Origin: Hawksworthiomyces lignivorus
Lineage: Eukaryota > Ascomycota > Sordariomycetes > Ophiostomatales > Ophiostomataceae
Reading direction: 5' to 3'
Assembly: GCA_002917075.1 (NCBI GenBank)
Contig: NTMA01000051.1
Location: 222,700 to 286,699, forward strand
Length of the DNA stretch: 64,000 bases
Shown here piece after piece: positions 1 to 64,000 of the stretch. Within the stretch, counting starts at the first letter, position 1; each line of letters starts with the position of its first letter. The notes under the pieces were generated by a model, which saw only the letters and a program-made list of their open reading frames with translations, did no database searches and was not told the DNA's origin. A program made the position numbers and the translations under genes.

Positions 1-1652
1 TACTAGTCCAAGAAGATGTCTATCTAGCCAACTATAATGTCGATTCAGAATTCGAAGTGTAAGGAATCAAACACGAGACATTTGCGTACGAAGACCTGTT
101 TAATAACCCTCTTGGGCTTCAACTGACATCTATCAGGCTAGTTGTTTTCGTAACCGGCGCTGGGTTGCCGGTTCTACTTTCCTTTTGTCGCTTCATACCT
201 TTTCCTAAACTCTGGGTTACCAAATACAATGCCGTCTTTATATACCCACCCGCCTTCGGACGCAATCACCGCGTTCCCATCTTGAAGATTGGGATCATTG
301 CAACTCGCGGCCAGGCAATATTCCTTGCATACTTCATTCTGATCAATATCACATTGTCAGCCGTAGGGTACCGTTCCAAGACGCCGAACGCCTTCTACAA
401 GACAGCTACGATAGAACTATTATATTACATTGGTAATCGCCTCGGCGTACTCTTGCTTGCCAATATCGCGCTATCCATTTTATACTCGGGCCGAAATAAT
501 GTGCTTCTGTGGGTTATGAGCTGCTCCCACTCGACCTTCTTAATGCTGTATCGCTGGGTCGCTGGTATTGCCGTTATACAAGCCTGTTTTCACTCAGCAA
601 TATATCTGCAAGTCTACCTTGAGTCTAACAAATATTCCAGCGAAACCAAACTACCTTACTGGTACTGGGGGTATAATTGTAACACTGGTCTTGATCGTGA
701 TGTTTCCACTGAGCGTCATGCCTGCTACCTGTATATCTATCAGCGGTTTGCGAATCAATGGGGCTATGAGACTTAGCTCTATATTGCCTTCACAATCTGG
801 GCTTTTGATCGAATAATGAGATTGCTACGGCTGTCGCGCAACTACGTGTTTCCGACAGCTCATCTTACCTTTCTTGACGAGGACTATATCCAAATTAAGA
901 TTCCCGGAGTTACCGCGACCGGCCAGGCATACTTATATTTTCCAACACTTAGTTGGCGTTTCTGCGAGAACCATCCTTTCTCGGTGTGCTCTTCGTGGCT
1001 TTCTGTTCCTGATGAATCTAACTCCATAGCGGGTTCCTCGGTCCCGGAAGCGGTCATCTCTGATCATCAGGAGAAAAGACTTGTTCAACACACGGCTCCT
1101 GTATCGAGTTTAAGCAATAGACAAAACCCAAAGTTACAATCTCTTGGCCTGACGTTTTACATCTGCATACGTTCTGGATTTACATCACAATTGCGCAGTG
1201 TTATGAAAGCTCCAGCGCTAATTGAATCCTCTTCTGGTAGCTCTCTCCTGTGTAACTGGCACAGTGAGCTTTTTGCAACCTCATATATTGTCCTCATTGC
1301 AGGAGGAGTCGGTATAACGGCAATAGCGCCACTGCTTCGTGTAACAACGGCCCGCGTACGTCTGTACTGGGTCTCACGGAGCAAAGTCTTGGTTGATGCC
1401 GTCAGGGCAACGTTGGGCCCAGACATATTGATACTAGATATCGTGGGCGAAATTTCCATTGGCTTAAGGTTGAACCTGAGAATTAATCTTGAATCTCAAG
1501 TCAGAGAGAATCTGGAAACTGTGGTTATTGTGTCTGGTCCTCCTGGGATGGCAGATGAAGTTAGGCTTATTGTGAGCGCTCTCGGAAGAGAGAGGAAATG
1601 TGTTGTCACACTCGTGGATGAGGCATTCGGATGGCGAGAGTATGGGGAGTGA
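1..1652 (+). pseudogene. Ferric reductase (FRE/NOX-type flavocytochrome), broken and cut by left edge
   Basis: Family members carry electrons from NADPH through FAD and two hemes across the plasma membrane to reduce Fe(III). One frame is readable from about position 63 (frame of 165-776), giving the membrane part with CRFIPFPK, a TRGQA loop and two His-containing helices (SHSTFLMLYRW, ACFHSAIYL) that would hold heme. From 816 the FAD/NADPH half is open: HPFSV (FAD), AGGVGIT (NADPH) and a GPPGMADEV C-terminal motif, ending near the usual terminal Trp. It is broken by an in-frame TAA at 60-62, a frame jump near 660-680 with loss of the sequence that should hold the next membrane helices, and TAG at 774-776 where the family has Trp. 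The first exon lies outside the window. The family assignment is firm; an intron cannot explain all the breaks. Confidence 0.85.
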
Positions 1653-2519
1653 GTCAATTAACACAGATACGCTGACGTCAGTGGGGTGAGGCCAATAGTG
1701 CTATGCCTGAATCTCTTTAAAAATTCCGCCTAGAGATGCACCGGTGCAGCAATTTTTCCTTCAGTGGCTCAAGGCTGATTTCACTGTCTCTATTATATGT
1801 GGTACTGATGCAATGTGGTAGCAGCAATTCGAAGATTCTCATTTCTTATATAGTTTAAATTAGTTTCTCCAATCGGGGACTTGAAAGAGATAGTACCGTG
1901 GCTAAATGCCTCTTCTATTCCTACTTCCCAAAACATAGTGTTTCTAGTTATCAACTCCCACGCCGTCAACTCAATGGCCAACATAAGTGTATTCCCACAC
2001 TGACTGAGTCAGTGTAGGATTAGATAGGATGAGCCATCCTTCAAGGCTAAGCCAACTGAAACCGACGACTACGATGGGTCTGTAGTTCGCTATCTCCTGA
2101 AGACAGTGGTCAATGATTCTAGGAGTCAAGGCCCTAGGAAATCGGCCTAAGTCAAAGTTGCATCTCATCTCCCATACAGCTCTTTTCTGACCGTGGGCAA
2201 CAATTGAATTTGCTACCCTCTGGTCACGTTATTGCCCATTACTCTGTCGAAAAATATACCAGAAGATTGCCAAGCACGGAGCCAGATCAGTACAGGAAGA
2301 TCATATCCTTCACTTCATTCTCTGCGGGCTACTTAGCCATTGTGCCATAAGATATTTCACTCTTCACCTTCTCCTCGTCAACCTCATCGCAATTACAGCT
2401 GTGCCAAGACTCTCGCACAATACCTAGAATCAAAAATAAACCATAATCTAACACTACTGCCAGATAGACAGAGCAAAGGCGAATTGTAGAAGCATCTAAA
2501 CTTTCGCTCAACTTCGTTG
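1653..2519. other. No recognisable gene
   Basis: Between the reductase remnant and the end of the transcription factor I see only short minus-strand open stretches (for example 1793-2168) with no recognisable motif. The minus-strand frame at 2329-2553 overlaps the transcription-factor terminus and is probably 3' UTR. Confidence 0.4.
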
Positions 2520-4503
2520 CTATAACGCTAAGTCTTCCTTCTTTGCCTTCCATAGAGCACAGTTTCCAAGTCGGACAAGCTCTAATATGAAGTTGTTGAG
2601 ATCCTGGATCTGTTTTGTTTCGCCTGCAGATAACCTGCGCAATGGGATGTTTTGAATAGCTCCAGTACTCACCACCAAAGCTTCTAGGTCCCCCTGGGCT
2701 TGTAGACCGAGCGGGTGTACAAGTACATTAACAAATAATGACATAGCCGCTACTGAAGTGTAGAAAGGAATATACCTATTAGTCCTCTTAGTCAGCGTAC
2801 AAAAAAAAACTTCACAGGTGATGGGTTGTTAAATGTGAATCGGGATTCTTCATTCTTACTGGATTGAATCCTCTTCTAGAAGTTCTATTGCTTCTTTCAG
2901 GAAGAACAGCGTAGAGCGACCGGCTTCCAAGGAAAGGTCAATGCTCGAGTGAACAACGCTGTGAAGATCTTCTGGAAGCTTGCCATCCCCGATGGTGGCC
3001 CCGCACCTTCTTACTGCCATATGAATAGTTGTCAACATGTAATGATAATCGAATTGCAATCTAATCGACTGCAGGTTGTATGCATTACTCTTCTCAGATA
3101 ACAATATGTTACGATGTGAAGGGATCGAAAGCCTGGGGCGCATGTCCATAGGCAGAGAGAGTCGCCAATGTTCAAGCTCATCATCAAGACGACGAATACT
3201 CTGTAATAGCTGACTATCGGGGGTGGTGAAAGCCTCTGGAGAGTATAGCAGACGGTACGCATTCTCCTTGATAATACCGAGACGAATATCGATGGGAAGA
3301 TGTTGAGATTCATCCGCTCCGGAATTGTTGTAGGTTATTGCCTCGTCAATCCAGTTATGATCATCTTGGAAAAATAGGTCGCAGTATTCTCCAACAAGCA
3401 AGGGGGGATTGCCGGACTGAAGTGACAAATCCTTATCCAGCACATAACAAAGCCAGAAAAGTACTCTGATATGCCGTTGCTGGCGCTCTGTGCAGGATGT
3501 TGGCGAAGGATCTCGCAGTGCCGATTTCCCGACATGTCCTCCAAGACCACATACCATGCGACATGCAATTGAGTGCAGTGAATCGACACTTTTCCAATGG
3601 CCAGTTAACGTCCGGTACATTTGCTACATCCAAAGTGAGTATGGCTATGTCTACTTGTTGTAACAGGTACCATGGGAAAACTAAACTTACAAGCATAAGG
3701 ATTGCTTGAAGAGTCTCGATATTCCATTCCATGATAAGGAGTCCCAGGAGAAATTGCGTCAAGTCGGCACACCTTTCGCCTATAATAGGAAGCGATAAAC
3801 TTTTGACATCTTTCAGACAACTCATAACGGCATGAAATGCCCAAATGCATGCGACAGCTGACAGACGCGATGGTGATGATGCCCGCCGCGGAGACTGGTA
3901 AGCTTCTACCATGGTTTCTTTAAATAGTAATCGATCAAGCACTGGGTGAAGAGACCAAGCACTCGACTGATAAAAAATCTCGAAGAGTTGAATGGTTATA
4001 TTCTCGTCTGGTAATTCATCAAGCTCATTGTAGAGACTGTATAGCTGTGGTTGGAAAGAGGTCGACAGGGGCAAATCAGTTTGAGATTCGACCAACATGA
4101 AGTTTTCCAACGGGTTTTCCTGTCCGGTATTCGAGGAAATCCACTCAAGACCCATCCCTGATAAAATTCGTATACCTTTGAAATACCAATTCTGGCCTAG
4201 ATAACGCTTGAGAAAATTGGCTGATCCATGATCAATACCGATTTTAGCGTATCTCACTCTGGTGGCGGGAATGGAACGTGCTGAGAACTTAGGGATGATG
4301 CCTTGCACACTGGTCCTAGAAGATAGACTGCACTGCTGTGCTTCGCCCTCTTGAGTGTCGCCAGGCGTTGTGCCTGTTGGGATGGGCAATACCTGATTTA
4401 GGGATTGCGTTTGCGCCTTCTCCAACTGTTCTACTCGACGTAAGAGGTTGTGTACTGCGCCTGCGTCTAATACAAACCTATCCGTGGAAGATATTTGCGT
4501 CAA
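2520..4503 (-). CDS. Fungal-specific transcription factor (fungal_trans domain), N-terminus unresolved
   Basis: Three exons can be joined: 4503-3691, 3623-2860 and 2775-2520. The introns are 3624-3690 (GTAAGT..TAG) and 2776-2859 (GTAAGA..TAG), and both restore a single frame. The product has a short coiled-coil-like start (LLRRVEQLEKAQ) and a middle-homology region with the diagnostic stretch RVLFWLCYVLDKDLSLQSG followed by PPLL and EYCDL. The C-terminus (SLFVNVLVHPL, then LVRLGNCALWKAK) is typical of these regulators. The most upstream in-frame codon is TTG, not ATG. Upstream, after an in-frame TAG, a basic RKRR..PTLCA.PKC stretch could be a decayed Zn2Cys6 cluster, but the cysteines do not fit. 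The gene may therefore lack its DNA-binding domain. No target is evident. Confidence 0.75.
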
Positions 4504-5527
4504 CAGACACTTAGGCTATGCGCACAAAGTGGGCTGGTTAATCTTACTGCCCCTTCTTTTTCTTATGCTTTTCTCTTGCAAATGTGCAAGATAGATTGTG
4601 GTGGCGACACCAATCACAAGGATTGCCTGGATTTGGAATGGAACATTGGATCTGGCAACAGAGAGTATGGGCATATCAGTGCTGCTCCCTAAAGATGCAG
4701 TCGATGTAGGAATATTATCGCTTCGGTATAGATACCTTCCGTTTATAGCAAACATCGCATGCTCGTCTAGGAGGCATCATGAACAGAAAGCAGTTTGCAG
4801 AGGGATCAATGATATGGCCGTCGGAAGCATCGGAGTCCGTGAAATTGTTCCAGGGTACTTGAGGACGGGATATCTGTTTGAAATCACAATAAAATCTGTA
4901 GCCTAAGCAACAATGGTTAAGGCCTACGGAGTATTAATAGTGGGCTTCGGCGGAAGGAGGTGTTCCGATTATATAAGAAACGAGAAGGGCCAGCTCGCAA
5001 ACCGATAGATATGCCCCCCATGTGTTGGGACTACGTAGGTGTCGTAGTATTCTGTAGTTGTGCATCATTCTATTGGATGTGGACTCGAGCTAAACTTCAT
5101 GAAAGGAGAGAGGGTGGAGAAAAAGAGGGGCTATGCTCGGTCTTTGAAAATCTTATTGGCGAATGTATGACATAATCGGACATGCGGTCTCCGACATTTG
5201 CCTACAGATGGCGGCGTCTAAGAGGCCTCGGAAAGAAAGTACGGGTCAGGTTAAAGGGGCCGTCCACTACTAGCTCTTCCTAGGTCTTGACTGAGGGACT
5301 ACTCATAGATTCTTGTTATACGACGCCAGGCTGATATTGGTCTGGAATCTAAGTTAAAGCAAGGTGGTTGTTTTATTACTTAAGAACCGTATGAAGAATC
5401 CCCGACCTTCTCAACACTTTCATATTGTTATCCTCTTCTACACATGAGCCAACAACACCAGGTACTTTCCTTACTTACAGAAGCTGTGACAACTGCACCC
5501 CAAAGTTGTTTATTCTAACCTTGCAAG
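4504..5527. other. Intergenic; no convincing gene
   Basis: Short overlapping frames on both strands (for example 4598-4906 +) have no family resemblance. The 3' part (about 5300-5527) is the upstream region of the kelch gene. The minus-strand 4516-4755 frame may contain the lost 5' exon of the transcription factor. Confidence 0.4.
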
Positions 5528-6597
5528 ATGGCTATCACCTCAGTGAAGTGGTCTCGCATTGTCTCTGACTCGCGTCTTCGTCGATCATCCCAGGCTCTCT
5601 CTGTGATTAACAAGAAGGCCTATATTTTTGGTGGAGAGCTGGTTGCCCGACAACCGCTCGATAATAAGCTAGATGTTATCGAGGTAGACCAAGATTCAGG
5701 TAGAAGAAGACTACCTGAGGCAAATATAGTTTCGCTATTGCTAACATCATTATAGAATCGCCTATGCAAACGATATCTGCGACAGAAGATGCTCCAACAC
5801 CTCGGGTTGGCAGTCCTAGTACTAGGACAAATGGCACCCTTTGGATTTTTTCCGGTCGTGGTGGCCTTGAGATGCAGCCAATCGAAGAGAGAGGTGCATT
5901 ATGGAGCTATAAAGTGGAAAAGGATCAATGGGAGATGATCAAGCCTGCCAACGTTACTGCGCCATATCCGGCAGGCAGAAGTTTCCATTGCATTACCTCG
6001 GATGGAGAAAATAAAATTTATGTCCATTCCGGATGCCCTGAAACAGGGCGGCTGCTAGACCTGTGGGCGTTTGACCTCCAGAACAGAACTTGGTTAGAAC
6101 TACCATCAGCGCCTGCACCAGCAAGGGGGGGAGCCTCCATTGCATACCTGTCTGGAAGGCTTTATCGCCTGAATGGTTTCGACGGGAACAGGGAACAGGG
6201 AGGCACTTTAGATATATTTGACATTGCCACGAGCTCCTGGACTGTGAGGCATTACAAGCCGGATGGCGACGATGGCCCGGAAGCTAGAAGCGTTTCGGCT
6301 TTGCTACCCGTAACGATACACAGCAAAGAGTATCTCATTACTCTGTTTGGCGAGCGAGACCCTAGCTCTCTTGGACATGCCGGTGCAGGCAAGATGTTAG
6401 GTGATGCATGGGCATGGAGCGTTCAACAGGAGAACTGGCAAAAGCTTGAAATGACCAATGATACCCCAGAACCACGGGGATGGTTCGACGCAGACGTTGT
6501 AAATGACAATAACGTATCGTGCACAGTCATTGTGCATGGCGGACTTAACGAGCAAAATGAGCGGCTGGGTGACATTTGGTCCTTGACACTTATGTAA
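5528..6597 (+). CDS. Kelch-repeat beta-propeller protein
   Basis: Exon 1 is 5528-5699 and exon 2 is 5756-6597. The 56-bp intron has a GT..AG border and a GCTAAC branch site, and splicing gives about 337 residues in one frame. Kelch blades are visible as repeated glycine pairs followed by a spaced Trp/Tyr: KAYIFGGELV, LWIFSGRGG, KIYVHSGCPETG, RLYRLNGFDG, YLITLFGERD and VIVHGGLNE, each followed by a W-containing strand such as LWAFDLQNRTWLELP. The single-domain, kelch-only layout resembles fungal relatives of plant nitrile-specifier proteins, but no enzymatic role can be read from sequence. No signal peptide is seen, so a cytosolic location is likely. The gene looks intact, and a truncated LINE lies about 120 bp downstream. 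Confidence 0.85.
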
Positions 6598-6719
6598 GGT
6601 GCAGAATTGACAGTTAGCTATTTCGAACGTTACTTGCCTGCTTACTCTGCTTACTCGGTCTGTGGCAACTGAGCTGAAGTACCCAGGGGGCTCGTGATAC
6701 CTTACACCGCAAACAGGGT

Positions 6720-7118
6720 CGTAATAGAGCTCTGCACATGGAGACAGCAGAGGAGACCTCACTAGAAGCCGCCGAAGAGATCCCGAAGACCGCTGAGGAG
6801 GTTGCAGAGGCCGTGGCAGAGGCGGCAGAGGAAGCGGCAGAGGAGGCCGCAGCAGAGGCCGCCAGGGTGACAACTGAGGAAACAGCAGAAAAGTCGGAGG
6901 TGGCGGAGATGAGAGAAGCCTTTGAAAGGCTGTGATGAAAGCAGCCGAAGAGATAGCAGAAGGGCTGTCAGGGCCGACGAGGCACCCATACACACATACC
7001 ACAACTGTACCTTATCTGTTGTAACACTTAGTACTATAGCGGTTTCTGCCTCGGGAGGGTTCCGTTAGCTTAGGCGTTACATAACCAGGATTGTCTGAAA
7101 TATAAGATGATGAAACTT
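6720..7118 (+). mobile_element. 5'-truncated LINE copy (3' end only)
   Basis: The open frame 6738-6935 encodes an EAAEE-rich tail that matches the C-terminus of the full LINE ORF2 at 52430-52577, ending in the same REAFERL. The following 3' UTR, with the block GGTTTCTGCCTCGGGAGGG and then CCGTTAGCTTAGGCGTTACAT, matches 52680-52730. It is flanked by an 8-bp target duplication AACAGGGT (6712-6719 and 7119-7126). This is a dead-on-arrival insertion of the same family as the LINE inside the helicase gene, so the small ORF is not a cellular gene. Confidence 0.9.
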
Positions 7119-7126
7119 AACAGGGT

Positions 7127-8229
7127 TTATTTCTCTGGCTGACAGTAAGCAGCGAGCTGTCGAGCTTTTAAATGTTCATTCTCAGTATTTTGTTCTTAGA
7201 GAGATGATCGAAACGACTATGAATTTTTTTTAGAGAGGTAGATAGATCGGAGAAGCAGCAGCAAGTGTAAAGAAAAGTACAAAGCTATATCTTGGACGCA
7301 GCCTTCCTCATAAGCATATTTGATGCCCAATTTAAGCCAAACTTCGGTAAGTATGTACTCTTCTGTGTGATATATCAACTCCTTAATCGACAAAAAAAAA
7401 AAAACTCCTCAACCTGGATTTTAACGTTCTCATGAAAAAAAAAAAAAAAATTTAACTTCATTTTTCAAACGACAGTTTTTTTTGGTATCGTTCGAGCTTT
7501 CTGATGCAGAAAATGCTGAGTTTCAATAGTCGCTGTCGCCTACGACTACGTCCTATTCTTGAAGTTTCGAATCTATTATTACAATAGGACCAAGACCAAA
7601 AAGCTAACACAGATAATGTATTTAAACCCACGAAACCACAAGATGATGATTCATGAAAGAAAACTTCCTATTTATCGGAATGTTTAATAACGGAGTAATG
7701 CGGAGCAATTAAAGACCAACGGGAACGGTGCTGACCATAGAAGGTCAAGCACGGAATAACGGAAATATAGCACTGAGTATTTCCGCTCTGAAGAAGGAAA
7801 TGGAGAAGATATTTTGTTTGATTTCTATGGGGTACTTAGCACCATTGCGGAATACCGGATATATAGTTGACAAAGCTACCCGTGTAAATCTTTTATAATT
7901 TTACGAGTAGAGGTCCTAGGTACCTCTCCTAGATGAGAATCGCGTGCTTGATGTATAAGTTTTTTGTAAATTTGTTGTTTTAGAGACATGTAAAGCTAAT
8001 AGTAATTGCAGAAGTAGTCAAACCTCCAATGAAGCTTTTCAAATCCATGTAATTTTATATTGGCATTTTGAAATGCCAGGGGAGTCCATTGTTGTCTCGA
8101 TGATATAAAGGATACCTTGCCAATTGGCGAAGATTGGCGATTTTTGTTGTGAAACCTTTTTCGGTAGCAAATACAACTTTAATAAACGAAAAGCTCAAAT
8201 CTTATTTTGAGCAAAACTAACACGTTAGG
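7127..8229. other. AT-rich upstream region of the MFS exporter
   Basis: No gene is seen. The stretch carries A-tracts near 7391-7403 and 7435-7450 and several weak direct repeats (TTGGCGAAGATTGGCGA near 8120). It presumably holds the promoter of the transporter starting at 8230. Confidence 0.4.
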
Positions 8230-9941
8230 ATGTCATCCAAGCCATCGTCGCCCACTTTTGACATTTCTAGGTTTGCAGCGAAGTCAAACACGAAAGGTGG
8301 AATCAATATGACACTTTCAGATGAAGACAACACCGGCGTCCAGATGCGCGACGTTGAAGATGAGGAACAATATAATGGAGCCGATCTCCAGCTTCAATCC
8401 TCTTGCGCTCAGTCTGCCTGGATATCTGAGCAGATGTCTCTCCCACGAGAGGTCCTTGTTGTCGGCATCTGCTGTGCCGCACAGTTTACTACCCGTAAGT
8501 CCCCATTCCAGCCTGTGGCATCTTGCACCGCCGGTTGCATATTTTAGACTGTTGGCTAATATCACTGGCTTTGTCTTTAGAGGCGGGATTCACAACATCT
8601 ATGGTTCTTCTCAATGTTATCGGTGGTAGCTTTGGCGTCAGTAATCCGACCAAACTTAGCTGGGCAGTTGCAGGCTATAGCCTGACCGTTGGCACATTTA
8701 TCCTTTTCTCTGGTCGCTTGGGTGATGTTTTTGGGTATAAGAAGATTCTCCTCATCGGCTTTCTCTGGTATGCTCTCTGGTCCATCGTCGCTGGTGTGAG
8801 CGTTTACGCCAACTATGTTCTGTTTGTTTTTGCGCGGGTCCTTCAGGGCATAGGCCCGGCCCTGTGTCTTGCCAATGCGCTTGCTATCATCGGTGCCGCC
8901 TACCCGCCAGGCTACCGCAAGGCTATTGTCTTCTCACTTTTTGGTGCTAGCGCACCCATCGGCGCCATAGCCGGTGTCGCAGCAGGAGCGGCCTTGGCGA
9001 TCGAATGGTGGCCATGGGCGTTCTGGTCTTTGGCAATAACACTGGTGCTTCTAACTGTGATTGGCTACGTCGCCATCCCAGATTCTTCGCATACACCGGT
9101 GCTTTTGCCGTCAGTAGGTGGTCTCTGGAAAGAGCTCGACATCCCAGGAACAGTTATCGGTGTCTCAGGTCTTATCCTATTTAACTTCGCTTGGAACCAG
9201 GCACCACTCACCGGCTGGCGATCCGCTCAGATTATTGTCACGCTAGTTCTAGGACTGGTATTGATCTGTGCATTCTTCATTATTGAGATTCGATACGCCA
9301 GTAAGCCGCTGCTCCCTTTCGATGCTGTCAACATCGAAGTAGGGTTCGTGCTTCTGGTAATCGTCTTAGGCTGGGCCACTTTCGGTATTTGGTCTCTATA
9401 TTTCGTCCGCATCAATGAAGAAATCCGCCACTTATCGCCTATTCATACTGTAGCATGGATGAGCGCCGTTGTCCCCGCTGGTTTTATTGCGGCCATGATC
9501 ACGGCCTACCTGCTTGGTCCTCTCAAATTTACTCCCCCGGCCGTTATGTCTATGGCCTTGTGCTGGTTCTTAGTGGGTGTCGTCCTCATTGCAACCATGC
9601 CACCTACACAGAACTACTGGGCACAATCCTTTGTATCCACAGTGGTGACCCCATTGGGGATGGACATGAGCTTTCCTGCTGCCACGCTGATCGTGTCCAA
9701 CGCAGTGAAAAAAGAGCACCAAGGTATTGGTGCAAGTCTTATTGTTACGGTTGTCAATTACGGCATTTCTCTTGGCGTCGGTTTTGCAGGCACTGTCGAA
9801 GTCCACGTCAATAATGGCGGCAACACAAGCACTGATCTCTTAAAGGGGTTTCGTGGGGCACTTTATCTCGGTATTGGCCTTTCAGGCTTGGGTGTTTTGA
9901 TTTGTGTGATCTTTTTTGTAAAACAGTATTATCGACACTGA
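8230..9941 (+). CDS. MFS drug:H+ antiporter, DHA2-like (14 TM)
   Basis: Exons 8230-8494 and 8581-9941 are joined by an 86-bp GTAAGT..TAG intron; the spliced junction reads QFTTQAGFTTS. The product is about 541 residues: a hydrophilic, acidic N-terminal tail of roughly 70 residues followed by about 14 hydrophobic segments. Motif A is clear (GRLGDVFGYKK after the second helix), as is the RVLQGIGPAL signature of helix 4 and the GASAPIGAIAG antiporter motif C in helix 5. Family members export toxic compounds or metabolites at the plasma membrane. No stop or frameshift is seen. The nearest neighbours are transposon debris, so context gives no substrate. Confidence 0.88.
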
Positions 9942-9961
9942 ATCAAAACTGGTGCGCTAGG

Positions 9962-10137
9962 TGTTGAGCAGTGCTATAATACCATACCTGTAGGCCGATA
10001 CCGTACACCTATCACTTGAATACCGTGGCCATGCACTGTATATAGTACTATATAGAGAGGGCTCCTCGTTCTGCTTCCCTCTAGGATATTCTTTTTGGCC
10101 TCTCTTAATCAATGGCTCTACTCAAATTAGCTTGACA
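9962..10137 (+). repeat. Copia-family LTR, plus orientation
   Basis: It starts TGTTGAGCAGTGC and ends GCTTGACA. It matches the 3' LTR at 16733-16910 along its length, including the internal TATATAG-AGAGGGCTCCTCG block. No matching 5-bp duplication is seen at the borders (left CTAGG, right AGGCA), so it may be a solo LTR or a recombined copy. Confidence 0.85.
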
Positions 10138-10794
10138 AGGCATTTAGTGATGATATTCGTGGTGTTTCTACAGGCTTTGGTTGGTTGCGTGGCATTTACA
10201 TAAATTATTTTATACAGACAGGCCTGTCTGTCTAGTGGGCACCAGATCAAAGGTTTTCAGTCTTACACAGGCATATTATGTCTTCTTCCTTCTACATTAG
10301 ATTCCACGACCACGGCCCCAGGAAAAGTCTTATAACTTGGTGACCTGTCATTAAAATGATAAAGACAATAAGATAAAATAAAAAAATAAGATAGGAGAGG
10401 GATTGCTTGTTTGAGTAGGAGTCAGGACGCAAAAAAAAGATGGGCGATGAGGGACGGGATGCAAACTGGCAGTGGTTAATTGTATGGTTGACGGGGACGG
10501 AATGCAGAGCGGACTGACCCTGTAGGCCACTGTCCATGTTGTTAATGTGTTGGCAATTCCATTTTCTGTGCGATCCCAGAGAGTTCAACTGCTAGAATTT
10601 GGCTCGGATAGAGTTTGGGATCTGCATGGTGGGCTCCAGGCGCCGTGCTCGACAATCCAGCCCAGAACGACGATGCGGGACCGCTAGCAACCACATTGTC
10701 TATTATACTGCCCGCCGCGCCCAGTTTCCTCTCAAGTATCCGCCGCTTCCGACCTCCCCAGAGCGCCCACCCGACCAACGCTAGGGCTACCATA
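10138..10794. other. Spacer between two opposed LTRs
   Basis: No clear gene. There is a perfect 18-bp palindrome (ACAGACAGG then CCTGTCTGT) at 10214-10231. Minus-strand frames (10292-10588, 10542-10793) start directly inside the minus-strand LTR and could be leader or gag debris of that element, but no gag motif is visible. Confidence 0.35.
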
Positions 10795-10972
10795 TGTCAA
10801 GCCAGTTTGAGTAGAGCCATTGATTCGGAGAGGCCAAAAGGATATCCTAGAGGGAGGCAGGGCGAGGAGCCCTCTCTATATAGTGCTATATACAATGTAT
10901 CACCACAATGTTCAAGTGATAGGCATACGGTATCAACCTCCAGGCATTGTAATATATAAGCACTGCTCAACA
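10795..10972 (-). repeat. Copia-family LTR, minus orientation
   Basis: Its reverse complement starts TGTTGAGCAGTGC and ends GCTTGACA. It is 178 bp, the same length as the 16733-16910 LTR. Short CATA repeats abut both ends (10791-10794 and 10973-10976), compatible with a solo LTR, though not a clean 5-bp duplication. Confidence 0.85.
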
Positions 10973-11750
10973 CATAATGAGAACGAGACGGGCTGACCCC
11001 TCGACTCTATCTAACCACTAAGACCACCACAACTCATCAGCATTGCACAGAGTAGCCTTTACGTCTGATTTGGAGGCTGCGAGACTTTACCACTCCAAGG
11101 AGGGCACGAAGTGGCCTCCCTTGCTGTGTAGGCGGGATGGTTATGTGATGAGGCTGCAGCAGACTTCGGCCAGGCCAGCTTCTGGCCTACGGCCAGAGGC
11201 CTATTTCGATTCTCAACTAATTCGCAACCAAATGACTTTATTTAAGTCCTCACGAATAGCCCCTTCCCCGATCGAGTGCCTTATATCTTCAGAAGGTGTA
11301 CCTGCCTCTTCTATCTAGTGAAAAAAGCCAGGAGTCTGGCTCTCTCTTTCGTTTGGCCATGGGCGGGTGAGAGAGGGCAGAATTGCTCTAGACAGCTAAA
11401 TCCTCCACCATACAGCACTGCGTAAGGGTCATCGCACCCTATAACTCAATATACTTTGTTGTTATATATATTATTTGGCTCAGACAAAATAATGAACAAG
11501 ATTTTATCTTGATATCAAACAGACACTTAAGTCTTCTTAATCAACTTATAATAGGTCTAAGTGACTTTGTAACAACCAATTTTTAAACCAAAATTGGATT
11601 TTCTTTTTTCACGAACCATAACATAAAAAAACGGAGAAGAAATATATATATTGTGCTATTGTTAATTTAGTTCTAGATTTAATGACATCCAAAAAAAAAA
11701 AAAAAAAATTAGGAGGGAGACGGTCATATTTATATTTTTTCCTAAAAGAA
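10973..11750. other. Intergenic; hairpins and A-tract
   Basis: No supported gene (the 11043-11318 frame has no recognisable motif). Overlapping hairpins AGGCCAG..CTGGCCT and TCTGGCC-TAC-GGCCAGA lie at 11172-11197, and a poly-A run of about 18 at 11691-11708 sits just past the 3' end of the RraA-type gene. Confidence 0.4.
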
Positions 11751-12673
11751 TTATCTTCTGCGATATTTTGCAAATGCTTCACTAACGGACATGCCATTTT
11801 CGATTGTTGCGGCGGCCATTTTGTCGGCAGCGGCAATAGCAGGGATGAGTTCAAGAACTTTTTCTGCGAGATCTGCAGGGAGAACCACTACACCATTTTG
11901 GTCTGCAATGATGAAATCTCCCGGATGGATTCTTGCTTCTTGGATCGATGATTGCAGCGTCACAGGCACATTGAGTTCTGACGGGAAGCACACTGCACCA
12001 CCAGCCGTAGTGCCCACCCCGCGCGCGAAAAGCTGACCAAATTAGCCCTTATTTCTATAGTCGATGGGATGGGAAGGGGAATGTAGGAGGAGCGGATATC
12101 AATCGAATGGTCGTACAGGAAAGTTCAGATCGCGGTGTTCTTGGAGATCACGCAGCCGGCCATCAATGACGACGCCCTCTGCCTGCAAGTACTTCGCTCT
12201 GAGAGACATCAAACCTCCATAGCACGCGTTGATGTGTGGAGCTGGCTGCGAGATGAACACAACAGAACCTGCCGGAATTTGATCGATCTGCCAGTGGTTG
12301 GCAAATGTAAGCTACGAATCAAGTCAGTTTGAAGGATGTAGACGTACGTAATTTCCTTGTAGCTTCAAAGCCGTCTTGTCCGTCTTGGGTGCAAACTTGA
12401 CCGTCATTGCGGGCCCGACGATCTTTGTGGGGCCACTTTGGAACTGTGGAGAGTACATAGTAATGCCTTCGAGGAACCCACCATGCGTGTGCCTAAGTTT
12501 GGAAAGGCCATCTGCCACCTACCAATCGTTAGTGTTCATACGAGTACTTGGGAGACTGGGAATTCAGTTGGAGAGTGAGGGAAAACGAGGGCTGATGTAA
12601 CATGAAAGAGGCTTACATCGCAGCTCGACCACTCCTGCAGACACTTGACAATGGACGAAGTTTTTGGGTCCAT
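11751..12673 (-). CDS. RraA-family protein / HMG-CHA aldolase-like
   Basis: Four exons on the minus strand: 12673-12617, 12518-12348, 12287-12117 and 12032-11751. All introns are GT..AG, giving 226 residues in one frame from an ATG. The order of family motifs is complete: HTHGGFLEGITMYSP, TKIVGPAMTVKFAPK, IDQIPAGSVVFIS, NACYGGLMS, the Arg/Asp signature VVIDGRLRDLQEHRD that holds pyruvate and metal, then ARGVGTTAGG and GDFIIADQNGVVVLP. Relatives cleave 4-hydroxy-4-methyl-2-oxoglutarate or 4-carboxy-4-hydroxy-2-oxoadipate to pyruvate, or decarboxylate oxaloacetate. It is transcribed divergently from a broken lactonase-like amidohydrolase, which fits organic-acid catabolism. The gene looks intact among decayed neighbours. 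The exact substrate is unknown. Confidence 0.88.
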
Positions 12674-13049
12674 AATGAACGCGCAGATAGTACCGATGGT
12701 TTTACAAATTTGTTATGAATGTATTATGAGCTCGATTTACCTTCTCCATAGGGAATGCCTCGCTTTTAAGCCGAGCCGGACGTATCCCACCATCTTTAGA
12801 CATATGTCGTTCTTTGCTTGTGCGCAGAGGCGGCTGACTCGGCTTTAATCCGAGTTGTGTTAGTTGCGCGGCCATGTGCCGAGACTGCGCATACCCCTAA
12901 AGATCAGTGTGCTGTGTAGAAGGCGTAATGACCTATTTCACAATTGCGGAGTCTTTCGTAGAACGAAACCTGGCGGATGCCTTCGCAATTGGCTCACTTT
13001 TAGAGACAGGTGGCAGGATCTTCGTTCTAGGTGTCATTTCCAGTGAAAG
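12674..13049. promoter_or_regulatory. Divergent promoter with CGG-N7-CCG site
   Basis: This is the shared upstream region of the RraA-type gene (-) and the amidohydrolase remnant (+). It contains the palindrome CTCGG-CTTTAAT-CCGAG at 12838-12854, which is a CGG(N7)CCG everted site of the type bound by Zn2Cys6 regulators. A related AAGCCGAGCCGG lies about 70 bp to its left. The regulator is unknown and binding is inferred from motif shape only. Confidence 0.45.
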
Positions 13050-13840
13050 TTGTGCCGGCGGACGCATGGGACACGCATCATCACGTCTTCGAGCCCGAGC
13101 ACTTCCCATTCGCAGCAGGTTGATATTTCACTCCGTCAACAGCTTTGAAACAGCTGAAAGCCTATGAAGAGTCCACTGGTGTCTCTCATGTTTGCATCGC
13201 ACACGGTTTGTCATACGGGGCTGACTGCATTTCTCTACTCTACTACCTAGATTAATTTGGCGGCAGCGCACGCGGCATCTGCGTTCTGGATACGGATTCT
13301 GTCACAGACGATGAACTAGACTCCTACCATGCTTCTGATGTTCGTAGCGTCTGGCTCGATATTTTCAAGGCAAAAGCTATGAACGATCTTGATCAGCAGG
13401 TGGCAATAATCTAGGAGACGGCCGAACATCTCGCGCGGTGGGATAGAAAGGGATGGAAACTATGGAGCTTCTAGATACAACAGCCAAATCTAGCTTACTG
13501 GAAGCGGCTGCGACAAGTGGCAGCTGACCTGCCAGTGCCGCTGGTCGTGGATCATATGGGCCTCGCAAAAGCTCCGAGCATGGCTGCCTCCAGAACAACT
13601 GCTGTCATTGAGAGCCCGGAGTGGCAAGAACTTCTTGGTGCTCTGTGTGATGGAAATATCTGGATCAAAATTTCGGCACCGTACCGAAACTCACGCTTGG
13701 ACCCTGCCTTCTAGACCTGGAGCCGATCGTTACGCAGTTAGTCCGTGCCAATCCTAAGAGGGCAGTGTGGGGCAGCGGCAGGCCACATACACAAAGGCAT
13801 GAGGATCGTCGTCTGTTAAGTTACAAGGTACTGTTACATG
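13050..13840 (+). pseudogene. COG3618-type amidohydrolase (lactonase / LigI-like), decayed
   Basis: Related enzymes are TIM-barrel lactonases such as 2-pyrone-4,6-dicarboxylate hydrolase (LigI) and sugar-lactone hydrolases. The plus strand reads WDTHHHVFEPEHFPF (metal-binding HxH start). Then follow GVSHVCIAHGLSYG, the strand ARGICVLDTDS, LPVPLVVDHMG, a WIKISAPYRNS segment, and finally AVWGSGRPH, where active members have a G(S/T)DWPH-type motif. Stops interrupt it (for example after FAAG near 13109 and at the TAG after VAII near 13411), with frame changes near 13230 and 13710. The Asp of the last motif is lost. The order and spacing of all blocks support one ancestral gene of about 290 residues. 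It is divergent from the RraA-type gene. Confidence 0.78.
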
Positions 13841-14886
13841 TGTCCAAGGGATTGATCCTTTTTTGTACTGGTACAGTGGCCTAGTGGCATCACTCAACAT
13901 CATCTAGAACACATCAGACAAGCAGAACCTTTCTTAAAAGTCGATAGTTCTAGCTGGATAAAGAGGCTCAGCACGTGGCTGAGTGAGGAAGAATGACATT
14001 CTATGTGGGTTGATAACTCCCAGGAATTATACGATTATACTCCATAGTCGCGGTTTATGTATCTTGAATAGATAACTTTGTGAACGAAAGTCACATTTCT
14101 GTCTATAGTATACAATATAGAAGTTTTTTCTAGAGGAAGTTATTTTGCCTCCTGACAGACTAGATGTCTCAGTGAACAGCCGAGACTCTCTTTGCAACCT
14201 GCCAGTAGTTTTGTGTTGGAATATATTGGCAGGGAATGGACTCGTAACGAAACTAGAACTCCTCAGCATTGCGTCCCAATGTCAACCGTGGTCTCTTCGT
14301 GACGTTGTTCCCACACAGCAATCGGACTTTCTACATTCTACAGGCCGCCACAAATGTTGCATGCGGCGAGATTCAAGGAGAATTTACATGGAGCCATCGA
14401 ACCAACCTAAGCGAAGAGACCTAGTTTATTTAACAAACAGTGGTTAACTGTCTACCGTGGTAATGGCTGCGTTACTAGTTAAGTAGTAGCGCCGTTGATT
14501 CGAGTGACTAAGGCGTCCAGCTTGTCATTCACCCAGCCCTCTAGATGGGATCACACTTCATAAATTATGTTGCAGAAGATGCCTACATGGGTATCGCCTG
14601 AATGGACGTCGATCTCGATCAGTACACAGAGTTTCCTGACATCGATGATCCTACGACTTCCCTTCGACTCTATCGCGATCCACACCTCGATTCATGACTA
14701 GATAGAAAATATAAATCGATTTCAAAACTTCCCAAGACTGCAAACGTGGAGGCAGCTAACATCTTGACAAGAGGAAACTTGATTAAGTACTAATAGCATA
14801 GCAAGCTCACTATTGATTTGCAATTGATCATCATCTAGCCGGCCATGCGGATGTGGTAAACCAGACCGGAGCCTGCCGCCGTCCCT
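13841..14886. other. Intergenic debris
   Basis: No recognisable family. Short open frames (14145-14447 +; about 14550-14697 +) could be fragments of a lost gene, but I cannot assign them. The copia coding sequence begins abruptly at the right end. Confidence 0.35.
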
Positions 14887-16572
14887 ATGCCGTACGGCTT
14901 CAGAAATCTTAGAAGGCATGCCCTGGCGACGGCACAATGGGTCAGAGAATGGGCTGAAATCCAGGCTATTAACCTATCAACTCTTAGCCTTGGCAGACTC
15001 CATCGTGATACCCTACCGCCCCTGCCGCGAGGCTATAGGGATTTGAAAAATCACCTTCTACGTGATCGATTTCAGGATGCTATGAATAAGGAAATAGCCC
15101 AATTGCAGGAAAGTGGCACCTATCGTGAAATTCGAATAAATCCTGGCATTCGGGATGCCCTGATTCCATTGATGTGGGTATATACGTACAAATTCGACGA
15201 ATACGGCCAATTGCTTCGGTGTAAGGCCCATATATTGCGTGGTGATTTGGAGCAAGGCTCTGACAGAGACAACTATGCCGCCACACCTCCTATGGGCCAT
15301 ATTCGGCTGATATTCGCCTTGGTGGCCAAATTCGGTCTAACTCTCCTTCAATACGATGCCGTAGGGGCATTTACACAATCAGATATCGACAGTGCTGCGT
15401 ATACGAATCTACCCCCTGGTTTCGAAAAATCTGGGCATTGCTGGGAGTTACTCAAGAGCCTATATGGCCTCAGACGGTCGCCATCTCTATGGCATCAGAC
15501 TTTGACCACGAACCTGAATAGCCTAGGCTTCAAAAGACCGTCTGAAAATCCCTGTATTCCGACTGACAACAAGGTCTTGATATTTTTCTATGTGGATGAT
15601 ATTGGTGTTGTATTTCACCCTCGACATCAGGAATACTGGGAGGCGCTTGAGAGACTGACTGCCGCCCTCCTCGAATATCGTGGTCCAATGCAGTGGTTTT
15701 TGAATATCCACCTAATTCGACGAGGACACGAAATCCTACTATCTCAGGAACCATATATCACCGCACTTGAATCCAAATTCAAGATCAACGCGTGGGCCAA
15801 GCCTTTGGCACTTACGCCCTTCCCACCGGATGTACCGTTGTCGTCAGTGGTGCCTTACGAAGGGAAGGCTACAGCCACCAAATTGGCTGAATATCGGGAG
15901 CGGTCGGGATCCTTGATATATCCATCTACTATTGCTAGGCTAGATATAGCCTTCACAGCCTCACTATTGTCAAGATATATACACAATTCCTCCCCATTGC
16001 ACCGGCTAATAGCTGATCACTGTCTACGGTATTTCGTTCTATCCAAATATTTGGCGTTACGGCCCCCTGGAAACGACACTCAGCCTGAATTGGGTATCTA
16101 TTCAGACGCAGTCTTCGCCGACGATTCGACTAACAGACGCTCATCCTACAGCTATGTTATGAAGCTATTCGGAGGCCTAGTGCTTTGGCGGTCTACAAGG
16201 CTGACCACTGTATCCACCTCTTCAACTGAGGCTGAATTCCTGGCAATGGCTGATACGTCCCGCGAAAGCCTTGCCATATCACGTCTATTGATTGATTTAG
16301 CTGTAAAGCTAGACGGTGACAATTTAACCCTATTCTGTGACAACTTACAGGCCATAAGGCTGGTCCAACCGCAGGCCAGTGTTACTAAGTGGTCTACTAA
16401 AATCAAGCATGTTGATATCTATCACCACTAGCTAAGAGAAGTGGTGGCAGACAGTAAAATCAACGTTAAACGGATTCGAACGTCAGACATGATCGCTGAC
16501 GGCCTTACGAAGCCCCTGACAAAGCAGAAGCACGATAACTTCGTGCGTATGCTAAGCATGACCTCTATTTAG
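14887..16572 (+). pseudogene. Copia pol fragment: reverse transcriptase and RNase H
   Basis: The frame opens with the copia pre-RT region (REWAEIQAIN, LHRDTLPPLPRG) and reads through RT: WVYTYKFDEYGQLLRCKAH, LLQYDAVGAFTQSD, LKSLYGLRRSPSLWHQ and the catalytic FFYVDDIGVVF. RNase H follows with GIYSDAVFADD, TVSTSSTEAEFLAM and LFCDNLQAI, then KHVDIYHH. A TAG at 16429-16431 interrupts the frame where copia elements usually have Gln. The same frame continues to the canonical MIADGLTKPL end and stops at 16570-16572. The missing upstream domains make it non-autonomous. The single stop suggests it is younger or less mutated than the gypsy elements near 31-45 kb. Confidence 0.9.
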
Positions 16573-16732
16573 GACGATATGGCCTAATTACTTACTTTCT
16601 GATCAACCTATCCAACCACACAAAGCCCTCAACAGCTATTTACGCCTATTACGGCCATAAGGCTCCCAACAGCCTTGATTTCGTGTGTTATTCAGTGATA
16701 TTGGGACAGGACCATACGTCCTGGTGGGGGTG

Positions 16733-16910
16733 TGTTAAGCAGTGCTTATATAATACCATGCCTGTAGGTTGATATCGTATGCCTATCACTTGAATACCGT
16801 GGTCATACACTGTATATAGCACTATATAGAGAGGGCTCCTCGCCCTGCCTCCCTCTAAGATATCCTTTTGGCCTCTCCTAATCAATGGCTCTACTCAAAC
16901 TGGCTTGACA
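16733..16910 (+). repeat. Copia 3' LTR
   Basis: 178 bp, TGTTAAGCAGTG..GGCTTGACA, directly preceded by a purine-rich tract and downstream of the pol fragment in the same orientation. It matches the LTRs at 9962-10137 and (inverted) 10795-10972. Confidence 0.92.
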
Positions 16911-17450
16911 TAAGGAATGCGTCGCAGCTAAGTAAGTGTGGTGTAAATCATATAGTGAAATAGATAACAGTTCTTTGTCTTCCAGATACCCGAGATCTGA
17001 CTGAAAAATACTGGCAAGGTCTACAGGCTCACTGTGTGAACTGGATGCGTTGTGAATGGGCGTTTCGGGTTCATTAGCCGGTATATCCAACATATATATC
17101 CTACACTTCAAAACATTAAATGCGCATATAGTGTCATCGGAGGGGTTCGCTTTGTGGGAAGCAGAGAAGGGAAGGTGTGACCTGATTTTGTCTCGTTAGA
17201 TCAGTAATTCTCTCTCTGGGTTAGTCCTGCTGCTTCCTGGTTCTATGGCTGTTGCACAGCTCGGCATTACTCCGACACGCAAAGAGCACAAAGTCGTGTA
17301 AAAGCATGGTGGTGGGAAGAAAAGCTTTAAAGACGTTCACGAGCATATATTAGCCTAGTTCAATGTTCGTTCTCTTTATTTATTTTTTGGCGGTGACGGT
17401 CAATTTATTGCTTAGTGAATTGTATTGTCAGACACTTAAAGTCACCAGCC
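16911..17450. other. Intergenic
   Basis: No gene recognised; it contains the upstream region of the sugar-transporter pseudogene. The minus-strand frame ending near 17111 partly overlaps the LTR and has no motif. Confidence 0.4.
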
Positions 17451-19144
17451 ATGGCATTGATAGACTAACAAATTTACAAGACTACCTCGAAAGAGGTCGT
17501 CTCTTGGAAGATCACCATCTACGCGATAATCCTCTCCTTTTCTGGTGCCCTTCATGGTTGGTTTACTTCATCCCCCAAGAATCGCGACGATGTATTGTTT
17601 TGGCTGAATAGGTCTCCATCACAAGATTCAATACAGCCAATATTTCTGGCGTGCTCGCCATGGCGCCGTTCAAAAAACACTTTGGTATCAGTGGCCTGTC
17701 AACCGTCGACTCGGCAAATTGGACGGGCTGGATCACCTCTGCGCTAATTCTGGGTTCTTGCGGTGGCTCCCTCGCGTCTGCGGCTCTTATGGACAAAACA
17801 GGAAGCAAATGGTCCCTTTGCATTTTTACTAGCCTATACGCCATTGCTGCTGCCCTCATGAGTTCTAGCCCAGTAGGTGAAGGCGGCAGAGACGAGTTCA
17901 TGGTCGGACGCGTACTGTCAGGATTCGCGTCGGGAGCAGCCAGCGTCATTGGCACTGGCTACATGGCTGAGATCTCTCCCAAGGCCATCCGTGGCGGCCT
18001 CATGGCCCTATATAATGCCAACACTATGCTTTATGCTGGCTTAGCATTTGGGGTGAACTATGGAGCGTTAAAGAATATCGATGACACGATAGACGCTCTG
18101 TGGTAGGTCCCGATGGCCATCCAAGCACTGCCCGGTGTTTTCCTATTAGCAGGCCTCTTCTTCATTCCGGAATCGCCTCGATGGCTTGGCTCCCATGGAC
18201 GCTTGGAAGACGCAAAGAAGGCTCTCGTGGCATTGCGTTCCCTGCCTATACACCACCCATTTGTTCAGCAAGAATACAATGAGATTCATAGGGCTATTGA
18301 AGACGAAGAGGCCGCTAGTCCGGGATTGAAGGGCATGGTTAGTGAGATTATGTCCAAGACTATCCGCAAGAGATTAATCATGGCCTTGATAATCCAAGTC
18401 GGTTTGCAATTCTCTGGCGGTAATATCATTACCTACTACAACAACTCGATTCTCACTTCTATCGGCCTCACGTCATCGTCCACAAACTATCTAGTCTCAG
18501 GCATCTACGGTGTGATCAAGTTTGTCACCGTCATCATCTATTGTGTTTTCATCGTTGACAGAATAGGCCGTCGAACGGGTCTATTTGCCGGATCAGTGCT
18601 CATATGCGCCTCATTGACATATCTGACCGTCTATCTTGCCGTTGCCAACCTCTCTTCCAGCCATTCCTCTTCTGGTGCCGCTGGGTGGGTGGCAGTGGCG
18701 TTCATTTTTATCTTTGCTGTGGGATACGCTATTTCGTGTGGCACGATTCCTTAGATTATCAACGCAGAAGTATTTCCAAACCGAGTCCACTCGATTTGCA
18801 TGAGCATTTGCATTACATGGTAGTGGTTGATAAACTTTGGCCTGACACACGACTAGCCTAACATGGTGATCTCGATGCATCCGTGGGGCCCGTTTTTGCT
18901 CTTTCTGTGTATGACTGTCATCATAACCATATATTCCATCTTCGCCTATCCGGAAACAAAGGGCTTGTCCATGGAAGAGCTATTTTCAATGCCGTGGTAT
19001 AAAGTCGGGCGGGCCAGTGTCAAGTTCCTGGAGCAAGAGAAAAAACTCCAGGCAACAGAAAACTGGGCTCAAAAGGAATTTGAAACTGACGCAGTAGCAG
19101 TGGCAAATGCTGTCAAACAACTCGAAATTGAACATGTAGAGTAG
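17451..19144 (+). pseudogene. MFS sugar/quinate-type transporter (SP family) with several in-frame stops
   Basis: Hexose or quinate proton symporters of the plasma membrane have this layout. The frame starts at ATG 17451 with SWKITIYAIILSFSGALHG (helix 1). An intron lies in about 17569-17638, after which come NTANISGVLAM, the GGSLASAALMDKTGSK loop, GRVLSGFASGAASV, PESPRWLGSHGR, QFSGGNIITYY, VDRIGRRTG and EVFPNRVHS. The C-terminal SP motif YPETKGLSMEELF closes it. It is broken by TAA 17466-17468 and TAG at 18104-18106, 18752-18754, 18821-18823 and 18854-18856, all without loss of frame. Most of these sit where relatives have Gln or Trp. All are explained by single CpA-to-TpA type transitions on one strand or the other. 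Confidence 0.88.
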
Positions 19145-20099
19145 TAATACTATAAGGTAGTACCTGCTTTGGGGATAAGTGTGTACTGTACTGTACGAAG
19201 CCGAATAGCATACGAGAGAATAATCTGCACATCGTTGTAATTAACGTGACTCATAACCACCATTCGCCGTCCTGATACTGAGGTTGCATATTTGTTGGTT
19301 ATACCATGTCACATGAATGGCTTGGTCTTCTAAGGCGTTATTGTGATGCTATGTATAGAACAAGACAATCAAAGAAGGCTAAATTGTAAGTCTTGAAATT
19401 AAAACGGCATGAAAAGAATATATGAGTATAGAACAGGGAACTAAGCGGAGACTACCATGTATGGCAGTCTTTGCTTGCGTTGTTCAAACCCAGTGCTGCC
19501 CGGTCTCCCTAGAGGCTTAATGAGTCGACTGCTCTTCACATTGCATTAGATATGAATAACCTACGCTCATGTATGAAAGTGTCTCTCCTTGCTAACACCG
19601 GAGCGAAGCCGAAAATACTGATAGGATCACACTACGACCAATGGATACCATAGTCAACTTCTCTACGCCGATATGGACCATTCAATTTGTCCGTTTGTGA
19701 AGAAGATCAGGAAAAGGCGTAAGGAAGAAATTCACAAGAAATAGAAATAAAATCAGTTGAATACTTAGGGAATTATTGTCAATATTTCGGTCAGCCAGCG
19801 GCGCTATGGGGTTCAAAAGAGGAGGTCGGCAAATAGCCGGTCATTAGGGCAGTGGATCGACGCCTTCTTTCTGGGGGTGGGGCCCTGGGGAAGTTTGATG
19901 GGGAATTTTTTGGGGTAGTGTATACCTCTGGGGACCCAGACTGGAGAAGGGAAAGAAGCATCGGAGAAGATAACCGATGCAGAACGAAAGGCAGTGTATA
20001 TAACTAAGAACCTGGCCATATTGTATTCTGCTTTTGCTTGTATTGGCCTCTTTAATTGACACTTGCATTACGCCCTATTTCAACTCACACAATTTAATA
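19145..20099. other. Intergenic
   Basis: No supported gene. The right end is the upstream region of the next transporter remnant. Confidence 0.4.
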
Positions 20100-21896
20100 A
20101 TGGCTGATATCAAGGATTTAGACTAGGAGCCACGGGCTACAGTTCACTTAGACGAGGTTAAAGGGGGCGTTCATGACAACAACTTGGCCTTGGCCCACAC
20201 TATGTCCGAAGAGGAGTTCCTTGACATAGAAAGGAGACTCAAGCTAAAACTAGATATTCGTCTTCTAGCCTACGTGTGGGTTATATTTGTTCTAAACTAC
20301 TTGGATAGGGTGAGAATTGTCCATCTTTGACATGGAGAATGGTCGAGTGACTAGCAACTAATTAATGCACTTGATGTCACGTAGAACAATATCGCAGCTG
20401 CCAAAACGGATGGCATAACCGGATCACTACACTTAACATCCCCACAATACGCGACAGGCGTCCCTCTTCTGTTTGTCGGTTATGTGCTGATGCAGATCCC
20501 GTCTAATATGTTCCTCATCGGCTTGCGTCCTTCCATATACCTTTCCTTCTGCATGGCAATCTGGGGAATTATCTCTGCATTGACAGGTATTATCACCAAT
20601 GCCGCAGGATTATACGCCGTTCGGTTCTTTCTCGGCATCGTCGAAGCTGCGTTCTATCGTAAGGCACTAATTCATGTAAGAAGTTGAAATTGAACTATGG
20701 AACTGATATTATCTTCGTCCTCATATCCACGGGTAATATGTACAGCCGGTGCCCTGTTCTTGATATCTTCGTGGTATAGATGCTCTGAGATGGGGTTGCG
20801 GAGCGCAATACTGTTCTCAGCAACACAGATTGGCAGTGCTTTCTCTGGCCTGATCGGAGCGGGGATCACCTCAAGTCTGGAAGGTGCTCGTGGCCTGGAA
20901 GCTTGGCAATGGCTATTTATTATCGAAGGTTCAATCACCGTTTCTGTCGCCCTCTGTGCCTTCCTGATCCTCCCGGATTTGCCGTCTACCACACGCTGGT
21001 TGACTCTAACTGAGCGCGCTGTTGCTTAGTAGCGTCTTATATAGGACGCTGGTCAGGTAGACGATGACGACGAAGAGGGTTGAAAAAACGGTTTCCGCCT
21101 TGCATTTGGCGACTGGAGACTATATATCTTCGCTCTCATGTTTACGTGCATCCAAGTTACTACCGCTGTGTCAAATTTCTTCCCCACTGTCGTGAGTACG
21201 TTGGGTTATAACGAGGTCGACACGCTGCTGCTCACAGCTCCACCTTACTTCCTGGGGCTCATCTTCTCGATTGCTAACAACTGGTCTGCTGACCGGCTCC
21301 GAAATTCTTCGTCTCATGCCATGTGGCCGCAGGCGTTAAGTATTGTCGGCTTTATTCTGGCCGCTTCCACTCCGAATACAGGGGCGAGATATTTCGCTAT
21401 GATGCTGATGATTGGTGGGGGGCATGAGGCTAATTCCATTGTTGTTGCATGGACGCAAAAGACCATGATACGACCAAGAAGCAAGCGTGCGGCTGCCATT
21501 GCATTTGTCAACGCGTTTGGCAACATCTCGCAGGTAAGATAAATTTGTTAGATGCTTGTGATAACAGCCTACTCCGTTCTGCCAATGTCATTTTTTTCCT
21601 CGGCCTTCTGGGCCCAGTACTGACCTTTTGTGTATAAATAGGTTTGGGCATCATATCTATGGCCAGAGAGTGGCGCACCGCAATATGTTCTAGCCATGTC
21701 TGTGAACTCAGGCTTCGCCTTAGGTACCATCATGTTTGCTTATACCATGCGTCTCATCTTGTTAAGAGCCAACAAAAAACTGGATGAAGGGGCTGATGTG
21801 GGAGAAGTTATGGGTGGCGAATGCCAAGCACGAATCTCCGGTCTTGACGAAGAGGAACAGCACGCCAGGCGATCCGCATTCCGATATATCGCCTAA
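20100..21896 (+). pseudogene. MFS anion:cation symporter (Dal5/allantoate-permease-like), decayed
   Basis: ACS-family permeases import organic anions such as allantoate, vitamins or carboxylates. Exons joined by GT..AG introns read LDIRLLAYVWVIFVLNYLDR, NNIAAAKTDG, LMQIPSNMFLIGLRPS, GLYAVRFFLGIVEAAFYPG, ALFLISSWY, WQWLFIIEG, LPDLPSTTRWLT and VWASYLWPESGAPQY, i.e. all the usual blocks in order. It has an in-frame TAG at 20124-20126, tandem TAGs at 21027-21032, TAG 21042-21044 and TGA 21081-21083 in one otherwise open frame. These replace residues that are Gln or Trp in relatives. Together with the sugar transporter it suggests that uptake functions of a catabolic island were lost. Confidence 0.87.
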
Positions 21897-22268
21897 GAAA
21901 GACTACACAATATTCTATGTAAATAACTGATACGATATCTCCAATGATATCCCTGATATCGTGTGTTCAGCTGCTTGTTTTAGAAAACATGCCCGGCAAA
22001 GAACAATGGGTATTGCATTCGTAATTTATCTCATAAGAAAGTAGTTCAAATTTAATAGCGTAAAAGTGCCGTGTCTTAAGACAATAGTAACTCAAACACG
22101 ATTTTGATTGGTACGTATTATACCGGTGACAATTTGGGTTTTCTACCTCGGATGCTACTATGATCAAGATTGCTCCTAGCTTTGTCTAAGGATTTATGCA
22201 TTGATTGCCTTAAGAAAGAAATTCCTCTCCAGATAGGCTTTAGTGCGCAACTGCGCATATATGACCTA
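21897..22268. other. Intergenic between convergent remnants
   Basis: No gene or repeat recognised between the 3' ends of the two converging pseudogenes. Confidence 0.4.
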
Positions 22269-23574
22269 TCATTTCGGGTGCAGAGACCGTAAAACGCGGA
22301 GAGGGCTAGCCGTATTTAAGATCTGCCACAATAGATCTGGATAGGCCCATCCCAAAGCAGTAGCTGCTATTGAAGTTAAACTTGCTTCGCTATGAAGTCC
22401 GGGGCGGCCGGGCCCAGTCATATCCTATATAACTGATTAGTCACACAGAGCATGGCATCTTGTCAATGGTTAAATAGAGGTGGCTTACTGGCTTCATCTT
22501 AATGTCGAACAGCGCAAACTTTGATGTCTGCGACTCTTTGTAGCGACGAACGTCAATGCGTATCGGGGCTGTTGTTCCGAGCAGCTTCCCCACCCCTTCG
22601 CATTCCCGTTTCACGGCCGCATAGATGGGGTCATCTTCATCATCCGGAACGACATGCGAGTTTTCGCTGACCGCTACGACACCGTTGTGCGGCGCGATGC
22701 CGTCTAGGTGATTGAAGCGTGTCACCCCGGGAAGGGACCAGTAGCCTTGTTTGCCCTGCGTAGGGGGCATAACTGTTACCGTCGCTTCTTCACCTTGCAG
22801 GAACTCTTCCACGATGACGGTTCCAGCACCTTCTGCTTCCAGCGCCCGTCCATTGGCCCGGAGCTCTTTCGCACTGCGGCACACCTTGACGCCGTGGCTG
22901 CCGCGACCGCGTGCAGGCTTAGCCACGACGGGAAACAAGATATTGCCGAATTCCGTGTCAGATATCGGGAACGGCCATGCACGCGGCATGGAAAACCCTC
23001 CTATCCTCCGCAGAAGGTTGTTCACATAATTCTTGTCGTCGTAGCGGTCCACGACTAAGGGACTCTGTCCAACAATGCGAACTGCATCCTGGAAGGTGCC
23101 GATCGCAGTGGACGTCTGTAGAGGATGGGATGCGAACAAGATAGTGTTTGCCCAGACGTGGGTGGCGCCCTTCTGGAGGGCGGCCAGGATCCCCGCTTCG
23201 GTGTCGGGAAATGTCCACCCCTCTTGCTTAGAAATTCAGGGGGGTGATGACATCGATAGCGCTTTTTTGCAGGTTGTAAGCAATGTCTGCCCCAGAATCC
23301 TGGTATCCTTTTCCGAAGTCATCAGCTAAACTACATCGTTCTTACCGAGTATTGCCAATCGGCTGACTGCAGAGGACATACCACCGGGTTTCTTGGGTTT
23401 CTTCGTGCCATTGACGATTCGTGGTTCAAGCGCCAGGTAAAGAGCCGCAATTCGACTATGAACCGCCGATGATTTGGCGAGGAAAGCGGAACAGTTGTGG
23501 TTTACAGAGTCCGGGGTAAAGGAGACGAACGAGAGCGGGTCATCGTTCTGAGTGGAGGTAAGAGATGATATCAT
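22269..23574 (-). pseudogene. ATP-grasp ligase of the D-Ala-D-Ala-ligase-like fungal type, frameshifted
   Basis: ATP-grasp enzymes activate a carboxylate with ATP and ligate it to an amine or thiol. The minus strand reads VSFTPDSVNHNCSAF, SRIAALYLALEPRIV, SSAVSRLAILGKNDVV, then in a shifted frame LADDFGKGYQDSGADIAYNL. Next comes KQEGWTFPDTEAGILAAL in yet another frame, and GATHVWANTILFASHPLQTS. The nucleotide-binding core follows with FPVVAKPARGRGSHGVKV, VIVEEFLQGEEATVTVMPP and FALFDIKMKP. After a GTAAGC..TAG intron the last exon reads DMTGPGRPG and ends HPK at 22269. The breaks are small indels near 23310 and 23230, unlike the nonsense changes of its neighbours. Function unknown. Confidence 0.75.
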
Positions 23575-23589
23575 TTCGCAGAAATTGAT

Positions 23590-25074
23590 GCTGAGCTCTC
23601 CTGTATTCTACGTGGGCTGCGGCTGGTGGTTTCTCTGTACAGGTGGTTCTGGTCATGAACCAGCCCATATCGGTTATGGGGGTTCGGCCATGCTAGATGC
23701 TGATGTGAGGTGGCGTGTTTAGGTCTCCCAATACCGGGTCTCTGGCTAATTCACCCACCAAAGGGTATACTTATTGTCGTCAAAATTTACACTAGTGATA
23801 AGCTCAATTTTGCCTTTGAGACATTCCGCTTGCTTCTGGGATACCGGTTCGCCTCGTTGCCGTTGCCGAAGACGATTCCATTGGACGGACTAGGTCCGCT
23901 GGTGTGGGCCACCACGGCCTTGCGCGAACCGTTTTTGTGCACAAAATTGCTGATGCGGCCGAGTATGCTGCTCAAAATATGGGAGCAATTGGAGTTACTG
24001 CTGATGGCTCCGATGTTCCTGGATAGAAAATGCAACTAGATTTGCATCTGATGAAATCGAGCTTGGCATTGGCATCCACAACGAACGTGACACCAGGCAT
24101 ATCAGCCAGAGGCCTCCGTTCAGCGTTATTTTGGCCGAGATGTTATCACTGATCCTGAATGCCTGAAATTGTCAACAATCTCGACGGACTCTCTAATCTC
24201 GAGATCGCTGCTATACCTGGGAAAATGTACGCTCAATTGGGGAACTGATATAGTATCAAACCGAGTCTCTTTTACTCCAGAGGACACTGCTTGTCTGCTT
24301 TTCTCAACAGCTAACTACAATGCCTTTTCGATTCCTAGTATGTTGTTTTGCTCTTGACACACCCCTCACCTCATGCTAGTAACATGTTAATGTTGCCTCT
24401 AATCCAAAGTCAATCACCAACTCTTCCATTTAATTCTCCATGACATTCAAAAGGTCCTCGTTGACGCGGAGCCGGAGATAACTCGCCTTCACAATAGTAT
24501 GGGCAACGGAGATTGTGGTACGACACTCCTCGCAAGGGTCAACGGTGTTTTCGACGCTATTAGGAAGGGCGCCATCGCCACAACGAACTTACCCGGCAGC
24601 CTGATGTCCGTCGCAGAGGTCGTTTCGCAGTGCATGGGAGGCACTTCAAGTGCCTTGTACGCCGTGTCCTTCATAGCCTTCGCCGCAGCCATATACGATC
24701 TCCGTAAAGAACGCCAGAAGATTGACTTCGTCTGCCTTTCTGACGCTCTAGTCTATTCTATTGACACACTAGAGAAGGTCAGTGCAGCTCGGAAGGGAGA
24801 TAGAACTATGATGGATGCCTCTATCTCCTTTGTTCGGACATTGGAAAAGATGTGAGATGGAGATGTACTTAAAGCCATAAATCATACTATTGTATCTACG
24901 GCAGAAGGATGTGCAGCTACGCGGAACTTTGAGAACGAGTTTGGCTACGGCACATACATATCAGCCAAGGATACATATGGAAACAGAACAAGTGGTCTCG
25001 CTGACCCCGGTGCGTGCGGAATGGTAGCAATCGCCCAGAGTCTGCAGGCGGCTTTGAAAAACTGGAAAAGCTAA
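23590..25074 (+). pseudogene. Dihydroxyacetone kinase (DhaK-DhaL), heavily decayed
   Basis: DAK phosphorylates dihydroxyacetone or related ketoses with ATP in the cytosol. Ordered fragments in several frames show GGSGHEPAHIGYGGSAMLDA (about 23640-23705, with the substrate-binding His of DhaK in the family), PPKGILIVVKIYTSDKLNFA, NMGAIGVTADGSDVPG, DEIELGIGIHNE and VNNLDGLSNLEIAAI. The DhaL part has MGNGDCGTTLLARVNG, MGGTSSALYAVSFIAFAAA and KGDRTMMDASISFV, ending near 25074 in VSLTPVRAEW-type sequence matching the family's DPGAxA end in another frame. At least four frame changes and several stops make it non-functional. It converges on neither neighbour and precedes the intact Ldh_2 gene. Confidence 0.82.
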
Positions 25075-25654
25075 ACACTGAGTTGTAACTTTTGCGGTCA
25101 ATGTCAATATAGGAACCTATAGCAGTCTTACCAGTGTCGTTTAGAATCGATAGCAAATTACAATTATGTTGAACACGTGTTCTGTTACAACACATATGAA
25201 GGTCAAAGTCCGACAGGCACGGGCTGTACTGAGATGTTTTGGTCCTCATACGAATTTCGATTATACTCCGGGTCATTGCCTCGAGAGTTGTGATATTAAG
25301 CATTTACACTCACGTAGCACATGGTACAGGAGCCCGCTAGTGGGATACGTGGCGAGCGCTGTGTGTATTTGCCCCTGTGGTAGATTTGCAGTACATTCGG
25401 AAAGCTATTAACTGCTAAACGTTAAGCTAGTTGCTGAATCAGCTCAGAACCCACCACTACCGGCATACTGCCGACCACCTGCCTGCAGTGAACTTACATC
25501 GGCCAAAAGCCGAAGTGTTTTAATGGACGCTATCGAGATTATGATTTTATCCCGCTGCAAGCGCTCCATCTCGGCTGCTCATCCCAGTAACGTCATTCTC
25601 GACAGTATTCTGTATTTGCAACTTTGGCCCTTTAACTCTAGACTACTTGTGACA
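25075..25654. other. Intergenic / promoter of the Ldh_2 gene
   Basis: No motif-bearing gene. The frame upstream of 25655 is open from 25523, but those residues do not fit the family N-terminus, so they are treated as 5' leader. Confidence 0.4.
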
Positions 25655-26807
25655 ATGGCTTCCACAGCGTGCTACTATGTGAACCCTGAGGATGCTACAC
25701 AGTTTGCCCTTTCTCTCCTCTTAAAGGCCGGCCTCCCTGATGAACATGCCAAGCTGATGGCCGAATGCCTGGTTCTCGCCGATGCACGCGGAGTGGTACG
25801 CCCGCAGATCTTGCTGAACAGTCTCCATCCGGACGGTACTGCTAATTTTCGCTCCTTACTTCTAGGACACCCATGGCTTGGTACGGCTACAGCAGTACAT
25901 GGATCGAGTCTCTAACGGCCTAGTAAATGCAAAACCAGAACTAATTTTTTCCGAGAAGACGCCAGTGGTGGCGCATTTGGACGGTGACAATGGCTTCGGC
26001 TTTATTGTGGCCTCCAAGGCGATGGAGGATGCCATTCACCGTGCACAGACGTACGGCATTGGCATCGTCACGGCCAACCATTCAAACCACTTTGGCATGG
26101 CCGCTACCTACGTGATCCAGGCCCTCGATGCTGGCATGATCTCACTCGTCTTTACCAACTCAGCCAAGCAGATGCCTCCCTTCGGCGGCAAAGAGACGCT
26201 ACTCGGCATCTCGCCCTTTGCAGCCGGCGCTCCCAGCAAGAACGAGGTGCCATACATACTTGACATGGCACCGTCGGTGGTCGCCAAGGGAAAGATTAGG
26301 AGAGCAGCACGCCGTGGCGAAAAGATTCCCCTAGGCTGGGCATATGACAAGGATGGACGTCCCACAGAAGATGCCGAAGAGGCGCTCAACGGCTCCATGG
26401 CACCGATTGGCGGCCCTAAGGGATCAGGTATTGCCATTCTAATGGACATCATGTCTGGCGCTCTATCAGGCGCTGCATTCGGCGGCGAAGTGGGCGATCA
26501 GTACAAAGAATCGCGCCCGCAAAACGTCGGCCACTGCTTCATTGCGGTCAAGCCGGATGTTTTCCTATCATCAGAGGAATTCCGTTCCCGGATCGACACC
26601 CTCGTGCAGCGCGTGCACAACATAACCCCAGCAGAAGGTTTCAAAGAAGTTCTATTTCCTGGTGAACCGGAGCATCGGCTCTACACACAACGAATCCGGG
26701 AAGGTATCCCATTTGCCAATGCGGAAAAGAAAATGTTTGATGACATGGCGAAGAGATACCGTGTTCCCGGCCTTCAAGTTTCGAATTCGATAAACATCTC
26801 TAAATAG
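25655..26807 (+). CDS. Ldh_2-family NAD(P)H 2-hydroxy-acid dehydrogenase (malate/L-lactate/diketogulonate reductase type)
   Basis: Exons 25655-25795 and 25866-26807 are joined by a 70-bp GTACGC..TAG intron. The splice restores the conserved ARGVDTHG stretch and yields about 360 residues, the usual family length. I chose ATG 25655 because the family fold starts near YYVNPEDATQFALSLL. Visible motifs are the catalytic-region His in DTHG, the VTANHSNHFGMAATY substrate-pocket loop, ISLVFTNSAKQMPPFGGKE, DMAPSVVAKGKI and the GGPKGSGIAILMDIMSGALSG cofactor segment (K/G). Members reduce or oxidise malate, lactate, 2,3-diketogulonate or related 2-keto acids. With the RraA-type aldolase it is one of two intact enzymes in the otherwise decayed 12-27 kb island. 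Confidence 0.9.
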
Positions 26808-26873
26808 TGGTATTTAAACTTACATGTACATAAGTTATTTTCTTCTGTTTAGGCGACCTTCCTAGATAGGAAA

Positions 26874-26917
26874 TTTTTACAGATTTCCTAAAACAGACTT
26901 GTCGTTACAAATAATAC
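26874..26917 (+). repeat. Left copy of 44-bp flanking direct repeat
   Basis: Starts TTTTTACAGATTTCC and ends CGTTACAAATAATAC. It matches 55837-55880 at 37 of 44 positions, with mostly transition differences. It overlaps an inverted repeat GGAAAT..ATTTCC (26869-26888). Confidence 0.6.
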
Positions 26918-27099
26918 GAAAAGAAAATAAAATAAAAAGTGAGTATTGAAAATCAACCAACTCGACTTAGTTTTATACGACATCGAATTTTCGAATCTTA
27001 CTAAGTGAATGAAATTGAACCCTACTCAGAAACGGACGTCCTCTTGCAGTCCTTTCATTTTCTTAGCTGTCTAGACCCACTTCGAGATTCGTAAGAAGC

Positions 27100-27219
27100 C
27101 TTCATTTTTGGCCCCTGCCAGAGTTCATTTTTTCCTCCCTGTCTCTCCCCACTTTCTCCCCACTTTCCCCCCTTGTAGCCTTCATTTCAGGGGTAGGCTT
27201 CATTTTTAGACTTCATTTT
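27100..27219 (+). repeat. CTTCATTTT motif series
   Basis: CTTCATTTT-like words occur at 27100, 27123 (GTTCATTTTTT), 27180, 27198 and 27211, spaced irregularly around a pyrimidine tract. Role unknown; it lies about 390-510 bp upstream of the giant gene. Confidence 0.5.
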
Positions 27220-27319
27220 CTTTCGTAAGTTAGGGTACGAGTCTCGGCTTACGTTTATTCAAAGTCATTTCATGTTCATCCCCATGGCTCATCTCTATAA
27301 ACGTAGTCATTCATGCTCA

Positions 27320-27548
27320 TTTCCATGACCACGGTCGTAGAAAAGGAGGTGAATGATCTCTTCGACCACGGTCATAGAAACCGACACAATGCTTACCAGT
27401 GACCAAGATGGGTTCATTTTATTTGATTGCGGTCGCCTATGATGGTAGTCGTAGAAGTGGCTATTCGTCTTTTCTATGACCACGGTCATGGAAACCCATC
27501 AACCGTAACTTTCAATTTAAAAGCCATCAATAACCACGGCCATAAAGA
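27320..27548 (+). promoter_or_regulatory. Array of imperfect 24-bp palindromes upstream of the giant gene
   Basis: The unit is left arm TTTCYATGACC, spacer AC, right arm GGTCRTRGAAA. Copies: 27320-27343, 27357-27380 (left arm degenerate), 27471-27494 (best, one arm mismatch), and weaker ones near 27435-27457 and 27525-27548. The last ends about 60 bp before the ATG. Candidate roles are operator sites for a dimeric regulator, or subterminal binding sites for an element-encoded DNA-binding protein. The arms could also form hairpins. Confidence 0.6.
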
Positions 27549-27606
27549 TAAACACTCGTCGTTTTTCTCCACTCACAGTTATAACAACTAACATTGCTCT
27601 TACACC

Positions 27607-30600
27607 ATGGACATCTTTCCATTTTCTCACTTGTATGAGTTTCAGCTAGTCGTTTGTACGGTTTGTCAATTTGTCCATGTGGCAGACGAAGTTCTTACTC
27701 ACCTACAAACAAAACACAAAGACATCTCGCGGGCGCGGCAGAGTGCAATTGCCCAAGCGATCCAGCAGCTCGATGTTATCCCGAACCAGGCCGCACTGGC
27801 CAACTTTCGGTTTCCGCCGCCGTCTCGCTCGCCCATCGCGCAGCTTCAGCTGCCGAGGACGGATGGCCGACGGTGCCACGCATGTGGGTATATCAGCTGC
27901 GAGCCGCGGGTGATCCGAGCCCACTGTCGAGAGCAGCACCAGTGGCAGAATCCGCAAGGAAAGGGCCGGCCGAAAAAGGGCAGCAAAGCCAACGACGCCC
28001 GTACACGGCCGTGGCGCGAACACGTATGGTGCCAAAGGTTCTTTCCATCGCGGACGGCTAGCAGCTGGTTCGAGGTAAGCTGCACATCCGGCTATAAGCC
28101 ACAGACATCGATGCAGCCGGCGAAACAGTCCGGCTTACAGCGTGCATATGGCCATACGCAGCCCAAAACAAGTCTTGCGAATTTAGTATTTATCAACCAC
28201 GTATACCAACAAGAGACGCAAGCGAGCGTGCGGAGGCCATCCGAAACCGGCGCCGAAGGCCAAGAAACCGAAAATGAAACGTTTACGCAGCGCAACGGCT
28301 GGCTTACGCGTACACGATGGCCCACCACGTATCCAAAACAACGAGACGTACTTGCAAGACTCGCCCGACCTCCCGACCGTCGACAGCTCGACAAGAACTA
28401 TGTTGCTGGCCCCGGCATTGCAGGAAGCAGTAAAGAAAGCTGTCCAAGCGTTTGCAGCTCTAGCCAAGACGAACAACGGATTGCAAGTCTCGTCGATGCT
28501 GTGGATCGGATGCTTGACCGGTGCGAAGAGACGGTACGACATACTGGCCGACCGCTTCTCTGTTGGTTAAACAGCTGCGATCCGTACCGGAGCCGGCCGC
28601 AGCCGTTTCAGATCCCGTCACGGAAAGGGACAAGGATGTACTATGCGCGGGTGTGGAAACAGTGTCTTACTTTTGCGTTTCGATGCTGCCGGATGTCGAC
28701 CGAGACGCGGCGGAGGCTCATTGGGACAGTTGTTCGCCAAGAGGTGGTAGACCAAGTCGACACTCTCTGGCGCCACCGACTTTGGGACTGTATCGATGCA
28801 TCGTCTGGGCGATGGCCGGTCAACTGTACAACGGTGGCTGCGGCCCAGTCGTATGTAGCCGGGGCCGAGAGTGATGAGGTATACGAGGACGGTAGGAGTG
28901 GTAGAGGAGGGAAGGAGAACGATGATAAAGAGAACGAAGAGGAAGAAGAGAACGAATTAGACGAGGAGTATACCGCAGACGACGACGACAATGACAATGA
29001 CAACTTCTTTCTTACATCTCCGCAACAACGTACGTTATCGGTTTGCACAACGGACGTGCGACAAGCAACAAACGAGGTTCTTGAGCTTGTGTTTCGTCTT
29101 AGTATTACGATTAGCACGGAAACGCTAATCGACGGCCAGCCCAGCTCGACGCTTTTGATTTACTCTAGTGGAATTCTCGGCTTCACGGCCAACGGCGAAG
29201 GCTTTGCTCTTGCACGGAATTATACAACAACGCTGTCGGCACTCATTTACATCCAACGTCTGCTCTTACTGGAATGGACGTTACCGCTCCGGAACTACAC
29301 ATATCTTCACAGACCGAAACGGCCAACTACCGGTCAACTGAATCGACTACAAAGCATACGGCGTGCCAGCTTTACCGCAGGATGTGACGACCCGTTTGAT
29401 GAGGTCTTTTCACTACGCTGTCACGGTAGGACATGGGCAAAGGACGAGCCACCGTCGGTCTTTCTTCGATGGAGCGACGATGGGCAAGTCGTGTCGTACA
29501 ATATCGAGATCCAGTTAAACATGCAACAGTTCCGGAAACTGCCCGAGTACTTTTTGACAACAGCCGAAACACTCTACACACAGTTGCTTTATGGACTAAA
29601 GCTGCGGATTGATCTATCTCAGCTCCAAGATCAAATGAACAACACACAGGTTGGTTTCTCGTTCGTCAGCTATGGCGCGAACCAGTTGGGGCAAGCATAT
29701 CTGCGGCTTTTGACCGAGGATAGCATCTGTGGCCAGACCGATTTGGTACATAAAGGAGAGTGGAACCGCAAGGCTGTTGTCGACTATTTACAAACCGTTG
29801 ACGAACTTGAAAAAGCAGTGGTAGAAGGAGTGTATACGGCATGTGGGCAAATGTACAGGGCAGACGAGCTGCTAGAGCTGCTACTGGCGAACGGGCCATG
29901 TGGGATGCGAGGCTTTTACATTTGGAATGGCTTTGTGGTTTACATCGTACACCATCACAAAGCAAAGCGCTCTACCAACCAAGAGTTTTACGTCGCACGT
30001 TTTTTACCAGCACGGCTTGGACAGGTCGTGACCGGATATCTAGCATGTATACGGCCGTTTGCAGACTTTTTGTGGCGACAAGTGTTTGGTGCCGAGGGAG
30101 AAAGACAGATGACGAACTGTGAACGGCGCTTTTTGTTTGAACGGTATCGAAAAGGACCCGCGAGCGCATTTTTGACTCGGATTCTTGGGGACGCTACCGA
30201 GTATGTGTGGGGCAAGCGTGTGAACATTCAGCAGTACCGACAGCTGTCGATTGGGATTGCTGAGAAACACGTACGCGAGATGGTACAACCTTTTAACATT
30301 TACGACGACTATAACGCCGAAGCCGACTTAAACATGGCAATCGCGTGGCAGAGCGGGCACCGGCCGCTACAACGAGGCATCACGTATGGACTGGACGCGG
30401 CGTATCCGACCCGGTTGCAGCCGCCGTTGTTGCGCGCGTACGAGTGGGCGTCGACGCGGTGGCACGTCTTTCTTCGGCAGGCGAGTCGGATTGAGGCGCG
30501 GCCGGCATTGCAAGACGTACAACTCAATCGGCTTGAACAAGTGACACGTCAGACACGGCCGTCTTCGCTGCTGGCGACCGAGGTAGCAAATCGTTACGAA

Positions 30601-31057
30601 CGCCAAAATGGTACGGCTGCAACGCTACAGACGACTGGATCAGGAGCCGAATCGCTCCAGCAATGCAATGTTGCAGACGACCCGACCGACTGGATTCGTC
30701 GGCCGCCGCCATTCATGTCTAAAAGACCATTCGCCAAACCGGTGTACCAGGCCAAGACGTGGGACGAGGTGCTTTGTATTAACGAAGAGTACCGGGCATT
30801 GATTTGCAAGTTGTGTCAAACAACAGTTATGTCAGGAAAAAAATTACGGACTCATTTGACAAGACATCGACTTAAGGAAGTCATACTTCGCAAGACTATT
30901 CTTTATTGTTCACAGTTTGTGTTTATCAATCCACAGATCGATCCGCTACCGGCCGACGGGTCACGAACAATCCCCGAACTTCCAATATACAATGGCTACC
31001 AATGTACGTAGTGCTCGTATCGGAACCGGGTACAAGACAATATAACACGACATTGGC
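27607..31057 (+). pseudogene. Giant OrsD-RecQ gene, segment 1: OrsD domain 1, recombinase-like region 1, start of OrsD domain 2
   Basis: Open from ATG 27607 for 1,134 codons to TAG 31009-31011, then readable in the same frame to the gypsy insertion at 31058. OrsD 1 has two C2H2-like pairs (C17/C20..H32/H37 and C90/C93..H106/H111) and closes with VWCQRFF (about 140-146) and SSWFEV. Next come GWLTRTRWP, a linker with an acidic E/D-rich stretch (about 430-465), and a region about 600-985. This has RWSDDG..YN.E, GMRGFYIW, VARFLPARLG, and QSGHRPLQRGITYG followed by a WHVFL motif. From about 1,067, ICKLCQTT..LRTHLTRH begins OrsD 2; its second finger (YQCT, stop, CSYRNRV) is cut by the TAG and the insertion. 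A nuclear DNA-binding role is likely. Related OrsD proteins are often annotated near biosynthetic genes, but no such link is seen here. Confidence 0.85.
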
Positions 31058-31559
31058 TGTTACAAAACTACAATAAACAATGTATAGAGTGATCAGGTCT
31101 AATGTTTATGTTCTGAGTAAGAATTGTGTAGTGTATTAATATATGTAATGAGGGCACTGAATGGTAGAGAAGTGTTCTATGTAAGTCTCAAGATTCAGAC
31201 AAGTGGTAACGATTGGATCGTTACTGTAAACTATCTAAGTTATTTAGGTAGGGAATGTGTAGTTATATAGATGTACAATTTTATTCGTACTTTATATTGA
31301 ACTTTATTTTTTATATGAAGTTTATTCCAACTTTATACCAAATTTTATTTTTTGTATAAAGTTTAGTTATATAATCTTTTTGGTATAGTATTCTTATTAG
31401 TATCTAAATTCGTATAGTATATTTGTTTATTTTAGTATATTATTGATATTAGTCTTTTATGATATTATTTTTATTTATATATTAATATAATCGTTTTATT
31501 ATACTTTATCGTTTTTTTTTAAGGTTTTAATTTAGGTTTTTACGTTTTATTTCGTAATA
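31058..31559 (-). repeat. Left LTR of the outer gypsy element
   Basis: 502 bp. It is aligned to the split right LTR and to the solo LTR at 50423-50927. It is visibly more C-to-T mutated than the 45473-45876 portion of its partner. Confidence 0.92.
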
Positions 31560-34500
31560 TGATTTTTCTCTTTTAGGTTTTCGTTTTAAAAATAATAAAA
31601 AATTATATTTGTTTTTTTTTTGTTTAAATTTATTTTGTAAGGTATTTTTCTTTTTTTAATATATTTAGTCGTATTATGAAGTGGGTCGTTAATAATTTTG
31701 TTTAACGTTAAAAGATAATTTCCAAACTTGAAAATTTAGATTTTAAAAGTATATTTTGTTTTCGTTATATTCGTTTGTCGAAAGATTGTATTTAATCGAT
31801 TATGTCGACTTTAAAAACGAAATATTATATTATTTACGTTTATGTAAATATTAAATATAATAAAAAAGATATCGTAATAAGTTTTAATAATGTTTTCGTT
31901 TTTAATGATTTTTTTTATTTTGATTTATTAATTATTTATTAATTAAACGATAATTCTTCGAGTCTCAAAAACTAAATAATATAATCGAAATTATAAAATT
32001 AGTTTTAGAGAAAATAATTATTCGTTTATATCGTTTTTGTATTTAATATTGTATTTATAAAACAAAACGTCGTAAAATGTTAAAAGAAATATATATTAAG
32101 ATAAATATAAAAGATAAAAAACATTAATGTAAAAAGAAATAAATTATAATATTAATTATAAAAGAAATATAAATAATAATAAAAATTATTAACGTCGATT
32201 TCGATTAAAGTTTTATTTTTAAAAATATTTTTAATATTTTTTTTAAAAACTTTTGAAGTTTTAAAATCTTTAATAAAATAATTTATAATTTTTAAATATT
32301 ATATTTTATATTAGAATTTTTTTATTTAATTAAATATTCGTTTTTATATTTATATTTTTTTTTAATTATTGTTTTTAATCGATATATAATAATCTTTTTA
32401 ATTTCGTAAATTTTTTCGTTTATATAATAATTTATTTAATAATTTTATAATATTTCGAATTTTCTTTATTTTAGATTATTAGTTAATTCTTAAATATTTT
32501 CTTTTTTTGAATAATTTTTTTATTTGATAAAATATTCGATTATTTAATTTTTTCTTTTTTTGTAAATTACGATTTGTTTTATTTTATAATTTACTTTTTC
32601 GATAATCTTTTTCGTAAATAATAATATTTTTAAATTTATAGATTTTAATAATAAAATATAAAATATCGAATATATTCGTGATTTTTTTAATAATCGTAAT
32701 TCGTAATTAACGTTTAATATTATTCATTTAATTTTATAAAGTTTGACTTTTTGGAAATTTAATTTTTCGTTTTATTATTTTATTCGAATATTTTTGTATT
32801 TTAAATAAATTTTATTTTATTTTTTTTAAAATTGATTTTTTAATTTTATATTTATTTATTTGATTTTTTTATCGTTATTATATTTTTTTAATTTTTTTTC
32901 GTAATTTTATATGAATTTTTTATATTATTTGTATTATATTAGTTATTATTAATATATTATTTAATTATAAATAATAGTTTATACGTAATTGGTATTCGTA
33001 ATTAGTCTTAAATAATATTTTTTTCGTGTTTGAATATATCGAATTGTTATACGTAAATTATATCATAAATAATTATTTTATTTAATCGTTTTAGTTTATA
33101 TTCATAAATGTTTTTAAATACTTTTTTAAGATTTGGTTTATTTTTTCGTTTTTTTCGTTAATTTGTAAATAAAACGTTATATTAAATTTTTGTTTAATTT
33201 GTAATTATTTTATTAATTTGATAATAAAATTATTCGTAAAAGTAATTTCTTTATTATTAATAATGTTTTTTGGAAATTCGTAATTTGTAAAAATGTATTT
33301 TAAACAAAAATAAGTTAAGTTTTTCGACGAATGACTTTTCTTAAATAATAGAAAATAAACGTATTTGGTAAATCGATTATAAATAACGAATATATTATTA
33401 TACTTAGTTTTGATAATTGATTTTTTTAATAAAAATAGTTTGATAATAAAGTTTTATATTATCGATTTTTAAAGTTTTTTTAAAATAAATAATAACTTTA
33501 ACTTTTTATATAATTTATATTTTTCTTCGTTTTTAATTTGTTTATATATATTATACTTTATTATTATATTTATAATATCGTTAATTTATTTTGTAATATT
33601 ATAACTTTTTTTTAATTTTATTGTTGTTTTGAATATTTCGAAATGTCTTTTCGTAAAATTTTCATAAATCTTTTTTATAATTATTCGTTTTATTTTAGAA
33701 TTGAGTTCTTTTTTTATAGTTTTAATCATAAGAGTTTTGTTTGATTATTAATCGAATATTTGTTTTATGATTTCTTCGATATCGTTGTAATTTTTTTTTT
33801 TACTTAAAATATTGGTTTTTTCGTTTTCTTTTCTCTTTCGATATTTTATTTATAAATTAAATTTTAATAAAAATTAAGTTTATTTGATTTGTTGTTTATT
33901 TAGTTTTTAGTTATAAACGAAGTATATAAGGTTTTTGTGGTTCGTATAAACTTTAATTGAGTATTTAGTTTTTCTTAAATATATTTTTCATTCTTTTATA
34001 ATCTTAATTATTATTATGAGTTTTTTGTTATAGATTAGATATCGTTATACGAGTTTGTTGATTTTTTTCGAAAAGAATATTATAAAATGTAATTTTTCGT
34101 TTTTGTCTTTTTGGAATAATTGTTCTTTTAATATTTTTTTTTAAAACATTAACTTTAACTTTATAAAGTTTTTTTAAGTTGGTTTTAATTATAACTAGTT
34201 TCGACGTTATTTTTTTTTTGATTTCGTTAAATGTTTTTTGTTGAGTTTGGGTTTATTTAAAGAAAATATCTTTTTGAGTCATATTTGTTATAAGTATCGT
34301 AATGTCGTTGAATTCTTTAATAAATTTTTGGTAGAATTTTATATATTTAACGAATATTCGTATATTAGTAATATTTTGGGGTATTGGTCATTTTAATATT
34401 GTTTTAATCTTTTTAGAGTTTATTTTTATTCTTTTTGATTTTAATACGTATTTTAGAAACGTAGTTTCTTAAACGTAAAATTTGTATTTCTTAATTTTGG

Positions 34501-37500
34501 TTAAAAGAAAGTGTTTTTCCATTTTGGATAATATTTAATATATATATTTTTAATATTTTTTTAGAGTTTTCGAATAAATTAGTATATTATTTAAATAAAT
34601 TGTTATGAATATGTTTAAGTATTCTTTAAGTATATCGTTGATTAGTTCTTAAAACGATACAAATATATTGGTTAATTCGAATAATATGACTAAAAATTCG
34701 TAATATTCGTATTTGATATAAAAGGTCGTTTTTTATTTTTCGTCTTTTGTGATTTTGATGAAGTTATACGTTTCTCTTAAATTAATCTTTGTAAATTATT
34801 TCGTTTTTTGTAATCGGTCTCGTATTTCGTTTATAATAAGTAATAAGTATCGATTTTTGATAATTATCTCGTTTAATTGTCGGTAGTTTACGTAAAATCT
34901 TAATTCATTATTCTTTTTTGGTATAAAGAAAATAAATGTTTTTGTAAGTAATTGTAAAAATTTAATATATTTCTTTGTTAGATTTTCGTTTAGTAATTCT
35001 TTTAGGGTTATAAGTTTGTTTTTGTTTAAAAGATATATTTTTTGAAAATCTAATATTGTTTTTTTTCGTAATAAGATTTTGTAGTCGTAGAATTTATATT
35101 GTAATAGTTTCGTTTTTAGTTCGTGTCTTTATAGTTTTTTATATTTATAATACTATTTTAGTATGTGATGGATTTTGTTTTGTTTTTTTTTTATTAATAT
35201 ACTTAAAGTTTTGATAATTGTTTTTTAAACTTTCGTATTTTGAAAGTTTATTTGACTAATGGTTTAATTAATTATAAAGTTTTCTTTTTTTAGTTACGAA
35301 AGTTTTAATATAATTTTTATATTTTTTAGGTTTATAATATCGAACGTAATCGTTATATTTTTGTTTAACATTTTTATAATAATCGTTAATGTTTTTCGTT
35401 TTATTAGATCATCGTTGTAGTTTGTTTTTTTTTTTTTTAAAGTTTTTTATAAGGTAGAGTTTTTTCTTTTTCTATTAAGGAATTAGTTTTTTTTTGTGGT
35501 TTATATATTTTGGTGTAATATAGTTTTCTTTAATATTCGAGTTAATTATGACGTTAAAGTATCGTTTATTAATAATAATGAATATAATTAATTGTTTTTT
35601 TTCGAAATTAATATTTTTTAGGATTTTGTTTTGGTTAAATTTGTATTATCGTTTTATTATAATAAATTAAATTTGTTTTTTGTTTATTTTGTTTTTCGTT
35701 GTTTTCGTCGGGTTTTAGTTTTTTCTTATTATTTTTTTTCTTTTTTCTTGTTTGTTTTTGTTTGTTTGAGTCGGAATTCTCTTTTTTATTAATGTTTAAT
35801 ATTAATATAAATCGGTGATCTTATATCGTAATTAATGATATAAAGTTGTTATAAGTTTATATTATAGTCGAAGTTGTAAATTGTTTTGTTTTCGAAGTTT
35901 GAATGGTTTTTGGGTTATGATCGAAATGGTTTTTCATAATATTATATTATTTGTTTTTTGATTTGTTTTTTATATTATGTCAAAGTTTTGTAAGATATAT
36001 ATATTTCGTATATAAATTCTTTATAATCAAATTATAAGATATCTTAATCGTAATTTATGACGATTTTATCTTTTTTGTATAATTTGTCGATTTTTTGGTT
36101 TTATTTTAATAATTCATTAATGTTTATTTTTTATTCATTGATATATAATTAATAAATAGTCTTTGTTTTTTTTCGATATTTTTTTTAAATAAAAAAACGT
36201 TTTTTTGTTCGTATTAGAATTTTATTTTTAGTATTATTATCTTAAGATTATAATCTTATTCATTTTCGTTTTTAGTAATTATTATGATTTTCTTTAGAAT
36301 ATTTTTTTATTTTTGTTATACTTTTTGTTTTTTTTATATATACGTAAACTTTGTGTCGTAAATTGAATATAGTTAAAATCGTTTATCGTTAATATCGTAT
36401 AAATATTTTTATTTAAATCAAACTTTTAGTTTTAGAAATTTGTCGTAATAATATATATAACATTTGTATTTTTTATATTAGGTTTAATATAATATTTTAT
36501 GTCTTTTTTTTTTTAATTTAATAAATATATTATTTGATTCGAAGTCTTTTTTAGTATTTGTTCTCTTTAAGTTCGTACGGTTTTTCGGGTTTATTTCCTT
36601 AAAGAATAATTGGTTTTTCGTGAGTTTTTTAAAAATCGTTAATTTATGTCGTATTATTTTGACAATTCGAGTTTGGGGGTATTATTTAGTTTCGTCTTTG
36701 TTATTTCGATACATTATATAATTGTCGTCGTAGTATATTGTTTAATTTATTAAGTTATAATTAAAGTTCGTTTATATCTAAATAATCTTTTTAGATTTAG
36801 AGATTCTTTAAGTGTTTTTTTTTTCGATTTGTAGTTTTTGGTTAAATGTTTTGTTTTGTTATAGTTATAATATTTGTGTGTTTTTGTCTTAACTTTTTGA
36901 ATGATTTGGTTTAATTGTATAAGGTCTTTATATTATTTAAATTTGTTTTTTTTCTTTTTGTGATAATCGTTTCGATACGTTTTTTATTTTTTTTATATTT
37001 ATTTATATAATCGTTTATCGATTTATATTATTATCGTTATATAGTTCGTTAAATCGTTTAGTTAGTTTATTTTGTTGATTTTATTTTTAATGAATTTCTT
37101 TACATCTCGGTAGAATTATATCATCATAAATTCGTTATTTTAATTTATTATCGTTATAAGACATTTAAACTCGTTAACGTATTACGAGATTGATTTGAGT
37201 TATTTGAGTTTAAATAACTTTCTTTCGTTTTTTCGATCAATGTCTAAGTCTTCGAAGACTTTTTTGAGTTTTTTTATAAACTTGTTATAGTTTTTGAACA
37301 TTTTTTTTATATTGGTTATTATATTGTTTAAACTTTTCTTATTATTTAGAAAATTCGTAAAATAAGATTTTGTTTATATCGTCGTAAATTCTTTTAAATA
37401 ATCGATAATGATAAATATTTTGTCGGATTTCTTTATTGATATATTAATTAATTAATACGTTAAGTATAAACGTAATTGTGTAAAAAAAACTCTTAAATTG

Positions 37501-37821
37501 GTTTAAGTATCGTCGAATTTATTAAACGTATTAATTTTTAACGAATTATATGTCGATTCTCGTTAAACGATAAGGTTTTCGAAATACGTAACTTTGTTCG
37601 TTTTTGTAACGATCTCGTCGTTCAAAATAATCTTTTTAGTTTCGAGTTATTTAATTTTCCATTATAAGACTAATATATTTTGTTAAATAAAGATAAATAC
37701 AAATGGTATGGTTAGAATGATTGAAATTCTTAAAAAACTTATAATAGTTTGTTTTCCCGATATAGTATTAAAATATTATCTAATTAATATATTATCAAGT
37801 CTAAATAAAAATCGTTATTGT
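31560..37821 (-). pseudogene. Degraded gag-pol of the outer gypsy element
   Basis: Reading the minus strand, a gag zinc knuckle remnant (YYNYNKTKHLTKN, Cys changed to Tyr) lies near 36826-36880. A recognisable Ty3-type reverse transcriptase lies near 34560-34920: LRFYVNYRQLNEI, KNRYLLLIINEIRDRLQ, WKTTF-like sequence with Trp changed to stop, and the catalytic loop IYLNDILIYSKT (Asp changed to Asn). Gag on the right and RT further left agree with minus-strand transcription. The integrase end lies towards 32-33.5 kb but I did not resolve its motifs. Very many stops from G-to-A and C-to-T changes make it incapable of coding. Confidence 0.85.
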
Positions 37822-37920
37822 TGTTACAAAACTATAATAAACAATGTATAAAGTAATTAGATCTAATGTTTATGTTTTGAGTAAGAATTATGTAATATAT
37901 CAATATATATAATGAGGGTA
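37822..37920 (-). repeat. Right LTR of outer gypsy element, first part
   Basis: 99 bp from TGTTACAAAAC to the insertion point of the inner element. It ends with GGGTA (37916-37920), the left target duplication of the inner element. Confidence 0.93.
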
Positions 37921-38173
37921 TGTCACGATACACGGTCCCGTGACATGTCACGGGACCCCGCACGTACCTAACTCCAACATAGTAGGTACAGTGTAAATAC
38001 ACGGTTCAGACTCCCATATGGACACTGTATTAACCCTTCAAAATCTTTAGTCGAAATCCTCTCAAGAGAGTCGACTAAGATTCAGTCTTGTAATTTACCA
38101 CTTCTGTGCGTTGTTAATAAATACTTCTCATCCTCTTACTATCTTTACTTAACTCACAAGTCACTTCTTAACA
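37921..38173 (+). repeat. Left LTR of inner gypsy element
   Basis: 253 bp. A perfect 24-bp palindrome lies at 37934-37957 (arm GGTCCCGTGACA), near the 5' end of the LTR, where promoter elements are expected. Confidence 0.95.
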
Positions 38174-41100
38174 ATTCTGAATCTTCTACCCAGGGTTACT
38201 TAGAGAGAGTAGGAAAAATGGCCTTAAGACGAAGAAAGAAGATAACACAAGAGTCCTCGAGAACGATATACTTGATCAAGGAGTTAATAAAAGAGGAGAC
38301 GTCGTCTACAACGACGATCACGTTTCTAATATACTTTTCGCCGATTACAGACTCGGACACGGGACCGACGATTATTCGAGATAACGAAGACGAGTTGTTC
38401 GTTTTTATGAATTAATAATCGTACGTTGTAGAAGTTACGAAATCGTAATAGTAAAACGACATCATCAACGAAGACCAATTAGTCCGTCTTCGTAAAGAAT
38501 TGTAAAAAACACACGTTATCAGAGACTTGAAACAAGAATTGTTAAATATGAAGTTAGATTTGGTCCGTATTAAATAAAAAGAAATATCTCTCCAAGTCCG
38601 ATTTACGATTATCGTAATAAAAGGTGATGGTCCTAATAACCAAGATTACGACGTAAAAACGTTTACGTTACATTTAGAATTAATAATAATAAACAAACCA
38701 AATCAAAATAATACGAGATTAATCCAAATTCGTACGAACTTTAGTTACAAAAAAAAAAACGTAACGTTTTCTTATTCGTTAAAATACAAAAAATTCTATT
38801 TTTTCCAACAATGTGATAAATGAATTAAGTCGATAAAATTAATGTTTAAAGTTATACTTAAAAGATATATTATAAACCGAATAAAGGTAATCGTTGTATT
38901 CGTGAATATAAACGTAACGATGTAATAATATTAAACCTAATACGTTTAAACAAGAAAAACGATAAAAAAACGAAAGAGATTCGACAAATCTTAAATCGTG
39001 TTTAAGAAATAGACCAATCAACAAACTCTTGATATAAAAGATTCATCTCTATTCGTATACAAGGTTTATAAATAAACAAAATAATAAAAAAGATAATTTT
39101 CGTCAAATTTTGTTTTTTACTTTAAATCTTTTAAGTCTAAAATGTCGAAGTTATTAAAGTAAATCTAAAAACAAATCTTTTATCTAAAATTATTAAAAAA
39201 TTTTCGTTAATAACTTTTAGTCGATATAAATTATCTATATATCGATTATTCGATCTTAATTATTCGAATAAACTATTTATGAAAGAAATAATCATATAAG
39301 AAACAAAGTTTTATAAAAAACCAAAAATAAAAAAAGTACTTATAAAAACGATCAAGAAATGACTTAAAGAATAAAAACAATTATTAAGAGAATAATCGTC
39401 GACTTAGTTGGAAAAAACGTAAAGACAAAAGAAAAGAAAAATACTTTACGAGAATACGAAAAAAAGACGACAATAATAAAATAGTCTGTTTTCGTTGTAA
39501 TTAGTCGAGATATATCGTTTCTGATTATCCGAATCTATTTAGGACCAAAACATAAAACGTATAAGTCAAGAAAGACAATAAGACAAAAAAACGTAAAGAC
39601 ATTAAAGTAAGTTTCGATACCGAAATATTATTCTTAATCGAAATCGGAATTAGGATATACGTCGTAATTGTAATAAAAAGAAGACTTTTAATCGAAATCA
39701 TAATAAACCTAAATAACGAAACAAAGACCGATATCGTTAATTACGTATTGATGAAACGATTGTATTTTACAAAGATAAAGTTAAGAACATTAATGTTTAA
39801 AATAATTGACGTTAGTTTAACGAAGATTTACGAAATATGAAATATCTCTATTCGACTCACCGACATTCGTAAAATTACCAAAGAATTCATACGATCTTGT
39901 ATTACGATCGACAAATTAGAGAATAAAGACGAGAGTTTTGTTTTTTTAAATATCATCAATTTTAACATATTATATATCTATATTTCGTTTAATTGATAAT
40001 GATATTTCGAATTAAAGATAAGAGACTTCTCGATCACGATATTATATCGATTCGTACGTAAAATAAAAAATAAAGTAGTAATATATATAGTAATAATATT
40101 CGACATTTTATTAATGATATACAAATACGAAAAAGAAGAATTTTCATTTATCGAAAAAACGATAAAATATTGACAAAGAATAATAATTCCTTTAAAGTTG
40201 ACCTAATACCAAAATGTATTTAATATACAAAATACAATAATACTTTCACAAAAAAGAAAAATAAACCACGTTATTGACTTAATTCTTAATATTTAACCAT
40301 TATACAAAACCATTTATTCGTTATCGAAAAAGGAATTAATAATTTTACGAGAATATCTTAATGAGAATATACGAACAAAACGTATATACGTTTTTAAAAG
40401 TCCAACACCAACAAATGTTTTAATCTTATTCGTACTAAAGAAAAATGATAGTTTACGTTTTTACGTCGATTATCGAAGACTTAACAAAGTTACGATCAAG
40501 AATCGTTACGTATTATTATTAATTTCAAAAATCTTAAACCGAATTTCAAACGTATAATTCTTTTTCAAATTAGATATTAAAAATATATATTATTATATCA
40601 AGATCAGAAAAGAAGACGAATAAAAGACTACGTTTCGAACCAAATACGAATATTATGAATATATTGTTCTCTCTTTTAGATTGATTAATACGTCGGTTAT
40701 CTTTTAATATTATATTTATACAACGTTATAAAATATCGTTGATATTATATATATTACGTATATAAACGATGTATTAATATTCTCTAAAACAAGAGAAGAA
40801 TATATATAATATTTACATAAAATATTAAAAAGATTACAAAAAACACAATTATATACGAATTTAACGAAATGTCAATTTTACCAAGATAAAATCGAGTTTC
40901 TAAAATATATACTTTTACGAAAAGACGTCGAAATAGATTCGATTAAAGTTAAAATTATTAAAAATTAAAAAAAACCAAAATCGTATAAAGAAATATAAGT
41001 CTTTTTAAGATTTTATAACTTTTATTAATGTTTCATCAAATGATATTTCGAAATCGTTATTTCTTTAAATCAGTTATTAAAAAGAATGAAAAACGAAAAA

Positions 41101-44100
41101 AAGTCAAAAAGGTTTCGATTAAAAGATACGAAACGAATCGTTTTTGAAAAACTCAAAAAGATTTTTACTAAAACTTCGTTATTATACCACTTTTAACTAA
41201 TTAATCGATTACGTCTCGAAACGAATATTTCGAAAACTGTCTTAATAAAGATTTTATTTTAATTAATCGAAGATGGAATATAATACTCAATTATCTTTTA
41301 GTTTTAAAGATTTAAGAAGATTAAGTTAAATTACGAAACTTTAGATTAAGAGATAATAACGATTGTGAAGTCTTTTAAATATTGAAGACAATATTTCGAG
41401 AAAAGTCGATATTTTATTAAAGTATTATCGAATTATGTTAATCTTTAAAGGTTTATGAATTTACAAAAACTAAATAGAAAACAAGTTAAATGATATATAT
41501 ATTTGTTCTTATTCGAGTTTAAAATATTTCATCGGTTAAGAAAAACAAACTTTATCAATACGTCGTCGTAACGATCGAAATACGAATCTTTATCAAAGAA
41601 TATCGTGAAAGATCTTTTTTTAAATCTCTAAAGTAAAATAATGTTTTTCGAATAAATATTAATTTAACGAATGTCTTAAATAAAAATTAGACGAGTTACG
41701 ATCGTAAAAGACTAATTACGAAACAAAGAAATAAATAATCGTAAGACTCCAAATCCTTTCGAAGACCAAAAATCTTTCGTAAACGAAAAATATGACGAAA
41801 TGTCTTTATAAATAGAATAAATCTAAACTCATTACTTAAAGTCGTTTTCTAAACAATTAAAAGACACGTTTACGTTACGACCACGACGTAAATGAGACAA
41901 TTATCTAAAATAACTCATTTCGAAAACCTTAATTTAAATGATAATTGTTAAAGAAAACTTATAAAGACTTTCGATAATAATATTATTATTAGACATAATC
42001 CAAGTCTTACAAATAAGTGATGAGAGTACGTAACGTAGAATACTCATTGTCGAAAAGAGAGAAATAATACCAAAATAAAGTATTAATCTTCGAGGTCTTT
42101 TATAATACAAAAATCGAATATTTATTCCAAAAAAGAAATTTTTATAATGAGAAATCCTTAAATTATATTACAATGATTCTAACACGAAATATTTTAAACG
42201 ACGTAAAACTAAAGAATTAATTAAGAGAAAGTTTTATTAATATAACATAAACGTTACAATTAATGAATATATTAATATATATACGATTTGTTAATATATC
42301 GTGACAAAACGTTATAAATTATATAATAAATTATAATCATTATCAATTTCATAAAGATTATAATAAGAGATATTTATGAACTTCGTTATCAAACTATTAA
42401 AAATATAAAACGAAATTTAGTAAATTAATTTTATTTTCGTGATTATCGATAAATACTCGAAATAAATACGTTTTATTCTTATTTTGTATATAATTATTGT
42501 CGATAAATTGATAAATCTAATATATAAAAAAATCGAGACGTAATATAATTCGTTGTTCGATATCGTTTCGGATTATAATAATATCTTTACGAATAAATAT
42601 TGAAAGATATTTTATTATGTTTTTTGTATTCGACGTCGACTTTTTACAATGTTCCATTTATAAACAAATAATCAAATTAAATATATAAATCAGATATTGA
42701 AATATTATTTACGAAGTTTCGTAAATTTAAAATAAACAAATTGGTTACGTTTATTATCGAAAATAAAGTTTGTATACAATAATATAATTAACGTTATTAC
42801 GAATACTTTTCTATTTATAATGTTATACGATTATTATCTCGATATATATATAAATATCGAGAACGATATTATTATAAAAAAAATGTCAATAATATAATAA
42901 AGATTAGAGAAACTAATACAAATAAGAAATAAAGTCACCAAATACTAAACGTAAATATAAGAGTCTTATACGTTATACTTTAACAAAAAACATTTAAAGA
43001 AAAAATTCCTAAAAGAGGAACTCGTCGTATTGTCGACGTAAAATCTCCGACTCAAAACACCACATCACAAATTAGTTCCAAAATTCATTGGACCGTTTCG
43101 TATTATAAAAAAGATCGGAAGACAAATGTATAAATTGATATTATCGAAACAATATCAAAGATTATATAACGTGTTCTTAGTATTATTGTTAAAACTTTGG
43201 AAGACAAGACGTAAAAAGATAAAATCGTTACTAATATCTGACTTAAAAGACAATTCAAACGAATGAGAGGTCGAAACAATAAAAACGAAAACGATACGTA
43301 AAAGAGAAACCTTATTCCTAATACATTAGACCAAATGATTTATAAAATACGATCAATGAATCGTAGAAAAAGATATAAAGTATACGTAAAACATAATCAA
43401 GAATTACGAAAAAAGTCAAAAGATTAAGAAAAAGAGAAAGTTTAATTAATTCTTGTTTTATAAAACGATACGACGAAGTAACGTTAGAAAGACGACATAA
43501 ATACTTTGTTCGAATATAAAAGAGAGTGATATGACGTCGTTACAAACAAAATATATAAAAACCTCTCAAGTCTCTCAATTATTAAGGTCAAACTATATAA
43601 GATTATATTAAATACGAATCTCACTTTAATCGATGTCGTAAAATAATACATTAACTTTTTCGAAAAATATTATACGTTTTTTAATTTATGTTTCGTATAA
43701 TTCATTATCCAAATACAAACAAAAAAGTCAAACTTAAAAGAAAGTTAATAAAATTGTAACGAAGAAACAATAAAGAATCGATTTATCGTGAAGAAATAAT
43801 TAACGATAATTGTCGTTTAATTAGTCTATATACGTATAATTATTATCAACGTAACGTATTAAACGAAAACAACGTTATATCTAAAGTCCTTGAGTTATAA
43901 GTAATAACGACGAACGTATTAGAAAATTAAATAACGATAATCGTATAAAAGTTCGTAATAGACTTTTTGTAAAGTTATAATCGTGATTACGTCGAGACTT
44001 ATATTTAGACCTCGGTCGTAGAGTCGTTGAATACGTCGTATAGTCATAATCATAAAAGTTTCGTAATCTATCACCAAAACGAAAACTTATAAAAAATTAG

Positions 44101-45214
44101 AAAAGTTAGAGAAAATAAAAAGAAATGTTAGAGAAGTGACTTATTTCAAAACAAAATTTGTAATCATATTTATAATAAATATAATATGTGATTTCTTAAC
44201 GAACGTAACATTCCGAAACAAAGTAAACGTTTTTAATTATTTGATTAATCGTAATAATAAAGTAATAAAGATAGAAAAGATAAAGAGACGATTCGTTATC
44301 GTTATTATCTTGAAAAATAACAAACTCGTTTTTCGAATTATTAGAGAAAAACGAATCGTTGTCGTCATTATCGTTAAACGACGTAATGTCGTCATTATCG
44401 TAAACGTTATTGACATTAACATTGTTATCGTTTAAAGAATCGATTAAAAAAGAATTAAAATCGTTCGAAAAACTCGACGAAAAATCGTCGTTAAAGATCG
44501 TAAAAGTTATAACAATAACCGAAACAATCGTAATAAAACGACAAGACAAACGTCTCGTAACGTCAAGACCCTAAAAAGACGGAGAATCGTTTTTCATAAA
44601 AAATAAAACATTCGAAAAAACAAAAAACAAATGATACGAAATCGGTAAAACGATTATTCGAACGAATATAAACGTTCGAAAAAAACCAAAACACGATTCA
44701 ATTAAAGATTTGATCTAAACCATATCTCGAAGAGAGATCGTATTATTCGTCATAAAGAATATAATAAAAGAGGTCTAACGTGAAAACGTATAAAAGATCA
44801 CGTTTTTACGTTTGAACGTCATAAAAAACGAAAAAGATTCTCGACAAAAACGATAAAGAAAAAATAAAACAAGAAGAAATTACAACGAGAATCTACGACG
44901 AATAGATAAAAAATCTCCGAAGAAACGACGAACAAAAAAAATAAAAGTCTACAACGAGAATAAGTTGTGAAACGACGAAAAGTCTCCAGAGAAACGACCT
45001 TACAAAAAGGGGAAGGGAAAAAAAACAAACAACAAAGTACTAAATATTTACAAACGATCGTTTATAACAACCACTCCAAAACGAAAAACGTCATATAAAG
45101 AAAGAAACGATGTTATCACGACAACGAAATTGCCAAATGCGAAAGTTGTGAGAAAACTTTATTCATTTAAAACGTTAATGACTCGAGACGAGTCTTCAGA
45201 AAAGAGAAGATAAT
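38174..45214 (+). pseudogene. Degraded gag-pol of the inner chromovirus-type element
   Basis: Plus-strand fragments appear in the expected order. A gag start near 38218 (MALRRRKK) is followed by a zinc knuckle near 39488 (CFRCN..SRYIVSDYPN, His and last Cys changed). Reverse transcriptase lies near 40440-41000: LRFYVDYRRLNKVTIKNRY, FFKLDIKNIYYYIKI and YINDVLIFSKTREEYI, with Asp changed to Asn. Integrase near 42400-43000 has VIIDKYSK, SDYNNIFTN and NNQIKYINQILKYYLR, with the catalytic Glu changed to Lys. A GPFRIIKKIGRQMYKL segment and a chromodomain remnant near 43266-43385 (EVETIKTKTI..ETLFLI, with Trp codons changed to stops) end pol. Changes are both C-to-T and G-to-A, as RIP gives. Chromodomains target such elements to heterochromatin. 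About 1.8 kb after the chromodomain has no recognisable coding. Confidence 0.88.
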
Positions 45215-45467
45215 TGTCACGATACACGGTCCCGTGACATGTCACGGGACCCCGTACGTGTCTAGCTCCAACGTAGTAGGTACAGTGTGGATGTACGGTT
45301 CAGACTCTTATATAAACATTGTATTAGTTCTTCAAAACCCTTAGTCGAAATCCTCTCAAGAGAGTCGACTAAGATTTAGTCTTGTAATTTACCACTTTTG
45401 TGCGTTGTTAATAAATACTTCTCACCCTCTTATTATCTCTACCTAACTCACAAGTCATTCCTTAACA
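45215..45467 (+). repeat. Right LTR of inner gypsy element
   Basis: 253 bp, same ends and same 24-bp palindrome as the left LTR. Followed by the GGGTA duplication. Confidence 0.95.
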
Positions 45468-45472
45468 GGGTA

Positions 45473-45876
45473 CTAAATGATAGAAAAGTGTTTTATATAA
45501 GTCTCAAGATTCAGATAAACGGTAACGACTGAATCGTTACCGTAAACTATCTAAACTATCTAGATAGAGAATGTGTAATTATATAAATATACAATTTTAT
45601 TCGTACTTTATACTAAACTTCATTCTTTATATAAAGTTTATTCCAACTTCATATCAAACTTTATTTCTTATATGAAGTTTAGTCATGTGATCCTCCTAAT
45701 ATAGTATTCTTATTAGTATCTAAGTCCGTGTGGTATACTTGTTTATTTTAGTATATTACTAGTGTTAGTTTTTTATAATGTTATCCTCATTCATATATTA
45801 GTATAGTCGTTCTGTCACATTTTACCGCCTTCCCCTTAAGGTCTCAATTTAGATCCTTACGTCTTATTTCGTAACA
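45473..45876 (-). repeat. Right LTR of outer gypsy element, second part
   Basis: 404 bp continuing the LTR interrupted at 37920; ends CGTAACA and is followed by TTGGC. It contains the hairpin CGGTAACGA-CTGAA-TCGTTACCG at 45520-45542. Confidence 0.93.
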
Positions 45877-45881
45877 TTGGC

Positions 45882-46978
45882 GAATAGTTAAACATAGTTC
45901 GGTCGGTACACAATATACAAATGTAAAGTTACAGTCATGGTGTGGAGGAAGTTTTGTCCGTTACTGGATTGTTCAAAATAACTAGAATCGGTCACAGAAA
46001 GAAAAAAAAAGTTATAACAGCGGCAGTTGCGCAATGTGCAGCCGCATACAACGACGGACGTGCCATTTCGTCGGCTGGCATACGAGTCGTCGATGGACAA
46101 GTACAAGTTGGTGGGGCAGCGGTTTTTGATGTTCTGCTACCGCGCACAGCAGCTAGGACGGGAAGAGGCCGAAGAACAGTGGGCAGTGCGGTGGACGGAC
46201 GAGCAGTGGAGTTTGTTCCAGGACGTCGTGTACGAGCTGGAGAGGGTAGAAGAGACGAGCCGGACAGCAGGGGGCGGCAGCCAAGCGGAAGAGAAAGGCA
46301 ACGACATGAACCGTTGGACATTCAGCCCCGCGCCGGCGGCACAAGGCGACGGGGACAATGCAGCAACGCAGACGTTAGATCAAGCTTGTTTTCGATTTGT
46401 GGTAACATGCATCCAAGACCGCATCGGCGGCAATCCATATACGAACGTGCTGTTGTGTTTCTGTGCGGCGTTGGGGATCCGGCTGCATCCGGCCGGGTTC
46501 AGCGAGCCGCTTGGATACACGGGGCCGTTGGCGGCGATTCTGTGGTGGAGCCGGGTGTTCTTCTTGGAGGCATCGTTTGCGGGCGAGCCGTTGGAGCTAG
46601 ACACGCTGTCGTACAAGACGTTGGTGCAGTTTGACGAGCTGTATGCGCAGTGGCTGTGTAGCGGGACGCATTCGACGGTGGACGTGTTGTTGGAGTGGAT
46701 GTCGTACGGCAAGGGCTACCGAAAACAAGCGATGGGGCGGGCAACGATGCGGTGGTCGGCGGACCGGGCGATATTGTTTTACAACGGCGAGACGATTCGG
46801 GTACAGGACTTCCAGCGGACGTTGTGTGGGCTGGTCGAGCAAGCAGAGCAGAAGCTGGACAAGCTGTTTGGCGGGAAATGGGCGCAGTCTCGCGACAAGA
46901 TCGATTTAAGGCGGATCCAGGACCGCATGGAACGGCTTGGGACAGGGAAGTCGTTTGCAACACAAACAGCCAACGCGT
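45882..46978 (+). pseudogene. Giant OrsD-RecQ gene, segment 2: rest of OrsD domain 2 and start of recombinase-like region 2
   Basis: Taking up the frame from 31057 through one TTGGC, the DNA reads HWRIVKHSS, then LQSWCGGSFVRYWIV. This corresponds to the VWCQRFF..WFEV end of OrsD domain 1. TAG 45983-45985 and a frameshift in the A-run near 46000-46018 follow. From 46018 the next frame is open to the LINE: SMDKYKLVGQRFLMFCYRA, WTDEQWSLFQDVVYEL, an Ala/Gly linker, YTNVLLCFCAALGI, then RWSADRAILFYNGE..QDFQ. This parallels RWSDDG..YN.E..QQF of region 1. The frame ends in TQTANA at the LINE border, where the 14-bp duplication AACAGCCAACGCGT begins, and resumes in segment 3 without loss of frame. 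Confidence 0.85.
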
Positions 46979-47217
46979 AAAAACAATGTAACATAACAGG
47001 AGCCGCCAAGCTCCCGTGGTTTTTAGCGAGCTTCCTTCTCTGGTTTAGCCGTCCAAGGCATTGATTTTGGAGCCAACAAACACTGAAAGACTTTTCATCC
47101 TACCCGCTCTTTAACCTGGTCTAGACGAGACGTGAACCACTTAAAATCTGCTTCTGAATGCCCTTATCGCCACCTCCTTTGCTATTGTTATTCTACTGCA
47201 CACACCTCTCTCCTCCC

Positions 47218-48743
47218 ATGGCTGCTGCCGGGACTAGGGCCGCCAGCGCCCTAGCGGCCCGCGCGGCCCATACCGCTACCCCCTCTTCTCCTCTCTCCGC
47301 CTTCTCCTCGCCGAACCCATTCGGCCCTCTAAGCCCTGGCGACCACGGCGACCTCCCCGACGCCGACGCGGTCGACACCACGCCCGCCCGGCAGACTGCC
47401 GACTGCATTACCGTTCGCCCCTCCTCACCAGCAGAGGCTCCGCGGCACCCTCCCTCCTCTCTTACAAAAGCCCTCAGCAGTCCCCCAACAGCCGCAGGCC
47501 CTCAAGGGAAGAAGCGACGATACTTCGACCTCACGTTCTCCCCTCCACCGCCCACACCACCCACCCTGACCACCTTGCCGTCCTCCTCAGTCGTCAGACG
47601 GCCCAGAGGGTTAGCCACCAGCCACCACGTCACCACCCTCTTCGCCGAAGGCGTGTCGTAGGTCGTAGCCGAGATTTGTCAAATCCCGACGAACCAACGA
47701 GAGGCCCTCTCCGTTATCATACAGACGATCCCACAAAAAGACCTTCACCTCGCCCACCTTATAGACGAAGCCCTCTAATACATATGGCATACGATCACTT
47801 CGTTGAAACTCATTAACCTTATCCTCACCATCGTCACCAACACTCTCTTCTCTGCCCCGAAACCTACAGACACTCTCCTCACAACCTCTTCAACAACTAC
47901 CTCTTTTACTAAACCCACCTACGTTTTCACCCTACGTACTAACCTACAACAACAACAAAAACAAACCTCACTAAACAACGAGACCACAAAAAGCTCCACA
48001 ACTACTACCATAAGACTGTCTAGGAGACTAGAAATCATATTGAAAACCAACGATATGGCTAATCCCCCCACTAGTCAACAAATCATACAGGCCGTCAACG
48101 AGACTGTCAATCGTACCAAACAGCCTAAGACCTTCGTCGTACGAACGTTGTTCAACGAAGACACCGTAATACTATTCGAGCCGTGTACGACCCGATAGTT
48201 CGCCACGAACTCCTTTTGGACTAACGTCCTCGACGTACGAACAGTCGTCTCTGGGCCGAAAGTGGTGATCCGACGAATTCTCGTGACCCTCCTACAAACC
48301 CCAGACCTTCCCAACCGTCTCGTCAGTCTTGTGAAAGTGTTAAACGTCCGTCCAATGATTAGTCAACTCCTCGTAACATTACAATTCGACTGTCTTAAAC
48401 TTACAATAATCACTAAGACAAACGTTAACAAACTCCTCCGCGAAAACCTTATTCTCGACTATAACTACTATAACGTCCAACCTTACCGCGAAGACCACCG
48501 GTCTCTATTATACCGTCGTTGTCAAACATGAGGCCATACGGCTTATACGTGTCGTCGTAATACCAAATGCGGGCACTACGGCCGAGGCCACTACTCCACG
48601 GACTGCACTACTCTCCCGGAAGACCGACAGTGTCCCAACTACGTCGACGACCACCCCACGTTCAGCCGCGACTGTCCTGTCGTTATAGAGACTATTAAGG
48701 CCTCCTCACACCAGCTCTCACAACCTCTCTACAGTCCTCTTTT
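47218..48743 (+). pseudogene. LINE ORF1 (gag-like, CCHC zinc knuckles), decayed
   Basis: It opens at ATG 47218 with an Ala/Pro-rich region (SSPNPFGPLSPGDHGDL) and stays open to TAG 47659-47661. Further coding resemblance continues in broken frames to zinc knuckles near 48550-48680, visible as C..C.KCGHYGRGH....DC and then CPNYVDDHPTFSRDCP. ORF1 proteins bind their own RNA for assembly. Many stops lie between 47660 and 48540. Confidence 0.75.
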
Positions 48744-51700
48744 ATGAAAGTGGTTACGTGGAATATTTACAAAAAGGTTATGAATACCAAAGAGGTACTG
48801 GTTTAGAGATATAGAACTAATATCGACGTAATTGTGATCCAAGAACCAATTGACTATACCGTCGTAGACGTCTCCGACGACGTTAATGACCTTTACTACA
48901 AGTTATGGATAAGTATAAGTCGTTTGACTGTTTATATCTCTAAAGTTTTACCAACCTCGTAGTGGGAATATACCGTCTATCACGATGTCGTACATATCAT
49001 TATATACGGACCACAAACCCTCTATATCTACGATCTCTATAATTCGAGACCACGTCACGACGAAACCTGGACCTCCCCCCTCACCACCTCTCTCTTCGTC
49101 CGCCGTCCACCACAACACCACCACGTCCTCTTACTAAACGACTTTAACCTCCACTATCTATTATGAGACAAATATAACAAGACCTCCGACCACGTGAAAG
49201 TCCTCCAAGACCTTACAATCCGTTGGGACCTTATCTTCCTTACCTCGTACGAGACGGAGACGTGGGTCCCTACGAGCCAACGGGCCGAAACGGACCGTCC
49301 TTCCACTATTGACCACATCTGGGCCTCACCTAGTCTAGAGACCACATACCATACCTATAATTGACCAAACTCAAACCACATAGTCCAAGATTGTTCCCTC
49401 GTCTTAGACGTCCCTTCGACACCAGCCCGGGGCTTCAATTGGGCCCGTATGAACACGGAGATAGTCTACAATCTTAGCCGTCAACTATTCGTCACACCAT
49501 TACCGACGACCCACACCACGACAAACCTCGAACATTATACCCAACAAGTTATCACCAAACTAGACGACATAGCCCGTGCCTCCACCCCCGTTAAAGACAC
49601 TGCCTCAACGTACTACCGTTACGACTGGGACCACCGTACCGAATTAGCCATAAATAATCTTCGTAAAACAAAAAGACGGGTACGAGATGGGGACCACTTT
49701 GAGTCAGTCCTACAGGTCGTACAAGAGGCCCGTAAGGCCCAACGACGTGTTCTTCGGTAGGTCAGAACAGAACGTTGACGAAACCTTTTGGGTTTTATTT
49801 CTACTCAACCCAAAAGGTTGTGGTACATAGAGAAATAGGTAAGACTTCGTAGTCACGTACTTATCGTACCACCAAAACTCCCACTTTTACGGAGGCCCAC
49901 CGGGACCCTCACCACCTCTCACGAAGAGAAGGCGGTCCTTCTAACGGCCCGCTTCTTCCCGACCCTCGTTGTCGAGCCCCCACCGGCCGTACGACGGTTT
50001 GGGCCACAAATCTTCGTCAACCAAATTGTTACGACAGACGACCTAGTCATAGTTATATATAGTATATTCTTATACAAGATTGTAAGACACGACAACTTTT
50101 CTAACGTTTTGTTACGAGTCTACGGTCTTTCTCTCTATATCACATTAGTCTACTTAATTATAGACAATCTTCGATTAGATCACTGGTCGTCTTATTTCAA
50201 ATATTTTTGTATTATCGTTATCCCGAAACCCGACAAAACCTCGTCTGATCGTTAAGAGGCCAAAACCTGACGGTCTATAACTTTGTTAAACGTTGTAAAC
50301 AAAGCCATAAAGAAGGTTGTGGCTCGTCGTTTTACAGACATCGTCGAAGACAACCATCTTTTTCCGGAGGAGTAAATGGACAATCGTCGACAACGGTCTA
50401 CGAAGTTCGTCGTTCGTCTAGTTGTTACGAAAAAGAACGTAAGGATCTAAATTGAGACTCTAAGAAAAAGACGATAAGGTGTGGTAGAACGACTATGCTA
50501 ATATACGAATGAGGATAATATTACGAGGGACTAGTACTAGTAATATACTAGAACAGACAAGTGTATCATATGGACATAGATACTAGTAGGAATATTGTAT
50601 CAGGAGGATTACATAATTAGAACTTTATACGAGGAATAAAGTTTGATATGAAGATGAAATAAACTTCATATAAAGAATAAAGTTCAATATGAAGTTCGTA
50701 TAAAGATACACATTTATATAATTACGTATTCTCTACCTAGATAGCTTAGATAGTTTATGATAACGATCCAGTCGTTACCGTTTGTCTGAATCTTGAGACT
50801 TACACAAAACACTTCTCTACCATTTAGTACCCTCATTGTATATATTGATACATTACGTAATTCTTACTTAGAACATAAAACGTTAGACCTGATTATTTTA
50901 TATATTGTTTGTTATAGCTTTATAACATTAGTTACCGACAACGTACGTCGGGCTTGAACGGTTGACAACACTTTCTCCTTACTACAATTAAATATCCAAG
51001 ACGTGTTCGATAACGTAGACCACTATTAATTAATCTATACACTAACCTCCCTCGGTCTGTTTGATTAGTTAGTCCAATAAGTCCACCACTATCTCTTCTA
51101 TCGTATTATAAAACTGGTCTTCGACGATCGAACCGTTTCCGTCAGACCGATACGGGCCGACGTCTCTCAAGGTTCACCATTATCTCTTATTCTCTTTATT
51201 CTCTTCACTAGTCCTCTTTACCGAATTCTTCAACCTATTCAAAACATCGTTACCGTAGACTTCTTCGACGACACCAATATCCTCGTTATAAGTATTAACC
51301 ATACGTGGTGTTGTCATCGTCTTCTCTCAGTTTGGAAGACGGTCCTTCGTTGGGCCCGGTCTAGAGAGGTCGTATTCGTTTCGACGAAGTACGAGTTTCT
51401 TCATTTCAATAGAGCTCACGAGGCCCTCGACGTAGTCCTACGGTTAGACGGACATACGGTCCTCCGACCACTTGAACAAACCCGGTTCTTAGACATTTGA
51501 CTGGACCATAAACTGAATTTCAGTACCCACACCTCCGTAGTGGCCGTCAGACTTAAGACTCAAAGTCTCGTTTTGACTAAGCTCACCGACAAGACCTAGG
51601 GCTACCCCTTGTCGTGGGCTCACACTATATTCACCGTCGTGATACGAAGTACTATAACGTACGGTGCCGCGGTCTACCACACTCTTACCCCTCCTCAAGG

Positions 51701-52577
51701 CCACCCCAGAGACTCAGTCAAGACTTTACGTTCTCTCTATTTCCCTTTTCTTCGAACGGCCCTCGGGGCCTACCGGACCACCCCGGAACGTTTATTATAT
51801 ACGGAGGCCACACTGTTATCACTAGACCTATACTTTAACCAAAGACAAGCCGTCTTTCTAAACCGGAAGAACTATAAGACCAAATTATAGGCCTTCGACC
51901 AATACGTCTACCGTAAACACTACGGAAGCGACGTTCCCCCTCTCCTACCAGACCCCTACTTAAAACACGATCTCATCCTAAACCCTTGAGACAAAGCTCG
52001 TACTCTAATTATTTGACAAAGACATTGACAAGACTTTGACGAAGATCTACGACAATCTGTCTACCTCAACTTACATTAGACTCCTAAGACAACTCTATAG
52101 ACCCACAACCACTTCACCAAAGCCGAAAGTAGTATCCTCACACAGTTTCGTATAAGACATATAGGTCTCGTAGTTTTTTTACACCAACGACGTCTCAGAG
52201 AGGCCCCCACCTATATCTACGACGACGAGGATGAGACGATCGAACACGTACTTCTCCGCTGTCCTCGAAAGACCGTCAAACCTCCGAATTGACCACAGAC
52301 CACAGAAGAACTGTACAACAAACTATACGAAGAAGGAAAGACCGTTAGACCTATCCTCCGGTGGTTTAAACGTAGTAGACGAATACCAAACTACCGCCTA
52401 ACCGCCAGACTAGAAGAGAACACCCCACAGGAAACAACAGAAGAGACCTCACTGGAGGCCGCAAAAAAGATCCTGGAGACAGCAGAGGAGGCGGCAGAGG
52501 CCGCCGCGGAAGCTACAGAGGAGGCAGCAGAGGAGGCAGAGGTGATGGTGGTGAGAGAGGCCTTTGAGAGGCTGTGA
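48744..52577 (+). pseudogene. LINE ORF2 (endonuclease-reverse transcriptase), interrupted and decayed
   Basis: From ATG 48744 it reads MKVVTWNIYKKV and IVIQEPI, the start of an APE-type endonuclease that nicks the target. RT follows: VIPKPDKTSSD, ITLLNVVNKAIKKVVARRFTD and HLFPEE up to the solo LTR. After the LTR come VSQGSPLSLILFILF and the catalytic FFDDTNILV (from a FADDT-type motif), then TTPERLLYTEATLLSL (thumb region). A C-terminal knuckle EHVLLRCPRKTV and RPILRWFKRSRRIPN precede the EAAEE-rich tail ending REAFERL at 52577. Numerous nonsense codons are present, mostly TAG or TGA. Confidence 0.88.
50423..50927 (-). repeat. Solo LTR of the outer gypsy family, inside the LINE
   Basis: 505 bp, matching 31058-31559 in inverted orientation over its whole length. 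Flanks are CTAGT (50418-50422) and TTAGT (50928-50932), a 5-bp duplication with one C-to-T difference. It splits the LINE reverse transcriptase. Confidence 0.92.
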
Positions 52578-52768
52578 TGGAGGTAGAGGAAGCAGCAGGA
52601 GGGCCAACAGGGCCCACACAACACCCATACAACCACACCACCTACTGTAATCTTATTTGTATTAGCACCTAGTTAGTTCTATAGCGGTTTCTGCCCCGGG
52701 AGGGTTCCGTTAGCTTAGGCGTTACATAGCCAGGATTGGCTGAAAGATATATATAAACGTTGAAACCT

Positions 52769-55757
52769 AACAGCCAACGCGTGGCTGAAGCCCGGGCCGC
52801 GGAAGGTGCTGATGGCGCTGAAGGGTCAGCTATGGAACACGAAAGAGAAGCAGTGGCAGACGGAAGCGGTGCAGAAGTGGCTGGCGGAACTGTTGCAGCT
52901 TCGGCAGGACATGATGGCGATCGTGGCCACGTGGTGGGGGGCAGGCGGGCGAGGGCCGGAGGTAGCAACGCTGCGGCACTGCGATACGTGGCAAGTGATG
53001 CGCAATGTGTTTGTGACCAGTGGCCAAGTGACGCTCGTGACAGATCGGGACAAGATGAAGGCGATTCGAGACATTGGCCGCAAAGTGGCGCGGTTTTTGC
53101 CAGAGCGGCCCGGACGCATGCTGGTCGCGTACATCTTGTGGCTGCTGCCGGCCGAGGAGATGCTGTTGAAACAATGTAGGCTGCCGCAGCCGGCGGACGC
53201 GGACTTGGCGTACTTGTGGCGGAGCGGCAACAGCGGGTCATGGGACGCCAGCCGGCTAAGCGCTATTCTCGGACGGGTGTTCAAGAAAGGGACAGGAGTA
53301 GCATTAGGGCTGCAGCGGTACCGGCAAGTAATGGTTGAGATGGGCCGGCAGATCAAGGGGATTGTGCTGCGGCAGCTGGAGACCGCAGATGGGGCAGACT
53401 CGGACGACGAGGGCGTGGAAGTGGACCCGGTGACGGGCGAGATAATGGCGATGGACGGCAGCTGGAACGTGGTGTGGGATTTGCAGGCAACACATGGGAC
53501 ACAGGTGGCGCGGAGGCACTACGGGGTACACATTGGCTATGTAGGGAACTTACAGCCAGAGATGATGGAGACGTATCGGGATATCAGCGAGCTCTGGCAT
53601 CGGTTTTTGGAGAAAGGGTACGAGAAGAAGACAGCAGCGTCGGCGTCGATGCGCGAGAAAGACAAGGAAGACGAGGAAGACGAGCAGAACAAAGAGAACA
53701 AGGCGCCGGAGGGACACAAGAGCTCGAAATGACAGAGGGCAACGTCGGACGCGGCGTCGTACGCGAAGAAGCGGGCAGCGTTAGGCGGGACAAATGGACT
53801 GGTTGTATATACGGATATCACGGACGGGTTACAGAAGTTGTTTGGGACAGAGGCAGAGTGGCGGACGGTGAAGCAAGAGGCGTGTATGCGAATGACGCTG
53901 GGGCTTGGCAATGGACAGTCGGGGATCTGCGTGTTGCCGACCGGGGCAGGCAAGAGCATTTTGTTTCTGTTGGCAGCGGTGCTGCCGCATACTAGGACGA
54001 GCGTGGTGGTGGTACCGTTTGTGGCGCTGTTACGGGACTTGGTGCAACGGGCACAAGACATAGGGGTAGACTGCGTTGCGTTCGACAGCGGCCGGGCACC
54101 AGAAGAGCCCAAACAGCGAGCGGCGCGGCTTGTGGTGGCCAGCGCAGACGTGGTGGACGGGGAGGCGTTCTGCGGGTATGTGGATGGGCTGGTGGCAGCG
54201 GGGCTGCTGCAGCGGATTTTCGTGGACGAGTGTCATACGGTGATGATGGATGCCAGCTACCGCACGCGTCTGGGCGAACTGCGCAGCTTGCACCGGTTCC
54301 ATCGAGCTTTGGTGTTGCTGACAGCGACGCTGCCGCCACTACTCGAGCCATGGTTGCGGGAGGAGATGCACGTACAAGAGGCGGCGATGATACGGGACCG
54401 GACGACGAAGCTCAACGTGCAATACCAGGTCGAAGTGGTGAAACAGGTGCAGATGCGGGGCGGGACGGCCGAGGTGCTTGAACGGGCGGTGGAGATCATG
54501 CAAGAGCTGGGAGCGGCGATGACGGGGTGGCAAAAAGGGGTAGTGTACTACCGGTCACGACAGCAGTGCGCGACAGCAGCAGAAGCGCTGGGGTGTGAGG
54601 CGCACCATAGCGGCATGACGGAGGAAGCACGGCAGGCGGCGCGCGAGGTGTGGATGAAGGGACGTGGCGGACACCGATGGATTGCGGCCACGAGCGGATT
54701 GGGGACGGGAGTGGACATCGAGGGGATCGTTGCAGTAGTGCACGTGGGGCGGCCGTACGGGTTGGTGGATTTTGTGCAACAGACAGGGCGCGGAGGTCGA
54801 CGCGCAGGAGAGATGGTGCGGTCGGTCGTGGTGTATGACGGACGGCAGAGACGTGTGGAAGAGACAGAAGGGTACGTGGAACGGGTGAACCGAGAAGCAA
54901 TGGATGCGTTTTTGGAGACAAGCGGGTGCCGGCGGACGGTGATCGAGAAATTCATGGATGGGAGGGCAAGGGAGTGGTGTGGCAACATTGCGGGTGCGGT
55001 GCGGTGTGATCAATGTTCGGAAGGGAGCAGGGCAGAGACCAATGTGACGTCAAGCAGTTTCTACAACAGCCAGACCAGCGATCTGGACAGTATTTTGAGC
55101 GGCAGCAGGGATTCCAGCAGTCAGACCAGTGTCGATGTCGAGAGCAAGAACGAGGACGAAGACGAGGACGAGGAAGGAGACGGAGAGGAGAGCGAAGGAG
55201 ATATAGAAGAAACCGAGGAAGACGGTATATGGACACGGGTGTGCAAAGAAGAAGGCCGGCGCGAAACGTTGGTGCAGTGGTGGTTAGGCGAAGTCGGAGA
55301 AGAGTGTGCGGCATGTCATGTAGTACGACAACAATACTTCAAGTTGGACTCGGAACAGAAGAGATTGTGGAAGGAGTGTGGAAGGAGAGAGCGTTGCAAA
55401 GTTGTATCGGACATTGAGGTGGCAGAAGCGAAACGGAGGACAAAGTTTCCGCCGTTTACGTGTTGTTATCGATGCAAGCTGCCGTTGGATTGGTGCGAAG
55501 AGCGACGGAGGGATCGAGGGCAAGAGGAAGAATGCAAAGCAGAGGATGTAGTGACGCCAGTGGTGTTGTTGGCGATGGATGCAGGGTGGGCAGGAGGCAT
55601 ATTGGAGTCGATTGCAGGAAAGGAGTATGATTTTGTAGAGGAGTCGGTGTTTTTCCAATGGATTGGACAAGAACGGCGGTTCCACGGACGGCGGGGGACG
55701 AATGGGCTAGTATTATGGGAAGCGCTTCTAGTTGCAGCATTTGGTAATATGTATTAA
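52769..55757 (+). pseudogene. Giant OrsD-RecQ gene, segment 3: recombinase-like region 2 and RecQ-type helicase
   Basis: The frame resumes after the LINE as TANAWLKPGPRK. Region 2 continues with GGRGPEVATLRH, VARFLPERPGR, YRQVMVEMGRQI, and QATHGTQVARRHYG followed by ELWHRFLEK. An acidic linker ends at TGA 53730-53732. The same frame continues as TSDAASYAKKR and FGTEAEWRTVKQEA into the helicase: Walker A VLPTGAGKS, VVVPFVALLRD, the Walker B box VDECHTV, LTATLPP, KGVVYYRSRQQC, TSGLGTGVDIEG and motif VI QQTGRGGRRAGE. A cysteine-rich C-terminus follows (CDQCSE, CAACHV, CCYRCKLPLDWC). RecQ proteins unwind DNA 3'-5' with ATP. The helicase half (53838-55757) is intact as an ORF, and all catalytic motifs are preserved. 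Confidence 0.9.
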
Positions 55758-55836
55758 GAAAAGATTTAGATTTATTTATTTTTAATGATATGAACGATTT
55801 TTCTAAATAAGTTTTTTTTTTTTAAAAAAAAATCAG

Positions 55837-55880
55837 TTTTTATAAATTTCTTAAAACTAACTTGCCGTAACAAATAATAC
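55837..55880 (+). repeat. Right copy of 44-bp flanking direct repeat
   Basis: TTTTTATAAATTTCTT..CGTAACAAATAATAC, about 80 bp after the helicase stop codon. Same orientation as 26874-26917. Confidence 0.6.
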
Positions 55881-55883
55881 TGG

Positions 55884-56330
55884 TACTAAGCATTCTACCA
55901 TTCCTGATCGCCCCATAAGAGGTAATCGCGATATCAAGTCCCTTTGGGCCTAATTCGTAACAATATGGTTTATATTCGTAGTTATAAGAACTAAACGTAT
56001 ATATTAATGTATAAAAACACTGAGAGAGAAGAGTGTTTTGTATAATCTTACAATTTCAAACAAACGGTAACGACTGGATCGTTACCGGAAACTATCTAAG
56101 CTATCTAGGTAGTGAACGTGGTATTTTATAGACGTCGTACTTCATACGACTTTATACGGAAACATCATTCCTGTATGATGTCCAGAGGAGACATTATACG
56201 TTAATACTTAACGAATATGAAGCCCGTTTACATTTATATCGTTCCCTATTACACTAAGCATTCTGCCGTTACTGACCGCCCCACGAAGGGTGGTCGCGAT
56301 ATCAGGTCCCTTTGGGCCTGATTCGTAACA
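55884..56330 (+). repeat. Tandem LTR remnants related to the outer gypsy family
   Basis: A 79-bp segment ending GGGCCTAATTCGTAACA (55884-55962) recurs at 56252-56330. The DNA between them (from 55963) aligns loosely with the outer gypsy LTR, including the hairpin CGGTAACGA-CTGGA-TCGTTACCG at 56065-56087 and the CTATCTAAGCTATCTAGGTAG block. The likely state is one truncated LTR end followed by a nearly whole divergent LTR. Confidence 0.7.
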
Positions 56331-58094
56331 TCTGACTTGTGATAACATTCTCCTGAGACATTTCGCCGTTCGTTTCCGTTAAGTTATTGTTTCTAACGTT
56401 TATATTCCGCTTTTCCGGGTAGAATAGGCGATCAGACTCCAGGTCTGCAAGAGTAACGTCTTTGGTCTCGGGAAGTAGCAGCGTAAGAGCAGCACAGATC
56501 ACCATAAGCCCACAGAATAGTCCTAGAAGTCCTTGGATGCCTATAGCCTTGGAGGCTAGTCCGAACGTAAACGAGGTTAGAACGGCGCCGCACTTACCAC
56601 TGGCTGAGGCCACGCCATGTGCTGTTGCGCGCACTCGGGTGGGAAACATCTCAACCGGGAGGAGGAATGTACTGATGCCAATACCAGCATTCTGAACGAA
56701 CTGAGACAGGACGAATAAGGTGATGAGACCACCAGGCTTTGAGTGATTTGCAATACCGGCCCAGATAGCGTAGATGGCCGCCGCAATAACTGATCCCCAG
56801 AACTGCTGAGGCTTGCGGCCGACCCAATCAGGGACAAAGATGCCCAGGAACCAGCCGGGAAGGTAGCCAGCGCTGATGACAATGAGATTCCCGATAGCCG
56901 TGTTCCAGAGGACATCGAAAGGTATCTTTCCAGGTGCGAAGCCAATGTCGGCCAGGACAATGGTCTGGTTGAGACTAATCCCATATGCTGCAATATCGCT
57001 ACGGGCGAAGTTGTTAGTTGCTTGAGCCAGGATAGCTTATCAGCCGCATGACGCATGGTAAACTTACTACAAGAACCAGACAACACAGAGGCATATGAGT
57101 GCCCTCGCGTGTCTCCAATCTGCAAAGTACTCCCGGAAGTCACGCCATTGCTGACCCACGGTACGGCTCTTGTTGTCCTCGGCCTTTTGAACGTCTTTAT
57201 GGTGTCAGTTCAGCAAATCTCAACCGAACTTATGGCCCAACTCAACTTACATTTTTCGTACGGCTTTGTTTCCTTCATCGTAAACCGGAAATATACAGTA
57301 ATAACACCAGGGACCAGGCCTGCATTTTAAAGTTGGTATGATCACAAAGATGCCAGTAATGGAACTAAGACGATGACTCACCAACACCTAAGACGGCTCG
57401 CCAAACGTATTCGAGATTATTGATGTCTTGTTTGATGGCGTTTTTCAATGCAGCGAGAAGAATAACAAATGCAGTCGAGGACGTGATTTCACCGAGGCCC
57501 TTAGCGAAGAAGGTCGCAAGCACCAGCTTTGCCCTACCCCCTAGTGGAGCCTTCTCAGCGGCGAGAGACGTTGAGAGGGGGTAGTCTGATAATTGTAAGA
57601 TTATTACCCATTATTTTGGGGGAGCTAAACTTCACATACCCCCTCCGACACCGAGACCGGTAACCACTCGCCATACTGCCATCCAGGCGACAATGCCGTT
57701 CTGGTCCAGGCCATGCCAGGGAAGGAGAATACACATGATTGTGCCTGAGATTGTGCAAAGCAGTTCACGCCCGTAGATTGCGTGGCGCCCAACGGTATCA
57801 CCTAAGAATCCAAACAACAACTGCCCTACAATCATGCCGAGCGAAAGACCTCCCTTGACCACGCCTCCCATGTCGGCCGGGACGGTGTTTTGGTGGTCCT
57901 TGAAGTATATATAACCCAGCATTTGCACCACTGCAGAAGTTTATCAATACTGTGACAGGTGACGATCAGATCTCGAAGTGACTGTGCTACGTACCCAGAC
58001 CGATAGATGTGTTCAGACATCCATCCGACAAGAACCCAACGCCGGCAATGGCGATAAATCTTGCCGTCTTCCAAAACGAAACGCTTTCTTCCAT
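56302..58094 (-). CDS. Inorganic phosphate:H+ symporter (PHS, Pho84-like)
   Basis: The minus-strand gene starts at ATG 58094. Exon 1 is 58094-57995 and exon 2 is 57930-57641; exon 3 starts at 57585. Three further GT..AG introns restore one frame, giving six exons. Motifs: IAGVGFLSDG (helix 1), LSLGMIVGQLLFGFLGDTVGR (motif A), then the phosphate-family hallmark GVGGDYPLS, created by the second splice. Later come WFLYDIAAYGISLNQ, GYLPGWFLGIFVPDWVGRK, FVQNAGIGISTFLLPVE and FPTRVRATAHGVASASGK. The family imports phosphate at the plasma membrane, often under phosphate starvation. No internal stop is seen. The last nine residues before the stop at 56302 lie inside an LTR remnant, so the native C-terminus was replaced or extended. 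Confidence 0.87.
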
Positions 58095-60379
58095 TTTAAC
58101 GAAGCGGTCGTACAATGACAGAAGTTGACGAGTCGTGAACGACGGATAAAAGTCTCTTGATTGTCAAGTCGATGTTCCTGTGGACTAGGATATCGCGAGG
58201 TTTATAACCACCTCTCAAGAGCAAGGCAGATAAGATTATTCACAATCAAGATTGACTTGTCAGGCAACGTTGCTCGGGCACCAACGAGTATCGACACGTG
58301 GGTAGTATGCGACCTTTTTTACTCTGTGGGGCTTCTTCTCTCTACAGACGTAGAGCAAATACAATTGCTACTTTGACTGCAGACGTCCATAAACTGGAGA
58401 GCTTCGGTAAAAAAGCAAGATATTCAAACGGTGAATATACATAGCACAAGGGTATCACATGGAATATGTGTAGCCTCTGCGACAGCGGGTTAGTTGCCGA
58501 TACGCTGTTCTGATTACCTTGGTGAGGCTTCTCGAGATCCGGGAATCTTCAGTTTCGTCTACTGGAAGGCAGTGACGAAGCTGTATCCAAGTTAACAAAG
58601 TTTATTCTCCTTAGAGTGGTGCTGCAAAGTTCAAGTGGAGCAGCCTTGTTGTTCCTTTAGCCCTCGGTGGTGGGTTTCCGGCTACGGAGGCTGTTGCCGT
58701 AGTCCAACATGCGAATTGTGGATCTGCATTAGCACGTGTCTGAATGGGAGTTTTTCCTAGGCGACTGTTTCAAGACCTAGAATTAGAGGAGCCGTACAAG
58801 TGCGATAGAGCTGAGACAAGGTGGTAGTGGAGTTACAGGAGAATTAAGTAAAGCAAAGGACTGCTGCGGGGTTTCGACAAGCCCCTAATCAGTAAAGCAT
58901 TAATTTTTATTTTCGACAGGTTTATCGACCGTCCCTGGAGTTTATTATTGTAGTAGACTGTTGACTAACTTTTTTTTTTTAAAAAAAAAAGACCTAACTC
59001 TCTAACACACACTCCGCAGAAGCTTCATCCTTCATATCAAAGACAAGGGCATGCCAATGCGTGCAGACTTTAGCCGATTCTCAAGGTTCTTCAGGGCCGA
59101 ATAACAGCTTGACGGCTACCAGCAGCGCCACGCTATGCAGCATGTGACAGTTCTCTCGAGAACGGATCTCTCATTGAGCTTCATAAGCATGTTCCAAATC
59201 AACCAACTCGACACAGTTGTTGAGGGCGGAATCTGCAGCATGTCTCTTGGCTGAAGGCCCAAATGGGAAGTCCAAGTGATTGGCACACTAGACAAGGCGC
59301 TCCACACCGAGTTTGTATGCAGCGACGAGATGATAGTCCCAGCCTAGACGACTGGCTACGACAGCGTATTCATTGATCTCTAGCACTCTGGGTTTTCTAT
59401 ATATGATGTGAATGGGGTATTCTATCGGGCATGGTCGAGACAGGTTTCGCTGGCTATCATCCCAACAAGCTATCCACAGCTCACCTTCCAGATGGTCGGA
59501 GCGTAGAATAACGTCGGCTTAACCATTTCTTAGAATCATGTCATCCGATCAGCTGTAGCGGGAGAAGAAGTAGTATTACTAGTATAGATGAGATTGGACC
59601 AGTATTAGACGTATTCGCTTTTCATGGACATACCGCTATGCGCTTGTTAGAGAAGGCGTACTTACTTGTTAAAAGAATAAGAATCACACCTAGGATCGCA
59701 TTTATTTCTAATAGAAGTTCACTTTCACTTCTCGCGGACCACATCTAGTCTTCATCAGAGTTTATTTTGCTACTCTTGTTTCCTCTATTATTCTCACCTG
59801 GTAAGGTTTAATTATTTTTGGATTCTCACTATTTTATACAAAATAGTGAGACAGGCAGACTCAGCTCAATTCAGCCATAAGGCCACTACAACTGTGTCCG
59901 TAGGTAATGGTAATTTATAAAGGGCAAGAAGCCGCATCTAACGCTTTCCTCGCACATAGCTATTGTAGGTAGTTGGATAGCCAAGTGGAACTGGGAACGC
60001 TTACTGGGGCACGTGGTGTGATTGTCTTGCCGTCAACGATTAGGACAGCACTCTCTCGCATTGTTTCTTTGTTTGCTGTCCCCTTTAATCCTAACTATTA
60101 ATTAGCCATCTAGAGATGCCGACACTAGAACTACTCGGAGACCCACATCCGAGTGTTTCGGCAGCGCCGAACTCAAATAACCGAACACGTGCTAAGAATG
60201 CACAATGTACGTTATCCTACTTGCTTCGCGAGTTAAAATATGCCGTTAGGCTTTCAGCTATAACTATATTACAGCCCGAAGAAAATATTTATTAAACAAG
60301 CAGCTCCACTTTTCATTTATCTCATCTTATATACGTATCTACCAGACTCTTTGAGAAACTCATTTTATGAGTGCAAAAC
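58095..60379. other. Gene-poor stretch
   Basis: No intact gene. It includes the upstream region of the phosphate transporter, a perfect T(10)A(10) tract near 58971-58990, a possible minus-strand remnant (59080-59530) and the promoter of the oxygenase-like gene. Confidence 0.45.
59080..59530 (-). pseudogene. Possible decayed fungal gene, family unknown
   Basis: On the minus strand a protein-like stretch DVILRSDHLEGELWIACWD, then PRVLEINEYAVVASRLGWD and YHLVAAYKLGVERLV, is followed in another frame by LECANHLDFPFG and ALNNCVELVDLEHAYEAQ. The composition looks coding, and the pattern is vaguely like BTB/POZ-associated fungal proteins, but I cannot assign it. Stops and a frame change argue for a remnant. 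Confidence 0.3.
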
Positions 60380-61516
60380 ATGGAAAGTGTGACAACATTT
60401 CCAGCCGCAGCATTCACAGATATGGATCTACCAGGCTCACAGGCCTTCAACAAACCACAAGTTGACATAAACACCCAAGCTCCGGTTATGTCAAAATTCG
60501 ACCCAGACATTCACTTGGCCTTCCAGCCACCGACGGAATTCTATACCCTTGAGACGCTCTCTATCTCTTCCCCGTTGGCCACGGGCCCGATAGCTATAAC
60601 TGCACCATTCCCTCTCTTCAGTGAGGAAGGGATCCACGCTATACGCTCAGATCTGTTTCGTGCAAGCCTTGTATCCAAGTACATGTACAAAGCAGCCAAT
60701 ACTGCCGACAATGTATTCAAACTTCGGGGCTACTGTAGGGACGCCCCTTTCGTATACGACGCCTGGAAAAATTCAGAGCTTTTGAAAGCATGCTCAAAAG
60801 CCGCAGGGGTAGAACTGGAAATCGTATTCGACTATGAGATAGGCCAGATAAACATGCAGCTCCCACCTCTCAGCGGGATTGAAAGTGGAAAGAGTTTGCT
60901 TGAGAGGTTACCACCTGCTCTACCTCCAAAGCAAAACGCCAGTTTCATCCAGGAGGATTCCAACACGGTAACAAACGATACAGATGTCTTCGGTGCGTGG
61001 CACTACGACAGCTATCCTTGGGTTTGTGTCTGCATGCTTTCGGATCCTACGGGGATGGTTGGTGGTGAGACGGCTCTACGCAGAGGCGATGGTAGTATTC
61101 TTAAGGTGCGAGGACCGCAAATGGGCTATGCTGTCATGATGCAGGGCGGAATCATCAATCATGCTGCACTAAAATCAAAGGGTATGGGAGAACGTATTAC
61201 AATGGTTACAAGCTTTCGCCCTAAGGATCCCACCGCGTTCGATATCAGCAATCTAGGTAATGTTAAAAGGTACGGTGACCATAACACTCTGTTTCAGCAA
61301 TGGATTTCGTACAGGGTTGGTGTTATGGCAGAGAGGGCAATCTTGTTTAAGGACAGTCTTGTTGGACTGAATGCGAAAGAGATGAAAGAAAAAACCAATA
61401 ACTGGGTAACAGAACAGATTCGGTACCTGCAGTTCACAGTCATTGAAATGAGTGAAGAAGGATCTAGAGGCAGCTATGGCACAGCTGATGGAATGGTTAA
61501 AGTCTTCTTATCGTAA
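60380..61516 (+). CDS. 2-oxoglutarate/Fe(II) dioxygenase-like protein
   Basis: A single open frame of 378 codons from ATG 60380, with no intron needed. A jelly-roll iron site is suggested by the HxD of FGAWHYDSYPWVCVCM (about residues 210-225), a distal His in GGIINHAAL, and the basic residue of ERITMVTSFRPKDP that would bind the 2-oxoglutarate carboxylate. Spacing between HxD and the distal His is about 50 residues, as is usual. Family proteins hydroxylate or otherwise oxidise small molecules or proteins. There is no signal peptide, so a cytosolic location is likely. It stands alone between transposon-rich stretches and shows no damage. The substrate cannot be inferred. Confidence 0.75.
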   Translation: MESVTTFPAAAFTDMDLPGSQAFNKPQVDINTQAPVMSKFDPDIHLAFQPPTEFYTLETLSISSPLATGPIAITAPFPLFSEEGIHAIRSDLFRASLVSKYMYKAANTADNVFKLRGYCRDAPFVYDAWKNSELLKACSKAAGVELEIVFDYEIGQINMQLPPLSGIESGKSLLERLPPALPPKQNASFIQEDSNTVTNDTDVFGAWHYDSYPWVCVCMLSDPTGMVGGETALRRGDGSILKVRGPQMGYAVMMQGGIINHAALKSKGMGERITMVTSFRPKDPTAFDISNLGNVKRYGDHNTLFQQWISYRVGVMAERAILFKDSLVGLNAKEMKEKTNNWVTEQIRYLQFTVIEMSEEGSRGSYGTADGMVKVFLS

Positions 61517-61802
61517 TTTTATTGAGAATATAATAATTTAGTTACAAGGAGGCACCATTTAAAAGGCCCTCTGTTACAGAACGCCTTAACAGGCTCAAGA
61601 AAAGTTAAGTTGATTAATTAAGCGAATGGGTTTTATGCTCGGTGAAAATGTGGGAGTATACGTTAATAGTGGACGAGTGTGTCAGCAGGCCCATTTAGAT
61701 CCACTCTTCAGTAGCATTATAGTAATCCCCTAGAAAATATCAAAAATAATCACTGACAGTCTCATGGAACCCTTACTATAACAAAAACACAAAGCCTTTT
61801 TT
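61517..61802. other. Intergenic
   Basis: Nothing recognised between the oxygenase-like gene and the LINE remnant. Confidence 0.4.
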
Positions 61803-62280
61803 TAGTTTCAACGTAATTTATTAGCTAATCCTGACCATGTACGCCTTTGCTAACGGACGCCTCCTGGTAGAAACCGTTAATATGCTATTATATAGAATTA
61901 CAAAGGATTATAGTAAGTAGTCATAGTGATGAACTGATGAACAAATGAAATGGTAAACGAATGAGTGTGGTGATATATCCTATTCCTCTTCTTCGTCTTC
62001 TTGCTCCATCCTGGCAGCCAAGCTGTAATCTGGGATACGTCCGCTGCGCTTTATCCACCGTAGTATAGGTCTGGCGACCTCCCCTCCGGCATACAGTCGG
62101 CGGAAGAGCTCTTCAGTGGTCTGGAATCAGTTCGGGGGTCTTGGGGGGCCTTTGTCGCAGCGGAGGATTACATGCTCCACAGCCTCGACCTCCTCCTCTC
62201 GGGCACAAGTGGGGGCCTGTCATTTTGCGCTTCGTGCATAGGTAGGCTGCGAGGCCGATATGCCCTGTGCGGATTTGTGC
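61803..62280 (-). mobile_element. 5'-truncated LINE remnant, minus strand
   Basis: Reading the minus strand from 62280: LAQIRTGHIGLAAYL, REEEVEAVEHVILRCDKG, then TEELFRRLYAGGEVARPIL, RWIKRSGRIPDYSLAARM and an acidic end. This matches the C-terminal knuckle region of the 48744-52577 ORF2. The 3' UTR shares GCGTCCGTTAGC, the AGGCGTACAT-like block and CGTTGAAACT with the other two LINE copies. It is a related but diverged subfamily and abuts the recombinase remnant. Confidence 0.8.
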
Positions 62281-62283
62281 AAG

Positions 62284-63420
62284 AAGACTACTTTCTGCAA
62301 CGCGCCGGTTACTAGAATAAGGATCAAAATGGTCAAATGGTATCTTAATTCGTTGCCCCGAAAGTTAATGCGGAGTATTGCCAGCTACCCGACACAAGTG
62401 AGGTGCTTCTACCTACCTCGTGCTGTCTCGGTACCGTCGGTATTGCTTTCAATGATTTGGTTAGAGTTGGATCAATGAACGAAGCTTTTGGCGGTCAACC
62501 GCCAAAAGATCTTGCTGATGACGGTACTGTCAATCTTTTACTCTACCTTCGAGAAGTTATTCTTCAAGACTCAGCCTTTTTAACTGTCCGCTACCCCGAG
62601 AGCCCCGTTTGAAGCCACCTAGTCTTTCGGCATCCAGGGTATCGGCCTTTTACACGCCGAGCACTAGCTACTAGAGATGCAGAGTCGGACCGGCTTACAC
62701 TCCTCTCTCAAGCGCTACTAGAATTTACGGAGCATTTAGTTAACGGTAGCCGAAGCTTGGCATACGTCACAATTAGCAGATATCAATGCTGCCCTCAGTC
62801 CCGAGATTTCAGGATTAAAAGTCCAACTTATTAATACGTACGCTGCCCAACTCCGAGCTGCACTTTCAGAGGCTGTCTTCCAACTCCAAATCCCCGAGCC
62901 AGAGCCTCTATCAATAGAGCCAGTATTCGCCTTACTGCCAGTATCAGACCTTAATCCAGCTTTACTCACACAAACAAGTGTCGGATTAGTATCGATACTA
63001 ACGTCGACACTAATAGACAAGTTAACTGATTATCCTCTACAATATACTATGAGCCGAGCAGTCAGAACTGTTGAGGTCCTCTGGCAGGAGTGGATGTCCG
63101 GTATACTAGGCCAACCGGCTATCTCCGCATTAAATACACGGTGGAGAAGCTAGTGGCGGACGGGCCAACGCTCAGAGGTGCAGTGGTATTCTCTCCGCCT
63201 TGAAGTGACCCGGAAGTCTAGCGGGCTAGTAGGTCTCGGCGCATCTCTGAGATCGAGGCGATGCACTCTGTTGCAGTAGACCACCAACAAACAGCCCGAT
63301 CGTTAGACAGCTTCTGTAAGCACCTCCGGACTAGCCGGAGGCTCCGTGACAAAACCGGCAGTAGCAGGAGGAGGCGTACATAATAGAGAGTAGAGAAAAG
63401 AAGAAGAGGAGGCTCTACGC
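62284..63420 (+). pseudogene. Crypton/Ndc10-like tyrosine recombinase remnant with GCR1_C-type DNA-binding domain
   Basis: Fragments in shifting frames read WYLNSLPRKLMRSIASYP, FYLPRAVSVP and SVLLSMIWLELDQ, then GQPPKDLADDGTVNLLLYL and REVILQDSAFLTVRYPESPV. These are characteristic of the NDC10-like domain of fungal Crypton-type proteins. A spacer with ALSPEISGL follows, and near 63050-63200 a GCR1_C-like block MSRAVRTVEVLWQEWMSG, QPAISALNTRWRS, stop, WRTGQRSEVQWYSLRLEV. A last piece, RRISEIEAMHSV..SLDSFCKHLRTSRR, lies near 63235-63345. Cryptons move by tyrosine-recombinase integration of circular DNA. This copy lacks its N-terminal part, has several stops and frame changes, and is joined to a LINE at its left. 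Confidence 0.75.
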
Positions 63421-63529
63421 GGCTCGGCACGGCGCGGCGCCGAAGCCTGCACAGCGGGTATGATAATGGTATTATATTTTATTTAGACTAAAGGTGGACG
63501 AATAAGAAATAACGTATACTATCGCCAGT

Positions 63530-63601
63530 ATCACTAAAAGCATCACGGAAATCATCACTGAAGGCATTACTGAAGGCACCACTAAAGGCACCACTGAAGG
63601 C
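63530..63601 (+). repeat. 12-bp minisatellite, six units
   Basis: Six tandem units of the type ATCACTGAAGGC. They lie in an open plus-strand frame that would encode I/T-T-E/K-G repeats and stops soon after (AYFQ). No larger gene around it is recognised. Confidence 0.8.
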
Positions 63602-63959
63602 ATAATACTACCGGCTGGAGATGTCGGGGCATATTTTCAATGACTGACTACAGGGGTGCTAGGGTGTGCCATTTTCGGGTCAGCTGGTGGATCGGCCACC
63701 CTTGCGTCGTTGTGGATATCCCCTTGATATTTGAGATTGGCAGGAGTCTCGGCGATCATACTGTGTGAATACCGTTCATTCACAGCCCAGCTTTCACTGT
63801 ATGTAATCAGCATAATACTACTAAGACTACACTACCGTAGTCAGAGTTTTTTTTTCCTTTAATCAACGGTCTGTTCTGCCTAAATTCAACACATCTCACT
63901 CCGCCGACCGCCTTTGCCAGTTCTCTTCTTTTATTATATTGTTATTACTTTAAAAGTAA

Positions 63960-63961
<2 letters not shown>

Positions 63962-64000
<39 letters not shown>
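63962..64000. other. Poly-T run at window end
   Basis: 39 consecutive T residues up to the last base. It could be the A-tail of a minus-strand retrotransposed sequence, a long homopolymer, or an assembly edge. Confidence 0.7.

What the first reader, a model, noticed from the sequence alone, without database searches (positions are those of the whole stretch)
26874..55880. Giant OrsD-recombinase-like-OrsD-recombinase-like-RecQ gene, possibly a self-mobilising element
Seen: three coding pieces that rejoin across two exact target-site duplications into about 2,500 codons, with two zinc-finger OrsD domains and a complete RecQ helicase motif set. Known: fungal OrsD-RecQ genes are repeated and often subtelomeric. 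Inferred: the two internal regions resemble tyrosine recombinases. Each has an Arg-bearing GMRG or GGRGPE helix, a later Tyr/Arg block (QQYRQLSIGIAEK; LQRYRQVMVEMGR), and a His..Tyr ending (QSGHRPLQRGITYG; QATHGTQVARRHYG), like the HxxR..GHSS..Y order of these enzymes. A protein combining zinc fingers, two recombinase folds and a helicase could cut, unwind and reinsert its own DNA.
Basis: partly seen in the sequence, partly recalled or inferred. Interest (0 to 1): 0.9.

Follow-up and report, generated by a model that had tools for sequence, protein, structure and literature searches.

The report
Telomere helicase gene hiding two recombinases
A broken copy of a fungal telomere-linked RecQ helicase gene turns out to belong to a family whose long unnamed middle looks like two tyrosine-recombinase (DNA cut-and-paste) domains, which could explain how these puzzling chromosome-end genes move.

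The parts
26834..26917 (+). left copy of a ~85-bp direct repeat (AGTTATTTTCTTC...ACAAATAATAC), between the upstream Ldh_2 gene and the TLH start
   Evidence: left-right BLAST E 3e-8; model R1 match 81 bits (a sequence the model was built from); solo copies at C129:2334-2422, C44:62901-63019, C150:203660-203687 (core)
27592..31008 (+). coding piece 1: open frame of 1139 codons (ATG at 27607): OrsD-1, core-binding-like region, recombinase region 1, start of OrsD-2
27622..27942 (+). OrsD zinc-finger domain 1 (PF12013)
   Evidence: residues 11-117
29038..30486 (+). tyrosine-recombinase-like region 1 (the part used for profile yr1)
29857..29859 (+). region 1 catalytic Arg I (GQMYRADEL)
   Evidence: 122 of 122 occupied; codon
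29959..29961 (+). region 1 Lys after the beta hairpin (HHHKAK)
   Evidence: 121 of 121 occupied
30238..30240 (+). region 1 catalytic Arg II (QQYRQL); the HxxR His position is Gln here
   Evidence: 114 of 114 occupied
30358..30360 (+). region 1 His (QSGH), 9 residues before the Tyr
   Evidence: 113 of 114 occupied
30385..30387 (+). region 1 presumed nucleophile Tyr (ITYG); low-confidence segment of the model
   Evidence: 113 of 113 occupied; pLDDT block 58
30772..31056 (+). OrsD domain 2, crossed by an in-frame TAG (31009-31011) and cut by insert 1
   Evidence: E 2.9e-13, 1 TAG inside
31053..45881 (.). insert 1: RIP-marked LTR-type element (GC 22%) with 5-bp TSD TTGGC at both ends (TSD included)
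46018..46977 (+). coding piece 2: core-binding / N-terminal part of recombinase region 2
   Evidence: blastp residues 116-319 vs piece 1 residues 492-697, E 4e-12
46966..52782 (.). insert 2: Tad-like LINE (RVT_1) with nested LTR-like fragments, 13-bp TSD ACAGCCAACGCGT at both ends (TSD included)
52764..53729 (+). coding piece 3a: catalytic part of recombinase region 2 (Arg 52950, Lys 53052, Arg 53322, His 53493, Tyr 53520; first base of each codon); ends at TGA 53730-53732
   Evidence: homologue model m1586fd18011d
53733..55754 (+). coding piece 3b: RecQ-family helicase (LPTGAGKS 53934, DECH 54225, TATLP 54321, QQTGRGGR 54777)
   Evidence: family profile
55791..55880 (+). right copy of the ~85-bp direct repeat, about 30 bp after the TLH stop codon
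   Evidence: R1 match 48.9 bits (in the training set)

Best explanation
The locus is a broken copy of a fungal telomere-linked RecQ helicase (TLH) gene. The unnamed middle of TLH proteins is two tandem tyrosine-recombinase-type domains, each with an OrsD zinc-finger domain and a helical core-binding-like region before it, followed by RecQ. SHOWN: architecture, fold match, invariant Arg-Lys-Arg-His-Tyr columns, homology of the two domains, single copy here, two later retroelement insertions, flanking ~85-bp direct repeats. INFERRED: the intact protein binds a short repeated DNA site through OrsD and core-binding parts; the two recombinase domains act as one half of the usual tetramer, cut strands through a 3'-phosphotyrosine and exchange them; RecQ opens or branch-migrates the joint. 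Such a protein could excise and reinsert its own gene at repeat sites and so spread through subtelomeres. TLH genes would thus be, or descend from, self-coded tyrosine-recombinase elements rather than plain host helicases.
Against: Foldseek alone is not significant for region 1 (XerH ranks 3 and 6, E 3.1 and 3.8), and no row of either PDB search reaches E 0.001. The segments bearing the Tyr are modelled poorly: pLDDT about 58 around the region-1 Tyr, under 50 for residues 788-834 of the region-2 model, which hold both His and Tyr; most VIA-align matches end before the Tyr, so His and Tyr rest on sequence conservation. Region 2 pTM is 0.49 and mostly its catalytic part matches. The viral library gave nothing; sequence searches of PDB and Pfam named no recombinase (in among the rows shown). 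The first His of HxxR is not kept: Arg/Gln in region 1, Ser/Ala/Gly in region 2. P0211 lacks the Arg-I stretch of region 2 (seen by eye). Only one copy and a remnant here. The flanking repeats are 84% alike over 44 bp, show no clear TSD, and no TLH remnant was found beside the solo copies. No empty site or excision product was seen.
Confidence: 0.55

Rival explanations
1. TLH proteins carry real, active recombinase-type domains but serve the host: a single-chain nick-and-close enzyme plus RecQ that dissolves or rearranges joint molecules at chromosome ends. The genes spread by ordinary subtelomeric recombination, not by their own enzyme.
For: Catalytic residues kept across more than 100 sequences per domain; topoisomerases of the type IB kind are among the structural matches; TLH genes are tied to chromosome ends and proposed to act in telomere maintenance (PMC10532341, PMC12857005 passages); fission-yeast tlh genes vary but hold no nonsense mutation (PMC7840980 passages; whether those have the recombinase regions was not tested).
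Against: A RecQ-bearing subtelomeric repeat of S. nodorum is RIP-mutated, though 26 putatively functional copies are also counted there (PMC3017866 passages); the present genome has only an interrupted copy and a remnant, so the protein is not essential here.
Confidence: 0.2
2. The recombinase folds are inherited relics used only to bind DNA. TLH genes are carried passively by ectopic recombination or break-induced replication at subtelomeres, like Y' elements.
For: First His of HxxR not conserved; no sign of recent spread in this genome; subtelomeric blocks are shared between chromosome ends in fission yeast (PMC7840980 passages).
Against: Presumed nucleophile Tyr, both Arg and Lys invariant or nearly so in both domains, which binding alone does not require.
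Confidence: 0.15
3. The ~85-bp repeats have nothing to do with the element: they are a small dispersed repeat family that happens to lie on both sides. (Not exclusive of the other readings.)
For: Three solo copies with no TLH remnant found nearby; left and right copies belong to slightly different subtypes.
Against: Few copies known in 43.7 Mb (5 places; divergent ones may be missed), two of them directly repeated and close to the two ends of the only TLH gene.
Confidence: 0.4
4. The fold match is a coincidence of helical bundles.
Against: Nearly all top rows are one superfamily, for two separate models, and the invariant residues are that superfamily's catalytic set in the right order and H-to-Y spacing.
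Confidence: 0.04

Closest known systems
Fungal telomere-linked RecQ helicases (TLH; tlh1/tlh2-like, UTASa/UTASb, tlh of Fusarium)
   Same: OrsD plus RecQ order; homologues named tlh2-like (P0130, 54% to the window's region 2) and tlh1 (P0238, 41% to P0161)
   Different: This copy is interrupted, single in its genome, and not shown to be at a telomere; the passages I saw in TLH papers describe no recombinase domain
Cre / XerH / Flp tyrosine recombinases and type IB topoisomerases
   Same: Fold of the catalytic part (both regions) and of the core-binding part (region 1) by VIA-align; Arg, Lys, Arg, His, Tyr set; H-to-Y spacing of 9
   Different: Roughly 10-15% identity; first His of HxxR replaced; two copies in one chain; linked to OrsD zinc fingers and RecQ
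Cryptons and Starship captains (fungal tyrosine-recombinase transposons)
   Same: Eukaryotic mobile elements run by a tyrosine recombinase (recalled)
   Different: No DUF3435 match in the window's pieces; single recombinase and no RecQ in those elements (recalled); flanking repeats here ~85 bp
Telomere-associated repeat families of Colletotrichum higginsianum with helicase and DUF3505 (OrsD) domains
   Same: DUF3505 plus RecQ-type helicase in a repeated unit at chromosome ends
   Different: Classed there as telomere-associated TEs; in the passages seen (PMC5576322) no tyrosine recombinase is named, and the transposase domain of one family is put down there to an inserted transposon

Membership tests
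Telomere-linked RecQ helicase (TLH) | RecQ-family SF2 helicase | tested here: met
   RECQ5 E 1.2e-23; BLM, RECQ5, RECQ1, WRN, RecQ, best E 1.7e-40, for the family profile; recQ_fam in 16 of 30 members
Telomere-linked RecQ helicase (TLH) | OrsD zinc-finger domain upstream, with sequence kinship to proteins named tlh | tested here: met
Telomere-linked RecQ helicase (TLH) | Lies next to a telomere | tested here: inconclusive
   The element ends 8.1 kb before the end of contig C139, but that end is poly-T, not telomeric repeat
Telomere-linked RecQ helicase (TLH) | Usual, not defining: several copies per genome | tested here: not met
   One copy and a 76-aa remnant in this genome
Tyrosine recombinase / type IB topoisomerase superfamily | Catalytic-domain fold | tested here: met
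   weak by Foldseek alone
Tyrosine recombinase / type IB topoisomerase superfamily | Arg I, Lys, Arg II, His/Trp and nucleophile Tyr in order | tested here: met
   counts for 123 and 129 sequences; window codons; meeting of His and Tyr in the pocket not shown, low model confidence there
Tyrosine recombinase / type IB topoisomerase superfamily | Usual, not defining: first His of HxxR (Lys in type IB topoisomerases, recalled) | tested here: not met
   Arg 66, Gln 44 of 114 in region 1; Ser 47, Ala 41, Gly 18 of 116 in region 2
Tyrosine recombinase / type IB topoisomerase superfamily | DNA cleavage through 3'-phosphotyrosine | not testable with these tools
   needs purified protein
Starship captain (DUF3435) | DUF3435 domain | tested here: not met
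   no match listed at E 1 or below in the window's pieces; the genome's DUF3435 pieces lie elsewhere (C101)
Crypton | Recombinase with GCR1_C-type domain, no helicase (recalled) | tested here: not met
   RecQ present and no GCR1_C match listed in the window's pieces
Self-mobilising element | Empty sites, excision or new insertions | not testable with these tools
   No relative's DNA is held; only flanking direct repeats and solo copies seen

The most novel reading that the evidence does not exclude
TLH genes are the drivers of an unrecognised class of fungal mobile element: one giant protein with two built-in tyrosine recombinases, zinc fingers for site choice and a RecQ helicase, which inserts at short repeated sites and colonises chromosome ends. 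The ~85-bp repeats are its attachment sites and the solo copies its target sites or excision scars.
Probability: 0.4. Interest if true: 0.9.

Novelty: new variant of a known kind. Interest (0 to 1): 0.78.

Why it matters
TLH genes have been recorded at fungal chromosome ends since the 1990s (the 1998 Ustilago and 2002 Magnaporthe papers are in the reference list seen; I did not read them) and are described by their helicase. If their middle is a pair of tyrosine recombinases, the open question of how they spread becomes directly testable: mutate the tyrosine, look for excision circles, map insertion sites. A recombinase fused to RecQ would also be a new arrangement for thinking about how strand exchange and unwinding are coupled.
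Full report
WHAT IS THERE. The window is the last 64 kb of contig C139 (286,699 bases) of a 43.7-Mb unnamed fungal genome. Between an Ldh_2 dehydrogenase gene (25866-26804) and a sugar-transporter gene (56305-57036, minus strand) lies one disrupted gene on the plus strand. Its open frames are 27592-31011 (1139 codons), 46018-46980 (320), 52764-53732 (322) and 53733-55757 (674). Pfam finds two OrsD stretches in the first piece and a DEAD/Helicase_C helicase in the last; the helicase matches solved RECQ5 at E 1.2e-23. No Pfam family is listed at E 1 or below for the regions between.

HOW IT IS BROKEN. A 14.8-kb AT-rich element (GC 22%, RIP index (CpA+TpG)/(ApC+GpT) 0.55) with LTR-like ends sits in the second OrsD domain, flanked by TTGGC. 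A 5.8-kb Tad-like LINE, also RIP-marked (0.62) and itself holding LTR-like fragments, sits in the second unnamed region, flanked by the 13-bp ACAGCCAACGCGT. The gene pieces are not RIP-marked by that index (0.96-1.34). In-frame stops at 31009-31011 (TAG) and 53730-53732 (TGA) add to the damage.

WHAT FAMILY. A search with residues 510-1020 of piece 1 found 230 proteins (120 listed); those with names are chiefly Fusarium and other Sordariomycetes, with a few from Pyrenophora, Hyaloscypha, Pseudogymnoascus and others, many carrying OrsD. A search with the catalytic part of piece 3 found 83, most with OrsD or helicase domains, one named tlh2-like. A third search from a more distant member found 101, including one named tlh1. 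This is the telomere-linked RecQ helicase family. Two kinds of predicted protein dominate: OrsD - region 1, and OrsD - region 2 - RecQ. Seven of the 249 stored sequences (the window's piece 1 among the 249) carry matches to both regions, some of them partial. P0211 (2032 aa, F. oxysporum) has region 1, region 2 and the start of the helicase, though its gene model lacks the stretch with Arg I of region 2 (by eye). Neighbouring locus tags on contigs of the same length (HIM_10604 and HIM_10606; Forpe1208_v012075 and v012076) carry the two kinds side by side in other genomes (names). The length limits of the searches would hide intact 2,500-aa proteins in part.

THE TWO UNNAMED REGIONS ARE TANDEM HOMOLOGUES. 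Piece 1 residues 492-697 match piece 2 residues 116-319 (E 4e-12), and piece 1 residues 711-964 match piece 3 residues 18-285 (E 2e-12). Profiles built from 88 and 53 sequences align over 454 columns with probability 100 and E 6.3e-53.

THE ACTIVE SITE IS KEPT. In 123 region-1 sequences the columns read Arg 122/122, Lys 121/121, Arg 114/114, His 113/114, Tyr 113/113. In 129 region-2 sequences they read Arg 117/117, Lys 122/122, Arg 115/116, His 107/112, Tyr 111/111 (denominators are occupied cells; domains under 60 bits, or better explained by the other profile, were dropped; the sequences are related and some come from one genome). By eye the two sets line up in the hhalign alignment. Spacings are 34-93-40-9 and 34-90-57-9; Cre has 28-91-23-9 (recalled). 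In both models the Lys follows a beta hairpin and the second Arg lies in a helix. The first His of the HxxR motif is not kept. The pieces in the window still carry all five residues in each region. A geometric pattern written from these spacings occurs in 201 of 249 stored sequences, in 1-3 of 249 after each of five shuffles, and in only these two of 96 frames of the window (a post hoc pattern).

SIGNS OF MOBILITY. The gene lies between two direct copies of a ~85-bp sequence: left 26834-26917, right 55791-55880, about 30 bp after the stop codon. Solo copies with unrelated flanks lie at C129 (2.3 kb from a telomere), C44 and C150. Searches found five places in the genome in all; divergent copies may be missed. 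No TLH remnant was found in the stretches held around the solo copies. This is what attachment sites or terminal repeats would look like, but a small dispersed repeat cannot be excluded: the two flanking copies are only 84% alike over 44 bp, and I saw no clear target duplication around them. The genome holds one TLH gene and a 76-aa remnant on C109, so there is no sign of recent spread here. In other fungi TLH genes are many: 14 to 37 TLH regions per strain in nine F. oxysporum strains (full plus truncated, Table 4 of PMC12857005, passage seen).

MECHANISM. Shown: the parts and their conservation. Inferred from the known chemistry of tyrosine recombinases (recalled): the protein would bind a repeated site, two domains per chain would supply half of the tetramer, tyrosines would cut and exchange strands, and RecQ would help open or move the junction. 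This would let the gene leave and enter repeats. The same parts could serve the host at chromosome ends, which is the main rival.

NOVELTY. The passages I saw in seven papers describe TLH genes, subtelomeric RecQ genes or TE-derived helicases by helicase, OrsD/DUF3505 and position, not by a recombinase. One treats helicase plus DUF3505 units as telomere-associated TEs (PMC5576322). Searches for the combination returned nothing relevant (see Tried and rejected). The library lacks preprints and most subscription papers, so prior notice cannot be ruled out.

VERDICT. Self-mobilisation is plausible and testable, not shown. This copy is a broken one of a widespread family.

Noticed in passing
[not shown]
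   Followed up: no
G000:C131, locus L033:4308-5774: An OrsD domain fused to a fungal transcription-factor domain (PF11951) in the same genome, perhaps an OrsD put to regulatory use.
   Followed up: no
G000:C101:347167-348592: Decayed Starship-captain (DUF3435) fragments, two of the three with stops inside, in this genome.
   Followed up: no
window 9975-10137, 10790-10976, 16731-16915: A ~180-bp repeat in direct and inverted copies, also on contigs C16, C129 and C131; looks like a short dispersed element, near an RVT_2 frame at 14860-16428.
   Followed up: no
window 7028-7104 and 52673-52749: A 77-nt sequence 94% alike in both places, the second near the end of the LINE insert.
   Followed up: no
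P0247, P0248: Divergent relatives (30% identity to P0161) keep the Arg, Lys, second Arg and Tyr, but by eye have Arg in place of the His nine residues before the Tyr, and carry a RecQ zinc-binding domain.
   Followed up: partly
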